Shown piece by piece: positions 1 through 64,000 of a stretch of DNA of 64,000 bases. Below the pieces are notes generated by a model. The model was not told where the DNA came from. It made no database searches and saw only the letters and a list, made by a program, of their open reading frames with translations. How positions within the stretch are numbered: the first letter of the stretch is position 1; every line of letters begins with the position of its first letter. Both the position numbers and the translations under genes were made by a program. Source of the stretch: Ilyobacter polytropus DSM 2926 (GTDB lineage: Bacteria; Fusobacteriota; Fusobacteriia; Fusobacteriales; Fusobacteriaceae); NCBI RefSeq assembly GCF_000165505.1, contig NC_014632.1:992001-1056000 (forward strand), written 5' to 3'.

Positions 1-6
1 TCTCAT
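1..6 (-). CDS. start of a gene cut by the window edge
   Basis: On the minus strand an AAAAGGAGGAGACTC stretch is followed by an ATG at 6-4. This suggests that a leftward gene begins here, with only two codons inside the window. Nothing can be said about its product. Confidence 0.3.
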
Positions 7-141
7 GAGTCTCCTCCTTTTATAAAGAACATCTATTTATATTATTCTTTAGCTGTTGTAATAATCCTATTTAATTATTTTAAAAAAAGGATAGAAAATA
101 CATAGGAGTATACTTTTCTGTACACTATAGGGGGTGTTATT

Positions 142-549
142 ATGAAAAATATGATTTCTTTATTAATTCCAAAATTTATTTCTATTTCCACATCCTCTAA
201 AGTAAAGGACATTTATGATATAGATAAATTAAAATCAAAATTTGGTAAATTAAATGTTTTTGTAAATGAACTCCAAATTGAAATATGGTCGGATAATACT
301 TGGGCGATACTTCAAGACGGTGTTGAAAAACCGTTCGAAGGTAGATTTTTGGATTTAATAGATGAATCTTTGAGAAAAGAAGGAATATCAAAACTTGGAA
401 TTAAAAAAAGAGGTCATGTGTACTACGATCCTGCCAGGGAGAAATATACAGTTATAAATTGTTCCAGCCGTTTAGTTTTCATAGGTACAGGAAAAAATAT
501 AGATGATATATCCAAGTTATTTAGAATAGTAAGCAAATCCAGAAACTGA
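142..549 (+). CDS. hypothetical protein, 135 aa
   Basis: I do not recognise this protein. The start is set by an AGGGGGTG ribosome site a few bases before the ATG. The product is soluble-looking, with no signal peptide, no membrane segment and no cysteine cluster (a single Cys near residue 113). A strong hairpin follows the stop, so the gene is probably transcribed alone and converges with the small zinc-ribbon gene on the other strand. Confidence 0.6.
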   Translation: MKNMISLLIPKFISISTSSKVKDIYDIDKLKSKFGKLNVFVNELQIEIWSDNTWAILQDGVEKPFEGRFLDLIDESLRKEGISKLGIKKRGHVYYDPAREKYTVINCSSRLVFIGTGKNIDDISKLFRIVSKSRN

Positions 550-562
550 TAAAATATTTATC

Positions 563-608
563 AATCATAAAGAAAGCCAGACTATTATGTCTGGCTTTCT
601 TTATGATT
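563..608. terminator. bidirectional terminator hairpin
   Basis: A perfect 20-bp inverted repeat (563-582 with 589-608) has a 6-base loop and A/T-rich outer arms that give a T-run on either strand. It sits between convergent genes. The arm containing AAAGCCAGAC recurs in the hairpin at 51686-51711. Confidence 0.85.
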
Positions 609-838
609 GCTCTTTTAGAAAAAATTCAATGGTTTTTTTAGATTTTAGCTCATTACAGTTGTTACAAAAAAAATTGTGTTGAACCACATGCTGAAAGTAT
701 TTCTACTTCATTTCCACACTTATCACATAAAGCAGCTTTGGTAAAAAATTTATTACACTTTTCACAGTGGTACTTTCCTGTGGAACTATTCTTAGTTACT
801 TCATTTTTGCAAATTGGGCAGAATTTTAGTTTATCCAT
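601..838 (-). pseudogene. small double zinc-ribbon protein (YfgJ-like), frameshifted
   Basis: The ATG at 838 follows a GGAG ribosome site. The first frame gives 58 residues with C-x2-C at residues 7-10, C-x2-C at 25-28, and C-x2-C at 38-41, then the family motif ACG at 50-52, and stops at 664-662. If one base is removed from the A8 run at 666-673, translation continues through FFCNNCNELKSKK, completing the last Cys pair and the SKK tail typical of YfgJ-type zinc ribbons, to a stop at 603-601. So the gene is either frameshifted in a homopolymer, slippage-dependent, or a sequencing error. The exact role of this family is unknown. The end overlaps the shared terminator. Confidence 0.6.
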
Positions 839-924
839 ATGATCGTCTCCTTATTATAATTTTTTATAGTCTTTAAAAATTATAAAGTTCTTTTATATAG
901 ATTTCAAGTTCTTATTTTCAGATA

Positions 925-1080
925 TTATATTTCAAATTCAAAAAATAAAGTTATAAAGTTTGGACTACCTCTGATGCCACTTATGATTCCCCGAATTCCA
1001 GATCTATGTGAAATTTCTATTCCTGTGTAACAATTATTCCATTTTTCATCTTAAAATATATTCCCTGTATTAATAGAGGT
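925..1080 (-). pseudogene. possible decayed coding remnant
   Basis: In the gene-free stretch 841-1267 the minus strand shows a short coding-like run ending GSPNFITLFFEFEI and a stop at 927-925. The run is preceded by frame breaks and has no usable start. It may be the tail of a dead gene. I see nothing else in this gap except the promoter region of the threonine aldolase. Confidence 0.2.
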
Positions 1081-1267
1081 TATCCTATAAATAAAATTGC
1101 GTTTAAAGAACGAAATATAACCGTGGTACATATTTTAACATCTTTTATATTTATAAATAAAATGTTGATAAAACTTGTAAATATATGTACAATTCTTATT
1201 GATAGTGCTTATATTAGGTTTGAAAATATAGATACTATTAACTGAAATATTTTAAAGGGGGAAATTC

Positions 1268-2329
1268 ATGTCAGAGTCTATAGAAGGTAAATTAATATAC
1301 AGTTTTAAAAATGACTACAGTGAGGGAGCTCACTCTAATATTTTGAATGCAATGATGAATGCAAACATGGATCAGCATGACGGCTATGGGGAAGACTCAT
1401 ACTCAAAAGAAGCTGTGGAGATTCTAAAGGAAAAGATCAACAATCAAAATGTTGATATACATTTTGTTGTCGGAGGTACTCAGGCCAACTTAGTGGTGAT
1501 ATCATCTATATTGAGGCCCTATGAATCTGTCATTGCTGCAGAAAGCGGACATATAAGCACACATGAGACGGGAGCTATAGAGGCCACCGGACATAAAATA
1601 AATACCGTCGAAACATCTGACGGGAAATTAACTCCTGAAAAAATAAAGAAAATTCTGGATGAACATAACAGTGAGCATATGGTTAAACCTTCTATGGTTT
1701 TTATATCAAATTCTACAGAACTGGGAACTGTCTATAAAAAGAATGAATTAGAAAAAATTTCGTTATTTTGCAGAGAGAATAATCTTATTCTCTATTTGGA
1801 CGGGGCTAGACTTGGAACTGCATTGTCATCTGATAAAAATGATATGACTATAGAGGACATTTCAAAGCTTGTGGATGTTTTTTATATAGGAGGAACAAAA
1901 AACGGAGCACTTTTAGGAGAAGCAATAGTTATTTCCAACGAAAGATTAAAAAAGAATTTCAGATATAATATAAAACAAAAAGGTGCACTTTTGGCAAAGG
2001 GAAGAATACTGGGAATACAATTTAAAGAATTGTTTAAGGAAAATCTTTTTTTTTCCCTTGGGAAACATGCTAATTTTATGTCACTAAGACTTGGAGAAAA
2101 AATTGAGAAGCTCGGTTATGATTTCCTTTATGAAACAGAATCTAATCAAATATTTCCTATATTTCCAAACGAAATAATAGAAAAACTTAATAAAAAATAT
2201 GGATTTTATTTATGGGAAGAAGTTGATAAAGACACATCTGCTGTGAGACTTGTGACATCATGGGCGACAAAAGAGGATATGATTGATAAGTTTATTGAAG
2301 ATTTAAAAAGTTATAGTTTATCAAAATAA
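1268..2329 (+). CDS. ltaE: low-specificity L-threonine aldolase
   Basis: This is a PLP enzyme of the beta-eliminating lyase/threonine aldolase family. It would cleave L-threonine (or L-allo-threonine) to glycine and acetaldehyde in the cytoplasm. Visible motifs are an N-terminal NDYSEGAHSNIL, the GGTQANL segment near residue 74, ESGHISTHETGA near 95, the LDGARLGTAL PLP-pocket segment near residue 178, and the FYIGGTKNG motif whose lysine should carry PLP. The length of 353 residues is normal. The start follows an AAAGGGGGA ribosome site. It stands alone, with a long upstream gap and a terminator after it. The family call is firm; substrate preference cannot be read from sequence. Confidence 0.9.
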   Translation: MSESIEGKLIYSFKNDYSEGAHSNILNAMMNANMDQHDGYGEDSYSKEAVEILKEKINNQNVDIHFVVGGTQANLVVISSILRPYESVIAAESGHISTHETGAIEATGHKINTVETSDGKLTPEKIKKILDEHNSEHMVKPSMVFISNSTELGTVYKKNELEKISLFCRENNLILYLDGARLGTALSSDKNDMTIEDISKLVDVFYIGGTKNGALLGEAIVISNERLKKNFRYNIKQKGALLAKGRILGIQFKELFKENLFFSLGKHANFMSLRLGEKIEKLGYDFLYETESNQIFPIFPNEIIEKLNKKYGFYLWEEVDKDTSAVRLVTSWATKEDMIDKFIEDLKSYSLSK

Positions 2330-2363
2330 AATTAAGTTTTTATGAAAAAATAATGCAATAGGG

Positions 2364-2402
2364 AAAAAGAGATATAGGCAGAAAGCTCTATATCTCTTTT
2401 TT
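2364..2402. terminator. terminator between convergent genes
   Basis: Arms AAAAAGAGATATAG and CTATATCTCTTTTT are separated by about 9 bases, with a T-run to the right and an A-run to the left. The hairpin can serve both ltaE and the convergent GyrI-like gene. Confidence 0.75.
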
Positions 2403-2412
2403 AGGTAAATTC

Positions 2413-2889
2413 TTACTTAATTGGGATTAGAAGATAGAAAATAGATTCTGGATCATCTATACCCCTATAGGATTCGTCATATAATTCAAAAGAATTTATC
2501 CCCCTATCCATATCGTAAAGAAGCTTTCCTGAAGTCATAGAAAAGGAAAAAACATCTGTATAGAATTTCTCCATTACCTCAGAACTCATAACACCTTTAG
2601 ACTTAAATTTGGCATACTTCCCTGCAGGAATTACAGTTTTGGTATATTCCATATTTTTTATAAGAGGTGTACCTACTTCAACACAGGCTATATAATCAAA
2701 TTCCTGTGTATCCATCTGATAATTTTTAGATACTCCAAAGGAGTATTTTAATTTTTTGTAATCTATAGAGTCCATGAGAATTTCCCACATATTGCTAAAA
2801 ATATTACTTCCCATTTTATCTTTTTTTGTTATGTGATTCTCAATTCCAAAACAATTTCTCGTCTCAAATTCTATAATTTCAAATTTCAT
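2413..2889 (-). CDS. GyrI-like effector-binding domain protein
   Basis: A 158-residue protein made up of one GyrI-like/AraC effector-binding (SMBD) domain with no DNA-binding part. It shows the typical pattern of an N-terminal strand KFEIIEFE, a central SFGVSKNY strand, a CVEVGTPL strand, and the IPAGKYAKFKSKG segment near residue 90 followed by an alpha-helical and a second beta unit. Standalone members of this superfamily bind or hydrolyse small hydrophobic molecules, or act as sensors. The start follows an AAAAGGAGGG ribosome site. Function beyond the fold is not known. Confidence 0.75.
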   Translation of the reverse strand: MKFEIIEFETRNCFGIENHITKKDKMGSNIFSNMWEILMDSIDYKKLKYSFGVSKNYQMDTQEFDYIACVEVGTPLIKNMEYTKTVIPAGKYAKFKSKGVMSSEVMEKFYTDVFSFSMTSGKLLYDMDRGINSFELYDESYRGIDDPESIFYLLIPIK

Positions 2890-2999
2890 TTTTCCCTCCT
2901 TTTATTGATATTCTCATTTATAGTTTAACTTTAAAATTTTATTTCTTCAACTATCTTTAACTGGTATATCTGAAAACAAAATTTAAATATTTTTTAATC

Positions 3000-3029
3000 T
3001 TGATAAGGTATCTTACTTTGTAGTATGTT
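3000..3029 (+). promoter_or_regulatory. likely sigma70-type promoter
   Basis: TTGATA near 3000 and TATGTT near 3024 have about 18 bases between them. They lie shortly before the ribosome site of the 71-residue gene at 3060. Confidence 0.4.
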
Positions 3030-3059
3030 TTTGTATTTTGTATAGTAAGGAGGTGTATC

Positions 3060-3275
3060 ATGTCATTAGAAAAACTTACAGGTACTCAAACACTTGGAGG
3101 ACATTTCAGGTGGGAAACTACCTATGAAGAAAAAGATTGGAAAATTCAACATCACAAAACTACAAAGGCTGGTTTAAAACCCTATCGTCTTTTGGATCCG
3201 CACAATCATCTCATGGCTGCAGCGGATACTGAAGAGGAAATAAAAGAATATATGGATCAAATAATGATACATTAA
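3060..3275 (+). CDS. hypothetical small protein, 71 aa
   Basis: The protein is not recognised. It is 71 residues long and hydrophilic, with several histidines and tryptophans and an acidic C-terminal helix (DTEEEIKEYMDQI). The start is fixed by AAGGAGGTG just before the ATG. It has its own promoter-like sequence and no partner gene. No signal peptide or membrane segment is visible. Confidence 0.6.
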   Translation: MSLEKLTGTQTLGGHFRWETTYEEKDWKIQHHKTTKAGLKPYRLLDPHNHLMAAADTEEEIKEYMDQIMIH

Positions 3276-3401
3276 TTTTAATAAATTAAATAAGGGTTGA
3301 AACCTGTGTTATTATAAGGGTATTTTTATAAACTAATTATTTTTTTACTAATTATGCCATCTGTCCTATTCTTTACCGAATTGATAAGGTATAATTATTT
3401 T

Positions 3402-3497
3402 AAATAAATTAAGTATTATTCTTAATCAAAACTCCCCCCCGTTTTGATTACCCTTAGTGAGAGCCCATTTATATTTGATGTAAGTGGGCTTTTTATA
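3402..3497 (+). ncRNA. candidate small RNA with C7 hairpin loop
   Basis: A TATAAT at 3390-3395 would start a transcript near 3402. The RNA would hold a perfect 10-bp stem (TAATCAAAAC 3423-3432 with GTTTTGATTA 3441-3450) enclosing the loop TCCCCCCC. A second 10-bp stem (3462-3471 with 3481-3490) follows and ends in a T-run, which is an intrinsic terminator. No open frame is present. A C-rich apical loop on a terminated short RNA is the layout of small RNAs that pair with Shine-Dalgarno sequences. The loop is an exact 8-base complement of GGGGGGGA in the ribosome site of the second P-II gene (24921-24928). The -35 element is poor. The RNA is a proposal from sequence only. Confidence 0.5.
3462..3497 (+). 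terminator. intrinsic terminator of the small RNA
   Basis: AGCCCATTTA pairs with TAAGTGGGCT (one G-U), with a 9-base loop followed by TTTTTAT. Confidence 0.8.
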
Positions 3498-3584
3498 TTC
3501 TATTAGTTATTGTCTGTTTCTGTATATTTCTTTGAAGGAATATCCTGAAGACCTCCTAATATTTTAATGTAGGAGGTGTTCGGC

Positions 3585-3776
3585 ATGAAAAAAAGAATAT
3601 ACGAACTGCAGGAGCAGTTGGGTAGAATTATGGTTTTTTATGAGGAGTCTGAGCAGGTAGAAGGGAAATTGGCTGAAAGTATGGTGACGGGTATAGAGGT
3701 GAACAAGGATCTAGATAAAGTAAAAGAAATACTTGATAATATAGAGCTTAAATTAAAAGAAGAGATAGAAAATTAA
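3585..3776 (+). CDS. hypothetical small coiled-coil-like protein, 63 aa
   Basis: The protein is not recognised. The ATG at 3585 lies 8 bases after AGGAGG; an in-frame GTG at 3576 overlaps that site and is less likely. The 63 residues are highly charged and predicted helical throughout (MKKRIYELQEQLG, then KDLDKVKEILDNIELKLKEE). This suggests a short coiled coil or helical hairpin. A strong terminator follows directly. Confidence 0.6.
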   Translation: MKKRIYELQEQLGRIMVFYEESEQVEGKLAESMVTGIEVNKDLDKVKEILDNIELKLKEEIEN

Positions 3777-3807
3777 CAAAGCCGGAAGATTAAACTTCCG
3801 GCTTTGT
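3776..3807 (+). terminator. intrinsic terminator
   Basis: A 13-bp stem (3776-3788 with 3795-3807) contains GCCGGAAG and has a 6-base loop, directly after the preceding stop codon. Confidence 0.85.
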
Positions 3808-3893
3808 TATACTATTTAAGATTCTCCTACTACACTTTAAAAAATTATTTTAATATCTAAAATTATCACATCAAATGCAGGAGGTAAAAAAGT

Positions 3894-4556
3894 ATGAAAG
3901 AGTTTGATCCTATTGCATACAAAAGAATGGTCAAATCTTATCAAGATGATGATGACCCTACAGGCTGGTTTGATAGCATATATACTGACGCAGAGGGGAA
4001 TTACAGGGATGTTTTCTGGGCTGACCTTACACCAAATCCGTATCTTTTAGAATGGCTTGAAAAGCATGCCAGTGAACCCAGAGGAGGCAACGCAATTGTT
4101 ATAGGGTGCGGAGTTGGAGATGATGCAGAGGCTATTAGTGCAGCAGGATATGAGGTGACTGCTTTTGATATATCTCCTGAAGCCATACGACTTTGTAAAA
4201 ATCGCTATCCAAATACTAAGGTTAATTACCTTATAGCCGATCTTTTTGATTACCCATTACAATGGGCTGAAAGTTATGATCTTGTCTATGAATGTAACAC
4301 AATTCAAGTATTACCGGGAAAATACAGAATAAAAGCACGCGATTCAATGATATCATTACTTGCTCCTGAAGGATATATTCTTGTTTCGTGCAGAAGTCGT
4401 ATGAAGGGAGAACAAGAAGATGATATTCCACTTCCTCTTGATAAACAAGAGATAGATGGTTTTATAAGGTGTGGTCTGAGTGAAGAAAGCTTTTTAGCAT
4501 ACAACGATACCCAGTTACCATCTGTTCCTCATTTTTTTGCAGTTTATAAAAGGTGA
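3894..4556 (+). CDS. class I SAM-dependent methyltransferase
   Basis: A 220-residue Rossmann-fold methyltransferase. Motif I is AIVIGCGVGDDAEAIS near residue 65, motif II is VTAFDISPEAI, and a later acidic position is LIADLF near 115. The first 50 residues (DPTGWFDSIYTDAEG, then WADLTPNPYLLEWL) resemble thiopurine-methyltransferase-like and other small-molecule methyltransferases. The start follows CAGGAGGTAAAA. Substrate is unknown. Before the island inserted, this gene was the convergent neighbour of tldD across the terminator at 4586. Confidence 0.75.
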   Translation: MKEFDPIAYKRMVKSYQDDDDPTGWFDSIYTDAEGNYRDVFWADLTPNPYLLEWLEKHASEPRGGNAIVIGCGVGDDAEAISAAGYEVTAFDISPEAIRLCKNRYPNTKVNYLIADLFDYPLQWAESYDLVYECNTIQVLPGKYRIKARDSMISLLAPEGYILVSCRSRMKGEQEDDIPLPLDKQEIDGFIRCGLSEESFLAYNDTQLPSVPHFFAVYKR

Positions 4557-4585
4557 GGAAAGTCACATCAGAAAAAAGAATAGAT

Positions 4586-4626
4586 ATATAAGTATAGAGG
4601 TCTTAAACAGACCTCTATACTTATAT
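4586..4626. terminator. bidirectional terminator, original tldD terminator
   Basis: An 18-bp perfect stem (4586-4603 with 4609-4626) has a 5-base loop. It lies between the methyltransferase and the chromosomal remnant of the tldD 3' end, so it would have terminated both genes before the island entered. Confidence 0.8.
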
Positions 4627-4678
4627 ACTTGAAAAAGGGTATAATCTAGTTTTTCTTAATCATATTAATTACTTTCTC

Positions 4679-4691
4679 CCACCGACTGTAA
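4679..4691. other. left attachment site (attL core) of the island
   Basis: The 13 bases CCACCGACTGTAA recur at 21350-21362 inside the end of tldD. On the minus strand the flanking DNA 4731-4673 reads as a second tldD C-terminus: DRQPAIRIKEITVGG, then RK and a stop at about 4670. Left of the core is the original chromosomal tldD tail and terminator. Right of the core is element DNA ending at the recombinase stop 48 bases away. The two repeats are 16,671 bp apart. Confidence 0.75.
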
Positions 4692-4738
4692 TTTCTTTAA
4701 TTCTAATAGCAGGTTGTCTATCACTATAGTTTTAGAAC

Positions 4739-6075
4739 TTATACTTTAAAAAAAATTTGAATATCACTATCATTATCTAGATATACAATCTTATTTATGA
4801 ATAGCTTTAGAATTGTATTTTGCTCCTTTATATCCAGTTCTTCAAACTTTGAAACCTTGTCTATAAGTTTCTTAAAATTTTCTTTTATGGGTGATGAGCT
4901 ATCAAGATCTTCATTTGTAATATTCTGAATAGACCTCTCTATATCTTGAAGATTCTTTGTATATTTTTCTCTGCTTATAGTTCCATCTAAATATATCTCA
5001 GTAAGCCTACCCTTTCTTTCTTGAAGAGTTTTCAATTTATATTTATATTCACTCCTATTTTTAGTAGAACTTTTTAAGAAATCAAGGTTTCTAACATAAT
5101 TTTTAAACTCTTTGAGAACTAAAGCATCTATCTTCTTCTTATTTACTCCCTTGCTACATTTATGACAAATATAATACTCATTATTGTAGTTATTCTTTTT
5201 ATAATAAGCACCTCCACAAGAATTATGCTTTACTATACCTGTAAGGAGATATTTAGTTCTTCTTATCTTACGTCTTTGGTCTATACCTCTTTCGTGGATT
5301 ATAGACTGAACTAAATTAAATAGATCTTCAGAAACTATTGGATCATGCTTTCCTTCAAAAACTTCACCATCAGTTTTCTTTATTCTTTTTCCAGCTCTAT
5401 TAGTCCCTTCAAATCCAAACTTAATTTTACCTGTATAGGTTATATTTGAAAGGAGTACCCTCATATTATTATAGTGAGTTCCATGTTCTTTAGCCAGCTT
5501 CCTTATACTTTCTCCCTTTGCTACCCTCTCATAATAACTCCTAAGCATAGGAGCATCTTTACTTGGATAGAGGATCTTACTTCTCTTATCATATCCAAAG
5601 GGAGGAGCACCATGAAGATGATAGCCTTCTGAAGCATAATGCCTCATTCTGTTTTTAACTCTTTTAGAGATCATATTACTTTCATTTTCAGCAAGAGACC
5701 CTATAATTCCAATCATCATCCTAGAGGTTGGGTTATTCCCATTAAGAAAATCTTCAGTCATAGATTCAAACTCAATATTATTATAATCTAATTTATGAAT
5801 TAACTGATGTAGATCTTTTTGATTTCTTGCTAATCTTGATAATTCATAGAAAACAAGAACATCAAAGGAATTATTTTCTATCTCCTCTATCACTTTCTTG
5901 AAACCACTTCTTTTCTTTATATCCTTTCCTGATGCTGTATCCTTTTTTATATCATATAGGTAGTGTAACCTTTTTTCTGGATATATTCCCTAGCCTGTGA
6001 TTCTTGCTTAGCTAGGGAGTCTTTATCTTCTTGCATCTGATCACTTACTCTCAGATAAACTATTGCTTTTTTCAT
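4739..6075 (-). pseudogene. large serine recombinase (integrase), frameshifted
   Basis: The ATG at 6075 follows AAGGTGG and opens with the resolvase N-terminus AIVYLRVSDQ, including the catalytic serine. This frame stops after 42 codons at 5949-5947. The other frame continues from about 5980 with DTASGKDIKKRSGF, then the SRLARN active-site segment, the recombinase domain, a zinc-ribbon domain (HNSCGGAYY, then ICHKC) and a C-terminal coiled coil. This is the normal order for a site-specific serine integrase of about 430 residues. The break lies around the GGTTACACTACC stretch (5957-5968). The gene adjoins attL, as expected for the element's own integrase. It may be dead or a sequencing error may be present. 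Confidence 0.8.
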
Positions 6076-6163
6076 TTAATTCCACCTTTTCATAGTATTT
6101 TAAAATTTGTAATGCATTTTTTCTACTAGATTCAGTGGTAGGTTTTATAATAATTACTTTCAT
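6041..6163 (-). CDS. small ORF overlapping the recombinase start, 40 aa
   Basis: The ATG at 6163 is preceded by AGAGGATG. The 40-residue frame starts MKVIIIKPTTESSRKN and ends inside the recombinase start region, overlapping it by 35 bases. The overlap suggests translational coupling to the integrase. The protein is not recognised. Confidence 0.45.
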   Translation of the reverse strand: MKVIIIKPTTESSRKNALQILKYYEKVELNEKSNSLSESK

Positions 6164-6489
6164 TTTATCACATCCTCTTAAATTTTAACAAAACCTAATT
6201 TTTCATATTTATTTTTTTAAGATTAAAGTTTATGATATAATGATGGTGAATAATCCACAATTCTTCTTTGGTCGGTAGCAATTGAGGTTTTGTTCTTTTA
6301 AATAAAGACAGTTTTCTTTAGTTATTAAGTTTTTAATTAAGGAGACTGTCTTTTGTTTTGTAAATTTTCCTTTAATCATTACTTTCTCCTATTCTACTAA
6401 AATCTAACTTTACATCTTCCTATGTACTATGGCTATTTTATTTTTTAATTTTAATAAGTAGGCTATATTTATCAATGTTTTTATTGAAA
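6164..6489. other. gene-free stretch inside the island
   Basis: This AT-rich stretch upstream of the recombinase contains one inverted repeat (AAAGACAGT at 6304-6312 with ACTGTCTTT at 6345-6353) that may be an operator, a transcript structure or a secondary end. No gene is visible. Confidence 0.4.
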
Positions 6490-7149
6490 TTAAACACCAT
6501 TAATTATTCTTAGAAAACCATACAAAACAATCCTGTTTTTAGGTTTTTTTAAAGCTTCTTTTTTTATTTGTTTTTTGAAATCATCAATCCTTTTAAAGTT
6601 GTTTATATACTTTGTATTATCTCTTTCTTCCAGCTCTAAAAGATATTTTTTAGCTTTTAAATATGTTTTTTCAGCTGTCTGAGAGTTTGAATAAGAATTT
6701 TTTATAGCTTCTCTCAATAGAGAATAATCATAAATAATATCTTTATTAGCTTCAATAAAAGTATTTAGTCTAAATGAGTCTCCTTTTTCCTTTCTCCACT
6801 TATTCAATTGGTTACTAAGTGTTAATATACTTTTTTGCTTTGCTTTATTTATATTATTAAATATAATATGGTCAAGGTACTTAAAGGATCTGAATTTCAC
6901 TTCTTTTAACATATTTTCTTTAAAGTTTTTTCTATTTTTTCTTAACCTAATTGATACCTCTACCCTTGTTCTTTCTTTTAAATCACCAAAGTCTTCTAGA
7001 ACTTTTTTTAGTTTACCTGAATTTTTCATTTTAAGTGCCTGATCATAGATTGTAACCTTTCCTTTTGAATTAGGATTAGTAATATAAAAAGACTCACTTT
7101 TAAGTAACTCACCATTGGTGTTATGATGGTTTAGTAGACAGTTTAGCAC
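6490..7149 (-). pseudogene. C-terminal part of a replication-protein-like gene, cut by IS3
   Basis: A 219-codon frame whose first codons lie in the insertion sequence end (7124-7149); genuine gene sequence runs from 7123 down. It includes KVTIYDQALKMKNSGKLKK and RTRVEVSIRLRKNRK, a layout reminiscent of gene II/X-type phage or plasmid replication initiators (YDK-like motif, then a basic strand). Together with the fragment at 8384-8774 it would make a protein of roughly 340 residues. The family assignment is an inference from pattern and could be wrong. Confidence 0.5.
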
Positions 7150-7191
7150 TCAAAAATATATAATAAAAAATAAACATATTTAGGAGTGGCT

Positions 7192-7485
7192 ATGATGGAA
7201 GAAAAAAGAAGATATGCAAGATTTTCAGAGGAGAAACAGAAGCAAATCGCTGAGCTTTCTTTCCTTAAAATAAAAACAAAGGTAGAGCTATCAAATGAAT
7301 ACGGTATTACCACTAATACTGTTGCTGCCTGGGAAAAGAAATACTTTGGAGGTCCTAAGAAGGACATGGAGTTAAGCGCTCAAGACAAAGAAATTATCAG
7401 GTTGAAAAATCTACTTAAGGAAAAAGAAGAGGATATAGAGATCTTAAAAAAGGCTACAGCCATATTCTCAAGGAAAAAAAGATAA
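7192..7485 (+). CDS. IS3-family transposase OrfA
   Basis: A DNA-binding HTH protein of about 97 residues. The start ATG at 7192 (or 7195) follows AGGAG. It shows an N-terminal helix-turn-helix (KTKVELSNEYGITTNTVAAWEKKY) and a C-terminal leucine-zipper-like helix (LKNLLKEKEEDIEILKKA), as in other IS3 OrfA proteins. Near the end, the seven-A run 7474-7480 (A AAA AAG context) is the slippery site for the -1 shift into OrfB. Confidence 0.85.
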   Translation: MMEEKRRYARFSEEKQKQIAELSFLKIKTKVELSNEYGITTNTVAAWEKKYFGGPKKDMELSAQDKEIIRLKNLLKEKEEDIEILKKATAIFSRKKR

Positions 7486-8369
7486 CTAAGAGGGAACTCT
7501 TTATCTTCGTTGAAATACACAGAAATGTTCATTCTATATCTCAGATATGTAGAGCCCTAGAAGTCTCTCGAAGTGGTTTTAATAAGTTTCAGAATAACAA
7601 AACTACTGAGAGAAAGAAAAAGGATCAAGGGATTCTAGATAGTATTCTAGAGGTCAGAAAGAACAGACATAAGAGGAGCTATGGAGCCCCTAGACTAAAG
7701 GTTGAGCTCAAAGATGAATATGGCATAATAACAAGCGAAAGACGAATAAATAGAATAATGAAAGAAAATGATATATCAGTTAATTCTACCAAGAAGTTTA
7801 AAACAGGAAATGAAAAGAGTAAAAGAGAAAATATCACAGGAAATATTGTAAAAAGAAAATTCAAAGTAGGTAGAAAAAATGAGGTCTGGGTTACAGATAT
7901 CACATATATTTGGACAAGCGAAGGTTGGCTATATTTAAGCACAATTATGGATCTTTTTTCTAGAAGGATTATCGCCTACGATATAGGTAAGCGCATGACT
8001 AGTGAGTTAGTAATAGATACTTTAACAAGGTCATTTTTACTGGAGGAACCAGAGGAAGAACTGATAATTCATAGTGATCAAGGATCGCAATATTCGAGTA
8101 GGGAGTACTCTAACCTTGTAAAGAAGCTAGGATTAATCCAATCTATGAGTAGACGTGGGAACTGTTATGATAATGCAGTAATAGAATCCTTTCATGCTTC
8201 TTTGAAGAAAGAGATGATTTATGTAGAAGGTTTAGTAACTAAAAGGTATATGAAGGCAATGGTATTTGATTACATAGAATTTTATAATAAAGAGAGGAGA
8301 CACAGTTTCTTAGGAAATGTCTCCCCTGTTGAGTTTGAAAAAATACAGAAAAAATTGGTGTTAGGTTGA
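7479..8369 (+). CDS. IS3-family transposase OrfB (DDE integrase), made by -1 frameshift
   Basis: The -1 frame is open from the A7 slippery run through to 8369, giving about 296 residues. It contains an HTH_21-like region (SISQICRALEVSRSGF, then KRSYGAPRL) and the rve integrase core. The catalytic triad is visible: D in WVTDITYIW, D in IIHSDQGSQYSS, and E in NAVIESFHASLKKEM. Both parts look intact, so the element may be active. Confidence 0.85.
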   Translation, partial: KITKRELFIFVEIHRNVHSISQICRALEVSRSGFNKFQNNKTTERKKKDQGILDSILEVRKNRHKRSYGAPRLKVELKDEYGIITSERRINRIMKENDISVNSTKKFKTGNEKSKRENITGNIVKRKFKVGRKNEVWVTDITYIWTSEGWLYLSTIMDLFSRRIIAYDIGKRMTSELVIDTLTRSFLLEEPEEELIIHSDQGSQYSSREYSNLVKKLGLIQSMSRRGNCYDNAVIESFHASLKKEMIYVEGLVTKRYMKAMVFDYIEFYNKERRHSFLGNVSPVEFEKIQKKLVLG

Positions 8370-8372
8370 CTA

Positions 8373-8774
8373 CTATATTGACAGAAGACCACCATAGCCT
8401 TTATATTGCCATCCTCCTAATTCTGAACAAAGCTTTATAAAAGCCCAAATTTGTTTCCAACTATTAAAAGACTCTGTGGCAGGTCGGTAATGAGTAAAGG
8501 GGTAATCAATCTTTAAAAACAAAACACTTTCGATATTATATCCTAAACGTGTAATTGTATTTTCTAAATTTTCTAAAACTTCATTAACTTCTTTTTCCTT
8601 TGTTATTAAAAAAGCATTAGCTAGTGTATAAAAATATCTAGGAAAGCTTAAAACAATAACTCTATTATTTGCCTTTAATCTAATAGCGTTAATGTTTTTA
8701 ATTTTTCTTAGCTCTTCCCAATCGCAGTCGCTAATTTTTTTATTTGTTGTAATTGTTAAATCAATTGTATCCAT
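8373..8774 (-). pseudogene. N-terminal part of the replication-protein-like gene
   Basis: The start ATG at 8774 follows GAGGAGTT. About 130 native residues (MDTIDLTITTNKK to GGWQYKGYGG) run up to the IS boundary at 8384; the last few codons come from the IS. It matches up with the C-terminal fragment at 6490-7123 on the same strand. The conserved-looking segment FPRYFYTLANAF and the later DYPFTHYRPA are not diagnostic for me. I infer a replication or mobilisation role only from the C-terminal part and the context. Confidence 0.5.
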
Positions 8775-8821
8775 TTCCAACTCCTCATAAAATTAATTTT
8801 TAGGTTATAAATTTAAAGTTG

Positions 8822-8851
8822 TTATAAATATCGAATTAAATGACTCTTCAT
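8822..8851 (-). CDS. possible 9-aa leader peptide
   Basis: AAGGAGGTC is followed by an ATG at 8851 and the short frame MKSHLIRYL, stopping at 8824-8822, about 50 bases before the replication-like gene. The strong ribosome site suggests it could be translated. Purpose is unknown. Confidence 0.3.
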   Translation of the reverse strand: MKSHLIRYL

Positions 8852-9169
8852 ATTAGACCTCCTTGAAATTCTTAATAACTATTGAGGAAAAAATTAGCCT
8901 TATTCCTTAATAATTACTCGTAAGCATTATTGCTTATTATAATAAAAAATTCAAACACTAATTTTAGTGGAAATAACTATTTTTTAAAAAAATTTAAAAA
9001 AATTTAAAAAAACACAACTAGAGATACTAGAAGCTTTAAAAAACCATAAAATTAAACATTTTTAAGGGATTAAAAAAAATTGAAAGTATTTTTTTATTAC
9101 TTTTATTCTAAAAATAAAATCTATATTTTTTATGAGAATTTTTTAACAATATTCAGATAAAAAAAAACC
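8852..9169. other. AT-rich gene-free stretch
   Basis: The stretch consists of long A/T runs with repeated AAATTTAAAAAAA units around 8985-9015. No gene or clear structure is seen beyond the leader peptide's ribosome site and the terminator at the right edge. An origin for the element would fit here, but nothing shows it. Confidence 0.3.
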
Positions 9170-9185
9170 TTAAACTAAAGGCTTT
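9154..9185 (-). terminator. weak terminator
   Basis: On the minus strand AAGCCTT pairs with AAGGTTT (one G-U) around a 6-base loop and is followed by a long T-run. It overlaps the end of the 75-residue gene. Confidence 0.5.
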
Positions 9186-9397
9186 CTTTTTTCTAATTCT
9201 TCTTCAATTTTTCTAATAGCTTCTTTAGAAGCTTCATAGCTAGTTTTAGCTCTCTTGTAATAGTTCATCATGTGATTGTCTTCCATATCTTTAAAAGTTT
9301 TAGGATAAACGCTATTAATTATAATAAAGTTAGTAGAACTTTCACTATCTTTATTAGGTTCTTTTTTTATTTTCTTGATTTTTTCTGATATATCCAT
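9170..9397 (-). CDS. hypothetical protein, 75 aa
   Basis: The protein is not recognised. It is hydrophilic and helical, with KIKKIKKEPNKDS at the start and a charged C-terminal helix (SYEASKEAIRKIEEELEKR). Its ATG overlaps the stop of the preceding gene as TAATG, after CAGGAGGG, so the two are translated together. Confidence 0.55.
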   Translation of the reverse strand: MDISEKIKKIKKEPNKDSESSTNFIIINSVYPKTFKDMEDNHMMNYYKRAKTSYEASKEAIRKIEEELEKRKPLV

Positions 9398-9882
9398 TAA
9401 ACCCTCCTGTTAGCTCCTAATTCTAGCTTTTTAATCATTATTTCAAAGCTTGCTAAGTCTTTATAGGTTAAAATATCATGAGCTACATAATCAATTTGAC
9501 GAGTTTCTTTCAATATTTTAACAAGTTTTTCTAAAAGTTGAACTTGATAAAATGAATCTTCATTATTAAGTCCTGATTTAATAATCTCTGATATCTTATC
9601 TCTTATAGCTCTTAGGGTAGATTTATAAAACTCCTTTACTTCGATTACCTCCTTAGATGTAGAAGCACTATTAAGAGGGGTATTTTCTGTTTTTCCTTCC
9701 ACAACTTCTGCCACAACTTCACCAGCCATTTTATCTGAAAACTTTTTATCAGCTGGCACCCACTTTTCTTTATTGTTATATAGAGTCCCAGGAGCTATCT
9801 CCAATTCATTGCTTATCTCCTTAACTGAGAAGCCTTTACTAGCTAAGATTGTCACCTTATTCCAATCTATAATTTTAGGCAT
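9397..9882 (-). CDS. HTH DNA-binding protein, 161 aa
   Basis: The N-terminal 40 residues form a helix-turn-helix (DWNKVTILASKGFSVKEISNELEIAPGTLYNNKEKW) of the kind found in transposase-like and terminase-small-subunit-like proteins. The rest is helical and charged, including VKEFYKSTLRAIRDKISEIIKS and a conserved-looking end. The start follows AAAGAGGTG. It forms a two-gene operon with the 75-residue gene. Likely a regulator or partition/packaging accessory of the element; function is not established. Confidence 0.55.
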   Translation of the reverse strand: MPKIIDWNKVTILASKGFSVKEISNELEIAPGTLYNNKEKWVPADKKFSDKMAGEVVAEVVEGKTENTPLNSASTSKEVIEVKEFYKSTLRAIRDKISEIIKSGLNNEDSFYQVQLLEKLVKILKETRQIDYVAHDILTYKDLASFEIMIKKLELGANRRV

Positions 9883-10068
9883 ATTATCACCTCTTTAAAT
9901 TTAGTTTCATTAATAAAAAATCAAGTTAAAACCATTAATTTTATTGACTTTCCTTAATATAAGTTTACCTTAAAAATCAACTATAATGAACTTTTAATTA
10001 AATAAATTTAGCCCAAATGAATATGTGTGGTAAATATAAGATTATAAAGGTAGATAGGAGTAATATTT

Positions 10069-10140
10069 ATGAAACCAGATCTTAAAGATACTGACTTATT
10101 AACTCATTATTTTAAGGGGGAAGAATATGATTATAAGTAA
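10069..10140 (+). CDS. short upstream ORF overlapping the DUF2779 gene, 23 aa
   Basis: GATAGGAGT precedes the ATG at 10069. The 23-codon frame MKPDLKDTDLLTHYFKG continues across the start codon of the DUF2779 gene at 10127 and stops at 10138-10140. This arrangement suggests translational coupling or control. Confidence 0.35.
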   Translation: MKPDLKDTDLLTHYFKGEEYDYK

Positions 10141-11890
10141 GACTAAATTTATGAATTTTATGAAATGTGATAAATACTTTGAATATTTTAGAGCTGAAGA
10201 AGCCTCAAACCCATATAAGGAAGATAAAAATGAAAAATTTAAGGAGATATTATATAAGTTAGGAGAATCAGTCGATGAAGAAAATGGACTAAATGAGTTG
10301 GAAGCTATGATGCCTTATTATAATCAGGTAGAATCTGTAGCATCTGAGATCACAAAAAAGTACTTACCTGGAGAAGTACATGATAGAAGGAATCCCTATG
10401 GACAACGACTATTTGAAAAAGAATACGGAGAGAATAAGTATTTTTGCTATACAGATATTGTTGCTGAAACTGAAAATGATCTGAATATTCTAGAAGTTAA
10501 AGCCACCTCAAGTAGAAAATTTATGGACATGAAGTATAATAAGATTCCTATTTTTGAAAAAGGTGATGATAATGTAATAAGATTAAGAGAGACATCAAAT
10601 CCAGACTTATTACAGGATAAAAAATACATGAAACAAAGAGAAAAATTATTGGATTCAGGTGACAAAGTTGGTAAGTACTTTTACGACCTTGCATATCAGT
10701 ATTTTATTATTAACGGAACACCTGACAAAAGGACGAATTACTATCTCGCTGTGTTGAACCATGAATATGTTTTTGACGGTGAGTATAGTGATGATAGAAA
10801 TCCTATATATTCCCAAAATGAAGATGGGAATGAATTAATTACTTTTATAGATATATCTCCACTATTGAATGATTATGAAAAAAAGATAGAAGAAGACATA
10901 GAGTATTTAGAAGGCTTAATGGAAACAGAGGAGTTTGATAAACCTTATCTAGATGGAAGGTGTAGTGGCTGTGATTATGAAAGTCATTGCTGGAAGGATA
11001 TTCCAGAGAAGAATTCTATTCTGTCATATATAGGAAGCCATTATGGATTTGAAGATGATAGTGGAACTAAGAGACAACAATATGACCTATTGAATGAAGG
11101 GTATATTAACCTTTTGGATATTCCAGATTCTTGGTTAAAAAGAGAAAATAATATAATTCAGAGGAATGTTGTTGAAACAGGTGAAGCTTATACTAACAGA
11201 GAAAAAATAAAGGATGCTTTAGAAACCCTTAAATATCCACTTTATCACTTAGATTTTGAAACATTCCCTTGTCCTTTACCCAGGTTTAGAGGAGAGAAGC
11301 CATATAGTCAATCGGTATTTCAGTTTTCATTACATATAGAGAAAGAACCAGGGGTTTGTCATAAGGAAAAGGACCACTATGAGTTTTTAGCTGATTCTCA
11401 TAGTGATATAAGAGAGAATTTTATAAAAACTATGCTAGAGCATATTGACTTAGAAGCAGGTGGTAATGTTATCGTTTATAATCAATCCTTTGAAAAAACA
11501 AGGGTGAAGGAACTTGCTGAGATTTTTCCTAAGTACAAAGTGGATCTAGAGAAACTAAATGAAAAGATATTCGATCTGCTGTATATAGTGAAGACTAACA
11601 GTAACTTTTATAAGGGTTTAGGTTATAGTGATCCTGAAGCAAAGCTGTTTAATTATTATCATGAGGATTTAGATAGTTCCTTCTCTATAAAGAAGGTGTT
11701 GCCAGTGTTTAGTCCATTAAGCTATGAAGGGCTAGCTGTATATGACGGTGTACAAGCTATGCTGACCTATGCTGATGAAAACCTGTTAAAAGCAAAGCAA
11801 AAGGAATTAAAGGAGTATTGCAAGCAGGATACCTGGGCTATGGTTGAGATTTTAGAAGAGTTAAGGAAATTAGCAGATCAAAACCTTTAA
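10127..11890 (+). CDS. DUF2779 protein: Cas4-like nuclease fused to DEDD exonuclease
   Basis: A 587-residue protein with two visible parts. Residues 1-290 look like a PD-(D/E)XK nuclease of Cas4/RecB type: IISKTKFMNFMKC at the start, the ILEVKATSS strand near 125, and a cysteine cluster CSGCDYESHC at about 279-288 that could hold an Fe-S cluster with an N-terminal Cys. Residues 370-580 carry RNase H-like DEDD motifs: HLDFETF near 375, VYNQSFEKTRV near 450, and YCKQDTWAMVEIL near 563. This is the DUF2779 arrangement, often found near restriction or defence genes. The start follows AAGGGGGA. It is alone between two terminators, upstream of the R-M operon. A DNA-processing or defence role is inferred. 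Confidence 0.75.
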   Translation: MIISKTKFMNFMKCDKYFEYFRAEEASNPYKEDKNEKFKEILYKLGESVDEENGLNELEAMMPYYNQVESVASEITKKYLPGEVHDRRNPYGQRLFEKEYGENKYFCYTDIVAETENDLNILEVKATSSRKFMDMKYNKIPIFEKGDDNVIRLRETSNPDLLQDKKYMKQREKLLDSGDKVGKYFYDLAYQYFIINGTPDKRTNYYLAVLNHEYVFDGEYSDDRNPIYSQNEDGNELITFIDISPLLNDYEKKIEEDIEYLEGLMETEEFDKPYLDGRCSGCDYESHCWKDIPEKNSILSYIGSHYGFEDDSGTKRQQYDLLNEGYINLLDIPDSWLKRENNIIQRNVVETGEAYTNREKIKDALETLKYPLYHLDFETFPCPLPRFRGEKPYSQSVFQFSLHIEKEPGVCHKEKDHYEFLADSHSDIRENFIKTMLEHIDLEAGGNVIVYNQSFEKTRVKELAEIFPKYKVDLEKLNEKIFDLLYIVKTNSNFYKGLGYSDPEAKLFNYYHEDLDSSFSIKKVLPVFSPLSYEGLAVYDGVQAMLTYADENLLKAKQKELKEYCKQDTWAMVEILEELRKLADQNL

Positions 11891-11944
11891 AATCTTTATA
11901 GTATTAAATTTATCTGTAATTTATTTGAATTTTATAGTGAGAAT

Positions 11945-11973
11945 GGGAGCTTATAAAAAAGCTCCTTTTTTAG
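11945..11973 (+). terminator. intrinsic terminator
   Basis: GGGAGCTT pairs with AAGCTCC across a short A/T loop, followed by TTTTTT, 55 bases after the DUF2779 stop. Confidence 0.75.
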
Positions 11974-12046
11974 TCTTTCTGAATAAATAAATTAAATAAT
12001 ATTATAATACTTTTTTTTAAATCTTCAGAAAAAGATAAAAAATAAG

Positions 12047-12178
12047 AAGACATTCTTAAGAAAAAAAGACATTTATAAGCATAATATAATTTAGAAAATA
12101 TAAAATATTATTATGTTCATTTGAAATAATTTGTTAAAAATGTCTTTACTATAAGTGTAATGTCTTTCTAATTGTCTT
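12047..12178. promoter_or_regulatory. repeated AAGACATT sites upstream of the HTH gene
   Basis: AAGACATT occurs at 12047-12054 and 12066-12073. Its inverse AATGTCTT occurs at 12139-12146 and 12159-12166, and a variant ATTGTCTT at 12171-12178. Spacings of 19-20 bases put the pairs on one helix face, and the two pairs face each other across 65 A/T-rich bases. This looks like operator or iteron-type sites. The rest of the gap 11891-12273 holds only the terminator. Confidence 0.45.
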
Positions 12179-12273
12179 GTTTTTGTGTCTAAGTAAGGTT
12201 AATATATGAATATAAGAAATTTAAACGTGATATCAAAAGTCATAAATCAATTTACTAGATGTGGAGGTATATA

Positions 12274-13263
12274 ATGTTGGATAAAGAAAAGGCAGCTCTA
12301 ATACTAAAAAAAGAAAGGACAAATCAAGGGTTAAAACAGGAATTTGTAATCGAAGATTTAAAAGAAAAACTAGGTGGTAAAGGGATTTCATTAAAAACAT
12401 TACAGCGAATGGAAAAGGGTTCTCCTGATGTAAGTGAAGAAAAATACATAGAGATGTTGCATTATTACGATATTCCACATACTGAAGAAGGTGTAAAAAC
12501 ACTTTATGAGGATAATGATTTCTATAATTTACTTAAAGAAGAAGGAATTTTAGAAGCAGCTATAGAAATTGATGAAAAATTATCGGTACAGGCTTTAAAA
12601 TTAATAAGAGAATTATTAAATGACCTACTTATGGAAGCTCAAAATTATGAAGAGCCCTACCTAGGAGAAGTTCAGCAGGTAGAAAAACACATTACACTTA
12701 TTGACATGAAAATAAGGGCTTCAGAACTGCAGGGAAAATTCCTAGAAAATAATATAATATTATTTTTCAATAAAAGAGATAGCTATAGAATAGTTGAAAG
12801 CTATTCCAATAAAGAACCTTTGAAGTTGGAAGGAATTTCAGAGCGTGAACTTTATTTTTTTAAAAAGGATTCTCCTAGAGTAAAGCAGACAAAAACAGGG
12901 GTTAATTATATAACAGTTGAAAATTATAATTACAAAAGTTTTTTTAAGGAAAGAGAGAGAATTTCAAAAAAGTATAAGTTTAATAGTGTAGATGACCTAC
13001 TTATGACGTTTCCAAACTTAAGAATTAAATCTGAGGAGAGCATCACTAAAGAGAAAGGAACGGAAGGTATTAAAAAGAAAGAAATAGAGCAACAAAAGAT
13101 GAATGTTTTTAAGGAAATTTTTAAGAATTTTTATTATGAGAATGAAAGGCAAAAGCATCACCATGATATCTTTTTCATTGGAGAAGATCCTGATGCTGAA
13201 GAAAATAAGTATTCTTGCCCCGAAGATTGGGAGGAAGACTTTTATAGGTGGTATAAAAAATAA
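12274..13263 (+). CDS. HTH (XRE-like) regulator with long C-terminal region
   Basis: The ATG at 12274 lies 6 bases after GGAGG; an earlier in-frame ATG at 12259 precedes that site and is unlikely. The first 75 residues resemble an XRE-type HTH (KKERTNQGLKQEFVIEDL, then ISLKTLQRMEKGSPDVSEEKYIEML). The remaining 255 residues are mixed, with a charged coiled-coil-like stretch near 260-290 and an acidic, tryptophan-rich end. It sits just ahead of hsdR and behind repeated sites, so it may control the restriction operon or the element. The effector region is not recognised. Confidence 0.6.
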   Translation: MLDKEKAALILKKERTNQGLKQEFVIEDLKEKLGGKGISLKTLQRMEKGSPDVSEEKYIEMLHYYDIPHTEEGVKTLYEDNDFYNLLKEEGILEAAIEIDEKLSVQALKLIRELLNDLLMEAQNYEEPYLGEVQQVEKHITLIDMKIRASELQGKFLENNIILFFNKRDSYRIVESYSNKEPLKLEGISERELYFFKKDSPRVKQTKTGVNYITVENYNYKSFFKERERISKKYKFNSVDDLLMTFPNLRIKSEESITKEKGTEGIKKKEIEQQKMNVFKEIFKNFYYENERQKHHHDIFFIGEDPDAEENKYSCPEDWEEDFYRWYKK

Positions 13264-13339
13264 CAAATATTTATTAAAAGGGTTTTAAATAATAATAAAT
13301 TTAATGTAGAATGATATTAGAACAGATAGGAGGTATGAA

Positions 13340-16108
13340 ATGATTAATCAGAAACCTGAAGATCAAGCTAGGGATAATATAGATTTAATACTCAGAAGGT
13401 CAGGATGGGCTGTACAGGATAAAAAAAGTATAGACTTTAGTGCTGCCCAAGGAGTAGCCATAGCAGAATATCAAACAAGTACCGGACCAGCTGATTATGT
13501 TCTTTTTGTTGATGGTGATCCAGTAGGAGTTGTGGAAGCCAAGAGAGAAGAGGAAGCCCATAGATTAACTGAACATGAGGACCAGACTAAACGTTATATC
13601 AACAGTAAGCTCAAGTATATAAATAACGACACGCCATTGATTTTTGGGTATGAAAGCACTGGTGTAATAACACACTTTACTGACTATAGAGATCCGCTTC
13701 CAAGAGCCAGGGAGGTCTTTACTTTTCACAGGCCAGAAACAATGGCCAGATGGTTCAAGGAGGGAGAAAGTTTAAGAAAAAGTATCTTAAAGATGCCAGA
13801 GCTTAATGAAACTGGACTGAGAGATTGTCAGATTAATGCTATTGGAAATTTAGAAAGATCATTTAAAGACAATAAGCCAAAGGCCCTGGTTCAGATGGCA
13901 ACTGGAAGTGGAAAGACCTTTACTGCGGTAACTTCTATCTGGAGGCTGTTAGAGTCTACCAAGGCGAAGAGAGTATTATTTTTAGTAGATACCAAGAACT
14001 TAGGGGAGCAGGCTGAGTCTGAATTTATAACTTATTCTCCAGTTAATGAGAACAGGAAGTTCAGTGAGATATATGGAGTAAAAAGACTGAACTCTCCTCA
14101 TATCCCAAATGATAATCACGTATATATAAGTACTATCCAGAGGATGTACTCTATACTATCAAATAAGGAATTGGATGAAAGCGAGGAAGAGATCAATCCA
14201 AATGAGTGTGGCGAGGATTACAATAAAAAGGAACCTAAGGAAGTAGTTTATAATGAAAAACTTCCTGTGGAATATTTTGATTTTATAATTATAGATGAAT
14301 GCCATAGATCTATCTATAATGTCTGGAAGCAGGTTTTAGATTATTTCGATGCTTTTTTTGTGGGACTGACTGCTACACCGGATAATAGGACATATGCTTT
14401 TTTTAATGAAAATGTAGTAAGTGAGTATGACCATGAGGATGCAATCGCTGATGGAGTTAATGTAGGGTATGACACTTATTTAATAGATACAAAGGTATCA
14501 TTAGCAGGTGGAAAGTTAAAAGCTGAAGAAAATGTAGAAAAGAGAGAAAAGTTATCCAGAAAAAAAAGATGGACGCAGCTGGATGAAGATTTTGAGTATG
14601 ACAGAGCAAAACTTGATAAAGAAGTTGTCAATAAAAGTCAGATAAGAAATATTATTAAAGAGTTTAAAAGATCAATAGAAAAATAGATATTTCCGAAGAG
14701 AGAGGAGATTCCCAAAACACTTATATTTGCCAGAACAGACAGCCATGCTGAGGATATAATTGAGGTTGTAAGGGAGGAGTTTAATAAAGGGAATGAGTTT
14801 TGTAAGAAGATCACCCATAAGGCAAAGGAAGATGCTAAATCACTGCTGAGTTCCTTTAGAAATGATTATAATCCGAGAATAGCAGTAACTGTAGATATGA
14901 TTGCAACGGGAACAGATGTAAAGCCTCTGGAATGCCTTCTTTTTATGAGGGACGTAAGGTCTCGTAACTACTTTGAGCAGATGATAGGAAGAGGAACAAG
15001 GGTAATAGAACACGAGGCTCTTAGGAAGGTAACACCTTCAGCTGTGAGTAAAAATCACTTTATTATAGTGGATGCTGTGGGAGTTACAAAGTCTACTAAG
15101 ACAGATTCCAGACCTCTAGAAAGAAAGAGAGGGGTATCACTGAAGGAGCTGCTAAACGGGGTTCTTATGGGAGATACCAGCGAAGATACTTATCTGTCCC
15201 TTGCCAGCAGGCTATCAAGACTGGAGCAGGACATGACAGATAAGGAGAAGAAGGAATTTTGTAAGCATAGTAAGGATAAGCCTATAAATATAACTATACA
15301 TGATCTGCTGGATACTCACAATCCAGATAAGATTGAAGAGGAAGCTAGAAGGATCTTTGATACTGATATTAGTCAGGTGCCAGATGAAGATCAACTAAAG
15401 GAAGGAAAGAAGAGTCTAGGAAAGAAAGCCAGGATGAACTTCAATGGAAACCTTATTGAATACCTTGTGGGCTTGAAGAAGTCCAAGGAACAGATCATAG
15501 ATGAGAAAAATCTGGATGAGGTAATCTATTCAGGATGGGATAAGAATAGAAAAGATATCAGTAAAGAGGTTGTAGAGGAGTTTAAAGGATTCATAGAGGA
15601 AAACAGAGATGAGATTGCTGCACTGAGATTATATTATGATACTCCCTACAGAAGAAGAGAAGTAACCTTTGATATGATTAAGGAGCTTATGGAGATACTA
15701 AAGAAGGCAAAACCAAGGTTAGCCCCGCTAAATGTATGGAGGGCATATGAAGAGATAGAGGGAGCAGCAGGTAAATCTCCAAAGGATGAGTTAGTGGCCC
15801 TTGTATCCTTAGTAAGAAGGGTGTGTGGTATAGATGAGATACTCACACCATATGATAGCGTGGTAAATAGAAACTTTAAAAACTGGATATTTGATAAGCA
15901 CTCTGGAGCTAAGAGTAAGTTTACAGAAAAGCAGATGGAGTGGCTGAGGATGCTAAAGGATCATATAGCTACTTCATTCCATGTGGAGGTTGATGATCTG
16001 GAATATACACCGTTTATATCTCAAGGGGGGATAGGGGGGATGTATAATCTCTTTGGTGAAAATATGAATGATATAATAGATGAGTTAAATGAGGTGCTGG
16101 CTGCATAG
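13340..16108 (+). pseudogene. hsdR: type I restriction endonuclease subunit R, amber-interrupted
   Basis: The frame from 13340 (after AGGAGGTATGAA) to 16108 is open except for one in-frame TAG at 14684-14686. Part one (448 residues) has the nuclease PD..ExK motif (PADYVLFVDGDPVGVVEAK), Walker A (MATGSGKTF), IIDECHRS and GLTATP. Part two resumes in frame with IFPKREEIPKTLIFA and carries the helicase C motifs (MIATGTDVKPLECLLFMRD, then QMIGRGTR). The stop falls at a position normally occupied by an acidic residue before IFP, so one base change explains it. The product as it stands lacks helicase domain 2 and should not translocate or cut. Confidence 0.85.
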
Positions 16109-16172
16109 CCAGCCCTTTATTTTTAGGTTTAAATATGCGATAATGAATAATCAAATTAAGAAAGGTAAAAGC

Positions 16173-17675
16173 ATGAATGACAATAAACCAATAGAGTGGA
16201 TAAAAGTTCCTTTAATTGAATGTGTGGGTATATATGATAGATATAGAAAGCCAATTAGCAAAATAGAAAGAGATAAAAGAGTCAGTGGAAAAAATTGTAA
16301 TGATCTATTCAAATATTATGGTGCGACAGGTCTAGCAGGATATATAGATGATTATTTATTGGAAGGAGAATATGTTATTTTAGGAGAAGATGGTGCTCCA
16401 TTTTTAGATTCTCTTAAAAGTAAATCTTATCTTGTTAGCGGAAAATTTTGGGTAAATAATCATGCTCATATTCTTAAATCTTATTTTAATAATAAGTTTT
16501 TATTGCACTATCTAAATCAATTTAATTATAAAAATTATGTTTCGGGTACGACTAGACTTAAACTAAACCAAACTTCGATGAAAAAAATTCCAATAATTGT
16601 TCCTCCATTAGCTGAACAAGAGGAGGTAGTTTCAAGAATTGAATCTTTATTTTCTGAGCTAGACAATGGTATAGAAAACCTTAAGAGGGCTCAGAAGCAG
16701 CTGAAGCTATACAGACAGTCCATATTAAGGGATGCCTTTGAAGGTAAGCTTACAGAGGAGTGGAGAAGGAGTAATCCAGATAAGGTTGAGGATCCTGAAG
16801 TTCTTGTGGAGAAGATAAAAGAAGCAAGAGTGGAGTATTATGAGAATCAGCTGGAGGAGTGGAAGGAAAGAGTAGAGGAGTGGAAGAGTAGAGGAGAAGT
16901 TGGAAAAAAGCCAAGTAGGCCTAGTAAATTAAAAGAATTTACTTTATCAACTAATAAAATGAAAAATATTCAAGGGTGGACTTGGATGGCCTTTGGGAAT
17001 ACTTTTACAGAATCTCCACAAAATGGAATTTATAAACCTGCTAACTTATATGGAGAAGGAACAAAAATAATTAGGATTGATAATTTTTATGATGGTGTGA
17101 TTAATAGTAAAAAAACATTTAAAAGTTTAAAATTAACAGAAGAAGAGGTAGAGAAATATAAATTGACAAATAACAACATATTAATTAATAGAGTCAATAG
17201 TATTGATTACCTAGGAAAATGTGGATTGTGTCAAAATATAGACGAATCCACAGTTTTTGAAAGTAATATCATGAAAATTACAGTTGATAATAAGAATATT
17301 GTATCTAAATTTATTACATTGTATTTAACTAGTAGAATAGGAATAAGTGAGCTAAGAAAAAATGCTAAGCATGCAGTTAACCAGGCAAGTATCAATCAGA
17401 CAGATGTGTCAAATGTTCTTGCACCTATATGCTCTTTAGATGAGCAGAATGAAGTTATTAAGATTGTTGAAGAAAAGCTTTCTATTTGTGAAAATCTTGA
17501 GAGAACTCTTAGGAGTAGTCTGAAGCGATCTGAATTATTAAGGCAAAGTATCCTTAATAAAGCATTTAGTGGGAAACTAACTAAAGAGTGGAGAAAAGAA
17601 AACCAAGGATTAATAACAGGAGAAAATTCTGCAGAAAACCTATTGAAAAAAACCAAAGAAGAAAAAGAGGGATAA
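16173..17675 (+). CDS. hsdS: type I restriction specificity subunit S
   Basis: A 500-residue protein with two target recognition domains, each followed by a conserved helical spacer. The first spacer is SRIESLFSELDNGIENL, then RQSILRDAFEGKLTEEWR near residues 155-200. The second is VEEKLSICENLERTL, then RQSILNKAFSGKLTKEWR near the end. The start at 16173 follows AAGAAAGGT; longer in-frame starts exist but would overlap hsdR. The frame is intact, unlike its R and M partners. The TRDs would recognise the two halves of a split DNA target; the target cannot be read from sequence. Confidence 0.85.
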   Translation: MNDNKPIEWIKVPLIECVGIYDRYRKPISKIERDKRVSGKNCNDLFKYYGATGLAGYIDDYLLEGEYVILGEDGAPFLDSLKSKSYLVSGKFWVNNHAHILKSYFNNKFLLHYLNQFNYKNYVSGTTRLKLNQTSMKKIPIIVPPLAEQEEVVSRIESLFSELDNGIENLKRAQKQLKLYRQSILRDAFEGKLTEEWRRSNPDKVEDPEVLVEKIKEARVEYYENQLEEWKERVEEWKSRGEVGKKPSRPSKLKEFTLSTNKMKNIQGWTWMAFGNTFTESPQNGIYKPANLYGEGTKIIRIDNFYDGVINSKKTFKSLKLTEEEVEKYKLTNNNILINRVNSIDYLGKCGLCQNIDESTVFESNIMKITVDNKNIVSKFITLYLTSRIGISELRKNAKHAVNQASINQTDVSNVLAPICSLDEQNEVIKIVEEKLSICENLERTLRSSLKRSELLRQSILNKAFSGKLTKEWRKENQGLITGENSAENLLKKTKEEKEG

Positions 17676-17676
17676 T

Positions 17677-19145
17677 ATGACGGAAACTAATGCACTACTT
17701 ACCAAGGTTGATAATTTTTGTAATACACTAAGGGACGATGGAATAGGATATGGAGACTACCTGGAATAGCTTACCTATCTGATATTCCTAAAGATGGCTG
17801 ATGAGTATTCCAAACCACCATATAGAAAGGAATCTGGAATTCCTAATGAGTATAACTGGGAATCACTGAAAGATAAAAGCGGTATAAAATTAGAATCACA
17901 CTATATGACTGTCCTTAGAGAGTTAGGGAATAAGCCAGGTATGCTTGGACAGATCTTTACAAAGTCTCAAAATAGGATTCAGGATCCAGCAAAGTTATAT
18001 AAACTAGTTAAGATGATAGATGATGAAAGCTGGGTTATTATGGGGGCAGATGTAAAGGGGAATATCTATGAGGGACTTCTACAAAAATTTGCTGATGACA
18101 CAAAGAGTGGAGCGGGACAATACTAGCAGTAATTAAAGCTATGGTAGAATGTATGAAGTTGGAACCTAAAAAAACAATCTGTGATCCAGCATGTGGAACA
18201 GGAGGATTTTTCCTAGCTGCTTATGACTATTTATCGGATAACTACAGAATGAACAGAGAAGAGAAGGAGTTTCTAAAAAAGGAGACCTTTTTTGGAAATG
18301 AGATTGTTGCAAGTACAAGAAGGCTTGCGCTTATGAATCTATTCCTACATGGTATAGGTGAGATCACAGGGGAATCAGTGATATCTCCTAATGACTCACT
18401 TGTTTCAAGTCCTTCTAAAACTGTTGACTATGTGCTCGCTAATCCTCCGTTTGGGACAAAGAGCAGTATGACATTTACAAATGATGATAATAAAAAAGTT
18501 AAGGATGACCTTACTTACAACAGACAGGATTTCTGGGTAACTACGTCTAATAAGCAGCTAAACTTTATGCAACATATACATTCACTATTAAATAGCACAG
18601 GTAAAGCTGCAGTAGTAGTACCTGACAATGTGTTATTTGAAGGTGGAGCTGGTGAAACAATCAGAAAGAAGCTCCTCATGAATACAGAACTCCATACAAT
18701 ATTAAGGCTTCCTACAGGAATTTTCTATAAACAAGGGGTAAAGGCAAATGTACTTTTCTTTGATAATAAGCCTGCTGGAGAAGATGTAAAGACCAAGGAG
18801 ATATGGTATTATGACCTTAGAACTAATAAGCACTTTACTTTAAAGAAGAGTCCATTAAGCTTTAAAGATCTGGAGGATTTTATAAAGTGTTATAACCCTG
18901 AAAACAGGTTTGATAGAAAGGAAACCTGGTCTGAAGAAAACCCAGAGGGAAGATTCAAAAAGTTTTCCTATGAAGAGATTGCTGAGAAGGATAAGACCAG
19001 TCTGGATATCTTCTGGATTAAGGATAAGAGTTTGACAGACCTTGATAACCTTCCTGCTCCTGAGGTGCTAGCTGGAGATATTATAGAGAACATAGAGGCT
19101 GCCCTAGAGAGTTTTAAGGAGATCAATGATTTTTTAGAGGATTAA
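17677..19145 (+). pseudogene. hsdM: type I DNA methyltransferase subunit M, amber codon plus small deletion
   Basis: The ATG at 17677 is 2 bases after the hsdS stop. The frame reads GIGYGDYLE, then TAG at 17767-17769 where the family has Gln (CAG), then LTYLIFLKMADEY. A second break occurs at 18121-18126: after SGAGQY the family continues FTPR, but here about 10 bases are missing and the frame shifts, resuming as VIKAMVECMKLEPKKTICDPACGTGGFF (residues listed here in two pieces: VIKAMVECM and CDPACGTGGFF). NPPF is present in VLANPPFGTKS. The family is N6-adenine methyltransferase. With two lesions, the loss looks real rather than a single sequencing slip. Confidence 0.85.
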
Positions 19146-19229
19146 AATAATATGATGTTAGAGGCTCTGAAATGGGCCTCTACTTAGTTTTTGCAATGAA
19201 TTTTAGAATGATATAGAGGGGGGAAGTAT

Positions 19230-19919
19230 ATGAGCAATACAGAGAAGTTTGAGGATGGAGCAGAGCGTGCAGGAAAATATTTAGCAACAGCAACTACATT
19301 TGTAAATCCTGTTGCAGGGATGTTGTTATACGGAGGAGTTGAGTTAGCCTCATATTTAAATAAGTTTGCCCAAGATAGAGTAAATGGAAGAAATGAAAAG
19401 ATGCTTAAATTTTTAGAAGAACTTAATAGTTTCATTGGAAAAGAAATTAAAGATATAGATGATCCATTTTTAGAGGGAGAGTATTTCAATGATGTTCTAG
19501 AGAAAGTGTTAGTAAAAGCTAGTAGTTGTAAAACTCAATATAAAAAAGATGTGTTTAAGAAGATAATAAAGGATGAGATTACTGCGAAAACTGAGATAGA
19601 CTTTTCTTCATCATACCTAAATATAATCAGTGAACTTCATGGAGAAGAGATTGAGATATTAAAATATATAAGACAAAATCAAACTCCAATAAATACTAAT
19701 AGTATGGAGGACTGGGTAGAAAAGGAAAAACTTAGAGATTATTTAGATGGAATTAAAGGCTTAAACCAAGCTTATAGTAAAGAGAACTTTGAAGTCTATT
19801 TATATAATCTAATCTATAAGGGATTATTGGTCAGTGCTTCAATGAATGGAAACGATCCTTTGAGGACAACCATTTTAGGAGAGAGATTGATGGAGTATAT
19901 AGAGGGGGAAAGGATCTAA
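19230..19919 (+). CDS. unknown protein of the R-M locus, 229 aa
   Basis: The protein is not recognised with certainty. A GAGGGGGGAAG ribosome site sets the start. Residues 20-45 form a hydrophobic helical stretch (FVNPVAGMLLYGGVELASYL) that could insert in or associate with membrane. The middle is helical and charged, and the last 90 residues (YLYNLIYKGLLVSASM, then TTILGERLMEYIEG) look like a winged-helix end as seen in DUF4393/Abi-alpha-like proteins, which is a guess. It lies 84 bases after hsdM and 40 bases before the zinc-ribbon/HEPN gene, and both frames are clean while hsdR and hsdM are broken. Confidence 0.55.
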   Translation: MSNTEKFEDGAERAGKYLATATTFVNPVAGMLLYGGVELASYLNKFAQDRVNGRNEKMLKFLEELNSFIGKEIKDIDDPFLEGEYFNDVLEKVLVKASSCKTQYKKDVFKKIIKDEITAKTEIDFSSSYLNIISELHGEEIEILKYIRQNQTPINTNSMEDWVEKEKLRDYLDGIKGLNQAYSKENFEVYLYNLIYKGLLVSASMNGNDPLRTTILGERLMEYIEGERI

Positions 19920-19959
19920 GAATCACAGAAAGAAAATTTTGGTATAGGGGGAACTAATT

Positions 19960-21288
19960 ATGACTGTTAGACAAATTATAGAATGTAATTATTGTGGGAC
20001 TAAAACCTTGACTAGAACTATAATGGGTTTTATTGAAAACGTTCCTTTGAGAGTTCCATGCTGTGGATGTGGCGTAGTTTTAAGAGGAACTCTAACCATG
20101 ATTCCAGAAGATGTTGATTATAGAATAAAGTTTAGTAACGCAAAATTAGTTGGAAGTAGTGAGGGAGAGCCAGAATATACTATTGAACTCTCAGGAGAGC
20201 TAATGACTAAAAAGGTAGAGAAATATGAATTTGCTACTTCTCTTATTTCACCTGTTATTAAAAATCTGATGTTTCACGGAGCTTTAACTAAGGGGAAAAA
20301 TAATATTGAAGATTTCAAGTTTAAATTTAAATCATTAATTGGTGATAGGTCTAAGGAATGGCAAACTTTAAAAGATGTCGAAGATCTATGGAATAATAGG
20401 AATTATAAAATCATTAAGAAAGTTATCAGTTCGTTTCCCGAATTTGAATACCTTAAGGAAATCTCTGATGATTATAAAAACATAGAGTTAGAAGCATTTA
20501 ATTTAAAAAATATTTCCTTTTCAACTATTATTACCCAAATTACTCCTAATGATTTCGCTGAAAAAAGAAATAATTTAGAAGATCAAATAAGCCTCTCTTT
20601 AAATAACCCGAATAAACTTTATTCTTTAATTATTGAGAATAAAGAGAGCTGCGAAGAACTCCAAAAAAAACTTTTTAGTCAAATAGGGAAAATTGTAGAA
20701 CGTTTTGAGAATTTAATTCCAATCTTTGGGTTAAAGTATCTTGGAGATATGGAGGATAATTTTTTTGACAATAAAGGAATTACTACAGTTACTTTTGAAG
20801 AGATAAAAGATATTTATATAGATAATTACGAAGTGATACTATCTTGTAGTGATATAGTAATAGCTATAGATAATTTAATAATAAATAATGATTTTAATAA
20901 TATGCAAGTAACTGGAGCCTCAAAAACGAAAACTTTATCAAAATATAGAAAACTATCCAACGGACATAAACTTAACTTCATAAATGAGAATGAAAGCTAT
21001 TTTAATAAACTTCTTGAAAGCGATCTTGACAAAGAAATAAGGAATTCAATAGGCCATAATTCTTATTCATTTGATAGTGTTAGCCAAAATATAACTTTCA
21101 AAAAAAATAATGGTTCAAGTAAAAAAATGTCTTTAGTACTTTTTTTAATGAAGTTATGGGACAGCTTCATAACATGTTATAATCTTTGGTACTTTTATAA
21201 AGAACTCAATAAACTACGTATAATACTCTCTCTGCCATTAAGTACAAAAGAACTAAATAGGTTTATAAGAGATTATTCAATAAGATAA
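19960..21288 (+). CDS. zinc-ribbon protein with C-terminal HEPN-like R-x4-H motif, 442 aa
   Basis: The start follows TAGGGGGAAC. Residues 9-37 form a four-cysteine zinc ribbon (C9-x2-C12, C34-x2-C37). The middle 250 residues are mostly helical and not recognised. Near the C-terminus DKEIRNSIGHNSYSFD has Arg361, Asn362 and His366, the R-x4-H (R-N-x3-H) motif of HEPN RNases, followed by a helix with aromatic residues. HEPN proteins are common RNA-cleaving effectors in abortive infection and toxin-antitoxin systems. The position at the end of a restriction island, after a possible membrane partner, fits a defence role. Both fold and function need testing; the motif alone is short. Confidence 0.55.
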   Translation: MTVRQIIECNYCGTKTLTRTIMGFIENVPLRVPCCGCGVVLRGTLTMIPEDVDYRIKFSNAKLVGSSEGEPEYTIELSGELMTKKVEKYEFATSLISPVIKNLMFHGALTKGKNNIEDFKFKFKSLIGDRSKEWQTLKDVEDLWNNRNYKIIKKVISSFPEFEYLKEISDDYKNIELEAFNLKNISFSTIITQITPNDFAEKRNNLEDQISLSLNNPNKLYSLIIENKESCEELQKKLFSQIGKIVERFENLIPIFGLKYLGDMEDNFFDNKGITTVTFEEIKDIYIDNYEVILSCSDIVIAIDNLIINNDFNNMQVTGASKTKTLSKYRKLSNGHKLNFINENESYFNKLLESDLDKEIRNSIGHNSYSFDSVSQNITFKKNNGSSKKMSLVLFLMKLWDSFITCYNLWYFYKELNKLRIILSLPLSTKELNRFIRDYSIR

Positions 21289-21302
21289 ATTATGTTAATG
21301 TT

Positions 21303-21332
21303 AAAAAGACACCCAAATATAGGGTGTCTTTT
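21303..21332. terminator. terminator at the right end of the island
   Basis: AAAAGACACCC pairs with GGGTGTCTTTT around a short A/T loop, and works on either strand. It lies between the zinc-ribbon/HEPN gene and the tldD stop and belongs to the element. Confidence 0.8.
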
Positions 21333-21342
21333 AACATTATTA

Positions 21343-22722
21343 TTACCTACCACCGACTGTAAGTTCCAAAACTTTGATAGCTGGTTGTCCTACATTAGCA
21401 GGGATGCTACCTGAAACAGATCCGCACATTCCTTGACCGTGAGCCAAGTTGTCTCCTATCATATCAATCTTGTTTAGAACTTCAGGCCCGTTTCCTATAA
21501 GGGTAGCTCCCCTTACAGGCTCAGTTATTTTACCGTTCTCGATCAGGTATCCTTCCATCACAGAAAAATTGAAATCACCTGTTGCAGGGTTTACAGAACC
21601 TCCTCCCATTCTCTTTGCATAGATACCGTTTTCTGTATTTGAAATCATTTCATTCAACTTTGATTTTCCTGCCAAAATAAAAGTATTGGTCATTCTTGAT
21701 GTAGGAGCAAATTTATAAGATTCTCTTCTTGCACTTCCAGTACTTTCCATGTTCATTCTTCTTCCGTTTAATTTATCAATCATGTATCCTTTTAAAATTC
21801 CATTTTCTATAAGAAGATTTCTTTTTGTAGGAGTTCCTTCATCATCTATATTCGACGAACCCCATTCATTTTCTAAAGTCCCGTCATCAACTGCACTCAC
21901 CAGATCAGAGGCAACTTTTTGCCCTAGTTTACCTGCAAATACAGAGTTTCCCTTTGCCACACTAGTGGCTTCAAGACCGTGTCCACAGGCTTCATGAAAA
22001 ATGACACCTCCAAATTCATTGTCGATTATTACCGGGAATTTTCCACTGGGACAGTATTTGGCATTTAGCATCGTCTTTGCTATTCTAGAAGCCTCTATAC
22101 CGCACTCTTCTACATTTATGTCCTCAAAAAATTCAAATCCCTTTAGAGCTCCCGGTCTGTATGAACCAGTTTGCATATCATTATCTTTTGAAGCGACACT
22201 TTCTATACCTATCCTAGAACGTGTCCTAGTGTCTTCAGTCCACAAGCCTTCTGAATTGGCGATCATAACATTCTGTACAGAGTCGGAGTAGCTTATCCTC
22301 ACCTGAGATATAGAATCATCATATGAAGATGCAGCTCTATGAGCTCTTTTCATAATCTCTACTTTTCTGTCTTTCCCCACTTTATCAGGAGGCAGAAGTA
22401 TTTTGTGCCTGTTTTCTATATCCTGTTTAATTAGATTGATGGTTATGTCACTGTTAGTACCTTTTATAGCTTCTGCGGCTCTTTTAGAGGTTTCCATAAG
22501 TGACCCTCTCGTAACTTCATTTGTATAGGCATATACAGAAAAAAGTCCCTTGAATATCCTTATACCTACTCCAAAATCTTTACCTGAAAGAGATTTTTCT
22601 ATACTGCCGTCAATCATAAATAATCCTGTATTAAATTTTTCTTCTATAAATACCTCGGCAAAGTCACCACCAGTGGATAAAGCCTGTATCAGAATATCTT
22701 CTATCAATATTTTATCTAACAT
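21343..22722 (-). CDS. tldD: TldD metalloprotease
   Basis: TldD forms with TldE (PmbA) a zinc protease that degrades or processes unfolded and modified peptides; the partner gene is not in this window. The ATG at 22722 follows GGAGGTTTATT; the longer in-frame start is unlikely. Of 459 residues, the metal site is in GGVIFHEACGHGLEATS near residue 250 (H-E-x3-H). The C-terminal segments GNGPEVLNKIDMIGDN, then NVGQPAIKVLELTVGGR, are typical. The last codons lie in the island attachment repeat; the element supplies the final codon and stop. Before integration the C-terminus would have been TVGGRK. Confidence 0.92.
   Translation of the reverse strand: MLDKILIEDILIQALSTGGDFAEVFIEEKFNTGLFMIDGSIEKSLSGKDFGVGIRIFKGLFSVYAYTNEVTRGSLMETSKRAAEAIKGTNSDITINLIKQDIENRHKILLPPDKVGKDRKVEIMKRAHRAASSYDDSISQVRISYSDSVQNVMIANSEGLWTEDTRTRSRIGIESVASKDNDMQTGSYRPGALKGFEFFEDINVEECGIEASRIAKTMLNAKYCPSGKFPVIIDNEFGGVIFHEACGHGLEATSVAKGNSVFAGKLGQKVASDLVSAVDDGTLENEWGSSNIDDEGTPTKRNLLIENGILKGYMIDKLNGRRMNMESTGSARRESYKFAPTSRMTNTFILAGKSKLNEMISNTENGIYAKRMGGGSVNPATGDFNFSVMEGYLIENGKITEPVRGATLIGNGPEVLNKIDMIGDNLAHGQGMCGSVSGSIPANVGQPAIKVLELTVGGR
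21350..21362. other. right attachment site (attR core)
   Basis: This is a second copy of CCACCGACTGTAA, in the last tldD codons. About 33 bases to its right match the recombinase-side flank of attL at roughly two thirds of positions, so the element's own arm mimics tldD coding sequence. Confidence 0.75.
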
Positions 22723-22926
22723 AATAAACCTCCATTTCAAAAATTTCATTTATTAAGAAAATACTATCAAAATTAACTTGAAAATACCATTATAAAAATT
22801 ATTAATAAAAAATAAAATTTAAAATAACAGTAGTCACAATTACAAAGATATCTTCTAGATCCCATTATAAATAGGTTTTTCTATATAAAACTTTAATTTT
22901 TGTTCTTTATAAAATAAAAAAAAATG

Positions 22927-22955
22927 TTGACAAATGCCCGTAAACAAGATATATT
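22927..22955 (+). promoter_or_regulatory. consensus sigma70 promoter of the ammonium operon
   Basis: TTGACA at 22927-22932 and TATATT at 22950-22955 are exactly 17 bases apart, so transcription should start near 22962. This leaves a leader of about 220 bases before the first P-II gene. No sigma54 (GG-N10-GC) element is visible. Confidence 0.75.
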
Positions 22956-22986
22956 ATATCAATAGAGAATAACAAAAGAATACATC

Positions 22987-23063
22987 GAGTAAATGACATT
23001 CTTCGGCAGTCGAAATAGAGTAACCCTCATTTCATCCTGAGAAGACTTGCGGTCGGCTTACTT
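22987..23063 (+). ncRNA. structured leader RNA upstream of glnB/amtB
   Basis: GAGTAA (22987-22992) can pair with TTACTT (23058-23063), closing three small hairpins: GAC/GTC around CTTCGG (22995-23011), CTCA/TGAG (23026-23041) and GAC/GTC (23044-23054). The region is GC-richer than its surroundings. It is followed by AAGT..ACTT plus a long T-run at 23105-23124, which could be a weak terminator. The layout suggests a cis-acting control element (riboswitch or antiterminator) for the nitrogen operon. I do not recognise it as a known riboswitch class. The rest of the 22723-23183 gap has no gene. Confidence 0.4.
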
Positions 23064-23183
23064 TCATTATTATAGAAAATTTATTTTTCTGTTTAATTCA
23101 GTGGAAGTAGTGCGGACTTTTTTTATTTTACCATCAATATAAATCATAATAAAGAGTTTTATTAAAAGGGAGGCTTGTTACTT

Positions 23184-23522
23184 ATGAAAAGGATCCAAGC
23201 GATTATAAGACCCAACAGACTTGAAGTTTTAAAAAAGGCGTTGGTTGATAACGGCATCGGTGGAATGACTGTAACTGAGGTACGAGGATTTGGACGACAA
23301 AAAGGAAAAATAGAAATTTTCAGGGGGGTAGAATACAAGACAGATTTTATCAAAAAGCTTAAAATTGAAATTTTATGTAAAGAGGAAAACTTGGAAAAAA
23401 TAATAAAGGTTATAATGGAAAGTGTCAGAGAGGGAGAGCCTGGAGACGGAAAAATATTTATATTCCCAAATGAGGAAATAATAAGAATTAGCTCTGGAGA
23501 AAAAGGTAAAGAAGCTATTTAA
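23184..23522 (+). CDS. P-II nitrogen regulatory protein (first copy)
   Basis: A 112-residue P-II protein that senses 2-oxoglutarate and ATP/ADP as a trimer and controls partners such as AmtB. It shows KRIQAIIRPNRLE, the T-loop segment GFGRQKGKIEIFRGVEY with a tyrosine at the usual uridylylation position, and the GEPGDGKIFIFP B-loop. The ATG at 23184 follows GGGAGG by 10 bases; an upstream TTG is unlikely. It is the first gene of a P-II, amtB, P-II operon. Which gene name applies (glnB, glnK or nifI type) cannot be told. Confidence 0.88.
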   Translation: MKRIQAIIRPNRLEVLKKALVDNGIGGMTVTEVRGFGRQKGKIEIFRGVEYKTDFIKKLKIEILCKEENLEKIIKVIMESVREGEPGDGKIFIFPNEEIIRISSGEKGKEAI

Positions 23523-23576
23523 TAAACGATTATATTTACATAAAAAGAAATTATAATTTTTTAGGGGGGATTTATT

Positions 23577-24878
23577 ATGAAAAAGATGAAATGGAAAGCG
23601 ATAGTTTTATGCTTAATGCTGACAATGGGTCTTAGTGCATTTGCAGAAGTTGGAGCCGAAGAGGTACAGACTAACCTTAACTGGACATGGACATTGATTG
23701 CTGCCGCAATGGTATTCTTTATGCAAGCTGGATTTGCAATGGTAGAAGCTGGATTTACAAGAGCAAAAAATGCAGGAAACATCATAATGAAAAATGTAAT
23801 GGACTTTTCCATGGGTATTTTGGCATTCTGGGCTGTTGGTTTCGCCTTTATGTTTGGTAAGGGAAACCTTTTAGGAACTACAAACTTTTTTGGAATGGGT
23901 CTTGCTGACTGGGACTGGACATTCTTTATTTTCCAAGGTGTATTTGCTGCTACAGCTGCAACAATAGTTTCTGGAGCCATGGCAGAGAGAACAAAATTTG
24001 GTTCTTACCTTGTATCTAGTTTTTTAATAACTGCCTTTGTTTATCCTATCTTTGGTCACTGGGCATGGGGAAGTCTTTTTGGGCAATCAACTGGATGGCT
24101 TGAAAACATGGGATTCATCGATTTTGCCGGATCTACTGTAGTTCACTCTGTTGGTGGATGGGCTGCCCTAGCTGCTGCAATCGTTTTAGGACCAAGAATC
24201 GGTAAATTCAAAGACAAAGAAATCTCAGCTATACCTGGTCACTCTATACCTTTAGCTTCTTTAGGTGTATTCATCCTTTGGTTTGGTTGGTTCGGATTTA
24301 ACTGTGGAAGTACTACAACTGGTACATCTGAAATAGGTCTTATCGCTACAAATACATCTTTAGCCGCTGCTGCTGGATCTATATCTGCTCTCGTTATATC
24401 TCAGATGATATTTAAAAAGGCTGATATTGGTATGACACTTAATGGTTCTCTGGCTGGGCTAGTAGGTATCACTGCTGGATGTGCAAATGTTGATCCTTGG
24501 GCATCTGTGATAATAGGATTGGTAGCAGGAGTACTTGTTGTTCTATCAGTATTATTTATTGATAAGATGCATATCGATGATCCAGTTGGAGCTGTCTCAG
24601 TACACGGTGTCAATGGAGCTTGGGGAACTCTTGCAGCTGGAATTTTCAATGCTGAAAAATTGTTTGATCCAAAAATTATAGGAGTACAGGCAATAGGTAT
24701 CGCAGCGGCATTTGTAGTAGCCTTTGTGGGAGGTTTAATCATATTTAATGTAGTAAAAGCTGTTATGGGACTACGTGTGTCAGCAAAAGAAGAGATAGAA
24801 GGTCTAGATATAGGAGAGCACGGTTACTCAGCTTATCCTGAGTTCCCTTCTCACACAGAAGTATCGCTATTCAAGTAA
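23577..24878 (+). CDS. amtB: ammonium transporter AmtB
   Basis: A 433-residue Amt-family ammonium channel in the inner membrane, with an N-terminal signal peptide (about residues 1-23, ending SAFAEV). It includes WTWTLIAAAMVFFMQAGFAM, the AGFTRAKNAGNIIMKN segment, the DFAGSTVVHSVGGWAAL signature with the first pore histidine, and VHGVNGAWGTLAAG with the second. Eleven further hydrophobic segments follow. The ribosome site is TTAGGGGGGATTT. Its neighbours are two P-II genes whose T-loops would plug the channel when nitrogen is plentiful. Confidence 0.95.
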   Translation: MKKMKWKAIVLCLMLTMGLSAFAEVGAEEVQTNLNWTWTLIAAAMVFFMQAGFAMVEAGFTRAKNAGNIIMKNVMDFSMGILAFWAVGFAFMFGKGNLLGTTNFFGMGLADWDWTFFIFQGVFAATAATIVSGAMAERTKFGSYLVSSFLITAFVYPIFGHWAWGSLFGQSTGWLENMGFIDFAGSTVVHSVGGWAALAAAIVLGPRIGKFKDKEISAIPGHSIPLASLGVFILWFGWFGFNCGSTTTGTSEIGLIATNTSLAAAAGSISALVISQMIFKKADIGMTLNGSLAGLVGITAGCANVDPWASVIIGLVAGVLVVLSVLFIDKMHIDDPVGAVSVHGVNGAWGTLAAGIFNAEKLFDPKIIGVQAIGIAAAFVVAFVGGLIIFNVVKAVMGLRVSAKEEIEGLDIGEHGYSAYPEFPSHTEVSLFK

Positions 24879-24936
24879 TCTAAATTATGTAGTATATATA
24901 ATATTAGGAGTAAATTTATTGGGGGGGATTTTTATT

Positions 24937-25275
24937 ATGAAGATGATCGTTGCTATAATTAGACCTATAGGCATCAATCCTTTGAAAGAAGCTTTATGTG
25001 CCGCTAATATAAAGGGTATGACTATTAGTGAAGTGAGGGGTTTTGGTAGACAACTTGGAAAGAAAGAGATTTTTAGAGGTGTCGAGTATTTAGTGGAATA
25101 TGTACCAAATCTCCAAGTTGAAATACTTGTAAAAGACAGTGATGTTGAAAGAGTTGTGGATTTGATATTAAAAGCTACTAAAACTGGTGAAACTGGTGAT
25201 GGTAAGATATTTATACATCCTGTTGATGACGTTGTGAGAATCAGAACTGGTGAAAGAGGAGAAGGAGCTATCTAA
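24937..25275 (+). CDS. P-II nitrogen regulatory protein (second copy)
   Basis: A 112-residue P-II paralogue. The ATG at 24937 follows the ribosome site GGGGGGGA (24921-24928). The T-loop segment is GFGRQLGKKEIFRGVEY, and the B-loop TGETGDGKIFIHP is intact. It ends RTGERGEGAI as GlnK-type proteins do. It differs throughout from the first copy, so this is an old duplication rather than a recent one. It presumably binds AmtB; the division of labour between the two copies is unknown. Confidence 0.88.
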   Translation: MKMIVAIIRPIGINPLKEALCAANIKGMTISEVRGFGRQLGKKEIFRGVEYLVEYVPNLQVEILVKDSDVERVVDLILKATKTGETGDGKIFIHPVDDVVRIRTGERGEGAI

Positions 25276-25312
25276 AATATTAACAATGCTTCATCTGAGG
25301 GAGGTGATATTT

Positions 25313-25489
25313 ATGTTGACCAAGAAATTTATAGAAAATTTTGGAAGGACTCCAACTCATAAAGAGGCAAAGGTCCTTGAGTATATAAAAAGTAATTGCT
25401 ATGGGGAATATTTAAATGTTGACCCTCAGATGTTCATTGATTATTTTTGTAAATATTATTACTACTGTGTAAGCAAAAGTTTTATTTAA
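25313..25489 (+). CDS. hypothetical protein at the end of the ammonium operon, 58 aa
   Basis: The protein is not recognised. The ATG at 25313 follows GAGGGAGGTG. The 58 residues are MLTKKFIENFGRTPTHKEA and then a tyrosine- and cysteine-rich end (FCKYYYYCVSKSF). It lies 37 bases after the second P-II gene and before a strong terminator, so it is probably co-transcribed with amtB. Confidence 0.55.
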   Translation: MLTKKFIENFGRTPTHKEAKVLEYIKSNCYGEYLNVDPQMFIDYFCKYYYYCVSKSFI

Positions 25490-25502
25490 ATTAAAATATT
25501 TT

Positions 25503-25546
25503 AAATAAAGAAACAGGAGGCTTTTAAGCCTCCTGTTTCTTTATTT
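25503..25546 (+). terminator. terminator of the ammonium operon
   Basis: A 21-bp perfect stem (25503-25523 with 25526-25546) contains CAGGAGGCTT and a 2-base loop, with a T-rich right arm. Confidence 0.88.
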
Positions 25547-25657
25547 ATTATTGTTGTATACAATTTCTTGAAAAGGTAGTTTAGTTATGATAAATTGTTA
25601 AATATACAATAGTCTATTCACATTGAATACGAAAATGATAATAGGGAGTGACAAATA

Positions 25658-26830
25658 ATGAAAAAATTTAACTTTTCTTGCACACCAAAACTTTATTTTG
25701 GAGAAGGAGCCTTTGATAAAGTCAAAAATATTATAAAAGATTATGGTGACAAAATTTTAGTGATTACTGGAGGTACCTCATTTGAAAAATCATTTTACCA
25801 CAAAAGATTGCTTTCAGATTTAGAAAAAAATAATATTATATATTATCTGGAAAAAGTAAAAAATGAACCATCCCCTCTAATAATAGATGAAATATCGGAA
25901 AAATACAGAAAAGAAAATATAAGTGTAGTTATATCTGTAGGTGGGGGCAGTGTCATGGATGCTGGAAAAGCCGTATCAGCAATGCTCACAAAAAATGATT
26001 CTGTAAAAGAGTATCTTGAGGGAATAGGTAAAAAGAAGCATGACGGAGACAAAGTTCCTTTTATTGCAGTTCCCACAACTTCTGGGACTGGGAGTGAAGC
26101 TACTAAAAACGCAGTTATAAGCGAGGTTGGGGATAGGGGATTTAAAAAATCTCTAAGACATGATAATTTTGTTCCTGACTGTGCTGTTGTAGATCCTAGA
26201 CTTACAGCAAGTTGTCCTAAAATGGTTACTGCAGCAAGTGGAATGGACGCATTTTCACAGTTAATAGAGGCATATTTATCCACTGATGCCTCACCAATGA
26301 CTGATGCTTTGGCTTTAAGCGGTCTAGAGCATATAAAAGATGGACTGATTGAGGCCTATAAAAATAAAGAAAATCTAGATGCAAGGGGCAAAGTAGCTTA
26401 TGCCTCTTATTTATCAGGTGTAGTTCTTGCCAATGCAGGACTGGGAACTGTACATGGGTTTGCCTCTCCGATAGGCGGATATTTTGATATACCTCACGGA
26501 GTGGTGTGTGGGACTCTTATAGGGGAGCTTATAAGAATAAATATAAAAAATCTATCGTCAGACCCTAATAAGGATGGAATTTATCTGGAAAAATATGCCA
26601 ACGTTGGAAGAATCTTTTCAGGAAAAAATAATTTGGAAAGAAAAGCTGCTTGCGAGGCCCTTGTAGATGAGGTAAATAGGCTTATAGAAGTTATGGAGAT
26701 ACCAAGATTAGGAGATTATGGTATAAAAGAAGAAGATTTAGATAAAATCATAGAAAAAACCGGGAACAAAAATAATCCGGTAGAACTGAAAAAAGAAGAA
26801 TTAAGAGAGATGCTTTTAAATAGATTATGA
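25658..26830 (+). CDS. iron-containing alcohol dehydrogenase
   Basis: A 390-residue group III metal-dependent alcohol dehydrogenase. It shows the N-terminal strand FSCTPKLYFGEGAF, the NAD-binding GGGSVMDAGKAVSAM near residue 95, VPTTSGTGSEAT near 140, and the metal ligands in ASGMDAFSQLIEAY (Asp and His-type position near 195) and GLGTVHGFASPIGGYFDIPHG near 263-283. It would interconvert aldehydes or ketones and alcohols with NAD(P)H, as in fermentative metabolism. Substrate is not readable. The gene is monocistronic and is followed by a terminator shared with the convergent SDR gene. Confidence 0.88.
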   Translation: MKKFNFSCTPKLYFGEGAFDKVKNIIKDYGDKILVITGGTSFEKSFYHKRLLSDLEKNNIIYYLEKVKNEPSPLIIDEISEKYRKENISVVISVGGGSVMDAGKAVSAMLTKNDSVKEYLEGIGKKKHDGDKVPFIAVPTTSGTGSEATKNAVISEVGDRGFKKSLRHDNFVPDCAVVDPRLTASCPKMVTAASGMDAFSQLIEAYLSTDASPMTDALALSGLEHIKDGLIEAYKNKENLDARGKVAYASYLSGVVLANAGLGTVHGFASPIGGYFDIPHGVVCGTLIGELIRINIKNLSSDPNKDGIYLEKYANVGRIFSGKNNLERKAACEALVDEVNRLIEVMEIPRLGDYGIKEEDLDKIIEKTGNKNNPVELKKEELREMLLNRL

Positions 26831-26839
26831 GAAAATATT

Positions 26840-26872
26840 AAATGTCAGGAAGACAAATATTTCCTGACATTT
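26840..26872. terminator. bidirectional terminator
   Basis: AAATGTCAGGAA (26840-26851) pairs with TTCCTGACATTT (26861-26872), with a T-run on the right and A-run on the left, between the convergent dehydrogenase genes. Confidence 0.82.
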
Positions 26873-27646
26873 TTACATTTTCATATACCTAGCCATTACA
26901 TAGTATAGTTTTCTAGGAAGGGCCTTTATAATGGTATAGAGGATTTTATTTGACCATCCTGGAATAAAGATCCCCCCTCTTTTATCCACAGAGTTTAGGG
27001 AGAGTCTCACTACTTCTTCTGAAGTCATCCATCTGATAAGGCCTCTATTTTCAAAGGTTTTTTCTTGAATTTTTAATGACCTGTGAAAATCACTTTTGGT
27101 GAATCCAGGACAAAGAACCTGTACATTTATCCCCAATGGATAAAGCTCTATATAGAGGGCTTCAGAAAAGGTTATTATAAATGATTTGGTAGAGCTATAA
27201 AGATGGTTGAATGCAGCAGGGGTAAAGGCAGCCAGTGATGATACATTTATAATCTGACCTTTTTTCGTTTTTTTCATCTTTCCTGCCACTAGATGAGTAA
27301 TTTTACAAAAGGACTCTATATGTGCCTCTATCATTTTACGTTGATTTTCATAGCTGTCGTCCAAGAATTTTTTTTCATGACCGAAACCAACGTTGTTTAC
27401 AAGAAATTCTATATCAACTGATGTAATTTTTTCCAGTAAACAATCAATTTCTGACTCATTGGTGAAATCTGCGATTATAACTTCTACAGCTACATTGTGT
27501 TTTTCACGGATTTCCTGTGCCAATTTTTCGATTATTTCTCTCCGCCTTCCTGTGATATAAAGATTATAACCTTTTTCTCCCAGTTGTCTTGCAAATGCGG
27601 CCCCTATACCACTTGTAGCTCCTGTTATCAATGCATTTTTTATCAT
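26873..27646 (-). CDS. short-chain dehydrogenase/reductase
   Basis: A 257-residue SDR of the DltE/YqjQ type. It has the cofactor motif TGATSGIGAAFARQLG near residue 7, NNVGFGHEKKF near 85, the catalytic Ser in INVSSLAAF and the YSSTKSF motif (Tyr, Lys) near 150. A C-terminal hydrophobic/basic stretch (KILYTIIKALPRKLYYVMARY) may associate with the membrane. It follows a 73-residue gene by 23 bases on the same strand. Substrate is unknown. Confidence 0.85.
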   Translation of the reverse strand: MIKNALITGATSGIGAAFARQLGEKGYNLYITGRRREIIEKLAQEIREKHNVAVEVIIADFTNESEIDCLLEKITSVDIEFLVNNVGFGHEKKFLDDSYENQRKMIEAHIESFCKITHLVAGKMKKTKKGQIINVSSLAAFTPAAFNHLYSSTKSFIITFSEALYIELYPLGINVQVLCPGFTKSDFHRSLKIQEKTFENRGLIRWMTSEEVVRLSLNSVDKRGGIFIPGWSNKILYTIIKALPRKLYYVMARYMKM

Positions 27647-27669
27647 AATTCCGTCCTTTTATAAGTTCT

Positions 27670-27891
27670 CTAAAAATATCCGAAAATTCCGTATATCTGT
27701 ATCATTATTTTTTTAAAATCCTCAAGCTCATCCCAACAGGTTATAAGAGACGAAACTTGTCCCTGAGAATCTATTATTTCTATTTTTTCTTTATTGTTGA
27801 TTGCTTTTAGCATATCAGTAAGAACCTTATCAAACTCCAAATAATTCTGCTCAGAAAGAAGGTTCTGAATATAACTTAGTTTATACTCCAT
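27670..27891 (-). CDS. hypothetical protein, 73 aa
   Basis: The protein is not recognised. It is 73 residues, with MEYKLSYIQNLLSEQNYLEF and a middle strand pair (KIEIIDSQGQVSSLITCWDELEDF). Its start follows AAAGGAGAAAT. It lies immediately upstream of the SDR gene and is likely co-transcribed with it. Confidence 0.55.
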   Translation of the reverse strand: MEYKLSYIQNLLSEQNYLEFDKVLTDMLKAINNKEKIEIIDSQGQVSSLITCWDELEDFKKIMIQIYGIFGYF

Positions 27892-28038
27892 ATTATATTT
27901 CTCCTTTAGTTGTTTATAGTATTTTATACGTGAAGATAAATATAGTCAAATAATACTGAAAAATTAAAAGTAAATTTTTATATTTTCTTGTATAAAATTT
28001 TATAGTGTATACTATTAATTGTGAAAGGATGTGAAAAC

Positions 28039-28764
28039 ATGATGCTTGTAAATATGTTTAAATTAAAAAAAGGAGATATAATATCGATTATAGGGGCTGG
28101 GGGAAAAACCACCTTTCTCTTCAGGCTTGCTGATGAGCTGAGGGAGATGGGTAAAAAAGTACTTGTGGCAACTACAACAAGGGTATATATGCCTCCAAAA
28201 GATTGCTATGATGAACTTTGCACTGATATAAAAGAGCTTTTAGATAAGAGTAAAAAACTTACAAAGGGAGTAATGGTTGCAGGGAGCGGTGTTAGTTCAG
28301 AAAATAAACTTCTGGCTTTAGATCAGGAGACAGTCCAAAATATCAAAGATTATTATGATTATATTTTAATAGAGGCTGACGGGTCAAAGAGAAAGCCACT
28401 AAAAGGATGGAGAGAAAATGAACCTGTGGTTATAGAAGACACTACCAAAACCATTGCAGTTGTGGATATAAGAGGAGTGGGCCTCACGGCCAATCCCTAT
28501 ACAATTCACAATTTCGAATTATTCAAAGAGTTGACCGGTATAGAGGATGGAGAGGTAGTTACCCCCTCTCATGTGAGAAAAATGATTACCGGCGAAAAGG
28601 GCCTTTTGCAGAAAGGTGTAGGACAGGAGATATTATATTTTAATAAAGTGGAAGATGATATGGATATAGAGAATTTAAAAGCAGTAGCTAAAGATATAGA
28701 TAAAAAAGTTATATACGGAAGTCTTAAATATCAGTTTTATCATGAATTTATGAGTAGGCCATAA
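28039..28764 (+). CDS. yqeC: YqeC-family protein (selenium-dependent hydroxylase accessory)
   Basis: A 241-residue P-loop protein with ISIIGAGGKTTFLFRLADEL near residue 15 (Walker A), KVLVATTTRVYMP, and IEADGSKRKPLKGW near 117. This matches the YqeC family, a marker of selenium-dependent molybdenum hydroxylase maturation. The ATG at 28039 is preferred because GAAAGGATG lies 6 bases ahead. No selenium or molybdenum genes sit beside it here, so the context does not explain its job. Confidence 0.78.
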   Translation: MMLVNMFKLKKGDIISIIGAGGKTTFLFRLADELREMGKKVLVATTTRVYMPPKDCYDELCTDIKELLDKSKKLTKGVMVAGSGVSSENKLLALDQETVQNIKDYYDYILIEADGSKRKPLKGWRENEPVVIEDTTKTIAVVDIRGVGLTANPYTIHNFELFKELTGIEDGEVVTPSHVRKMITGEKGLLQKGVGQEILYFNKVEDDMDIENLKAVAKDIDKKVIYGSLKYQFYHEFMSRP

Positions 28765-28839
28765 AAGTTAGGAATTATAATTTAGACAAAAGGTAAGTGC
28801 GATCTTTATATATAGCTTATGGAAAGTATATAGGAAAAA

Positions 28840-28883
28840 TTTAAAATAATCCCTGGGAGATAAGTCCCAGGGATTATTTTAAA
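28840..28883. terminator. bidirectional terminator
   Basis: A 19-bp stem (28840-28858 with 28865-28883) contains ATAATCCCTGGGA and is flanked by A/T runs. It terminates yqeC and the siroheme reductase gene, which converge here. Confidence 0.85.
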
Positions 28884-28901
28884 TTATCTATAAATCAAAT
28901 A

Positions 28902-30518
28902 TTAATATTGGTAATTTTGCATATACTCTTCAAAGGAAATAGTTTTTCCATTTTTAAGTTGTAGTATATAAGCTTCTAATAAGGAGAATACAAATTCCGG
29001 AGCTTTTTCTACTGTAACAAATTTATCAGGGTGAGTTTTAGAGAGAGTTTGTGTTTCAGAGTCTATTTTACCACCTATAAAAACCTGTAGGCAGTCTGTG
29101 ACTACTCCATCTACCATTTTCTTAACTCCCATAAATCCAAGGGGGGCGATTTGATTTACTGCACATGAGCTGCTGCATCCGGAAATTCTGATTCCGTCAA
29201 TAATCTGGGTATAGAGGTCTCCCCTATACTCAGGATATTTATCAAAAAGTTCTTCTATTTTATAAGAGATGCTCTTCCCTATTACTTGGGAGTCTAAAAG
29301 TCCTATCCCGCAAAGGCTAGCCCCTATACAGGTCACTGTATGATCTTGGAAATTAATATTTGCCGCCCCTTGTTTATTAAGATTTTCTTTTAGGAAAATA
29401 TAGAGTTCAGGTAGGAATTTTTTATGAACAAGAGGTATATAGAGGTCCTGCTCAGTTGTAAGTCTTACAAAGGGACAATTTACTTTTTCTAAAACATAAG
29501 CTAAGTTTTTCAGATTTTCAGAAGAAAAATTCCCACCGCCTATAAATAATCTTACGGAAAAAATATCCTGAAAAATACTTTCTTTAAGAGCCGCTTTTTC
29601 CCAAGTTTCAAAACCTTTTGTCTGAATACTTTCATTAGAAGATTCATTCAACGAATTTACAACATCTTTATAATTTTTTTCAATATAATTTTTGTATTCT
29701 TTTGGTATTATAGTTTTGTTATAATATTCCAAAAATAACTTTTGAAATTCTTCAAAATCTAATTTATCTACCAAAAATCTTAATCTCGCTTTGGATCTAT
29801 TTGATCTTTCCCCATGATCATGGAAAAGTTCTACCAAAGCAACAGAAACTCTGATGCATTCATCAGCAGGTAAAAAGTCAAAAAGAACTTTACCAATAGC
29901 AGGGCCTCTTCCCATTCCTCCACCTGCATAAACAAGAAATCCTTTTTCCCCATCTTTAATTTTAGCTAAAAATCCCAGATCATTAACGGCTGTATGCCCG
30001 TTATCTTCAGCCTCAGATGAAAAGGAAATTTTAAATTTTCTTCCGAGGTTAAAAGCTTTTTCAAAACTTTGCATAAATAAATCTGTTTGTAGAGCATAGG
30101 GTCTTACATCAAAAATATTCTCTTTTGAAATTCCTGAAAGTGGTGAAACAAGGGGATTACGGTATGCATTTCCGCCTCCGCCCTTAAATGGCATTCCATT
30201 TTCTGTACATTCTCTGACAATATCATAGACATTATCTGCTGGAACTCCCTGTAGCTGAATGCTGTCACGGGTGGATACATGTGCAAAAGATACATCATTT
30301 TTCTCCATAATTTCTACTATTTTTTTTATTTTACTTAAAGAGAATTCTCCTCCAACCTGCCTGATTCTTGTCATAAATTTTCCGTCTCTCGTGTTATATA
30401 TCCCATAATTTGCAGTAACTTTCTTTACATCAGGTATTTTTATTTCACCTGCTGTATATTTTTCTAAAGCTTTTTTTATTTCCAGATGCTCTAATTTAAG
30501 GTTTTCTTGTAAGATCAT
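28902..30518 (-). CDS. siroheme-containing nitrite/sulfite reductase
   Basis: A 538-residue protein of the NirA/CysI hemoprotein family. It has two ferredoxin-like half domains and the siroheme/4Fe-4S cysteines TCIGASLCGIG near residue 397 (C-x5-C) and GCSSSCAVNQ near 442 (C-x3-C). The FKGGGGNAYRNPLVSP motif near 95 is also typical. It would reduce sulfite to sulfide, or nitrite to ammonia, using ferredoxin-type electrons. Length is normal. The start follows TAGGGAGG. It stands alone and has a 10-bp dyad over its promoter. Sulfite and nitrite specificity cannot be separated by eye. Confidence 0.85.
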   Translation of the reverse strand: MILQENLKLEHLEIKKALEKYTAGEIKIPDVKKVTANYGIYNTRDGKFMTRIRQVGGEFSLSKIKKIVEIMEKNDVSFAHVSTRDSIQLQGVPADNVYDIVRECTENGMPFKGGGGNAYRNPLVSPLSGISKENIFDVRPYALQTDLFMQSFEKAFNLGRKFKISFSSEAEDNGHTAVNDLGFLAKIKDGEKGFLVYAGGGMGRGPAIGKVLFDFLPADECIRVSVALVELFHDHGERSNRSKARLRFLVDKLDFEEFQKLFLEYYNKTIIPKEYKNYIEKNYKDVVNSLNESSNESIQTKGFETWEKAALKESIFQDIFSVRLFIGGGNFSSENLKNLAYVLEKVNCPFVRLTTEQDLYIPLVHKKFLPELYIFLKENLNKQGAANINFQDHTVTCIGASLCGIGLLDSQVIGKSISYKIEELFDKYPEYRGDLYTQIIDGIRISGCSSSCAVNQIAPLGFMGVKKMVDGVVTDCLQVFIGGKIDSETQTLSKTHPDKFVTVEKAPEFVFSLLEAYILQLKNGKTISFEEYMQNYQY

Positions 30519-30542
30519 TTTTCCTCCCTATACCAATATTAT

Positions 30543-30589
30543 ATCTTAATTATAATACTTAAATACTTATAAATACAATATAAGTATTT
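30543..30589 (-). promoter_or_regulatory. promoter with dyad operator of the siroheme reductase
   Basis: AAATACTTAT (30561-30570) and ATAAGTATTT (30580-30589) form a perfect dyad with 9 bases between. On the minus strand a TATAAT-like -10 follows near 30545, so the dyad overlaps the -35 region. A repressor site is likely; its regulator is not known. The rest of the gap 30519-30840 is AT-rich and empty. Confidence 0.45.
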
Positions 30590-30840
30590 TATAGGAATAA
30601 TAAGCATAAACTTATGAATATTCAAAAAAATTAAAAGGAAATTCAAAATTTGGCGTATAAAAATTTGTTAGGTTTTTTAGAAAAGATAAATAAATTTTAA
30701 ATTATATACCAATAAAACAAATTATTTTAAATTTCAATAACTTTAGGTAAAATTTAAAATCACTTTAAGGTTTACTCTAGAAGATGTTTGGTAATTTCCA
30801 GTAAGAATAATTTTAACGTGAAATAAAGGAGGATCATACT

Positions 30841-31002
30841 TTGAACTATAAGATAAATATAACCAGTTGTAAGGGGTGTGAAGAGTGTATTTTTAATAAA
30901 TTAAAAGATATTAAAAAAGTTTTGAAAAATGGTGAACTGCTAGTAGAATCAGAAAGTATTCTTTTTGAAAAATGTGATGCTGTTGAAAAAATATCAGATT
31001 AA
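30841..31002 (+). CDS. tiny ferredoxin-like cysteine protein, 53 aa
   Basis: A TTG start at 30841 is fixed by AAAGGAGG 8 bases ahead. The product MNYKINITSCKGCEECIF has C-x2-C-x2-C at residues 10, 13 and 16, and a fourth Cys near residue 46 (FEKCDAVEK). This pattern could bind a single Fe-S cluster or zinc. It is shorter than ordinary ferredoxins. It is divergent from the siroheme reductase, so it might serve that enzyme, but this is a guess. Confidence 0.5.
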   Translation: MNYKINITSCKGCEECIFNKLKDIKKVLKNGELLVESESILFEKCDAVEKISD

Positions 31003-31065
31003 TGAGAAATATTATAAAAATAACCTAAGATCTTTAAGTTTTTAAAGTCTCATAATAACAAAGGA

Positions 31066-31188
31066 TTATTTTTCTTCATGTTTTGGACAATATATTATTT
31101 TTGCTTTTTCCAGTGAGTCTACACCGGAACATATTCCGTTAAGGTATTTTATACAATTTTGACATTTTTTCATAAGTCCTAACTTCAC
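31066..31188 (-). CDS. tiny cysteine-rich protein, 40 aa
   Basis: A GTG start at 31188 follows AAAGGAGGAAC. The 40 residues include KKCQNCIKYLNGICSG and YCPKHEEK, giving four Cys and a His, suited to zinc or iron-sulfur binding. The protein is not recognised. It is convergent with the 53-residue cysteine protein at 30841. Confidence 0.5.
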   Translation of the reverse strand: MKLGLMKKCQNCIKYLNGICSGVDSLEKAKIIYCPKHEEK

Positions 31189-31388
31189 TGACGTTCCTCC
31201 TTTGGTTGTATGAAAATTATTTTTAACAGGTGAAGTATATCATTTCAGAACTTAATTTTCAAACTTTTATTAATCTTTATTGCAGAAATTGTTTTAAAAA
31301 AATTATTTTATAACTTTTTTTTATTTGAGTCGGTCTAAAAAGTGTAAACATTATACCGAATTATTGATTACTTACTGGAGGTCATAAG

Positions 31389-31811
31389 ATGTTAAATAAG
31401 ATATCAAGAAAAAAAATAGATGCCCTTTATAAAAAAGAGGGATTCGAAAACCAATTTGAAAAAACTAAAAAAGTAGGGTTAGAACTGATATTGTCAGTTC
31501 AAAAATTTACTATGGATCCCACAAAGAAGAAACTTGAAAATATAAAAAACTGTGTTGCCGATTATTGGATTTTATGCAAACAAATTCTAAGAAATGCTCC
31601 CAGAGAAGAATTAAAATACCTTGTTAAATTAAATAATAGTTTTGAAAAAACCATTACAGACCTTGATTTGAAACATATCTATTCTAATATAATGGAGAAG
31701 TATAAAGGTGAAATAATTAAAATAACAGAAAATAAACTCAAAGATATAAAAATTTCTATAACTGATAATTCAAGAGAATTTAGATCTAATAGTTCTTTAG
31801 GAGTCTGTTAG
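31389..31811 (+). CDS. hypothetical protein, 140 aa
   Basis: The protein is not recognised. It is lysine-rich and helical, with no signal peptide or membrane segment. CWILCKQI-like cysteines lie near residue 60 and a Cys is the last residue (SSLGVC). The ATG at 31389 follows CTGGAGGTC. A T-rich terminator follows. It is monocistronic. Confidence 0.55.
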   Translation: MLNKISRKKIDALYKKEGFENQFEKTKKVGLELILSVQKFTMDPTKKKLENIKNCVADYWILCKQILRNAPREELKYLVKLNNSFEKTITDLDLKHIYSNIMEKYKGEIIKITENKLKDIKISITDNSREFRSNSSLGVC

Positions 31812-31818
31812 AAGATAG

Positions 31819-31850
31819 AGAGGGAGTTATTTTTTTCTCCCTTTTTTTTA
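31819..31850 (+). terminator. intrinsic terminator
   Basis: AGGGAG pairs with CTCCCT over a T-rich loop, and is followed by TTTTTTTT. Confidence 0.7.
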
Positions 31851-31935
31851 TTTTAAAATTTAAATACAATTACTGAAAAAATAAATATATACTAATATAG
31901 TAGTCATTAAAATAACCCAAGTTTGGAGGAATTAT

Positions 31936-32556
31936 ATGAAAATTAACTTTGACGAAGCGGCGAAAAACTGGGATTCAGATATATGGAAACAAATAAGAGC
32001 TTCTGATGTGGCAAAAGATATGTTGAAGTTTCTTTATAATACTCAAGATATGAATGCCTTGGAATACGGATGTGGAACCGGACTACTAGGATATTATCTT
32101 TTACCCTATTTTAAAAATATCACATTTTGTGATTCTTCTCAAGGGATGATTGACCAGGTGAAAAATAAAATAGAAGAAAAAGCCTGTAAGAATTGCGACA
32201 CAATTCTGTTAGATCATGATAAACCTTTTGATACTTCTAAAAAATATGACTGTATATTTAATCTCATGGTTCTCCATCACATAGACAATGTAGAGGATAT
32301 AATAAAAAATTGGTCAGCAGCTCTAAATAAGGGTGGATACCTGTGTATAGCAGACTTAGAAGAAGAAGACGGGAGTTTTCACGGAAAAGAATTTTCTGGA
32401 CACAATGGTTTTAGTAAAGGAAAATTAACTGAAATTTTTAAAAAGAATAATTTTGATCTTATAACCATTTCACAACCTCATATTACAAAAAAACAAAAAT
32501 CAGACGGTGAGATAGCTGAATATCCTATTTTTCTGGTGATAGGTAAAAAAAAATAA
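31936..32556 (+). CDS. class I SAM-dependent methyltransferase
   Basis: A 206-residue methyltransferase with an intact Rossmann core: ALEYGCGTGLLGYYLLP near residue 38 (motif I), TFCDSSQGMIDQVK, an acidic segment TILLDHDKPF near 90, and NLMVLHHIDNVEDI (post-II). The C-terminal part, LCIADLEEEDGSFHG, is UbiE/Methyltransf_11-like. It is monocistronic with a following terminator. The target molecule is unknown. Confidence 0.78.
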   Translation: MKINFDEAAKNWDSDIWKQIRASDVAKDMLKFLYNTQDMNALEYGCGTGLLGYYLLPYFKNITFCDSSQGMIDQVKNKIEEKACKNCDTILLDHDKPFDTSKKYDCIFNLMVLHHIDNVEDIIKNWSAALNKGGYLCIADLEEEDGSFHGKEFSGHNGFSKGKLTEIFKKNNFDLITISQPHITKKQKSDGEIAEYPIFLVIGKKK

Positions 32557-32574
32557 GTTAGTGTTCTAATAATA

Positions 32575-32612
32575 GATAAGCCTTCCCATCATCTAATCAG
32601 GGAAGGCTTATC
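32575..32612. terminator. bidirectional terminator
   Basis: GATAAGCCTTCCC (32575-32587) pairs with GGGAAGGCTTATC (32600-32612) over a 12-base loop, between the convergent methyltransferase and K+ channel genes. Confidence 0.75.
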
Positions 32613-32637
32613 ATATTCTGAACAAATAAAATAATAT

Positions 32638-33666
32638 TTAAAAAGATTTTTTGTTGCTTCCATCTGCTATTGAATTAAGAGAGTTTATCTGATCTAAACT
32701 TCCAAGTACAAGCAGCTTATCTCCAGCATTAATTTTTGTATGAGACATAGGGTTAAATTCAGTTCTAGATTTTTTTTCTATTCCGATTACAATTAAATTT
32801 GTTCTCTGTGGAATCATCGCTTCTTTTAGGTTTTTTCCCTCTAAATCGCTGGTAGTTTTTATTTCAACTGAAGCAAACTTTAAAGTTTGCAGAGAACTAT
32901 TATTGCTCATTATATCTAAAAAACTAAGTATATTACTCTGGGTAGCAGTGGCAAAAAGTCTACTGGATTCTATTTCCAATGGTGATATGACTATATCCGC
33001 ACCTGCCATCTTTAATTTTTTACTGTTTCCTACTTCGATAACTCTTGTAACTATTTTAATATTTTTATTTAGTTCTCTAGAACTTAAAGTTATAAATAGA
33101 TTTTCAGCATCTGTAGCGAGAACCGATAAAATCACCTTAGCTTTTTCTATACCGGCCATTTTTAGATTCTCATCATCTGTGGCATCACCAATTATATAAT
33201 GAAAACGATCTCCAAATTTTTCGATATAGCGTTCTATCTCTTCATAGGATTTTTCGATAATTACAAATTCTAATTCATTACTGATGAATTCCTCTATAAT
33301 TTTTTTTCCTGTCCTACCACATCCTACAATTATGTAATGATCTTTCATTGCATTTATTTTTTTCTTCATTTTTACCCCCTTGAGATAATTCTTCATTTCC
33401 CCTTCTATAAAAAAAGTAGTCAGATGCCCTAGGGAGTATATCACTCCAGATACACCTGCGAATATTAAGAGACAGGTAAAAATTTTCCCCTGATCTGTCA
33501 AAGGTATAACTTCCCGAAATCCCACAGTAGATAAAGTAATAAATGTCATATACAGTGAATTTATAAAACTGTATTCTTCAATATAATAATACCCAAGAAT
33601 TCCAAACATGAATATTACTACCAGTAACAACATTGAAATAACAACTTTTTTAATCTGAGTCTGCAT
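32638..33666 (-). CDS. two-TM potassium channel with RCK (TrkA) domains
   Basis: A 342-residue membrane protein of the MthK/TrkA-channel type. Segment 1 is at residues 8-30, the pore helix and filter read ITLSTVGFREVIP near 43-53, and segment 2 is near 61-85. The cytoplasmic RCK_N domain begins HYIIVGCGRTGKKI near residue 111, with an acidic end of beta-2 (VIIEKS), and an RCK_C domain follows to the end. The filter has Phe at the usual Tyr position and Arg-Glu where Gly-Asp or Gly-Glu is usual, a variant seen in some bacterial channels. It should let K+ pass under ligand or nucleotide control. Confidence 0.82.
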   Translation of the reverse strand: MQTQIKKVVISMLLLVVIFMFGILGYYYIEEYSFINSLYMTFITLSTVGFREVIPLTDQGKIFTCLLIFAGVSGVIYSLGHLTTFFIEGEMKNYLKGVKMKKKINAMKDHYIIVGCGRTGKKIIEEFISNELEFVIIEKSYEEIERYIEKFGDRFHYIIGDATDDENLKMAGIEKAKVILSVLATDAENLFITLSSRELNKNIKIVTRVIEVGNSKKLKMAGADIVISPLEIESSRLFATATQSNILSFLDIMSNNSSLQTLKFASVEIKTTSDLEGKNLKEAMIPQRTNLIVIGIEKKSRTEFNPMSHTKINAGDKLLVLGSLDQINSLNSIADGSNKKSF

Positions 33667-33810
33667 ATATTCTCCTTCTGATTATTGAGTATATTATCAA
33701 TTTATTAATGATTAATTATTTACGATAAATTTTATTTTTTCCTCTTATACATTATCATAAGCTTTTTGCCAATAAAAATACAACTTTTTTTTATTTTCAA
33801 TTTTTAGGAG

Positions 33811-33829
33811 GATTATGATTATTAACATT
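33811..33829 (+). promoter_or_regulatory. possible Fur-like box upstream of the encapsulin operon
   Basis: GATTATGATTATTAACATT matches the 19-bp Fur consensus at 14 positions by eye. It lies about 40 bases before the encapsulated ferritin gene. Iron control would fit the gene products. AT-rich DNA makes chance matches common. Confidence 0.35.
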
Positions 33830-33870
33830 GTAAATATATAGTGAGTAAATTATAGCAGGAGGTGCCTTAT

Positions 33871-34233
33871 ATGAACAATCAGTTTCATGAGCCTTTTGAA
33901 CTTCTTAGTGAAAAAACTAAAGATGTTACCAGGGCAATTAATAGTCTGAGAGAAGAACTAGAAGCTGTAGACTGGTATAACCAGCGAGCCGATGTCGCAA
34001 CTGACGATGAACTCAGATCTATTCTTGAGCATAACAGAAATGAAGAGATGGAGCATGCGGTAATGTTGATGGAGTGGCTCAGGAGAAATATGGATGGATG
34101 GAATGAAGAAATGCAAACTTATTTTTTCACCAATTCACCAGTTACAAGTTTGGAAGAAGAAGCCGAACAATCAGATGAACCCAAGGATTCCATCGCTTTT
34201 GGTAAATCTTTGAATATAGGAAGTATGAAATAA
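33871..34233 (+). CDS. encapsulated ferritin-like protein (encapsulin cargo)
   Basis: A 120-residue EncFtn-type protein that oxidises and delivers iron inside an encapsulin shell. The ATG at 33871 follows AGGAGGTG; a GTG nine bases earlier overlaps that site. Conserved features include ELEAVDWYNQRADVATDDELRSI and EHNRNEEMEHAVMLMEWL (E-x2-H iron site), giving the half-ferritin that assembles as a decamer. A flexible acidic stretch near 90-108 is followed by the C-terminal targeting peptide SLNIGSMK. The next gene, 16 bases on, is the shell. Confidence 0.88.
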   Translation: MNNQFHEPFELLSEKTKDVTRAINSLREELEAVDWYNQRADVATDDELRSILEHNRNEEMEHAVMLMEWLRRNMDGWNEEMQTYFFTNSPVTSLEEEAEQSDEPKDSIAFGKSLNIGSMK

Positions 34234-34249
34234 TTTAGGAGGGATATGG

Positions 34250-35035
34250 ATGAATGTGTTAAAAAGAGAACTCGCTCCAATTTCCAGTAAAGCCTGGTCA
34301 GAGATAGACCAAAGAGCCAGAGAAATTTTAACTTACTATCTTTCAGCTAGAAAGTTCGTAAATGTACAGGGACCTATGGGACTTGATTTTACCTCTGTTA
34401 CAGAGGGAAGAATACAAGTACATAACGACCCTATCTTGAATTATGGAATTTTTAAAGTTAAACCGCTTGTGGAACCTAGAGTTAGTTTTGTTCTCAGTCG
34501 TTGGGAACTTGATAATATAGAAAGAGGAGCTAAGGATATCAACTACGACGCTCTAGATGAAGCTGTAAAAAAAATAGCACTTTTTGAAGAAAAAGTTATT
34601 TTTCAAGGTCTGGAAGAAGCAGATATTACAGGTATCTTTGATTGCTCTTCACACAAGGTAAAGACTTTTGGTGACTCCGATGAAGAGATACTATCTAATG
34701 TGTCAAAGGGTATAATGGAGCTAGAGAGATCTATTGCTCCCAAACCTTACACACTTGTAGTTAGTGAAGAATACTGGTGCAAACTAAGCTCTATGGGTAA
34801 AAGATTTCCACTACTAGATCAGATAAAATCTTTGATAGGAGGGGATGTCATAGTAAGTAGGAGTATAGAGGGCGCTGTTTTATTACCTTTTGATAATGAA
34901 AATATAGAATTTTCTATAGGGGAAGATTTTTCAATAGGTTATCAAGAGCATTCTGAAAGTGAAGTTAAATTATTTATAACTGAAACATTTACTTTTAGAG
35001 TATTAGATGAAACCTTTATAGTATTATTTAAATAA
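34250..35035 (+). CDS. encapsulin shell protein (family 1, linocin-type)
   Basis: A 261-residue encapsulin with an HK97-type fold that self-assembles into a protein nanocompartment in the cytoplasm. It starts MNVLKRELAPISSKAWSEID as family 1 members do. YLSARKFVNVQGPMG lies near 40 and GIFDCSSHKV near 128, and the end reads FITETFTFRVLDETFIVLFK. Ribosome site TTAGGAGGGAT. It forms an operon with the ferritin-like cargo and is an iron-storage or iron-detoxification compartment. Confidence 0.9.
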   Translation: MNVLKRELAPISSKAWSEIDQRAREILTYYLSARKFVNVQGPMGLDFTSVTEGRIQVHNDPILNYGIFKVKPLVEPRVSFVLSRWELDNIERGAKDINYDALDEAVKKIALFEEKVIFQGLEEADITGIFDCSSHKVKTFGDSDEEILSNVSKGIMELERSIAPKPYTLVVSEEYWCKLSSMGKRFPLLDQIKSLIGGDVIVSRSIEGAVLLPFDNENIEFSIGEDFSIGYQEHSESEVKLFITETFTFRVLDETFIVLFK

Positions 35036-35113
35036 AAATAAAAAAAGGAAATATCCGGGTTTTGGGTATAAAATATACTATAGCGGTTTTCAAATAACAA
35101 GGGAGGTAGTTTT

Positions 35114-35443
35114 ATGAAAAAGGGACTAATTATTTTATTTGCTGCAGGTTTACTTGCTGCATGTACTTCAACTGAACCAATGGACGCACAGGCAGGAGCT
35201 TCACTTAACAGAGCTGATACAATCGCTAAGTATGACGCACTATCAGCAAAAGTAGATGCTATCGCATCTAATCCAGATGCAACTCCAGAAGAATTTGCTG
35301 CAGCACAAGCTGAAGTAAAAGAATTTATGGATTATCTAAATTCTTACAAAGCATCTGCTTCTCCAGGAGCACAAAAATATATTGAAGACTACAATAAAAC
35401 ATTGAGCGGATCACGAATTTTCAAATCTTCTCCTAGTAAGTAA
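35114..35443 (+). CDS. small lipoprotein, first of a tandem pair
   Basis: A 109-residue lipoprotein. The signal peptide MKKGLIILFAAGLLAAC ends in the lipobox LAAC, with the lipidated Cys at residue 17. The rest is alanine-rich and helical (ADTIAKYDALSAKVDAIA, then PEEFAAAQAEVKEFMDYL), likely a coiled coil or helical hairpin. The second copy begins 419 bases later and is nearly identical over the first 92 residues, diverging only at the end. Function is unknown; a surface or periplasmic structural role is likely. Confidence 0.75.
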   Translation: MKKGLIILFAAGLLAACTSTEPMDAQAGASLNRADTIAKYDALSAKVDAIASNPDATPEEFAAAQAEVKEFMDYLNSYKASASPGAQKYIEDYNKTLSGSRIFKSSPSK

Positions 35444-35462
35444 TGTTACTGTTTTATTTAAA

Positions 35463-35490
35463 AAAGCTGCCTAAGGGCAGTTTTTTTTCT
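35463..35490 (+). terminator. terminator between the tandem lipoprotein genes
   Basis: CTGCC pairs with GGCAG over a four-base loop and is followed by TTTTTTTT. The second gene must have its own promoter. Confidence 0.7.
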
Positions 35491-35532
35491 AATCAATATA
35501 GCGGTATTTAACTAAATAATGGAGGTAATTTT

Positions 35533-35862
35533 ATGAAAAAGGGACTCGTTATATTATTTGCTGCAGGTTTACTTGCTGCATGTACTTCAACTGAACCAAT
35601 GGATGCACAGGCAGGAGCTTCACTTAACAGAGCTGATACAATCGCTAAGTACGATGCTCTATCAGCAAAAGTAGATGCTATCGCATCTAATCCAGATGCA
35701 ACTCCAGAAGAATTTGCTGCAGCACAAGCTGAAGTAAAAGAATTTATGGATTATCTAAATTCTTACAAAGCATCTGCTTCTCCAGGAGCTCAATCTTATA
35801 TTGATGAGTATACTGGTACGTTAGGAGAATCTTATATCTTTAGAAGAGATAGAAACGACTAA
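35533..35862 (+). CDS. small lipoprotein, second of a tandem pair
   Basis: A 109-residue near-copy of the preceding lipoprotein, with the same signal peptide and lipobox (LAAC, Cys17) and the same residues up to SASPGAQ. The tail then changes to SYIDEYTGTLGESYIFRRDRND. DNA identity is very high over the first 280 bases, including silent positions, so duplication or gene conversion is recent. Its own ribosome site is ATGGAGGTAA. Confidence 0.75.
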   Translation: MKKGLVILFAAGLLAACTSTEPMDAQAGASLNRADTIAKYDALSAKVDAIASNPDATPEEFAAAQAEVKEFMDYLNSYKASASPGAQSYIDEYTGTLGESYIFRRDRND

Positions 35863-35871
35863 ATTTTTAAG

Positions 35872-35902
35872 AAAAGACCAACTTTTTAAAAGTTGGTCTT
35901 TT
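35872..35902 (+). terminator. terminator adjacent to IS200 copy 1
   Basis: AAAAGACCAACTTTT pairs with AAAAGTTGGTCTTTT almost perfectly. The shared IS200 sequence begins inside its T-run at 35898. Confidence 0.8.
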
Positions 35903-36643
35903 TATTATAGAAAAAGAAAACCACCTGCTCTGCAGGTGGACCCAAAATGCCGGAAGGCTATGCGTATAAAATAGAAAACCTCCTTTGATATAATCAACTT
36001 AGGTTTGCCGACCAGTTGAGATACAAAAGGAGGTTTAAATGGATAGTAATAGTTTAGCACACACAAGATGGAATTGTAAATATCACATAGTCTTTGCACC
36101 TAAGTACAGGAGAAAAGTAATCTATGGAAAGATAAAGCAAGATATTGGGCAAATACTTAGAAAACTTTGCGAGAATAAAAAAGTAGAGATACACGAAGCA
36201 AGCGCATGTAAAGATCACATACATATGCTTGTGAGCATACCGCCTAAATTGAGTGTATCTAGTTTCATGGGGTATTTAAAAGGAAAAAGTTCATTAATGA
36301 TATTTGATCGACATGCAAATCTAAAATATAAGTATGGAAACAGGCACTTTTGGTGCCGCGGATACTATGTAGATACAGTAGGTCGTAACAGGAAAAGGAT
36401 CGAAGATTATATTAGAAATCAGTTGCAAGAAGATATTGCAGAAGATCAATTAACATTGAAAGAATATATTGATCCTTTTACTGGAGGTAAAGTAAAAAAG
36501 AGCTAGAAACAAAGAGCTACTTGAGTAGCTAAATGAAATATTACGCGGTTGGCAAACCGTTCAGAAGGGCTTCAGCCCAATGCTGGAAAAGCGCCCTTCT
36601 AGGGCATGAGCAAACTACCACTTGAAGTGGTAGTTTTGATTTT
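35898..36643 (+). mobile_element. IS200/IS605-type element, copy 1
   Basis: A 746-bp segment recurs as an inverted copy at 44704-45449. The ends have no classical inverted repeats; instead there is a subterminal hairpin on each side (CCACCTG..CAGGTGG at about 35921-35939 and ACCACTTGAAGTGGT near 36618-36632), as in IS200/IS605 elements. Both copies begin in the T-run of a terminator. Confidence 0.85.
36039..36506 (+). CDS. tnpA: IS200-type TnpA transposase (copy 1)
   Basis: A 155-residue single-strand transposase of the HUH Y1 family. It shows NCKYHIVFAPKYRRKV, the metal-binding HUH motif DHIHMLV near residue 64, FWCRGYYVDTVG near 105, and the catalytic tyrosine in EDYIRNQ near 127. Length is normal and identical to copy 2 at 44841. 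Ribosome site AAAGGAGGTTT. No accompanying tnpB is present. Confidence 0.9.
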   Translation: MDSNSLAHTRWNCKYHIVFAPKYRRKVIYGKIKQDIGQILRKLCENKKVEIHEASACKDHIHMLVSIPPKLSVSSFMGYLKGKSSLMIFDRHANLKYKYGNRHFWCRGYYVDTVGRNRKRIEDYIRNQLQEDIAEDQLTLKEYIDPFTGGKVKKS

Positions 36644-37491
36644 TGTTGAGAATTATTTAGAAATATGTCCTGAATATTTTTTAATTTTTTTAATATTTTG
36701 GATTTTATTGTTATTTTATCCAGATTCTTTCAATTGATCATAAAATTTTAAAAACAGATGTATTTTTTAATCAAATATTCTTTAAAAATGATTATTAGAT
36801 TAAAAATCCACTATTTAGGCTTAAAATAAAATAGTATCTATTACAGACAATTAATCCATAAAAAAATTAACTGACATCAAAATTTTAAATTAAAGAATAA
36901 AAAAAATTATAATTAGTTAAATAATAAATATTTTTTTGGGATTCTTATTTAAAAAAATTCGCTCTTATTTTAAAGTGATTTTAATTTACTGATAATCAAA
37001 TAAAAAAAGCACTCAAAACAGAAGAAATCTAAACAATATTAACTCGAATAACAAATATTTTAATTAGTGTGGAATCATAGTTATATATAATGATAGTTAT
37101 ATTTATTTCTGTTATTCAAATAATTATTACACAAATAAGATATGGATTGTAAAGCTTGATTTATAAGGGCTTTATAAATTGCATATTTTTTTAACAAATT
37201 ATAGTTATTATTTGTTTTAATAAACTGTATTATAGAATTCCATTTTAGTTAAAGTCTTATAAAATTAAATATGGACAATGAAGGTGTTAATCTTTTTTAA
37301 GAACTCACCACACACTTTTTAATATGAGTATAGTATAATGATTTTTGTGTCTGAAACTTGGCATAAAATAATTCTGTTTAATTTTTAAATCTTATACAGT
37401 GATTATGAGAATATAATTTTAATTTGTCTAAGTGATGTTTTTTATAGTAACAATATTTTAAAATAGAGAGAGTAAAAGAGGAGTGGTCTAA
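36644..37491. other. long gene-free AT-rich stretch
   Basis: 848 bases with many stops in all frames and no convincing gene. A small dyad ATTTATAAgggcTTTATAAAT lies near 37160-37182. TATAGTATAATG near 37330 resembles a -10. It probably represents DNA displaced around the IS200 copy. Confidence 0.4.
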
Positions 37492-37788
37492 ATGAAAGAA
37501 TTAGCAAAATATTTATTAAATGAAGAAAATATGTTACCATATGACAATTATTCTTCCACGAGAGAAGTAGATGAGTATATCCTAAAAAAAGGGAATATTT
37601 CACCATGTGGGAAATATACTTCAAAAACTGACAAAGAATATTATACCTTGTGGGGAAAAATAAATAAAAAAAGTGAAATGACTGGTGATATAATTTTTTC
37701 ATACTATAAAGATATTGAAATTAATCTAAACCTAAAGAACTGGGAAAATAAAAATTTATACCTTGGAAAAAAAGTTTCAATATATTAA
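37492..37788 (+). CDS. hypothetical protein, 98 aa
   Basis: The protein is not recognised. It is 98 residues, hydrophilic and tyrosine-rich, beginning MKELAKYLLNEENMLPYDN and ending LYLGKKVSIY. The ribosome site AGAGGAGTGG is good. It stands alone between the long AT-rich gap and the tyrosine recombinase. Confidence 0.45.
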   Translation: MKELAKYLLNEENMLPYDNYSSTREVDEYILKKGNISPCGKYTSKTDKEYYTLWGKINKKSEMTGDIIFSYYKDIEINLNLKNWENKNLYLGKKVSIY

Positions 37789-37827
37789 TTTTTAAATTAT
37801 TGATCTTTTAAGGGAAAATAAAAAAGA

Positions 37828-37872
37828 GGGTGCCAAAGTAGAATAACTACTAGAGGTCACCTTCTTTTTCAT
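37828..37872. terminator. terminator-like hairpin
   Basis: AAGAGGGTGCC and GGTCACCTTCTTTTTC can pair imperfectly around a loop. It lies between convergent genes. Confidence 0.5.
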
Positions 37873-37917
37873 TTGAAGTTTTTTGAGTTGTTTAAAATTG
37901 AACTAAACCTAATATTA

Positions 37918-38892
37918 TTAATCCAGAGCAGGTAATTTTTCTATAGCACGTTTTTCCAATAACCCTTTGGCATTGATATACACTTCTGTAACCTTTGTAT
38001 CAGCATGCCCTAAAAAATCCCTGATTTCCATAATGTCAGCTCCCTGAAGTGATAATTCCGTAGCAACTGCATGACGGATATTATGAGGACTGATATCCTT
38101 TTCTATTAACTTTCCCATATTTTGTATTATGGTATATAGGGAACTATAGGAAAGACGGGTATTATTTAAAAAATCTGATGGAAATATATATTGTTCTTCC
38201 AACTGGGAATCTGATAAACTATATAATTTCTTTATGTATTTTTTATAAGAAAATATTTTTTCCATACATTCTGGATGAAGGGCCTTATACTGTTCACGAC
38301 CACTTTTGGTTTTTTCAAGCTTAATGACATACTCTTTTTCACGCTTGATGATGTCACTATACTTTAGATTTAAAAGTTCTTGACTACGCATTCCTGTATA
38401 AAATAAAGTGTGAACTATTATTCTGTTTCTGTAGCTCTTGTCATCCAAGACTTCATGCTTTTTCAGTATTTCTTTTATTTCTGAAAAAGATACCTTTAGA
38501 ACATTTTCAAAATTATGTCTAGATACTTTTAAAAGTGGGACAAATTTCAAAGGATTTTCATGGCCATGTTTTTCCAACTCGTTATAAAGACTTTTCAAAG
38601 ATGATATTATCTTGTTTACAGAAGTATTTTTTAATTCCCGTTCCTCTATAAGATGATAAACATAATCTTCAATATCTTCTTTTTCCACCTCTGTCATGAG
38701 CCGAACTATTTCGTCCTTATGAAATTCTCCATTTCCTTCGTAAACAAAATTTAAAAACTTATTCAAATAAAACATATAGTCTTTTAAAGTTTTTTCAGAT
38801 TTATACATTGAAAAAATATTTTTAGAATTTAGATTTCTTTTTCTTTTTTTTCGGTTTCCGATTTGAAAATTTTCTTTTTTTGTTATATCCAT
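37918..38892 (-). CDS. tyrosine recombinase (XerC/D-like integrase)
   Basis: A 324-residue site-specific recombinase. The SAM-like DNA-binding domain spans about residues 35-120 (TLKDYMFYLNKFLNFVY). The catalytic domain has Arg in FYTGMRSQELLNL near 170, Lys in KLEKTKSGREQ, the box HNIRHAVATELSLQGAD near 275, GHADTKV, and the tyrosine in TEVYINA. An N-terminal basic stretch (GNRKKRKRNLNSKN) is unusual. It could be a chromosomal Xer-type enzyme or the remains of an integrated element; no attachment sites were found near it. Confidence 0.8.
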   Translation of the reverse strand: MDITKKENFQIGNRKKRKRNLNSKNIFSMYKSEKTLKDYMFYLNKFLNFVYEGNGEFHKDEIVRLMTEVEKEDIEDYVYHLIEERELKNTSVNKIISSLKSLYNELEKHGHENPLKFVPLLKVSRHNFENVLKVSFSEIKEILKKHEVLDDKSYRNRIIVHTLFYTGMRSQELLNLKYSDIIKREKEYVIKLEKTKSGREQYKALHPECMEKIFSYKKYIKKLYSLSDSQLEEQYIFPSDFLNNTRLSYSSLYTIIQNMGKLIEKDISPHNIRHAVATELSLQGADIMEIRDFLGHADTKVTEVYINAKGLLEKRAIEKLPALD

Positions 38893-38948
38893 AATATAAA
38901 CCTTTCAAGTTAATTTTTAAAAAAGTCCTCTAAAATTAAATACGGAAA

Positions 38949-39392
38949 TTATATTGTTTTCATTTTAAAATCGAAAACATCCACAACAACATCTCTACCA
39001 TCAACTTCTTCTACATTTATAAATCTACGAACTTCCTCTTTTTCACCTGGTTTTATGTTTCTAACTGTGAAAATTTCTCTAAGGGAATATTCGTCTGCAA
39101 ATAAGATCTTAATTTTATATACTACATACTCCAACTCATAGTCTGAATAATTTACAACATCAAAATTAACACGTCTAGACTGATTCCTTTTTCCTGCTAC
39201 CTCTAGATTTTCAACCTTGACCATCTTTTGGAACTCGGATTTTCTGTTGTAATTATCTATAGTTTCCCATGTTTTATCTGGCTTTAAAACAATCTCCTCG
39301 TCTTTGGAGTTTTTCACAATCTCAACATCTCTGGCAAAACCTATATTACCAATCAATAAGAGACTCGCCAATATTAAATATATTTTTTTCAT
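38949..39392 (-). CDS. secreted protein of unknown function, 147 aa
   Basis: A signal peptide (MKKIYLILASLLLIGNIGFA) is followed by VEIVKNSKDEEIVLKPDKTWETI, a segment seen in DUF3157-like periplasmic proteins. The remainder is beta-rich (NFDVVNYSDYELEYVVYKI), suggesting a small immunoglobulin-like fold. It is 11 bases downstream of the pseudouridine synthase gene on the same strand. Confidence 0.65.
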   Translation of the reverse strand: MKKIYLILASLLLIGNIGFARDVEIVKNSKDEEIVLKPDKTWETIDNYNRKSEFQKMVKVENLEVAGKRNQSRRVNFDVVNYSDYELEYVVYKIKILFADEYSLREIFTVRNIKPGEKEEVRRFINVEEVDGRDVVVDVFDFKMKTI

Positions 39393-39402
39393 TACGTACC
39401 TC

Positions 39403-40083
39403 CTAAAAAATATCTTTTAAATCTACTTCTTTTACCTCACCTAAAGGAAGGTCACCAAGTTCTAAATTTCCAAAACTTAGCCTTTTGAGATAAATTACTT
39501 TATTTCCAACAGCCTCAAGCATTTTTTTTACTTGGTGAAATTTTCCTTCACAAATCGTAAGTAAAATTTCCGTATTATTAATTATCTGAACTTTTGAAGG
39601 TTTCGTAATATAACCTCCAATATCAACCCCTTCCTCTAATAGGTTTACTGATTTTTTGTCTATTTCCTTTAAGAGTTTTACCAGATAAGTTTTGTCCACG
39701 TGCTTTTTAGGAGAAAGCAGTTCATGGGCGATTTTTCCGTTATTAGTAAACAAAAGAAGTCCTTCTGTATCCTTATCAAGTCTGCCTACTGGAAAAAGAT
39801 CTTTTTTGATTACCCATTCTGGAAGTAACTCCATCACAGTTTTTTCTCTGGTATCTTCAGTTGCAGTTATAAATCCAGATGTTTTATTCATTATATAGAA
39901 TCTGTCTTTTTTATATTTCAAAACTCTTTCTCCGATTTTGATTACGTCGTTTTCTAAATCTATTTTTTCTTTTGGAGAGTTAACTTTTTTATCATTTATG
40001 GTTATCTCATTTTTAGATATTATATTCTTTACATCTCTTCTAGTTCCTACACCACATTCAGTAAGAAATTTATCTAATCTCAT
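39403..40083 (-). CDS. rsuA: 16S rRNA pseudouridine synthase RsuA family
   Basis: A 226-residue pseudouridine synthase. An N-terminal S4 domain (MRLDKFLTECGVGTRRDVKN) is followed by the catalytic domain with GRLDKDTEGLLLFTNNG, carrying the catalytic Asp near residue 103, and the C-terminal RQVKKML-like element (GKFHQVKKMLEAVG). It would isomerise one uridine of 16S rRNA. The ATG at 40083 follows CAAGGAGGTAAA; an upstream in-frame ATG is less likely. Confidence 0.85.
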   Translation of the reverse strand: MRLDKFLTECGVGTRRDVKNIISKNEITINDKKVNSPKEKIDLENDVIKIGERVLKYKKDRFYIMNKTSGFITATEDTREKTVMELLPEWVIKKDLFPVGRLDKDTEGLLLFTNNGKIAHELLSPKKHVDKTYLVKLLKEIDKKSVNLLEEGVDIGGYITKPSKVQIINNTEILLTICEGKFHQVKKMLEAVGNKVIYLKRLSFGNLELGDLPLGEVKEVDLKDIF

Positions 40084-40120
40084 TTTACCTCCTTGTAAAA
40101 TAAAAGCAGCCACAAGGCTG

Positions 40121-40942
40121 CTATATTGTAATTGTAGGATCTACTGGTTTACTATTTTTACGAATTTCATAATGAAGGTGCGGACCTGTTGATAAACCTG
40201 TATTTCCAGTTTTTGCGATAACCTGACCTTTTGAAATTTTTTGACCTTTCTTGACTAACCATCTATTCAGATGTGCATATCTAGTTTCATAGCCATTTCC
40301 ATGGTTTATTATCACGACTTTACCATATCCCCTCATCCATCCGGAATATGTTACAGTTCCTGAATAAGGAGCATACACAGGTGTATTCATCTTTGACTTC
40401 AGATCTACCCCGTCATGTGTGGTCTTTCTTCCTGTTATAGGATGGATTCTGCTCCCAAATTTACTTGTAATTTCTTTTGTTTTTATGGGCCACCTAAATG
40501 ACTTTAAGGTAGGAGAAATATATGAACTTTTACTTGCTGATTTATAAATCTGTGTGTTATTTTTTGAATATTTTGAATTTAAATATATCTTTTGACCAAC
40601 ATATATAGTGTTATCCGGAAGATTGTTGTATTGTCTCAGTCGTTCTACTGAGATGTCATACCATACTGATAATCTATAGAGAGTTTCCCCTGGTTTTATA
40701 ATATGGTAGTTTGGTTTGGCTTTTGAATTTTTAGCCTCTCCTTTGAGTAGCAACTTGGTTCCAGTATTTATATGCGGGGTATTTAAGTTATTTAAAACCA
40801 TTATATCTGTTACACTTACTTTGTTTTTTACAGCTATGGAATAAAGGGTGTCTCCCTTTTTTACTTTATGATACTTCCCACTACTACATCCCATTAATAC
40901 AACGGAAAAAACAGATATTAATAATTTTTTAGAAATGTTCAT
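40121..40942 (-). CDS. LysM/M23 peptidoglycan endopeptidase lipoprotein
   Basis: A 273-residue lipoprotein. The signal peptide ends with the lipobox LMGCS (Cys near residue 19). Two LysM domains follow (KVKKGDTLYSIAVKNKVS and HIIKPGETLYRLSVWYD). The C-terminal M23 domain has KFGSRIHPITG, THDGVDL (zinc His and Asp), and HLHYEI near residue 258. It would cut cell-wall crosslinks or activate amidases at the outer membrane (NlpD/MepM type). It is transcribed towards rsuA with a 37-base gap. Confidence 0.88.
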   Translation of the reverse strand: MNISKKLLISVFSVVLMGCSSGKYHKVKKGDTLYSIAVKNKVSVTDIMVLNNLNTPHINTGTKLLLKGEAKNSKAKPNYHIIKPGETLYRLSVWYDISVERLRQYNNLPDNTIYVGQKIYLNSKYSKNNTQIYKSASKSSYISPTLKSFRWPIKTKEITSKFGSRIHPITGRKTTHDGVDLKSKMNTPVYAPYSGTVTYSGWMRGYGKVVIINHGNGYETRYAHLNRWLVKKGQKISKGQVIAKTGNTGLSTGPHLHYEIRKNSKPVDPTITI

Positions 40943-41073
40943 CGCCTATTCCCCCAATACTTTGTATAATTAATTTACCACACTTTATATTAAGTTTCAA
41001 ATTTATTTATTGGAAAAATCAATTATGAGTAGTATAATTATTTTAAGTAATAATAACTAGGGGGTTATGTTTT

Positions 41074-41616
41074 ATGGTTAATTTTGATAAAGTAGATGAA
41101 ATGATAGAAATTATAGAAGATGGTGAACTGCAAGATGGAAAAAATTTCAACCAATTTGCTGTTGAATTTTATTTAGAGTCAAAATCTTTGCCACTTTCAA
41201 AATATCTAAGAATGCAGAAAAAAACAAAAAAAATGCCAAAAATAATGAACACAAAAAAGGCAGGTGAAGTTCTCTATTTTACGGAAAAAGATGATGATGC
41301 AAAAAGATTTTTAAAAAGAAAAGGATACGGTGAGATACCTCAGCTAAATTATACTTGCATTATGCTTCTAAGAAAGGTCGACATCATCACAAACTGGACC
41401 AAGATACTTTCATATTTTGAGGGGAAAGGGACTATAGAGGAGATAAACAACTCAACAAGAACTGAACTTCTACCAGAAGAAAAGAAAAAGATGGATGAAT
41501 TTATCAAGGAAAAATTAAAGCTTTCAGAAAAAGAATATGATTGGTTTTGTGTGAAACTTTCTAAAGTATTTGAAAATAAAGAGATAATGAAGGCTCTAAA
41601 AAAGGTGGTCAGATAA
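41074..41616 (+). CDS. hypothetical protein, 180 aa
   Basis: The protein is not recognised. It is 180 residues, charged and helical, with FAVEFYLESKSLPLSKYL near 30 and a C-terminal KLKLSEKEYDWFCVKLSKVF. No signal or membrane segment is present. The ribosome site is TAGGGGGT. A strong terminator follows. Confidence 0.55.
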   Translation: MVNFDKVDEMIEIIEDGELQDGKNFNQFAVEFYLESKSLPLSKYLRMQKKTKKMPKIMNTKKAGEVLYFTEKDDDAKRFLKRKGYGEIPQLNYTCIMLLRKVDIITNWTKILSYFEGKGTIEEINNSTRTELLPEEKKKMDEFIKEKLKLSEKEYDWFCVKLSKVFENKEIMKALKKVVR

Positions 41617-41656
41617 AAAAACCATTGCTCAAACTAAAATGAGCAATGGTTTTTTT
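41615..41656. terminator. bidirectional terminator
   Basis: ACCATTGCTC (41621-41630) pairs with GAGCAATGGT (41641-41650), flanked by A6 and T7 runs, between convergent genes. Confidence 0.85.
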
Positions 41657-42521
41657 ATGAATCTATTCCTAAAAGATTTTTTATAAATATTCCTACAACA
41701 AAAGACAGAGTTGCTATACCAAGACTTAAAAAAGTCATTTCAAAAAATCTTTTTTTGAACGAGGATCCTGTAGCTACTGCAACATAATAGTTAAATACAA
41801 AAATTATAGAGATTCCTGTTACAAGAGTTAAGAACAATGCCATATAAGGAGTTGCTCCAGACAAAAAAGGAGCTACCAAAAGGAAAACAGTTATCATATA
41901 GGTTATACCAGTGTAAATTGCAGCTCTTTTATGGTTTTTATTTGAATTTTTTTCTGCTTTTGAGGACAGGTATTCTGAGGCTCCCATAGATAAGGAGGCT
42001 GCGATTCCTGTAATCAGACCAACCATCGCAATAACTTTTGAATCATCTAGTGCAAAGGTATAACCTGCAAGGGCTCCTGTAAGTTCTATAAGTGCATCAT
42101 TTAGGCCCAATATTATTGAACTGACGTAAACCAGTTTTTCTTCTTTCAAAAGATCAACTACATCTATTTCATGGTTTTCCTCATCTTCCAGAATTTTTTG
42201 GACTTCAGGTACCTTCTCCATTATACCCCTATAGTTTTTCTGAGCCTTTTGTTCCCCTAGTTCCATGGCCTTTAGTCCAAAAGTTAGTCCGAAATATTTT
42301 GCCATAAAATAATTTTTTTTGGCTCTAAAGCAATTTGGTTTTACTTCACATTTGGTATATTGCTTAAAAAATTCATAGTGAGAAAATTCTGATTCAGCTA
42401 GTTTTATAAGTGTCTCCTTATTATTTTCTCCGCTTATTTTTGAGAGCATCATATAAGTATGATGCTCTGTTATCTCATCTTTTTGGAATTTTTTCAGAAT
42501 TTTTATGAGGTCTTTTTCCAA
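41655..42521 (-). CDS. ferritin-like/VIT1 membrane iron transporter (MbfA-like)
   Basis: A 288-residue protein with two parts. Residues 1-135 form a rubrerythrin-like ferritin domain with repeated carboxylate/His ligands (EITEHHTYMM, ESEFSHYEFF, DEENHEIDVVD). Residues 135-288 form the CCC1/VIT1 transporter domain with VSSIILGLNDALIELTGAL, GASEYLSS, and five membrane helices. Known relatives export ferrous iron or manganese from the cytoplasm. It complements the encapsulin iron store 6.6 kb away. Confidence 0.85.
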   Translation of the reverse strand: MEKDLIKILKKFQKDEITEHHTYMMLSKISGENNKETLIKLAESEFSHYEFFKQYTKCEVKPNCFRAKKNYFMAKYFGLTFGLKAMELGEQKAQKNYRGIMEKVPEVQKILEDEENHEIDVVDLLKEEKLVYVSSIILGLNDALIELTGALAGYTFALDDSKVIAMVGLITGIAASLSMGASEYLSSKAEKNSNKNHKRAAIYTGITYMITVFLLVAPFLSGATPYMALFLTLVTGISIIFVFNYYVAVATGSSFKKRFFEMTFLSLGIATLSFVVGIFIKNLLGIDS

Positions 42522-42572
42522 TATATCACCCCCTATACCCTAGAAACTCACCTTACTATATATTTTATTTTA

Positions 42573-44636
42573 TTATTTAGATATAAGTATTACTGAACTT
42601 TTAGGATGTACCAGATATTTTCTTCTTTGTACTATAGTTGGCTCTTCAAGGAAATCCTCTTCTAAATATGTATCTACCACCCTATACCATTTCTTCCCAT
42701 TCTTAAGAATAGGCAGTTCGAAGATAAGTGTCTCGTGATATGAGTTCAAAGCTACGTATATATCATTATCTGTTTCTTCAATGTCCCTGGTGTCTCCTCC
42801 GTCAATCATAAAGGCAATACTTCTCGAATAGTGTGACCAATCCGGAGTACAGGCCTTTACTCCATGCCAGGTTATATCACTATAACCATCTCCATCTATG
42901 TCTGTGTCAGTAAAAAAATGTTCTCTTTTAAGTGCCGGATGACTTTTTCTGAATTTTATCATATTTTTCATAAATTTATGTATACCTTTAAATTCAGCTA
43001 GTCTATCCCAGTTAATCCAGTTCATCTCATTATCCTGGCAATATGCATTATTGTTTCCCTGCTGAGTTTTAGCCATCTCATCACCCATTAAAATCATAGG
43101 AACACCCTGAGAAAGCATAAGTATTACAAGAAAATTTTTCATCTGTCTTTTTCTTAATTTTATAATAGATATATCTAGGATATCTCCCTCTACACCATGG
43201 TTATAAGAGTTATTGTGATTATCCCCGTCTCTGTTGTACTCCCCATTGGCATGATTATGTTTTTTATTATAAGAAACAAGGTCCCACATTGTAAATCCGT
43301 CATGAGAAGTTACGAAATTTATACTATGATAAGGCCTTCTTCCAAATTTTCTAAAAAGATCAGGACTTCCGACCAGTCTTGTGGCCAGATCCTGTACCTG
43401 TCCCATATCGCCACGTATAAACCTTCTTACAGTATCACGGAATTTACCGTTTAATTCTGCCCAACCGCATGGAAACTCTCCTAAGAAATAACCTCCGGCT
43501 GCGTCCCATCCTTCGGCGATAAGTTTCGATCCGGATAAAACGGGATCATCGGCAATATCTTTTAGGAGAGATAAGTCTCCTATCCATCGCCCGGTGCTGT
43601 CACGACCTAATATTGCTGCCAAGTCAAAACGAAATCCATCTACATTTAGCTGTCCATACCAGTATCTCAAGCTATTTATAATGAGTTCTTTTACTACTGT
43701 ATGACTACAGTTTACCGTGTTACCTGTTCCAGAATAATTTGAGTAGTACATCTTGTTTTTTTCCAAAATATAATACACAGAGTTATCAAGACCTTTAAAA
43801 GATATAATAGGACCCATTTCATTACCTTCACCAGTGTGGTTAAATACGACGTCTAAAATAACCTCTATACCTTTCTTATGCAACGCTTCTACAAGTTGAC
43901 GAAACTGGATAACATGCTCTCCTAGTTTTCCAAGTACTTTTCTGTCTCCAGAAAGATAATTCGAAGTAGGTGCATAAAAACCAATAGGGTTATACCCCCA
44001 TACATTCTTTAACTTTTCTCCAGTTATAGGGTTGGTTCCCACTACATCATCCTCATCAAATTCAAATATAGGAAGAAGCTGTACAGCAGTGACTCCAAGA
44101 TCCTTTAAATGATCAATTTTCTCCATAAGTCCCTTATATGTCCCAGGATGTGTTACATTAGAATTTTTGTTTGCAGTAAACAATTTCACATGCATCTCAT
44201 AAATAATTGTATCTCGAAATTCGTTTTTTGGTTTCATATCTTCAGACCAGTTGTATGTTCTGGTATCTAATATCAAACCTTTTCTAGGAGATTTTGGGCA
44301 GCCATTTTTAGGAGTTATACACTTTGCATAGGGATCTAAAATTAGTTTGTCAGGGGAAAATCTATGTCCGAGCTTCATATCAAAAGGCCCGTCTACTATC
44401 CACCCATAATAGTAACCTTCAGTCATACCTTCTACATACACATGCCATATATCTCCTGTTTTATTAACATTTTTATCTAATTTATATGAAAAACAAGGTT
44501 CACAATCATCTGAGTGTTCAAATATATGTAAAGTCATACTGGTTGCATTCCTGCTGAATATTCCAAAATTCACTCCTGCATCAAGAACAATCGCCCCCAT
44601 AAAATAAATTCCAGGTCGAGCTATCAATTTATTCAT
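42573..44636 (-). CDS. glgX: glycogen debranching enzyme GlgX (isoamylase type)
   Basis: A 687-residue GH13 enzyme that hydrolyses alpha-1,6 branches of glycogen limit dextrin. The N-terminal CBM48 domain (GVNFGIFSRNATSMTLHIFE) is followed by the TIM barrel with VILDVVFNHTGEG, DGFRFDLAAILGRD (nucleophile Asp), LIAEGWDAAGGY (acid Glu) and FVTSHDGFTMWDL (third Asp). The ATG at 44636 follows GGAGGTGG; an upstream in-frame ATG is unlikely. No other glycogen genes are nearby. The IS200 copy 2 lies just upstream. Confidence 0.9.
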   Translation of the reverse strand: MNKLIARPGIYFMGAIVLDAGVNFGIFSRNATSMTLHIFEHSDDCEPCFSYKLDKNVNKTGDIWHVYVEGMTEGYYYGWIVDGPFDMKLGHRFSPDKLILDPYAKCITPKNGCPKSPRKGLILDTRTYNWSEDMKPKNEFRDTIIYEMHVKLFTANKNSNVTHPGTYKGLMEKIDHLKDLGVTAVQLLPIFEFDEDDVVGTNPITGEKLKNVWGYNPIGFYAPTSNYLSGDRKVLGKLGEHVIQFRQLVEALHKKGIEVILDVVFNHTGEGNEMGPIISFKGLDNSVYYILEKNKMYYSNYSGTGNTVNCSHTVVKELIINSLRYWYGQLNVDGFRFDLAAILGRDSTGRWIGDLSLLKDIADDPVLSGSKLIAEGWDAAGGYFLGEFPCGWAELNGKFRDTVRRFIRGDMGQVQDLATRLVGSPDLFRKFGRRPYHSINFVTSHDGFTMWDLVSYNKKHNHANGEYNRDGDNHNNSYNHGVEGDILDISIIKLRKRQMKNFLVILMLSQGVPMILMGDEMAKTQQGNNNAYCQDNEMNWINWDRLAEFKGIHKFMKNMIKFRKSHPALKREHFFTDTDIDGDGYSDITWHGVKACTPDWSHYSRSIAFMIDGGDTRDIEETDNDIYVALNSYHETLIFELPILKNGKKWYRVVDTYLEEDFLEEPTIVQRRKYLVHPKSSVILISK

Positions 44637-44703
44637 AAAAACCACCTCCAAAACTCTATCTATATAATACCATTTTTTTCCGATTTTCATTTATTGTTTA
44701 GAT

Positions 44704-45449
44704 AAAATCAAAACTACCACTTCAAGTGGTAGTTTGCTCATGCCCTAGAAGGGCGCTTTTCCAGCATTGGGCTGAAGCCCTTCTGAACGGTTTGCCAACC
44801 GCGTAATATTTCATTTAGCTACTCAAGTAGCTCTTTGTTTCTAGCTCTTTTTTACTTTACCTCCAGTAAAAGGATCAATATATTCTTTCAATGTTAATTG
44901 ATCTTCTGCAATATCTTCTTGCAACTGATTTCTAATATAATCTTCGATCCTTTTCCTGTTACGACCTACTGTATCTACATAGTATCCGCGGCACCAAAAG
45001 TGCCTGTTTCCATACTTATATTTTAGATTTGCATGTCGATCAAATATCATTAATGAACTTTTTCCTTTTAAATACCCCATGAAACTAGATACACTCAATT
45101 TAGGCGGTATGCTCACAAGCATATGTATGTGATCTTTACATGCGCTTGCTTCGTGTATCTCTACTTTTTTATTCTCGCAAAGTTTTCTAAGTATTTGCCC
45201 AATATCTTGCTTTATCTTTCCATAGATTACTTTTCTCCTGTACTTAGGTGCAAAGACTATGTGATATTTACAATTCCATCTTGTGTGTGCTAAACTATTA
45301 CTATCCATTTAAACCTCCTTTTGTATCTCAACTGGTCGGCAAACCTAAGTTGATTATATCAAAGGAGGTTTTCTATTTTATACGCATAGCCTTCCGGCAT
45401 TTTGGGTCCACCTGCAGAGCAGGTGGTTTTCTTTTTCTATAATAAAAAG
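44704..45449 (-). mobile_element. IS200/IS605-type element, copy 2 (inverted)
   Basis: This is identical in extent (746 bp) to copy 1 but on the opposite strand. As in copy 1, its left end begins in the T-run of a terminator (45443-45472, read on the minus strand). Only the flanking bases differ. Recombination between the two copies would invert the 8.1 kb between them. Confidence 0.85.
44841..45308 (-). CDS. tnpA: IS200-type TnpA transposase (copy 2)
   Basis: 155 residues, identical in sequence to the copy at 36039, with the same DHIHMLV HUH motif and EDYIRNQ tyrosine. It is complete with an AAAGGAGGTTT ribosome site, so both copies could supply transposase. The perfect identity implies a recent transposition. 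Confidence 0.9.
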   Translation of the reverse strand: MDSNSLAHTRWNCKYHIVFAPKYRRKVIYGKIKQDIGQILRKLCENKKVEIHEASACKDHIHMLVSIPPKLSVSSFMGYLKGKSSLMIFDRHANLKYKYGNRHFWCRGYYVDTVGRNRKRIEDYIRNQLQEDIAEDQLTLKEYIDPFTGGKVKKS

Positions 45450-45472
45450 GCAGAATAAATTTCTGCCTTTTA
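45443..45472 (-). terminator. terminator of the nitroreductase gene
   Basis: GGCAGAA (45449-45455) pairs with TTCTGCC (45461-45467), flanked by A- and T-runs. It lies between the nitroreductase stop and IS200 copy 2. Confidence 0.7.
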
Positions 45473-45556
45473 AGCTAATGTCAATTAAGAGTTTATAAAC
45501 CCCTATAATATTAACCTTTATTAATTTATTATCTTATTTATACTAAGTTTTATCAA

Positions 45557-46099
45557 TTATTTGCTCGTATATGAAGTTCCATAGCTGTTGTAATGAACCT
45601 TTGAAAAATCCATGTCCTCTTCAGTATAAGCTGGCCTTTCTTGTTCTGGATATCCCATTGCCAGTATAGCAAGCACTTTGATATCCTCCTCTATACCTAA
45701 TATCTCTCTTGCTATAACATCTGCTCCTCTTCCGTCTTCAGATGGTCTTTTGTCAATCTGGACCCAGCATGATTTAAGGCCCTTTTCTTCCGCCTCTAGC
45801 TGCATAAATGTAAGAGCTATAGAGCAGTCTTCTAACCATGTATCTGACTTTTCCTCTCTACCTAAAACCACTATTGCTACTGGGGCATCTTTCACAAGCT
45901 GCCCTCCTGCAGGTTTTGCCTTAGAAAGTTTATCTAATTTAGCACTGTCGTCTACCACCACAAATTCCCAAGGTCTTTTATTTTTCCCACTTGGAGATAT
46001 TAGTCCCGCCTTTAGAATAGTTTCCAATTTTTCAGTTTCTACCGGTTTTTCTTGAAATTTTCTTATACTTCTTCTTTTTTTCAGTAATTCAAACAACAT
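45557..46099 (-). CDS. nitroreductase family protein
   Basis: A 180-residue FMN-dependent nitroreductase-like protein. It has the FMN-binding RRSIRKFQEKPV at the N-terminus, SPSGKNKRPWEFVVVDD near residue 36, APVAIVVLG, and ILAMGYPEQERPAY near the end. It forms homodimers and reduces nitro compounds, quinones or related substrates with NAD(P)H. It directly follows nfo, with 13 bases between, so the two are likely one transcript. Confidence 0.8.
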   Translation of the reverse strand: MLFELLKKRRSIRKFQEKPVETEKLETILKAGLISPSGKNKRPWEFVVVDDSAKLDKLSKAKPAGGQLVKDAPVAIVVLGREEKSDTWLEDCSIALTFMQLEAEEKGLKSCWVQIDKRPSEDGRGADVIAREILGIEEDIKVLAILAMGYPEQERPAYTEEDMDFSKVHYNSYGTSYTSK

Positions 46100-46112
46100 A
46101 ATTTATTCCCCC

Positions 46113-47009
46113 TTAATCTTCTATTAAATCATATAAAAGTTCTATCTCTTCTTTCCACAATGTTTCATCTATGGTTTCTAGAATAATAGGCATTTTATCA
46201 AACCTGGTATCATTCATAAATCTCTTAAAAAAGTCCATTCCGAGAACACCCTTTCCTATACTATGATGCCTGTCTTTTCGGCTTCCTGTGTCAAACTTTG
46301 AGTCATTGAGATGAATGGCCTTTAGATATTTGAAACCTACAGTTTTCTCAAACGCATTCATTGTTTTATCATATCCTTCTTTATCTTTTAACTCATAACC
46401 AGCTGCAAGGGTGTGACATGTGTCTAAACAGACTCCTATTCTGGATTTATCATCTATTCTTTCTATTATATAAGCTAGATCTTCGAATCTGTTTCCAAGA
46501 TTAGATCCCTGGCCAGCTGTGTTTTCTAGTATCACAGAAATATACTCTGTGGATTCTAAGGCTTTATTTATTCCGTTAGATATATGATCAAGACATTCTT
46601 CTCGTGAGATCTCATTCAGGTGACTTCCCGGATGTGTGTTTATATATTTCAGACCCAGTTGTTCACATCTTTTCATCTCGTCGATAAATGCATTTAGTGA
46701 TTTTCCTCTTTTTTCTGCATCTGGATTTCCAAGGTTTATAAGGTATCCGTCATGGGGTAAAACTACATCAGGAGTATACTTATTTTTCTCCATTGCCTCT
46801 TTGAACTTTTCTATATCCTTATCAGTAAGTGGTTTTGCTTCCCAACGTCTCTGATTTTTTACAAAAAGTCCAAAGGCCCTTGCCCCTATACCCCTGGCAT
46901 TTATAGGGGCGTTGAAGACCCCACCTGAAGCACTTACATGCGTCCCAACATACTTGTTTTTAATTTTTTCTTCTCTGCTTCTTGTATCTTTTTTAGTTTT
47001 TTTATTCAT
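46113..47009 (-). CDS. nfo: endonuclease IV (AP endonuclease)
   Basis: A 298-residue Nfo protein that cuts abasic sites in DNA repair. It shows HVSASGGVFNAP near residue 24, LPHDGYLINLGNP, INTHPGSH with a metal His near 130, ILENTAGQGSNLG with Glu near 165, GVCLDTCHTLAAGY, HLNDSKFDTGSRKDRHHSIG, and PIILETI. All nine zinc ligands appear present. The N-terminus MNKKTKKDTRSREEKIK is an extra basic tail. Two decayed copies of this gene's 5' end lie at 48761 and 50922. Confidence 0.92.
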   Translation of the reverse strand: MNKKTKKDTRSREEKIKNKYVGTHVSASGGVFNAPINARGIGARAFGLFVKNQRRWEAKPLTDKDIEKFKEAMEKNKYTPDVVLPHDGYLINLGNPDAEKRGKSLNAFIDEMKRCEQLGLKYINTHPGSHLNEISREECLDHISNGINKALESTEYISVILENTAGQGSNLGNRFEDLAYIIERIDDKSRIGVCLDTCHTLAAGYELKDKEGYDKTMNAFEKTVGFKYLKAIHLNDSKFDTGSRKDRHHSIGKGVLGMDFFKRFMNDTRFDKMPIILETIDETLWKEEIELLYDLIED

Positions 47010-47277
47010 CGGATACTGCTCCTGTTATCACTTTATATATAGAAAGAGTATAACATATTTTTATACTTTTCCTATTCTGGGAATCGACCATAGTACATGA
47101 TGGATAATTCTCCATAGACCTTGTCCTACTTTTTAAGGTTTTTTTCCGCTATTGCTAAACAGATAAAATGCCTTAAGGAGCACTTGATTTGATGGAAAGA
47201 CACTAGAACTTGAAACAGACTCAGAGTGGTGATTTCTAGCTCATCATACACGTTTTATGCCAAATTCTTTTTTCTTT

Positions 47278-48600
47278 TTAATTTCCATTTTCAAAAGCGT
47301 AGTAGATCGCATTAATAGCATTTCCCAAATCATCTGATTCAACACCAATAATAATATTGATTTCACTTGAACCTTGATCAATCATTCTAATATTAATATT
47401 CTCTTTTGCTAAAGCTGCAAAAACTTTTGCAGACATTCCTGGTATCTCTGCAATTCCATAACCAACAGTAGCAATAATTGCCATATTAGAAAAAACATTT
47501 ATAGAGTTTGGTTCACACTCTTGGTTGATTTCTTCAATTGCCTTATCTAATTTTCCTTTTACTTTACAATCTTGAATAACAATAGATAAAGTATCTATCC
47601 CAGATGGTAGATGCTCAACAGAAATTTCATATTTTTCTAATATAGATAATATTTTTCTAATAAAACCAATTTGTCCATTCATAAGGTCTTTATGAATAGC
47701 TAAAACTGTAAAGTTTTTAGTTCCTGCTATACCTGTAATTTTTCCTACCTTTAAATTATCACTGTAATCCTCGACAATGATTGTCCCTTTATGGTCAGGA
47801 TCATTAGTATTTCTGATATTAATTGGAATACCAGCTTCCCGTACTGGAAATACTGCTTCATCATGTAATACATTAGCACCCATATAAGAAAGCTCTCTAA
47901 GCTCTTTATAAGTTATTTTTTCAATAGGCTTAGGATTATTAACGATTCTTGGGTCTGCCATAAGAAAACCAGAAACATCTGTCCAATTTTCATAAACTTC
48001 TGCGTTAACTGCTTTAGCTATAATGGCTCCTGTAACATCTGATCCACCTCTTGAAAAAGTTTTAATTTCTCCATCAAAGGATGAACCATAAAACCCAGGT
48101 ATCACTGCATTTTCAACACCTATTAAGGTTTCACGAATTGTTTTATAAGTTTTTTCAACATCAAGGTTATTGTTTTGGTTAAAATAAATCATATCTTTTG
48201 GATCTAAGAATTTAAACCCTAACAGCTGTGATAAAATAAGACCATTTAAATATTCTCCTCGACTTGCTACATAATCTGTGTTAGCACCTTTAGATATATT
48301 TTCTTTTATTTCAATTAAATAGGGCTTGATATTAAAATCAAGATTAAGATCCCTGACAATTTCTTCGTACCTATTAGATATAATTTCAAATACTTGATCA
48401 AATGGCACTGACTTTTGAACATGCTGACGGCACAAATAAAGTAAGTCTGTTATTTTTGAATCTTCTTTATTTCTTTTTCCTGGCGCCGAAGTAATAACAA
48501 ATTTTCTTTTTGGATCTTTTTTAACAATATTAAACACTTTCATCATCTGGCTTGCATTAGCAACTGATGATCCACCAAATTTTGCAACTTTAATTCCCAT
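47278..48600 (-). CDS. lysC: aspartate kinase
   Basis: A 440-residue aspartokinase, catalysing the first step to lysine, threonine and methionine. The kinase domain begins VAKFGGSSVANASQM and includes FSRGGSDVTGAI near residue 185 and MGANVLHDEAV near 240. Two ACT domains follow (VLAIHKDLMNGQIGFI and ANVFSNMAIIATVGYGI-type segments), as in feedback-sensitive enzymes. No lysine riboswitch is visible in the 150 bases upstream. Monofunctional; which amino acid feeds back cannot be read. Confidence 0.88.
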   Translation of the reverse strand: MGIKVAKFGGSSVANASQMMKVFNIVKKDPKRKFVITSAPGKRNKEDSKITDLLYLCRQHVQKSVPFDQVFEIISNRYEEIVRDLNLDFNIKPYLIEIKENISKGANTDYVASRGEYLNGLILSQLLGFKFLDPKDMIYFNQNNNLDVEKTYKTIRETLIGVENAVIPGFYGSSFDGEIKTFSRGGSDVTGAIIAKAVNAEVYENWTDVSGFLMADPRIVNNPKPIEKITYKELRELSYMGANVLHDEAVFPVREAGIPINIRNTNDPDHKGTIIVEDYSDNLKVGKITGIAGTKNFTVLAIHKDLMNGQIGFIRKILSILEKYEISVEHLPSGIDTLSIVIQDCKVKGKLDKAIEEINQECEPNSINVFSNMAIIATVGYGIAEIPGMSAKVFAALAKENINIRMIDQGSSEINIIIGVESDDLGNAINAIYYAFENGN

Positions 48601-49370
48601 GAACTACATCTCCTTTGATAGTAAACTTTCTTTTTTATGAAAATTATTATTATTGATTTATTTCAATACACCGTCCTAATTTTGAAGATTCATTTAATAT
48701 TTTATACCAACAACTGTCATTTTCCACCTATGAAATAAGAAAAGTTAACCTAAATGATACATGCACTTACATGTGCCCCAAAAAATTTATTTTTTCTTTC
48801 CTGGTTATTGTATCTTTTTTAGTTTTTTTATTCATTGGATACTACTCCTAATAATGACCTATATATGAATAGAGTATAACATATTTTTATAATAGATATT
48901 AAGAGCATTTATCTAAATTTTTAATTTCGAAAGTAAAAAAGGATAGGATTTCAAAATTGGCAATTTAAGCTTCTATTTTTTTTAGAGTATTTTTTATAAT
49001 TTTATCTTCTATCTTTTTATCATTGGTATTTAAGGAATGGATTAAAAACTCATTTTATTTATAAAAATTACAAGACCTCAGGCAGCTAATCCTGAGGTCC
49101 CGTAAAAAATTATTTTTATCCTTTGCTATGATTGGAAGGGACATAACAAAATTTGAGGATAACATATTCAAATGAATCTGATAAGCCATTTTTAAATATA
49201 TATACATCACTTTTATGTCTCAAAATGGCCGGTGTTTGTACTCTGTTTAATTTTAGAAATGCACGAAAATATTAACCTGTGCATATTTAATTCTAAAATA
49301 AATTTGTTTTGCCATGCTTAATCTTAATAACGTATTTTCAAAAGAAAAAAGATTCGAATATCGTATTCGA
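48601..49370. repeat. gene graveyard with decayed nfo 5' end (copy B)
   Basis: 48761-48890 matches the nfo 5' region (46938-47068) on the same strand. From the minus strand it reads MNKKTKKDTITRKEKI, then stops, and the match includes the promoter TTATACT-type sequence. The longest identical stretch lies around 48811-48836. Elsewhere in this gap a hairpin at 49074-49100 (GACCTCAGG..CCTGAGGTC) may be a terminator. No complete gene is seen. Confidence 0.7.
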
Positions 49371-49823
49371 TTAGGATATCTGCCATAGGGTTTCATAAAT
49401 GATTTCGGATATTTTCAATTGTAGAAGATGAGCATTTATACGTTTAAAATTGACGTAAGTAATGGATTTACCTAAAGATAAAGACTTGTATTCTTTAAAA
49501 GAAAAATTCTTTTCATTAAGTTCTTTTGCTATTATTTTTTCCAGAAGATCCTCTATACGAGGAAGCTCATCTTTGATTAAATCAAGCAAGGCAGTTTGAC
49601 TAAATAACTCATGGTCCATATCGCAAATATTTGCAAAATCCTTTATTGTTTCCCAAGGAACTCTTTGATATTTTTTTATTATCCTGTCACTTATTTTTCT
49701 TGATGCTTTACCTATCTTCACCAGGACAGGAACTGAATGGTTAAATGGAATGTTATCAAAATAATTAAGAAACTCAGATATATTTTGATATGATTTATCG
49801 GTTTCTGAAAGTTCTCCAAACAA
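49371..49823 (-). pseudogene. degenerate HepT-like (HEPN) protein, 150 aa
   Basis: The middle of this frame resembles the HepT/DUF86 toxin family: LVKIGKASRKISDRIIKKYQ, then VPWETIKDFANICDMDH, then LLDLIKDELPRIEDLLEKI. The family's R-N-x-h-x-H active motif has become FANICDMDH, lacking the Arg, so RNase activity is doubtful. The N-terminus begins at a junction with an NTF2-like remnant and is probably truncated. The C-terminal 45 residues are not family-like. No MntA partner is visible. Likely a decayed toxin-antitoxin relic. Confidence 0.5.
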
Positions 49824-49835
49824 AAATATAGAGAA

Positions 49836-49986
49836 TGAAGTTGCCGAGATAACTATTAAACAAAAGATATTTTTTATGGAAGATATCCCTAATGGACCTA
49901 AAGCCTGGGATATGAAAGAACAAATTTCAAAAATGATTTTTAAATTTGAAAAATTAAAAAATATTTTTATAATACATAAAAATTAA
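49836..49986 (+). repeat. truncated duplicate of the NTF2-like gene at 51831
   Basis: The plus strand reads EVAEITIKQKIFFMEDIPNG, then AWDMKEQISKMIFKFEKL, and stops at 49984-49986. This matches the 3' half of the gene at 51831-52220 with a few changes and no deletion. It has no start region and its left side abuts the HepT-like frame, so it is a fragment left by a recombination event. Confidence 0.8.
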
Positions 49987-50183
49987 TTTAAATAAACATT
50001 GTTTTTAACTAATTAAATCAATATATAAAATTACATGTTTAATTTCAAAAGAATACATTTTGATTAATAACTTGTGAATCATATAACTTATCCAATACAG
50101 ATCTTTAGTTGAAGTATCAAGGATATAAAAATACTACTTAATAAAAATAAAATTACATTTTTTTATAAAAAAAAGTTCATTTT

Positions 50184-50214
50184 TTGATAGTTTTATGATA
50201 AAGTAGAGTATAAC
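50184..50214 (+). promoter_or_regulatory. possible promoter of a small RNA
   Basis: TTGATA (50184-50189) and TATAAC (50209-50214) are separated by 19 bases; transcription would start near 50221. Confidence 0.4.
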
Positions 50215-50220
50215 AAAACT

Positions 50221-50340
50221 TTCCAACCAGCTATACCCGACAGTAATCTCCCCAAGGTGGCTGTCACCTCAAAACTTATATTCAATATTTATAATTGAAA
50301 AATATGATGAGATAATCGCTAATGGTTATCTCATTTTTTA
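50221..50340 (+). ncRNA. candidate small RNA 2
   Basis: No open frame is present. The transcript would contain a hairpin GACAG (50239-50243) to CTGTC (50261-50265) enclosing ATCTCCCCAAGG, then TTCAAT..ATTGAA, then a terminator TGAGATAA (50308-50315) with TTATCTCA (50326-50333) and a T-run. The C-rich loop resembles the loop of the small RNA candidate at 3402. It lies among decayed genes, so it could also be a relic. Function is a proposal. Confidence 0.4.
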
Positions 50341-50417
50341 TTATGATAGATTTTTAAACATTCCTTTGCCATATAAAGAGCTTCTTCAAAATCTTCACTA
50401 TATGTATATCTTACCAA
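50331..50417 (-). pseudogene. possible HicB-like C-terminal remnant
   Basis: The minus strand reads LVRYTYSEDFEEALYMAKECLKIYH (in frame from 50417, shown here as SEDFEEALYMAKECL) to a stop at 50333-50331. The pattern (acidic turn, EEAL, MAKE) is that of the last helix of HicB antitoxins. There is no upstream frame. A short and uncertain relic. Confidence 0.3.
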
Positions 50418-50534
50418 GTGTTTCTATACGTTTCAATCAGGATATTAATAGTATAAACTGAAAAAGACAAGAACCTCTCTTGCATTTTATTTGTTTTTTA
50501 TCTAGACTAATATTTATATTAAAGAAGAAAAAAA

Positions 50535-50553
50535 GACTGGAAATTAATCCAGC
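50535..50553 (-). terminator. small hairpin terminator
   Basis: CTGGA pairs with TCCAG over a short loop and is followed on the minus strand by a T-rich run, after the small hydrophobic ORF. Confidence 0.55.
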
Positions 50554-50555
50554 CT

Positions 50556-50681
50556 CTACCCTAAAAACATATTTTTTAATAGAAGTATTATCCCTAAAAT
50601 ATAGGTTATTATTGACAAAACTTTTCGTTTTGGATTATTTCTAGAAATTAAGTAATTTATTCCCATTAGAGTAATTATCAT
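50556..50681 (-). CDS. small hydrophobic protein, 41 aa
   Basis: The ATG at 50681 follows AAAGGATG by 7 bases on the minus strand. The 41 residues MIITLMGINYLISRNNPKRK and VLSIITYILGIILLLKNMFLG make one or two membrane helices with a basic middle. A terminator follows. It could be a small membrane protein or a type I toxin-like peptide; it lies in the decayed region and may be a relic. Confidence 0.35.
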   Translation of the reverse strand: MIITLMGINYLISRNNPKRKVLSIITYILGIILLLKNMFLG

Positions 50682-51619
50682 TATATTTGACATCCTTTTG
50701 GATCAAGGTAAAATTTACTAAAAGCATGAGGGACCACCTGTCCTCTAGCATTACTTTTATTTCCCCCTTCCCTTTCACACCTCCTTTTTATTATTATATT
50801 TTGGTTATTTAAACTGCTTGGTATATATTAGGTGTATTTCATAATTCTACTGGTTATTTTCTACTATATACTGTAATTTGATATGTTCTATAATATAAGA
50901 AAGTTAACCTCAATGACACACGCATTTACATGTGCCTCCAAATGTTTACTTTTTATTTTTTCTTCTCTGATTTTTTTTATAAAATCTCACTCCGCTGACT
51001 ATAATTATCTCTTTGAAAGTATAACATATGAAAAATATTATTAAAACCTTAATCTCCTAATAAATATAGAAATAGATCTATAGAAATAATCTTATATGCA
51101 TTTAAATACCTGACTTTCCAAAGAATTGAGATAAGTGTATCAATGTCTATCTTATAAATTTCTTCAACAGTATTTGGGTTTCGAAGTTTTAATATCAAAT
51201 AATTTTCATCTATATAAAATTAAAATTATTATATTTATCAAAACAAATTTTATAATCCTGATTTTTATATTTAATGTTTCTCGAATTGTATAATTAACTG
51301 CAACAGGTTATTTTTTAAGGAGTATAGGATATTTTTATAAGAGACATTAAGGCCATTTATTTAAAATTTTACTTTTTTAAAAAACTAGACAGTCTTATAA
51401 ATGGAACTTAAATTTATAAGACCGTTAGAATCAAAAGATTTTCTCACAAATAAAAATCAATAAAAGATAAAAAAATCGCACTAATAATAAAAAAACTTGT
51501 GCTCCTAGAGAACACAGAAAAAAAGAAGGACTGACCATAGAAAAAATAAAATTAAAAATATAATAATAAATATATTAAAGGAAAAAAACCTGCATCGAGT
51601 ATAATTTTTTTAAGGATAT

Positions 51620-51656
51620 TCTCAAGATATGGTGTATCTTGAGATTATCTTTTTAG
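51620..51656 (+). terminator. orphan terminator hairpin
   Basis: TCTCAAGATA (51620-51629) pairs with TATCTTGAGA (51635-51644), then a T-run. No gene is visible upstream. Confidence 0.65.
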
Positions 51657-51685
51657 AAACAAACCTATTAAAATTTTCTCCCTAA

Positions 51686-51711
51686 GAAAGCCAGACCTAG
51701 GTCTGGCTTTC
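51686..51711. repeat. 12-bp palindrome shared with the first terminator
   Basis: GAAAGCCAGACC and GGTCTGGCTTTC flank TA. The arm AAAGCCAGAC is the same as in the terminator at 563-608. Confidence 0.6.
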
Positions 51712-51830
51712 AAGACATAAGTGAAATGTAAAATGAAACTGAATAAAACCTTATTTTATTGTGATCCTATGTTTACTAATAAAATTTTTATATATCGTTG
51801 CAATGGTTTAAAAATCCCAAAGGTGATACT

Positions 51831-52220
51831 ATGTATATCAATAAAATTAAAAGTATAATAGAGGATTATATAAGTAGCCTTAACTCCTCGGATATTTCCA
51901 AAATTATTTCTTTAGTTCACCGAGATATAGGTATTTACAGCATGAAAAATGGTGATATTGTAAAATTGGCTTTAGGAAAAGAGGAATTCAAGAGTATTCT
52001 AGAATTTTTTAACCTTGAATATCAATTTATCTACTGGAAAATTCTCAATAATAATATAAAAAAGGAAGCTGCTGAGATAACTATTAAACAAAAAATATTT
52101 TTTATGGAAGATATCCCTAATGGCCCTGAAGCCTGGGATATGGAGGAACAGACTTCAAAAATGGTTTTTAAATTTGAAAAATTAAAGATTAAAAATATTT
52201 TTATAATACACAGTCAATAA
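51831..52220 (+). CDS. NTF2-like (SnoaL-type) small protein, 129 aa
   Basis: The ATG at 51831 follows AAAGGTGATACT; an earlier in-frame ATG at 51798 lacks such a site. The 129 residues start MYINKIKSIIEDYISSLNSS and continue through DISKIISLVHRDI into a beta-rich half (EAAEITIKQKIFFMEDIPNG, then MVFKFEKLKIKNIFIIH). This layout fits the NTF2-like fold, whose members range from enzymes to binding proteins. A truncated copy sits at 49836. No catalytic residues can be named. Confidence 0.55.
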   Translation: MYINKIKSIIEDYISSLNSSDISKIISLVHRDIGIYSMKNGDIVKLALGKEEFKSILEFFNLEYQFIYWKILNNNIKKEAAEITIKQKIFFMEDIPNGPEAWDMEEQTSKMVFKFEKLKIKNIFIIHSQ

Positions 52221-52279
52221 GCTAAACATAGTGCTTATTCATCTTGAACTTTTATTATGATTTTAAAGAGGTGTTTTAT

Positions 52280-52441
52280 ATGAAAAAAATAGACAAAGTA
52301 ATGACCAATTCGGAGTATCAGGAATTATTAAACGAGTTCAAAAAGCTCGAAATGGAAGAGGAGATAACTGGGAAGGATAATAGTGTCCGAATGAATGAGA
52401 TCAAAGAACTCCTTGAAATCGACGAAAAAGAAGATGATTGA
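52280..52441 (+). CDS. hypothetical small protein, 53 aa
   Basis: The protein is not recognised. The ATG at 52280 follows AAAGAGGTG. It is hydrophilic and acidic with a helical middle (NSEYQELLNEFKKLEMEEEI) and an acidic end (EIDEKEDD). It may be co-transcribed with the NTF2-like gene 60 bases upstream. Confidence 0.5.
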   Translation: MKKIDKVMTNSEYQELLNEFKKLEMEEEITGKDNSVRMNEIKELLEIDEKEDD

Positions 52442-52618
52442 GTATAGGGGCCTAGAAGGCCTTTTTATTTTTCCAAATCTATTTTTATCAAAATGTTAAA
52501 GTAAAATTATAGATCCTACACCAAAAGTTTATAACAACTTCTACCAATATTTCTTCCTTTGGTAATATTTTATATTTACACCAAGTTTCGGATATTTTTA
52601 TTAATTTTATAGTAAGGT

Positions 52619-53605
52619 CTATTTAAAATCTGAATGCACTACTGTTATGATGACATTTCCAAGCTTTTCTCCTTTTTCTACGTACTTGTAGGCCTCTGAA
52701 ATTTCTTCTAAAGTATAGCTTCTGTCTACCACCGCATGAAATTTTTCCTCTTCTATTAGTTTTCTAATTAGAAGTATACTTCTCTTTATGTTTGCAGGAA
52801 AAGGAAAAGCAGTTTTCTTGTTTTTAAATAAGAATTTTATAAAAGGAGTTATAAAGGGCAGAAATAGATTTTGTGCCATATAACCTAAGTCTGAAGAAAT
52901 ATAAACTCCACCATTTTTCAGTATGGGTCCGCATTTAAAAAAAGAACTTTTCCCCACAGTATCAAAAACATATTGGAATTTCTGATTAGATTTTGTAAAA
53001 TCTTCACTGATATAGTCTATCACCTCATCTGCCCCCAGTGATTTTACCAAATTTATATTCTTTTCGCTGCATACAGCAGTGACATGAACTTTAAAATATT
53101 TTAAAAGCTGAACTGCACTTGAACCGATAGCTCCAGTAGCACCGTTTACAAGTACTCTCTGGCCGGCTTTTAGATCTACTTTATTGATGAAATTATATGC
53201 ATAATGTACACCCTCTATACCAGCAGTAGCCTGTTCTACACTTATATTTTTGGGTATAATAAAGGCCTTCTCTTCAGATATTTTCATATATTCTCCATGT
53301 GATTCTAGCCCTTGATCATCAAAACCGAAAACTTTGTCCCCTTTTTTTAAAGAAGTGACATTTTTTCCAGTTTCTTCTACGATACCTGAAAATTCACTTC
53401 CTGAAATTTCAAGCTTCGGTTTGAATATCCCTGTGGCTACTCTGGTTAAGAGTGGCTTACCTCTCAGACTCGCACAGTCGGTTCTGTTTACTGAAGTGGC
53501 ATATATTTTTATCAAGACCTCGTCGTCACTGGGAACCGGCTTTTTCATATCTATAAGCTGAAGTATATCTGGTGAACCATATTTTTTATGGACAACTGCT
53601 TTCAT
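52619..53605 (-). CDS. zinc-independent MDR family NAD(P)-dependent oxidoreductase
   Basis: A 328-residue medium-chain dehydrogenase/reductase of the quinone-oxidoreductase type. It has MKAVVHKKYGSPDILQLID at the start, the catalytic-domain strand GSEFSGIVEETGKNV near 72, DVFGF-like GDKVFGFDDQGLESHGEY, and the nucleotide motif VLVNGATGAIGSSAVQLLK near residue 145. The zinc-ligand Cys cluster of true alcohol dehydrogenases is absent. The ATG at 53605 follows GAGGGGATCAG. It would reduce quinones or enones with NADPH; substrate is unknown. Confidence 0.82.
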   Translation of the reverse strand: MKAVVHKKYGSPDILQLIDMKKPVPSDDEVLIKIYATSVNRTDCASLRGKPLLTRVATGIFKPKLEISGSEFSGIVEETGKNVTSLKKGDKVFGFDDQGLESHGEYMKISEEKAFIIPKNISVEQATAGIEGVHYAYNFINKVDLKAGQRVLVNGATGAIGSSAVQLLKYFKVHVTAVCSEKNINLVKSLGADEVIDYISEDFTKSNQKFQYVFDTVGKSSFFKCGPILKNGGVYISSDLGYMAQNLFLPFITPFIKFLFKNKKTAFPFPANIKRSILLIRKLIEEEKFHAVVDRSYTLEEISEAYKYVEKGEKLGNVIITVVHSDFK

Positions 53606-53844
53606 CTGATCCCCTCCTCTTTTGCACTTGCATAACAAACAAAACGTCTAAACCTTCATAATAATTTACTTCTTATTAATATTATTCCTGCAGATTTAAG
53701 AAATCTGAATTAATAGATGTTATTGAAAATAAGATTATTTTATTTTTGATAAAAAAATTAAATGATTTTTTATATTTTGACAGTATATTACTGAGAAATG
53801 TCATAAAATTACATATTTATAGATATGAAAAGGAGGTTCCGGCT

Positions 53845-55093
53845 ATGGGGATGAGTGTAAAAATTGCCCTGATAAGCCACTGTATCAGTAATATAATAGT
53901 TACACTGGTTATTTTTTTCCTGTGGAGGCAAAACAAAAGTCGGTTTAATGGAATTTCAAGCTGGATGACCTGTTTTTTACTGCAGGCCATTGGTATGCCC
54001 CTTATTTTTATGAGAGGTGTTATCCCGGATTTTTTTTCCATCGTATTAAGCAACACTCTGATTGTTACAGGGTCTGTTATACTATATTTTGGATTTGGAG
54101 ATTTTATAAATGAGAAGATATTAAAATGGCCTTATTTTTCGGTAATTGGAGTTTTCTTTATGTTTTACATTTATTTTGGATTAATATCTCCTAATCTTTA
54201 CAATAGACTGATATTACTGTACTTGGCTATTACAATTATAAATTTTCAGTGTGTAAGGATACTCTGGAAAAACAAAGATCCAAGTATGAATAATCATTAT
54301 AAACTGACAGGAGGTATAATTTTTCTTTCGGGGTTATTTTATCTATTTAGTTTGTTTGATAACCTCTACAATCACTATGACCTTGACTTCTTTTACAAAG
54401 GACTGTCTTTTGTTACACTTATTTATAGTAAGTCAGTTGATAAAGATTATAGTGACATTTTCTATTATGATGATGGTAAACAGAAGGCTTTTTTTAAGTT
54501 TAGAAAATGAATCTGTTGCAAAAGAAAACTTGGTGAAAGAACTAAAATATCAGGCAAGAGTGGATATCCTCACCAATATATGGAACAGAAGGACATTAGA
54601 AGAAAGGTTAGAAGAGGAATTAATGAGAGCTAAGAAGTATAGGGGTAAAATGTCCCTTATTTTACTGGACATTGATTATTTTAAGAAAATAAATGACACC
54701 TTTGGACATCCTGCAGGAGATTCTGTCTTAAAAAAAATAGCTGATATATTAAAAGACAATCTCAGAAAAAATGATTTTATAGGCCGTTGGGGTGGCGAGG
54801 AGTTTATAGTGGTCTGTGCCGAAACAGACGAATCAATAGTTTGGAAAGTATCAGAAAAACTAAGAAAATCCGTGGAAAATTATGATTTTAATTTAGGTAT
54901 TCCTCTGACAATAAGCTTAGGTACTGCTACCTTTGATAACATTGAAACTCTAGATGAAATTTTGAAACGGGCAGATACAAATATGTACAAGGCCAAAGAA
55001 AAAGGAAGAAACAAAACCCATCCTGATATCTATTACAGTATAGACCAAGAAGAAACAGTAGATAGTCTTGAAATTTTGAGTTCCACAGTATAA
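53845..55093 (+). pseudogene. membrane diguanylate cyclase (GGDEF), frameshifted
   Basis: The first frame (ATG at 53845 after AAGGAGG) encodes six or seven membrane segments (SVKIALISHCISNIIVTLVI onward) and stops at 54508-54510. The other frame is open from before 54356 and carries a last membrane helix, the linker NESVAKENLVKELKYQARVD, and a complete GGDEF domain (DILTNIWNRRTLEERL, the RWGGEEFIVVC active loop near 54790). One base too many somewhere around 54410-54435 explains the break. Joined, it is a typical 415-residue diguanylate cyclase making cyclic-di-GMP. As sequenced, the GGDEF half has no start of its own. Confidence 0.78.
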
Positions 55094-55256
55094 ATAAAAT
55101 TATTTCTTGACATATATCTGTAAAAATGATAAACTCTTTCTTAGTGATTCAGAATAAAATTTAATTCTAATTTTCGTTCAATACTTTATAAGTTTTGTGA
55201 TGATTTAGTTAAAAATTGTTCTAGATTTCAAAACAAAATTTATGGAGGTATTACAA

Positions 55257-55457
55257 ATGGCAAACGGAACAGTAAAATGGTTTAATGCAGAAAAAGGATT
55301 CGGATTTATCACTTCTGAGGATGGAACTGATGTATTCGCACACTTCTCTGAAATTCAAAAAGATGGATTCAAATCTTTAGAAGAGGGAGAGCAAGTTACT
55401 TTTGAGATCACTAAAGGTCAAAAAGGTCCTCAAGCTTCTAACATCAAAACTGTATAA
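55257..55457 (+). CDS. cold-shock protein (CspA family)
   Basis: A 66-residue single cold-shock domain: [20 protein letters not shown] with the RNP1 motif (KGFGFI) and VFAHFSEI as RNP2. It binds single-stranded RNA and DNA and melts RNA structures. The ATG at 55257 follows ATGGAGGTA; the in-frame ATG at 55242 lies inside the ribosome-site region. A 160-base AT-rich leader precedes it, as is usual for csp genes. A terminator follows. Confidence 0.92.
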
Positions 55458-55468
55458 TCAAAGTACTT

Positions 55469-55497
55469 AAAGCTGTCTTAATTGACAGCTTTTTTTA
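55469..55497 (+). terminator. terminator of the csp gene
   Basis: AGCTGTC (55471-55477) pairs with GACAGCT (55484-55490), then TTTTTTT. Confidence 0.85.
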
Positions 55498-55709
55498 TTT
55501 TCACAACTATTAAAATTTTAATATAACTTTTTTCTTTTCTCATTTTTTAATTTTATATTTATATCAAAACTAACTTATAAATTAGTTTATAGGTTCCTTG
55601 TATATGAGCTTTTATAGAGATACCAATGTAAAAAAGTCCAATTTTTTTAGTAGTTTTAAATAAAATATGGTATAATGTTGTTTAGATCAAGAGTATGGGA
55701 GAACAAATT

Positions 55710-57329
55710 ATGAATATTATCGAATTTCAAAATGTTTCAAAATCATTTTTTACTCAAAAATTATACAAAAAAGTCAATTTAGAAATAAACTCTGGGGACA
55801 AAATAGCCCTTACAGGACATAACGGTACAGGTAAATCCACTTTTATAAAATTAATTACAGGTGAACAGGACCCTGATTATGGTCAGGTTATAATAAATGA
55901 AGAGACTAGTTTTTCGTGCTTTGACCAGTTTGGCAGAGTAGATCAAAATATGAAAGTAAAAGATCTACTGAATATTCCCTTTGAAGATGTGATTGCCACA
56001 CAAAATGAACTAGAACTAATATCCACTCAGTTCTCTGATGATGCTGATGAAAATGAGGCAATTATGGAAAAATATGCTGATATTTCAGATAAATTTGAGA
56101 GTTTAGGAGGATACTCTTACATCCATATACAATCGGAATTCATAGATGTATTTGAAATAGGAGATAAACTAGAGAAAACGTTCAGAGAGTTAAGCGGTGG
56201 AGAAAAGCAGTATATAAGACTTGCAATAACACTCTTTAGTAATTCTGATTTGATTATTTTAGATGAGCCGCTGTCATATTTTGACAAGAAAAAAACAGCT
56301 TGGCTTTCAAACTATATTTCAGAGAGTTCTAAGGCCTTTGTGGTTGTTTCTCATAACGTTGACTTTATAAGAGGTATTGCCAATAAGATACTTGATATAG
56401 ACAATAAAACCATTACAGCCTATGAGTGTGACTACCGTAATTTCCTGAAAGAGAAGAAATTAAAACTTTCAGAAGAGAGAAAGCACAACCAAAAAACTGA
56501 TCTGGTTATTGAGGAAACTCAGTTAAGTGTCCACAGAAAAGTTAAACTTTTGGAAAAAGTTGATAATAAACATGCTCATGCTGTAATATTACGTAGAATG
56601 AGAAAAGAACTTAAAAAACTGGAAAAACAGAAGATAGAATTTTCTCCAGAATACAAGTATGAATATGCTGCTGCTCCAGAGGATTTCTTCACAAAAAACA
56701 GGGATATCGGTGATAATATGGTTACCCTATCTGGGGTTTCTAAAGAATTTCCAGATAAATTCCTCTATAAAGATGCTGACCTTGAGGTTTTGAAAGACAG
56801 TAAAATTTGTATTGTGGGAGAAAATGGTTCTGGAAAATCCACTCTTCTCAGAATACTTGCAGGAAAAGAATCCCCTACAGGTGGTATTGTAGAGATAAAT
56901 GAGAAGGCTAAAATATCTTTTATAGAGCAGGAAACTGTTTTGGAAAATGAGCAGTTATATATAAAAGATTATCTAAAGGACAAGACAGGTTTATCAGATG
57001 ACTTTATAGAGGCTGCTATTGATTCGCTGTATAACCATGATCCTGAATTCAGAGATAAGAAATTATTTATGCTGTCTGGCGGTGAGAAAAAAAGACTTGA
57101 AATTTTTGCTCATATCTTATCAGAAACAGATGTTTTAATAATAGATGAACCGTCGACTTACATGGATGACTATTCTAGAAACACCATTGCAAATATGCTG
57201 CTAGAATATCCAGGAGCTGTTATTATGGTAACCCATGACAAGGCCCTCCTTAGAAAAATAGATTTTGAACTTTATGATATCCGTGACAATAGGTTCAGAG
57301 TTAAGGAACAGGGAAAGAAGGCTGTATAA
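55710..57329 (+). CDS. ABC-F family ATPase
   Basis: A 539-residue protein with two ATP-binding cassettes and no membrane segment. It has Walker A GHNGTGKST near residue 37, signature RELSGGEKQYIRLA near 163, then DEPLSYFDKKK; a linker of charged helices; and a second cassette with GENGSGKST near 370 and MLSGGEKKRLEIFAH. ABC-F proteins act on the ribosome, either regulating translation or protecting it from antibiotics. Family-level subtype (Uup, EttA, or Lsa/Vga-like resistance) cannot be fixed. The ATG at 55710 follows GGGAGAACAAATT. Confidence 0.85.
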   Translation: MNIIEFQNVSKSFFTQKLYKKVNLEINSGDKIALTGHNGTGKSTFIKLITGEQDPDYGQVIINEETSFSCFDQFGRVDQNMKVKDLLNIPFEDVIATQNELELISTQFSDDADENEAIMEKYADISDKFESLGGYSYIHIQSEFIDVFEIGDKLEKTFRELSGGEKQYIRLAITLFSNSDLIILDEPLSYFDKKKTAWLSNYISESSKAFVVVSHNVDFIRGIANKILDIDNKTITAYECDYRNFLKEKKLKLSEERKHNQKTDLVIEETQLSVHRKVKLLEKVDNKHAHAVILRRMRKELKKLEKQKIEFSPEYKYEYAAAPEDFFTKNRDIGDNMVTLSGVSKEFPDKFLYKDADLEVLKDSKICIVGENGSGKSTLLRILAGKESPTGGIVEINEKAKISFIEQETVLENEQLYIKDYLKDKTGLSDDFIEAAIDSLYNHDPEFRDKKLFMLSGGEKKRLEIFAHILSETDVLIIDEPSTYMDDYSRNTIANMLLEYPGAVIMVTHDKALLRKIDFELYDIRDNRFRVKEQGKKAV

Positions 57330-57386
57330 CTAAACTACGTTTTACTTTTTTCTCAAAGAAAATCTATATTATTAATAAATTTTATG

Positions 57387-57433
57387 CCCCCTTTGTTTAC
57401 TAGATAAAATCTATTGAGCAGAAGGGGGTTTTT
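57387..57433 (+). terminator. terminator of the ABC-F gene
   Basis: CCCCCTT pairs with AAGGGGG around an inner small stem (TAGAT with ATCTA), followed by a T-run. Confidence 0.75.
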
Positions 57434-57518
57434 GTATCCTGGTACGATTCTTTACATTTAAAAAATAAGAGATTATAATATCACATTATTATGATAAACT
57501 AATCAAAGGGGTAGTCAT

Positions 57519-58013
57519 ATGAAAATAAAAAATGAATGCCATCTAGATAGGCAAAAGGTAATGAATATGTTAAGTAAAATAACTCTCTTTGGGGGATTTG
57601 AAAGAAACAATCTAGAATATCTTTTGAATAACCTAAGTGAAATTTCTATAGAAAAGGGTGAAATTATATTTAAGGAAGGAGATTCTCCTAGTGATATTTA
57701 TATAGTTTTAGAGGGAAGAGCAGAGTTCTTTTTAAATGGAGAAAAGTTTCTTGATATAGAAAAAGGATTTAGTATGGCCGAAACAGCAGTACTGGGAATA
57801 CAAAAGCATGTTTTTACTGCCATAGCAGCTACTGATATGGAACTTTTGGTTTTATCAAAGAAAAAACTAAAGGAAATCTTTCATAAAAATAAAGAGGTTT
57901 TTAGCTTACTTATTCTGAATATGGCTAGAGAACTTGCAAGAGGAGTGGCACTTTTCGGAGATAATAAACATATTTATACTTCCATGGAAAAGAAAAAAAT
58001 AGAGAAAAAATAA
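57519..58013 (+). CDS. cyclic-nucleotide-binding domain protein
   Basis: A 164-residue protein with a cNMP-binding/Crp-like beta-barrel: LFGGFERNNLEYLLNNLSE, GEIIFKEGDSPSDIYIVLEGRAE and a C-terminal helix KEVFSLLILNMARELARG. The helix-turn-helix of Crp-type activators is missing, so it is a stand-alone sensor or regulator of a partner. The start follows AAAGGGGTAG. No obvious target gene lies adjacent. Confidence 0.78.
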   Translation: MKIKNECHLDRQKVMNMLSKITLFGGFERNNLEYLLNNLSEISIEKGEIIFKEGDSPSDIYIVLEGRAEFFLNGEKFLDIEKGFSMAETAVLGIQKHVFTAIAATDMELLVLSKKKLKEIFHKNKEVFSLLILNMARELARGVALFGDNKHIYTSMEKKKIEKK

Positions 58014-58044
58014 AAAAATCTGCCTTTAACCGGTAGATTTTTTT
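58012..58044 (+). terminator. terminator
   Basis: ATCTGCC pairs with GGTAGAT around a five-base loop, then TTTTTTT, directly after the cNMP-binding gene stop. Confidence 0.75.
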
Positions 58045-58330
58045 AGTTCTAGTATCTATACTACAGGTAGTGCCTTTTTATGCTTATACTGACTTTATAA
58101 AATACATCGGGTAAATACTTATAGCATATCATCTAAAAAGGAGACCTCTACATTATGATGGAAAACAAAAAAAATATTTTGGATGTATTTACTGAATTCT
58201 TTTATAGCCTCTATACTAAATCGGATTTTTTATAAATAACTATATAATTTGTCCTATCACCCACTTCAGATTAAATTATTTTTTTAATTGGTTTATAAAT
58301 AAGTTACTTAATATTTAATTATTTTTGCCT
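58045..58330. other. gene-free stretch with one dubious mini-ORF
   Basis: Apart from a 26-codon frame at 58155-58235 (MMENKKNILDVFTEFFYSLY, with a GGAG 12 bases ahead), which may be chance, nothing is seen. Confidence 0.3.
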
Positions 58331-58440
58331 AAAAAAAAGGCCCCTACGGGCCTTTTGGACAAGGGGGAAAGTATAACAACTCCTCAAATCCCAGGAGCTT
58401 GAATGTAACGCCTCTTAAATCTTATCTATCCTACTGTGCA
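58331..58440 (-). ncRNA. candidate small RNA 3 (minus strand)
   Basis: On the minus strand a hairpin CTCCT (58397-58393) with AGGAG (58384-58380) is followed by the single-stranded TTTCCCCCTT (58370-58361) and a terminator AAGGCCC..GGGCCTT with a long T-run (58356-58332). No frame is present. The layout (small hairpin, C-run, terminator) resembles Shine-Dalgarno-pairing small RNAs. No clear promoter was found. It lies 60 bases before the EAL gene, on the same strand and downstream of it. Confidence 0.4.
58332..58358 (-). terminator. terminator
   Basis: AAGGCCC pairs with GGGCCTT on the minus strand, then at least eight T. Confidence 0.8.
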
Positions 58441-58496
58441 AATATTAAAATATAATTAATTTGATTCCTAAAAAAAAACTTAAACTATTAAAAATT

Positions 58497-60167
58497 TTAG
58501 GATAATTTTTCAGTAGAATTATAATCTTTATACCATCTTATAAATTCAGGATAAGTCATGGGTTTGGCATAGTGATATCCCTGAGCATAGTCACATCCCA
58601 TATTCTGAAGTATTTCTACTGCTTTTATGGTCTCCACTCCTTCTGCTACAACCTCCATTCCCAAGGTGTGTCCAATATCAATAGTTGACTGGACAAGTTC
58701 TCTCATACTTTCATCATTTTCTATATCTTTTATAAACATCCTGTCTATCTTTATCCTATCAAAAGGAAGCTGCTGCATATAAGACAAAGTAGAGTAACCT
58801 GTCCCATAGTCATCTAGAGAAAAATTAATCCCTAATTTTTTTAAATCTTTCATGGCAGAGGCTGTTTTTTTAAAATTCTCTACATTATCCCTCTCCAAAA
58901 TTTCCAATTCCAATTTATAAATAGAAAGGGGATTTCTTTTGTATGCTTCTATATATCTTATAATTTTGGGATTTTCAAGAATTTTTAAAGGGATATTCAC
59001 AGAAAAATTGGTATTTATATTTTCTTTCTCCATACTTTTAATTTCAAAAAAAGCAGTTTTTATCACCCATTCTGTAACTGTATTGATCATTGATGTCTTT
59101 TCTATATAAGGTATAAAAGCATCAGGAGGAATTAATCCTTTTTCTGGATGAAGCCACCTTATAAGAGCTTCGACTCCTTCCACTTTACCAGATTTAAGAT
59201 TGATTTTAGGGTGATAGGTGAGAAAGAACTCTCTATTATTTATTGCTCTGGGAATCTCCAGTGAAAGATCAAAATTTTTATTTAATTGTTCACTTAATTC
59301 TGGAGAATATATTTCATAGAACTTAAGATTTTTCCTGGCCGACCTTCTTGCTATTTCTGCCTTCTGCAAAACTTCTGTATTACTACCAGTTCTCGGACTT
59401 ATTCCTATAAAATAACTGGGGAAATAAGTCACATTTTTTTCTTTTATTGCCTTATAAAAAGTCTTATAAACGACTTTAAAATTGTTCTTCATTTCTGAAT
59501 CTGAAAAAATAATTGCAAATTTATCCTCTTCCAGATGGAATACATTTTGTTCCTTGTTATTCTTATTTTTTTCATTAAAAATTTTTACAAAAATATCAGA
59601 TATTTTGTTTATAAAATCCGTTGCATAATCAATGCCCAAATTTTCTATCATTTTGTGATACTCTTCAAATTTTATAACTGCTATGCGTTCGTCAAAATAG
59701 TAATCTCTAGTCATATTTTCAAAATAATTTTTATTGGGAAGCTTGGTAATTGGGTTATAGAGGGTAATCGAACTGAGTCTGTCGATAATATTTAAAAGAT
59801 ATTCTATAACCACTCCTGAAATATATCCAGTAAATATATAAAAAAACAGCCTAAACAACCAACTTGCTTTTTCCTGCATAAGCATCGTCGTCGTATCGGC
59901 AGGCATAACAGGCCCTAAAAAAAATCCGCCTGTTAATCCTAATAACGCTCCTCCAAGAGGGCCTAAAACAAAACCACCTAATATTATTACTGAAAGTTCT
60001 AAATAAACATATGAATTTTTTGTTCCACCTAAATAGAATATAAAAAAAGCGATCAAGAGCTGTATGGAGACTATGAGAGTCATAAGTAAAAATTTTCTGA
60101 TAAGACTGGTCTTTTTCCAAATTATTATCTTTTCTATTCCGGTTATTACATCCATTAAACCCATCAC
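58497..60167 (-). CDS. EAL-domain cyclic-di-GMP phosphodiesterase with degenerate GGDEF
   Basis: A membrane protein of about 556 residues (start codon choice uncertain by up to four codons). Residues 20-125 hold four or five membrane segments (LIAFFIFYLGGT; GGFVLGPLGGALLGLTGG). A GGDEF domain (NPITKLPNKNYFENM) follows with LEEDKFAIIF where GGDEF should stand, so it is inactive. The C-terminal EAL domain keeps VEALIRWLHP, EILERD, LDDYGTGYSTL, KIDRMFI and VVAEGVET, and so should be an active phosphodiesterase. A close paralogue in the opposite orientation lies at 60853. Confidence 0.85.
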   Translation of the reverse strand: MMGLMDVITGIEKIIIWKKTSLIRKFLLMTLIVSIQLLIAFFIFYLGGTKNSYVYLELSVIILGGFVLGPLGGALLGLTGGFFLGPVMPADTTTMLMQEKASWLFRLFFYIFTGYISGVVIEYLLNIIDRLSSITLYNPITKLPNKNYFENMTRDYYFDERIAVIKFEEYHKMIENLGIDYATDFINKISDIFVKIFNEKNKNNKEQNVFHLEEDKFAIIFSDSEMKNNFKVVYKTFYKAIKEKNVTYFPSYFIGISPRTGSNTEVLQKAEIARRSARKNLKFYEIYSPELSEQLNKNFDLSLEIPRAINNREFFLTYHPKINLKSGKVEGVEALIRWLHPEKGLIPPDAFIPYIEKTSMINTVTEWVIKTAFFEIKSMEKENINTNFSVNIPLKILENPKIIRYIEAYKRNPLSIYKLELEILERDNVENFKKTASAMKDLKKLGINFSLDDYGTGYSTLSYMQQLPFDRIKIDRMFIKDIENDESMRELVQSTIDIGHTLGMEVVAEGVETIKAVEILQNMGCDYAQGYHYAKPMTYPEFIRWYKDYNSTEKLS

Positions 60168-60327
60168 TCCAAGTATGTATTTTTATTATTGTACAGTATA
60201 TACTATTCTTTTTCAACAAAATAAAGAGATTAAGGCTAAAACATACAATTTATGTCCTGTAAAAGGATTATATATATTTGTACGGTATTTTCTTTTTAAG
60301 TATATTAATTTTATTGAAGGAGGTTTT

Positions 60328-60690
60328 ATGAAGTGGTATTTAAAAGCATTTAAAAATTATGCTGTTTTTAACGGAAGAGCCAGAAGAAAAGAGTATTGGT
60401 ACTTTGTACTGTTTAATATAATATTTAGTATTCTTTTGACAGCTGTAGACTCTTTTGCCGGCACTCTCGATGCCAACGGAAGCGGACTTTTAAGTAGTAT
60501 CTACGCTTTAGTTGTATTTCTTCCTAGTATTGCAGTGGCGGTGAGGAGACTTCATGATGTGGATAAGTCGGCGTGGTGGATGCTTATAGGCATAGTCCCG
60601 GTTATAGGGGTTATAATTCTATTTATATTTATGGTCAAAGAGGGAGACCCTTACCAAAACAGGTACGGAATCAACCCTAAACTATATTAG
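60328..60690 (+). CDS. DUF805 membrane protein
   Basis: A 120-residue inner-membrane protein with three or four hydrophobic segments: MKWYLKAFKNYAVFNGRARR, then KEYWYFVLFNIIFSILLT, the middle VVFLPSIAVAVRRLHDVDKS, and a last helix GIVPVIGVIILFIFMV. This is the DUF805 pattern (RLHD motif). The ATG at 60328 follows GAAGGAGG. It sits alone between two divergent EAL genes. Function of the family is unknown. Confidence 0.85.
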   Translation: MKWYLKAFKNYAVFNGRARRKEYWYFVLFNIIFSILLTAVDSFAGTLDANGSGLLSSIYALVVFLPSIAVAVRRLHDVDKSAWWMLIGIVPVIGVIILFIFMVKEGDPYQNRYGINPKLY

Positions 60691-60852
60691 TATAAATTTT
60701 TATTTTAAGGATCCCTATAGGAATCCTTTTTTTGTCCTATCATTCATAATATATATTCTAATGATATTTTTTTTAGTTTTGAGCTTGTCCTCATATTTCA
60801 TCTATGTTATACTTCTACGTAATCGTATTAAAAACCAAGGAGTCAACGTCCA

Positions 60853-62493
60853 ATGAATATTATTTTATTAATCAGCCGCCTTTCTGAGTGGACTGCTTTA
60901 AAAGGGTTGAAAAAAAACCTGGTGATTTTAGCCATAATTTTACTGCAAATAAGTGTTTTTATATTGGTCTACAAAACAGGAGGAATAAAATATTCATATT
61001 CTCATATTATGTATCTTGTGATAATTTTAAGTTCATTTTTTTTCGGAGCCATAGGGGGAACTTTATTTGGTATAACTGGTGGTCTGATCTTAGGGCCCTA
61101 TATGCCACTTAATACTGCTACGATGGAGATGCAGCTTCCCTATAATTATCTCTATAGGATATTTTTCTTTACGGTGGTAGGTATTTTGTCTGGGTTTATC
61201 TCTCACTATCTAATAAGTGTTTTGAAGAGAGTTGAAAAAAGTTCTTTCTATAGCCAGATAACAGGTATGCCGAATAGAAAATATTTTGAAAATATGGATT
61301 TTGATGAATCTCTTTCGCCCACACTTATCTTGATAGAGCTTAAAAATTATCATAAGGCTGCCGAAGATTTTGGATATAATTTTTATACAGATATGATCAC
61401 AGCTTTTAATCAATCTTTTAAACAGTTTATGAAAAATAATGATTTAATGGAGTTATTTCATTTTGATACAGGTACTTTTGCAGTTTTACTTTACAAGACA
61501 GACCCTAAAAAGTATATAGATCTTTTTCTTGATTTTTTAAAAAACCCTTTGAAAATTAGAGAGATTGATTTTTATACATCTGCAACTATAGGAGTTTCTA
61601 CTTATGGTGGGAACACCTTGAAATTCATCAGAGAAGCTTATTTTGCAAAGGATCTAGCAGCAAAAAACTTAAAACATTATCTAATATTTACTCCAGAAAT
61701 GGAAAGGGAGTCTTCTGCAAACTTTAACCTTGTAAATGATATTCCTAAGGCTTTAAGCAGGAATGAATTTTTTCTATGCTATCAGCCTAAGATAGATCTT
61801 TTCACAAACCAAGTAAGCAGTATAGAGGCTCTGATCAGATGGAATCATCCAAGACTTGGCCTAGTTCCTCCAAATGATTTTATAGAGTATATAGAAACAA
61901 CAACTTTTATAGATGATATTACCAGATGGGTTATAAAGAAGTCTTTGGATTCTATTATCCTCATGGAAAAAATAAATATCCAGATGGATATAGCAGTTAA
62001 TGTACCTCTCAAACTTCTTGAGCATGAAAAGTTTTTTGACTTTCTTTCTGACTTGAAATCTTCTGGAAAACCAATCAATAAAATTCAGTTTGAGATAATA
62101 GAGAGGGATCTTGTTAAGGATTTTGAAGCTACATCCTCACTCATATTGAAATATAAAGATCTTGGAATTCGTTTTGCACTAGATGACTTTGGCACAGGAT
62201 ATTCTACACTGTCATACCTTCAGCAGCTTCCGTTAGACAAGATAAAAATAGACAGGCTCTTTATAAAGAATCTTAAAACAGACAAAAAGGACAGTGATAT
62301 AGTAAAATCTTCCATCGACATTGCACATATTTTAAATCTAAAAGTTGTGGCTGAAGGGGTAGAGGACAGAAAATCTCTTGATATTTTGAAAAAAATGGGA
62401 TGTGATTTTGCTCAAGGATACTATTTTACTAAGCCCGTTGTATACGAGAAATTTATAGACTGGTATAAAAATTATACTGAAAATCATCAATAA
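60853..62493 (+). CDS. EAL-domain cyclic-di-GMP phosphodiesterase, second paralogue
   Basis: A 546-residue membrane protein parallel to the one at 58497. Four membrane segments (LVILAIILLQISVFILVY; SSFFFGAIGGTLFGITGG) are followed by a GGDEF domain that lost its motif (FDTGTFAVLL), then an EAL domain with IEALIRWNHP, EIIERDLV, LDDFGTGYSTLSYLQQLP, KIDRLFIK and VVAEGVED. It should break down cyclic-di-GMP. Ribosome site AGGAGTCAACGTCC is acceptable. The pair with its paralogue around DUF805 suggests duplication and inversion. Confidence 0.85.
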   Translation: MNIILLISRLSEWTALKGLKKNLVILAIILLQISVFILVYKTGGIKYSYSHIMYLVIILSSFFFGAIGGTLFGITGGLILGPYMPLNTATMEMQLPYNYLYRIFFFTVVGILSGFISHYLISVLKRVEKSSFYSQITGMPNRKYFENMDFDESLSPTLILIELKNYHKAAEDFGYNFYTDMITAFNQSFKQFMKNNDLMELFHFDTGTFAVLLYKTDPKKYIDLFLDFLKNPLKIREIDFYTSATIGVSTYGGNTLKFIREAYFAKDLAAKNLKHYLIFTPEMERESSANFNLVNDIPKALSRNEFFLCYQPKIDLFTNQVSSIEALIRWNHPRLGLVPPNDFIEYIETTTFIDDITRWVIKKSLDSIILMEKINIQMDIAVNVPLKLLEHEKFFDFLSDLKSSGKPINKIQFEIIERDLVKDFEATSSLILKYKDLGIRFALDDFGTGYSTLSYLQQLPLDKIKIDRLFIKNLKTDKKDSDIVKSSIDIAHILNLKVVAEGVEDRKSLDILKKMGCDFAQGYYFTKPVVYEKFIDWYKNYTENHQ

Positions 62494-62717
62494 AACAAAG
62501 AATAAATTAATTTTAATATATTTATATTATTTAGGAGGAAATTACGCTAAGACACAGAAAAATATAACAGGTGACACCTACCCCACCTAACCGTATTATG
62601 AGAGCATCTAAGTATAGAGGTGCACTCATAAAAAAAAGAAAGTCCTCTGGTATTCCCAGAGGGCCTTCTTTTTTTATTTTATATGGGAATAAGGCCTATT
62701 AAGCTACCAAATTGGCC
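62494..62717 (+). other. structured downstream region of the EAL gene
   Basis: A C-rich segment CCTACCCCACCT lies near 62577-62588, with an adjacent GGTGACACC dyad. A hairpin ATGAG..CTCAT follows (62598-62630, read loosely). A terminator follows at 62637-62677. It could be a 3' UTR or a fourth small RNA; no promoter was defined. Confidence 0.35.
62637..62677. terminator. terminator
   Basis: CCTCTGG pairs with CCAGAGG around a five-base loop, with flanking A/T runs in both directions, between convergent genes. Confidence 0.8.
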
Positions 62718-63641
62718 TTAATATTCTGTATAAAATTTACCCTGATAGGAGTTTTTTTCCTTTAAAAGTTTGTCCACACCATTTAATATAGACCTCTTAT
62801 CCAAACTCCATAAAGGTCCAATAAGTGTATCTCTGGTACCATCTCCTGTTATCCTGTGTACAGTCATCTCTGGGTTCAGTATTTCTAATATTTCAACTAC
62901 CAATTCTATATAATTTTCTTTCTCCATTAGAGGAAAGGAATTTGTTTTGTAATATTCATGGAGGGGTGTCTCTTTTATAATGTGTAATAGATGAAGTTTT
63001 ATACCCCAACTTTTTGATTTATTTACAAATCTGACACTGTTTAAAATATCTGTTTTTGATTCTCCAGGAAGTCCTAAGATCAAATGTGTTACAAAGGGTA
63101 TTTTCTTTTCTAGGAGATTTTCAACAGATATTATGAACTGCTCTAAAGAATATCCCCTATTGATCAGTTCTGAAGTTTTTTCATGGATTGTCTGAAGACC
63201 TAGTTCTATCCAGATAAAGTTTTCCTTCCCTAGCTCCTCTAAAAGATCTAAAACTTCCTCTGGAATGCAGTCTGGTCTTGTTGCTATGGCAAGGCCTGAT
63301 ACTCTAGGATGGGACAAAGCTTCTGTATATATTTTTCTCAGTTTTTCTATAGAGGCATAGGTATTTGTAAAATTCTGAAAATAGGCAATTACCTTCCCCT
63401 TGGGAAACTTTTTTTCTATGAGTTTCAACTGGTCATCTATCTGATCCCCTATACTCTTTCTTCTGTCACCTGCAAACTCCCCGCTTCCTTTGTCACTGCA
63501 AAATATACATCCTTTATTGCCTAAAGTCCCGTCCCTGTTTGGGCATGTGAATCCCCCGTCTAAGGATACTTTATATATTTTTTCTCCGAATTTTTTTTTC
63601 AATTCATAATTAAGTGTATGAAATCTTTTATTATCCCACAT
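62718..63641 (-). CDS. TIGR01212-family radical SAM protein (YhcC-like)
   Basis: A 307-residue radical SAM protein. It starts MWDNKRFHTLNYELKKKFGE and shows VSLDGGFTCPNRDGTLGNKG with the cysteines spread as C-x14-C-x2-C (CPNRD to CIFC), a variant cluster motif typical of TIGR01212 rather than C-x3-C-x2-C. FVTHLILGLPGESKTDI lies near 190, a GLP motif shared with Elp3/HemN-like proteins. The reaction and substrate are not known. It stands alone. Confidence 0.85.
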   Translation of the reverse strand: MWDNKRFHTLNYELKKKFGEKIYKVSLDGGFTCPNRDGTLGNKGCIFCSDKGSGEFAGDRRKSIGDQIDDQLKLIEKKFPKGKVIAYFQNFTNTYASIEKLRKIYTEALSHPRVSGLAIATRPDCIPEEVLDLLEELGKENFIWIELGLQTIHEKTSELINRGYSLEQFIISVENLLEKKIPFVTHLILGLPGESKTDILNSVRFVNKSKSWGIKLHLLHIIKETPLHEYYKTNSFPLMEKENYIELVVEILEILNPEMTVHRITGDGTRDTLIGPLWSLDKRSILNGVDKLLKEKNSYQGKFYTEY

Positions 63642-63783
63642 AAAACTGCTCCTGTTCTAATCTATTTTAGATATTTTACAATATTTTAAATAATATTCAA
63701 AACTTAATATAAATTTCCCTTGATTTCTAGTTTTTAAGATGTTATCATTGATTTGTAATCATTACAAAAAGAGAGGTGTTTTT

Positions 63784-63960
63784 ATGGAATTAAAAAACGA
63801 GGTTTTAGAACTTTTAAAAAAATCAGAACCACTGAAGGCTGGTGAAATAGCTGAAAAATTAAATGCAGATAAAAAAGATGTTGATAAAGTCATAAAAGCC
63901 TTAAAAAAAGAAAACGCTGTTGTTTCTCCAAAAAGATGCTTTTATTCTGTAGATAAATAG
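63784..63960 (+). CDS. small winged-helix protein, 58 aa
   Basis: The ATG at 63784 follows AGAGAGGTG. The 58 residues MELKNEVLELLKKSEPLKAG to VVSPKRCFYSV form a winged-helix-like unit (helix, EIAEKLNADKKDVDKVIKAL recognition-type helix, basic wing). Probably a small DNA-binding protein. No neighbouring target is visible. The window ends 40 bases later. Confidence 0.6.
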   Translation: MELKNEVLELLKKSEPLKAGEIAEKLNADKKDVDKVIKALKKENAVVSPKRCFYSVDK

Positions 63961-64000
63961 AATCTTGTAAATGAGTTTCTTATACATAAGAAAAAGTGGC

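Follow-up and report, generated by a model that had tools for sequence, protein, structure and literature searches.

Two TldD C-termini in one window

The window (a stretch of 64,000 nucleotides of Ilyobacter polytropus DNA) carries an integrative element seated in the 3' end of tldD. This raises two questions: at which bases did the element recombine with the gene, and how can TldD remain complete when the native end of its gene lies elsewhere? A six-frame search found two TldD-type C-termini in the window, one on tldD and one at 4669-4716, adjoining a large serine integrase. The locus is a serine-integrase integrative element of about 16.7 kb, as a preliminary description had proposed; the integrase is present, and so are two tldD tails. 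Base composition marks no boundary of the element, because its GC content (31.4%) resembles that of the flanks (30.7 and 31.8%). The features at its two ends, all on the minus strand, are as follows.

21343..22749, minus strand: tldD, the target gene (open reading frame list; TldD family by Pfam and NCBIfam)
21343-21387, minus strand: last 15 codons of tldD, stop included, QPAIKVLELTVGGR and stop, apparently supplied by the element (tail comparison)
21386..21387, minus strand: inferred attR crossover, central CA of GGACAACC, codon Q (repeats in four other insertions; attP symmetry centre)
4715..4716, minus strand: inferred attL crossover, central CA of AGACAACC (shared repeats; attP symmetry)
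4669..4716, minus strand: displaced, apparently native tldD tail, QPAIRIKEITVGGRK and stop, host side of attL (six-frame search, tail comparison, metagenome record)
4728..4740, minus strand: left arm of the attP inverted repeat, AAGTTCTAAAACT in tldD sense (symmetry analysis)
21361..21373, minus strand: right arm of the attP inverted repeat, AGTTTTGGAACTT, which also codes part of the supplied TldD tail (symmetry analysis)
4679..4691, minus strand: left 13-bp repeat, TVGG codons of the displaced tail, read here as outside the core (repeat search, insertion comparison)
21350..21362, minus strand: right 13-bp repeat, TVGG codons of the supplied tail, likewise read as outside the core (repeat search, insertion comparison)
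4584..4628, minus strand: terminator-like site downstream of the displaced tldD tail (terminator scan)
21300..21335, minus strand: inverted repeat with a T-run just past the supplied stop, a terminator by eye, which the element would have brought

The terminator scan reported none at 21300..21335. Several elements of the preliminary description hold at this level of detail: the 13-bp repeat CCACCGACTGTAA has one copy at 4679-4691 and one at 21350-21362, the recombinase frame stops at 4739, which is 48 bases beyond the left copy, and there is a terminator-like site at 4628-4584. A search of both strands gave no third copy of the repeat in the window, and the terminator-like site lies behind the displaced tldD tail that runs from 4716.

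Position of the crossover

We compared the window with the tldD loci of two genomes of the same genus (G001 and G002), of a Cetobacterium (G023) and of a Fusobacteriaceae MAG (G020, in which the two ends lie on different contigs). In each of them, tldD bears a tail and a second, displaced tail is found. Among the five insertions compared, the four other than the window's have in common an exact repeat of 14-22 bp at the codons V-G-Q-P-x-I: GTAGGACAACCTGCGATACGAA in G002 (22 bp), ACAACCTGCTATTCGAA in G001 (17 bp), GTTGGACAACCGACTAT in G020 (17 bp) and GGACAACCTACGAT in G023 (14 bp). The longest repeat of these four lies at GGACAACC, never in the TVGG codons. Because the stretches shared in relatives sit at V-G-Q-P-x-I, we place the crossover at GGACAACC and read the 13-bp repeat as conserved codons. 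Recombination most likely took place at this site (codons G-Q-P; 4716 and 21387, minus strand), 25 nt upstream of the 13-bp repeat in tldD sense, and the exact central dinucleotide would be CA. Counting against this placement, the window core at V-G-Q-P-x-I, GACAACC(T/A)GCTAT, is identical at 12 of 13 positions only. Exact matches of the core-like RGACAACCWGCTAT in the genome are limited to the two att sites, and four further places match it with one mismatch.

The preliminary description had instead taken the 13-bp TVGG repeat as the att core, which would make 4692-4738 element DNA. The repeat is exact at both ends, and among 16 other tails such identity in the TVGG codons is uncommon (10 of 120 pairs), a count that speaks against our reading; the supplied tail may therefore descend from a closely related tldD. 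A 13-bp repeat is by itself not unusual, since positions 1-10000 and 15000-30000 of the window share 24 direct repeats that are 13 bp or longer. With a core in the TVGG codons, moreover, the native-looking displaced tail would become part of the element. An exact repeat at a gene end can thus be a matter of conserved codons instead of an att core, a caution for annotation.

Symmetry of the attP sites

A serine-integrase attP is partly symmetric about its central dinucleotide, with an importance of outer flank positions, according to portions of PMC3642061 and PMC3783163. We rebuilt attP by joining the two ends of each element, scored 120 centres over 28 pairs of positions, and compared the scores with 5000 shuffles of the arms. 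The window attP reads AAGTTCTAAAACT-N25-AGTTTTGGAACTT, with its centre at the CA of GACAACC. For three of the five attP, the best of the 120 centres falls at the predicted CA, within half a base: the window (17/28 pairs; 2/5000 shuffles as good), G002 (17/28; 0/5000) and G023 (15/28; 76/5000). The predicted centre ranks third in G020 (12 pairs; 1557/5000) and 13th in G001 (9 pairs; 2049/5000), neither being significant. None of the five predicted attB showed symmetry (1164 to 3909 of 5000 shuffles as good). A weakness of the symmetry argument is that the window attL likewise reaches 16/28 at the same centre.

The attP arms, located about 13-26 nt away from the centre, are putative integrase-binding half-sites; the integrase would bind through these inverted-repeat arms. 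A short common core and attP flanks symmetric about a central dinucleotide, the hallmarks sought for a large serine integrase, were thus found in the window, G002 and G023. When attP was built on the 13-mer, centres inside it gave at most 12/28 pairs, and the best centre (14/28) fell outside. Three lines of evidence point to the site 25 nt upstream: where relatives carry their insertions, where the inverted repeat of attP is centred, and which of the two tails looks native (see below). We consider a core in the TVGG repeat most improbable.

Native and supplied tails

Which of the two tails belongs to the host? We scored each tail for its closeness to 15 other tails of the family (G006, a Propionigenium maris genome, was included; G037, whose tail is unfit for the motif, was left out; the 15 were not individually screened for insertions). 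The displaced tail was closer than the tldD-borne one in all five pairs: 14.4 versus 8.1 in the window, 8.5 versus -6.9 in G001, 10.5 versus -6.9 in G002, 10.3 versus 6.9 in G023 and 8.1 versus 3.4 in G020, the 15 comparison tails themselves scoring 4.6 to 14.5. The flank behind the displaced tail is similar in G001 and G002, and the same adh gene comes next. From these scores and this shared flank, the displaced tail is read as the host's and the tail on tldD as the element's. In the window, RIKEITVGGRK-stop thus looks native and KVLELTVGGR-stop, now on tldD, looks supplied.

All five supplied tails keep the T/I-V/I-G-G-R ending. In two cases, the window and G002, an inverted repeat plus T-run was identified by eye behind the tail. 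In E. coli TldD, Cys454 is a metal ligand, according to a portion of PMC5810440. It aligns with C434 of the window TldD (a 14-residue offset in the crystal chain being assumed to be a tag), which lies 13 residues before the crossover Gln. Because the crossover is so close behind this residue, loss of the tail would probably harm the enzyme, and the supplied tail would keep TldD working.

These observations fit together in one scheme, which as a whole is the best explanation of the locus and very probably correct: a large serine integrase would have recombined a circular attP with an attB within the tldD 3' end, at GGACAACC, and thereby supplied a substitute tail. The exchange would have occurred at the CA, which falls in the 16th codon when one counts back from the native end with the stop included. 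Three jobs may fall to the attP half left on tldD: it carries the right arm of the inverted repeat that the integrase would bind, it provides an in-frame substitute TldD C-terminus, here ending TVGGR-stop, and it has a terminator-like repeat just behind. The native tail, with its terminator, would have been moved 16.7 kb off, beside the integrase. TldD would remain complete despite this displacement because the attP half provides both an in-frame C-terminus and a terminator-like repeat. Excision had been predicted to restore tldD next to its own terminator. The native tail and its terminator do wait at 4716-4584, so that part stands; the product would, on the other hand, be QPAIRIKEITVGGRK and stop, not the hybrid KVLELTVGGRK-stop.

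An integrase clade at tldD

The integrase gene of the window is interrupted.

4739..6075, minus strand: large serine integrase with an N-terminal frameshift, frame 4739-5893 and N-terminal part from an ATG at 6075 (domain and family matches, comparison with the metagenome record L083)

Large serine integrases have a resolvase catalytic domain followed by a Recombinase domain, over about 450 aa. The window frame matches PF00239 (partially) and PF07508, the N-terminal part being in another frame, and it matches the phage integrase family phrog_95. In L083, both domains are found in an intact integrase (444 aa scanned), relative to which the window copy has a frame change. Frames are intact in five relatives (G002, G006, G020, G023 and L083).

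Of the integrases in 96 genomes of the order, five reach 600 bits or more, the next score being 396. Together with that of L083, they form one clade of six (support 99/97 in a tree of 31). In five of the six, the integrase gene is followed by a tldD tail, which starts 23-29 nt on from the first base of the stop codon; outside the clade, none of 25 integrases has such a tail within 300 bp (one with 205 bp only). We defined a tldD-targeting group as a single clade with a displaced tail close behind the integrase stop, and this is the pattern observed, with the exception of G006. There, the integrase lies 1.3 kb from an apparently intact tldD, in opposite orientation, which counts against our reading. 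No second tldD tail was found in G006 over 205,000-304,100 of contig 1, and when the tldD side was compared with the far end, no convincing att repeat emerged. Scanning genome contigs with an alignment of the integrases returned three loci, those of G020, G006 and G023; with the window integrase as a single protein, the scan gave 42 candidate stretches, of which none was confirmed. The 376 phage records matching the G002 integrase are all below 60% identity, and among the matches listed (20 of the 376) identity to it is at most 28.1%.

The Fusobacteriaceae, the family of the window and of the named members, harbour a clade of integrases found at the tldD site and used by phages and islands alike. 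We lean towards the further idea that this clade is devoted to tldD and that its attP is dual-coded. The predicted integrase-binding half-site would then also be the replacement C-terminal strand just past the metal-binding cysteine, divergent DNA, and not a copied gene end, would restore the TldD protein, and every new element would swap the tail of its host.

Other insertions at the same site

The inserts at tldD differ widely. Judged by eye, those of G002 (about 39.6 kb from integrase to tldD) and G023 (about 40.5 kb, most of the stretch having been viewed) contain phage structural genes. That of G001 is only 1.45 kb long, with a pseudouridine-synthase gene, and no integrase open reading frame is listed in it. 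The cargo of the clade thus spans phage genomes to the defence-type island of the window.

L083, which a scan of viral contigs with the integrase alignment brought up, is part of a 36-kb metagenome record from a viral collection. Its integrase is intact and 76% identical to that of the window. The displaced tail that follows differs from the window's at one base, and the terminator and methyltransferase gene match those of the window. Compared per 100 bases, the host flank reaches 98-100% identity with the window for 3894-4593 and 92% for 4594-4693, as against 58-88% in the integrase gene; the rest of the record holds phage structural genes (by eye, without family search). This record is a second, different element at the same tldD site in a near-identical flank. 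Its right end is not seen, since a tldD query had no match in the virus records G085 and G086. A scan of viral contigs for tldD gave a single locus, L121, with ordinary chromosomal genes and a pmbA-like start behind tldD by eye, hence no insertion.

In six other genomes of the family, the coordinates place tldD directly before pmbA on the same strand. No empty tldD site was found in the genus, all three genomes compared carrying different DNA there. Such turnover would also be expected if the tldD tail dated from an old insertion and the insertion sequence and restriction-modification genes were later acquisitions at a hotspot, the two ends then coming from different integrations. The patchwork cargo with its broken genes and the G001 insert are in keeping with this. 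Once joined, however, the two ends of the window element give the best attP symmetry of 120 centres, which is hardly expected of unrelated ends, and we judge such a succession of separate events very unlikely.

Relation to known systems

Serine recombinases acting in gene ends are a known kind, as exemplified by the staphylococcal cassette chromosome (SCC), whose Ccr serine recombinases insert at the 3' end of rlmH. In SCC, the last codons of a conserved gene are hit, its C-terminus is rebuilt by element DNA, and the cargo varies. The tldD elements share with it a large serine recombinase, an insertion in a gene end with a rebuilt C-terminus and varied cargo; the NCBIfam families CcrB, CcrA and CcrC are matches 2-4 of the window integrase, far below cut-off. 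They differ from SCC in their target, tldD, in their integrase of about 450 aa, which matches phrog_95 and not Ccr, in a crossover 16 codons from the gene end, and in the location of several members among phage genes. With CcrB at 90 bits for a cut-off of 900, and TldD in place of rlmH as the target, the window element falls outside SCC.

The Resolvase and Recombinase domains of the tldD integrases recall the phage integrases of the Bxb1 and A118-LI type, as does an attP partly symmetric about the central dinucleotide (portions of PMC3642061 and PMC3783163). The attB is different, and the matching phage records share less than 60% identity with the G002 integrase. The dusA-associated integrases, as far as the relevant part of PMC4482086 describes them, are likewise a family linked to a single conserved housekeeping gene and associated with both prophages and islands; their target gene is another one, and they sit at its 5' end.

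The preliminary description had regarded the tldD 3' end as a site not commonly listed for serine integrases, and we agree: no report naming it was found in the literature that could be searched, most subscription journals and all preprints lying outside. Plasticity near tldD is already tabulated: for Photorhabdus and Xenorhabdus, PMC3091717 has a table that pairs genes, tldD among them, with regions of genomic plasticity. With tldD, the landing sites of serine integrases gain a conserved protease gene. The intact integrases and the predicted att sites (attP complete for G002 and G023, limited to one side for L083) are candidate integration tools for Fusobacteriota. The locus is also a natural case in which a host protein may stay functional though the integrase needs the gene end, recombination site and tail sharing bases.

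Cargo and present state of the element

Between the integrase and tldD, the following genes were identified.

6490..7149, minus strand: open reading frame of 219 aa without family match
7186..8369, plus strand: insertion sequence, one reading frame with a weak HTH_Tnp_1 match (below cut-off) and one with an rve transposase core
9397..9882, minus strand: HTH protein, weak HTH_Tnp_1 match, below cut-off
10127..11890, plus strand: DUF2779 protein with a weak Cas4-like segment
12259..13263, plus strand: HTH_3 regulator
13340..16108, plus strand: hsdR, type I restriction subunit, split into 13340-14686 and 14897-16108
16089..17675, plus strand: hsdS, specificity subunit, whole
17794..19145, plus strand: hsdM, methylase, split into 17794-18126 and 18141-19145
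19230..19919, plus strand: candidate defence protein, Abi_alpha-like (just below cut-off) or PDC-S47-like
19960..21288, plus strand: partner open reading frame of 442 aa, similar to phrog_13366 (unknown function)

The gene list of the preliminary description agrees with this one except for the protein called replication-like (6490..7149), which was not confirmed. The element was presumably mobile in the past. Its integrase, hsdR and hsdM are now all broken, the integrase by a frame change, which is a usual type of error, and one may ask whether these breaks are errors of the assembly in an element that is still active. Among 34 neighbouring host genes compared with G001 and G002, none is split over frames (the count leaves in-frame stops aside; there is one in pmbA). 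The breaks therefore look real, and an assembly artefact seems unlikely. With these three genes broken and an insertion sequence present, the element is probably stranded; its own integrase being broken, the window copy would hardly be self-mobile and is probably now immobile.

The insertion sequence at 7186-8369, the integrase frameshift and the hsdR and hsdM splits were absent from the preliminary description. From its layout in two open reading frames, this insertion sequence would be of the IS3 type.

Spacing of tldD and pmbA and replacement behind the displaced tail

By gene coordinates, tldD and pmbA lie on the same strand at distances of about 10, 22 and 52 kb in the three genomes of the genus (window 1-21343; stretches L032 and L034), whereas 6 family genomes have the two genes side by side, again on a single strand. 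Because they are divergent in other genomes of the family, we infer only that a tldD-pmbA operon may have been split by successive insertions at tldD. In the left flank of the window element (3810-4560), a methyltransferase is found where the two other genomes of the genus, G001 and G002, have adh and a membrane protein; therefore, the DNA behind the displaced tldD tail has itself been replaced in the window.

Related sites and the partner gene

Three further features were considered:

L032 17610-19130 (G001): insert of 1.45 kb with a tldD tail on either side
L070 10427-11706, and virus record G086: prophage-like region of Propionigenium maris that carries an integrase of the clade
G000:C1:990029-991249 (L036 12006-13346), minus strand: pmbA (tldE), just left of the window

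The sole gene of the G001 insert encodes a pseudouridine synthase, and its supplied tldD tail (RTWCTVGGR) is nearly the same as that of the G002 phage. At the DNA level, clear matches to the ends of the G002 prophage are confined to the end of tldD and to the displaced tail. It is perhaps a collapsed relative of this phage.

In Propionigenium maris, the clade integrase lies beside a tldD that appears intact, the two being oppositely oriented; no att repeat was found at this prophage-like region. A secondary site or a rearrangement is possible.

In pmbA, the partner gene of tldD, a single in-frame TAG occurs at alignment residue 92; the gene is otherwise full-length and 88% identical. The TldD/E partner may be newly broken, or else the TAG may be a sequencing error.

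Follow-up and report, generated by a model that had tools for sequence, protein, structure and literature searches.

Do the two closely spaced genes that follow a type I restriction-modification (R-M) operon in Ilyobacter polytropus form an undescribed two-gene defence system, as a first-pass annotation of the locus proposed? By the window we denote the whole analyzed stretch of 64,000 nucleotides, and all positions given without a further label refer to it. On balance, we cautiously favour a different reading, namely that gene 1 and gene 2 are two intact, probably independent single-gene defence modules which lie side by side in a strain-variable island next to tldD. The features on which the discussion draws are the following (coordinates, strand, description and basis):

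19159..19182, + strand: terminator-like hairpin after hsdM with a 9-pair stem and a T-rich tail, which parts the R-M operon from gene 1 (consensus scan)
19230..19919, + strand: gene 1, predicted diverged AbiAlpha (Abi_alpha/DUF4393) protein of 229 aa (PF14337, PDC-S47, hhalign)
19539..19832, + strand: segment of gene 1 (residues 104-201) to which PF14337 aligns (Pfam match)
19960..21288, + strand: gene 2, undescribed zinc-ribbon, predicted HEPN protein of 442 aa without the SEC-C tail (PHROG 13366, full-length relatives)
19984..20070, + strand: putative zinc ribbon of gene 2, Cys9, Cys12, Cys34 and Cys37 (conservation in alignment A6; weak Pfam zinc-ribbon matches in relatives)
20641..21231, + strand: predicted HEPN region of gene 2, approximately residues 228-424 (helix order of the AlphaFold model of relative L049, transferred via alignment A6)
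21040..21057, + strand: RNSIGH, R361-H366, the predicted active-site motif of HEPN (six-column block with the strongest conservation in the family)
21299..21336, no strand assigned: inverted repeat that separates gene 2 from the convergent tldD and is a likely terminator (sequence reading)

The description of two clean, closely spaced genes was borne out. Both frames are intact with exactly the boundaries listed and are separated by 40 bp, and a G-rich, ribosome-binding-like stretch is located 5' of each. If only base composition is considered, frames this long would stay open with a probability of approximately 1.5e-10 for gene 1 and 1e-19 for gene 2. Because the hairpin and the inverted repeat flank the pair, the two genes appear to form a small transcription unit separate from their neighbours. 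Taken alone, the hairpin is weak, as the consensus terminator scan revealed two sites where 1.1 were expected in shuffles. An Rfam search at the locus found no family.

For gene 1, the first-pass annotation suspected a membrane-like protein and overlooked a match to a known family. Averaged over 19 residues, the Kyte-Doolittle value of the hydrophobic segment at residues 20-45 does not exceed 1.08. The usual transmembrane level on this scale is approximately 1.6, and 'membrane-like' is thus unsupported. The gene matches Pfam family PF14337 with an E-value of 2.3e-6 (28.2 bits, 0.8 bits below the curated cut-off of 29) and the PADLOC candidate defence family PDC-S47 with an E-value of 1.1e-5, and hhalign against seven other PF14337 members gave 92.5% (E 4.9e-7). 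Judged by these sequence comparisons, gene 1 is a diverged member of an already known family, and we are highly confident that it encodes an AbiAlpha/DUF4393 protein related to AbiAlpha.

AbiAlpha itself, EF2833 of prophage 6 in E. faecalis V583, is a single gene that suffices for abortive infection, in which lysis is premature (PMC6356687). Gene 1 resembles it in size (229 aa versus 272 aa in EF2833), fits the family profile and aligns with members over most of its length. It differs in being diverged, as the shortfall against the PF14337 cut-off indicates, and in its location: E. faecalis AbiAlpha is prophage-borne and works alone, whereas gene 1 resides in a non-prophage island beside gene 2. 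Close relatives of gene 1 occur in two of 98 genomes of the phylum, the window genome counted, and the closest homologue, encoded in genome G055, shares 43% identity. Plasmid searches with gene 1 and with this homologue revealed no relatives, and tblastn against phages gave no convincing relatives of either gene. A PF14337 match in genome G020 was discarded as spurious, since it falls inside an 887-aa ORF.

Gene 2 carries Cys9, Cys12, Cys34 and Cys37 as well as R361-N-S-I-G-H366. Comparison with its relatives upholds the two motifs that had been read from this protein, a four-cysteine zinc ribbon and an HEPN-type RNxxxH motif. The four cysteines are near-invariant in alignment A6, among relatives of about 25-29% identity, with the exception of the copy in L053, whose N-terminus appears broken, and several Pfam zinc-ribbon models match the relatives weakly (best E 0.0017). 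R361, N362, I364 and H366 are invariant in 13 of 13 aligned family members, and no other six-column block of the protein is as well conserved among these as RNxIxH.

HEPN proteins are defined by an Rx4-6H motif with a polar residue after the arginine, placed in a four-helix domain in which the motif ends helix 3 (PMC3710099). While the AlphaFold model of the window protein is poor (pLDDT 45), the model of relative L049 reached a pLDDT of 78.9 and a pTM of 0.78. In the latter, a beta-rich N-terminal region is followed by a helical middle, two long helices (221-250 and 269-299), an insert, a helix at 343-351 that holds R346 and ends at H351, a small sheet, and a helix at 376-407. This model places RNxIxH at the end of the third helix, which fits the arrangement in HEPN RNases. 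Like these RNases, gene 2 has an invariant Rx4H with N after R, which is predicted to close helix 3 of a late helical domain (PMC3710099). It differs from them in its N-terminal zinc ribbon, in the SEC-C tail of its relatives, and in showing no significant profile or fold match to the named HEPN families.

As to the structural check that had been suggested for the HEPN assignment, the relative's model is topologically consistent with HEPN, but Foldseek with the gene 2 family model returned no significant match of any kind and hence no HEPN structure. The window protein also lacks a significant match to HEPN profiles, and PDB sequence and profile searches gave no usable match. PF18736 matches one of the 13 family members (E 0.01) and not the window protein, and SUKH models give weak matches to this same region in some relatives. 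These results would fit a gene 2 product that serves defence or a mobile element but has a different fold, with RNxIxH as a metal-binding or structural motif rather than an HEPN active site. However, the negative sequence results say little, because the verified HEPN RNase Tha also fails such comparisons: in our controls, hhalign between Tha and the HEPN protein pEK499_p136 reached only 0.5%, and Tha-2 matches no Pfam family. Moreover, the motif, its position and the helix order all fit HEPN. We regard another fold as rather unlikely, and gene 2 as a probable HEPN protein, a prediction that draws on the modelled relative.

Among characterized HEPN proteins, Tha, the tail-activated anti-phage protein of S. 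aureus prophages (PMC11087260), resembles gene 2 in motif and architecture. A C-terminal RNSIMH in Tha-1 corresponds to RNSIGH in gene 2, and each is a single gene whose product begins with a region of unknown fold. In contrast, no zinc ribbon is reported for Tha, and the two fall into different PHROGs. Membership of gene 2 in Tha was rejected (hhalign 0.1-0.2% and blastp E 0.22 versus Tha-1/Tha-2). The RNxxxHF motif of pEK499_p136 (PF18736) likewise aligns with gene 2, but this protein is a stand-alone HEPN of 166 aa and has no significant homology to gene 2.

The distribution of gene 2 was studied in 98 genomes of this phylum and in samples of other phyla. Within the phylum, the gene is restricted to the window genome (1 of 98); a weak match in genome G016 was rejected, as it lies in an ABC transporter ORF. 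Full-length relatives with 22-29% identity are found on Enterococcus and Lactococcus plasmids and in genomes of Clostridia and Bacilli. By tblastn, 24 plasmid records with relatives were obtained with the window protein as query and 29 with a relative as query, and a profile search contributed nine further family loci from Clostridia and Bacilli genomes. A shorter relative of 308 aa has the C-terminal half of the family and SEC-C in common with it (hhalign 99.2%). The SEC-C motif (PF02810) ends most relatives and is absent from the window copy. Because a first wide profile search was swamped by this short tail, wide searches for the family were conducted with SEC-C-trimmed alignments.

The window protein of gene 2 has no family match in Pfam, NCBIfam or PADLOC 2.0.0. 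PHROG 13366 covers its residues 1-414 (E 1.2e-12) and covers the relatives as well; it carries no functional description. No description of the family as a defence gene was found in the family libraries (Pfam, NCBIfam, PHROG and PADLOC in its 2023 release) or in the part of the literature that was covered. As far as these sources show, the family is undescribed as a defence gene and would add one more HEPN variant. Across mobile elements of Enterococcus, Lactococcus and Clostridia, its members presently bear no label other than 'SEC-C domain protein'. If the family is indeed an HEPN RNase, it would be a further RNase module that is widespread, consists of a single gene, includes a zinc-ribbon region and has an active site open to direct testing.

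Gene 2 relatives reside in plasmid or mobile-element contexts, where they adjoin recombinases, relaxases and Fst toxins. Furthermore, the relative in L053 adjoins a Shedu SduA gene and that in L048 a C5 DNA methylase gene. Scans of viral contigs with both families yielded one contig only, apparently representing the same region as L053. At L053 6702-7952 and L080 3714-4964, the Shedu SduA gene is located directly upstream of the gene 2 relative. In the Shedu-adjacent relative, N-terminus and SEC-C tail look broken.

We regard a defence function, which the first-pass annotation had proposed for the two genes, as rather probable: gene 1 matches the AbiAlpha family, and gene 2 relatives are found near Shedu and a DNA methylase. 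Alternatively, both genes might serve the maintenance of a plasmid or island instead of phage defence, as the recombinases, relaxases and Fst toxins beside gene 2 relatives would suggest. This is unlikely in our view: abortive infection has been demonstrated for the family that gene 1 matches, gene 2 relatives adjoin Shedu and DNA methylase genes too, and such mobile elements commonly carry defence genes.

If both genes act in defence, they would most likely do so at the cost of the infected cell. The product of gene 1, if it behaves like E. faecalis AbiAlpha, may stay silent until phage infection and then cause the infected cell to lyse early or die. The product of gene 2 could be a dormant RNase whose N-terminal zinc ribbon and helical region sense an infection cue, whereupon the HEPN domain at the C-terminus, probably in dimeric form, would cut RNA via R361 and H366, and growth would stop. 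RNase activity, phage trigger and cell death are steps that we infer.

It remains to ask whether the two genes belong together. Their co-occurrence elsewhere had been named as a test of the two-gene system, and they were not found together: in none of the 16 records checked, with partial genome coverage, does an AbiAlpha gene lie beside a gene 2 relative. Of these records, which are genomes or plasmids that carry a gene 2 relative, 15 lack a PF14337 match altogether, and the remaining one, G392, has its match elsewhere. Conversely, no AbiAlpha locus inspected in other genomes contains gene 2, and an RNxxxH neighbour is seen in G055 only, where a 150-aa ORF with RNCYEH (L009 191-643) is located upstream of the gene 1 homologue at a distance of 168 bp. 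No Pfam or other family matches this ORF, which shows no detectable similarity to gene 2 and is HEPN-like in its motif only. The absence of the pairing in 16 of 16 records, together with the AbiAlpha relationship of gene 1, speaks against an undescribed two-gene system. Gene 1 and gene 2 are likely independent of each other, and the simplest reading is that of two independent single-gene modules gathered in a defence island, while the 40 bp spacing and the shared terminators fit a functional pair too. That the AbiAlpha-like protein controls the downstream zinc-ribbon HEPN RNase as its antitoxin, sensor or partner, the two forming a genuine two-component, newly coupled abortive-infection system of which the G055 arrangement is an echo, appears quite improbable, for the tight spacing, the own terminators and the G055 neighbour that speak for it are set against gene 2 relatives without adjoining AbiAlpha, other inspected AbiAlpha genes without such a neighbour, and a G055 ORF that resembles neither gene 2 nor any family. 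For work on the AbiAlpha mechanism, a diverged member next to an RNase-like gene offers a useful test case.

The two genes are located in a strain-variable island adjoining tldD, as revealed by comparison with two genomes of the same genus, G042 and G043. From a point at approximately 3.8-4.7 kb up to 21.38 kb, the window has no match in G043, which contains other, shorter DNA at this site, and in G042 the same tldD-side junction holds a prophage, with phage structural genes followed by a type ISP restriction-modification gene. The island also carries a serine recombinase and transposase pieces. Thus, the site beside tldD looks like an integration hotspot for mobile and defence genes.

The R-M operon upstream of gene 1 is broken, as had been noted. 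The hsdR gene is interrupted by a single in-frame TAG (14684-14686) and has no other lesion, hsdM contains one in-frame TAG (17767-17769) and a frame change near 18123, and the hsdS frame is open. Because these lesions are few, the contrast between a dead R-M operon and live neighbours is weak evidence for selection on gene 1 and gene 2. The genomes searched yielded no close homologue of either gene usable for a selection test. Like hsdR and hsdM, a TldE/PmbA-like paralogue just upstream of the window (L092 2003-3361) has one in-frame TAG. In all three genes, plain nonsense mutations are the likeliest explanation, because 11 of 56 ORFs here also end in TAG as their regular stop codon.

Further features were observed in the window. 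Within the island, the protein encoded at 10127-11890 has 587 aa and contains a DUF2779 domain (PF11074, E 5e-39). Two tandem, near-identical lipoprotein-like ORFs of 109 aa are located at 35114-35443 and 35533-35862. Finally, two copies of an IS200-type transposase-like ORF of 155 aa, identical over the 40 residues compared, map to 36039-36506 and 44841-45308.
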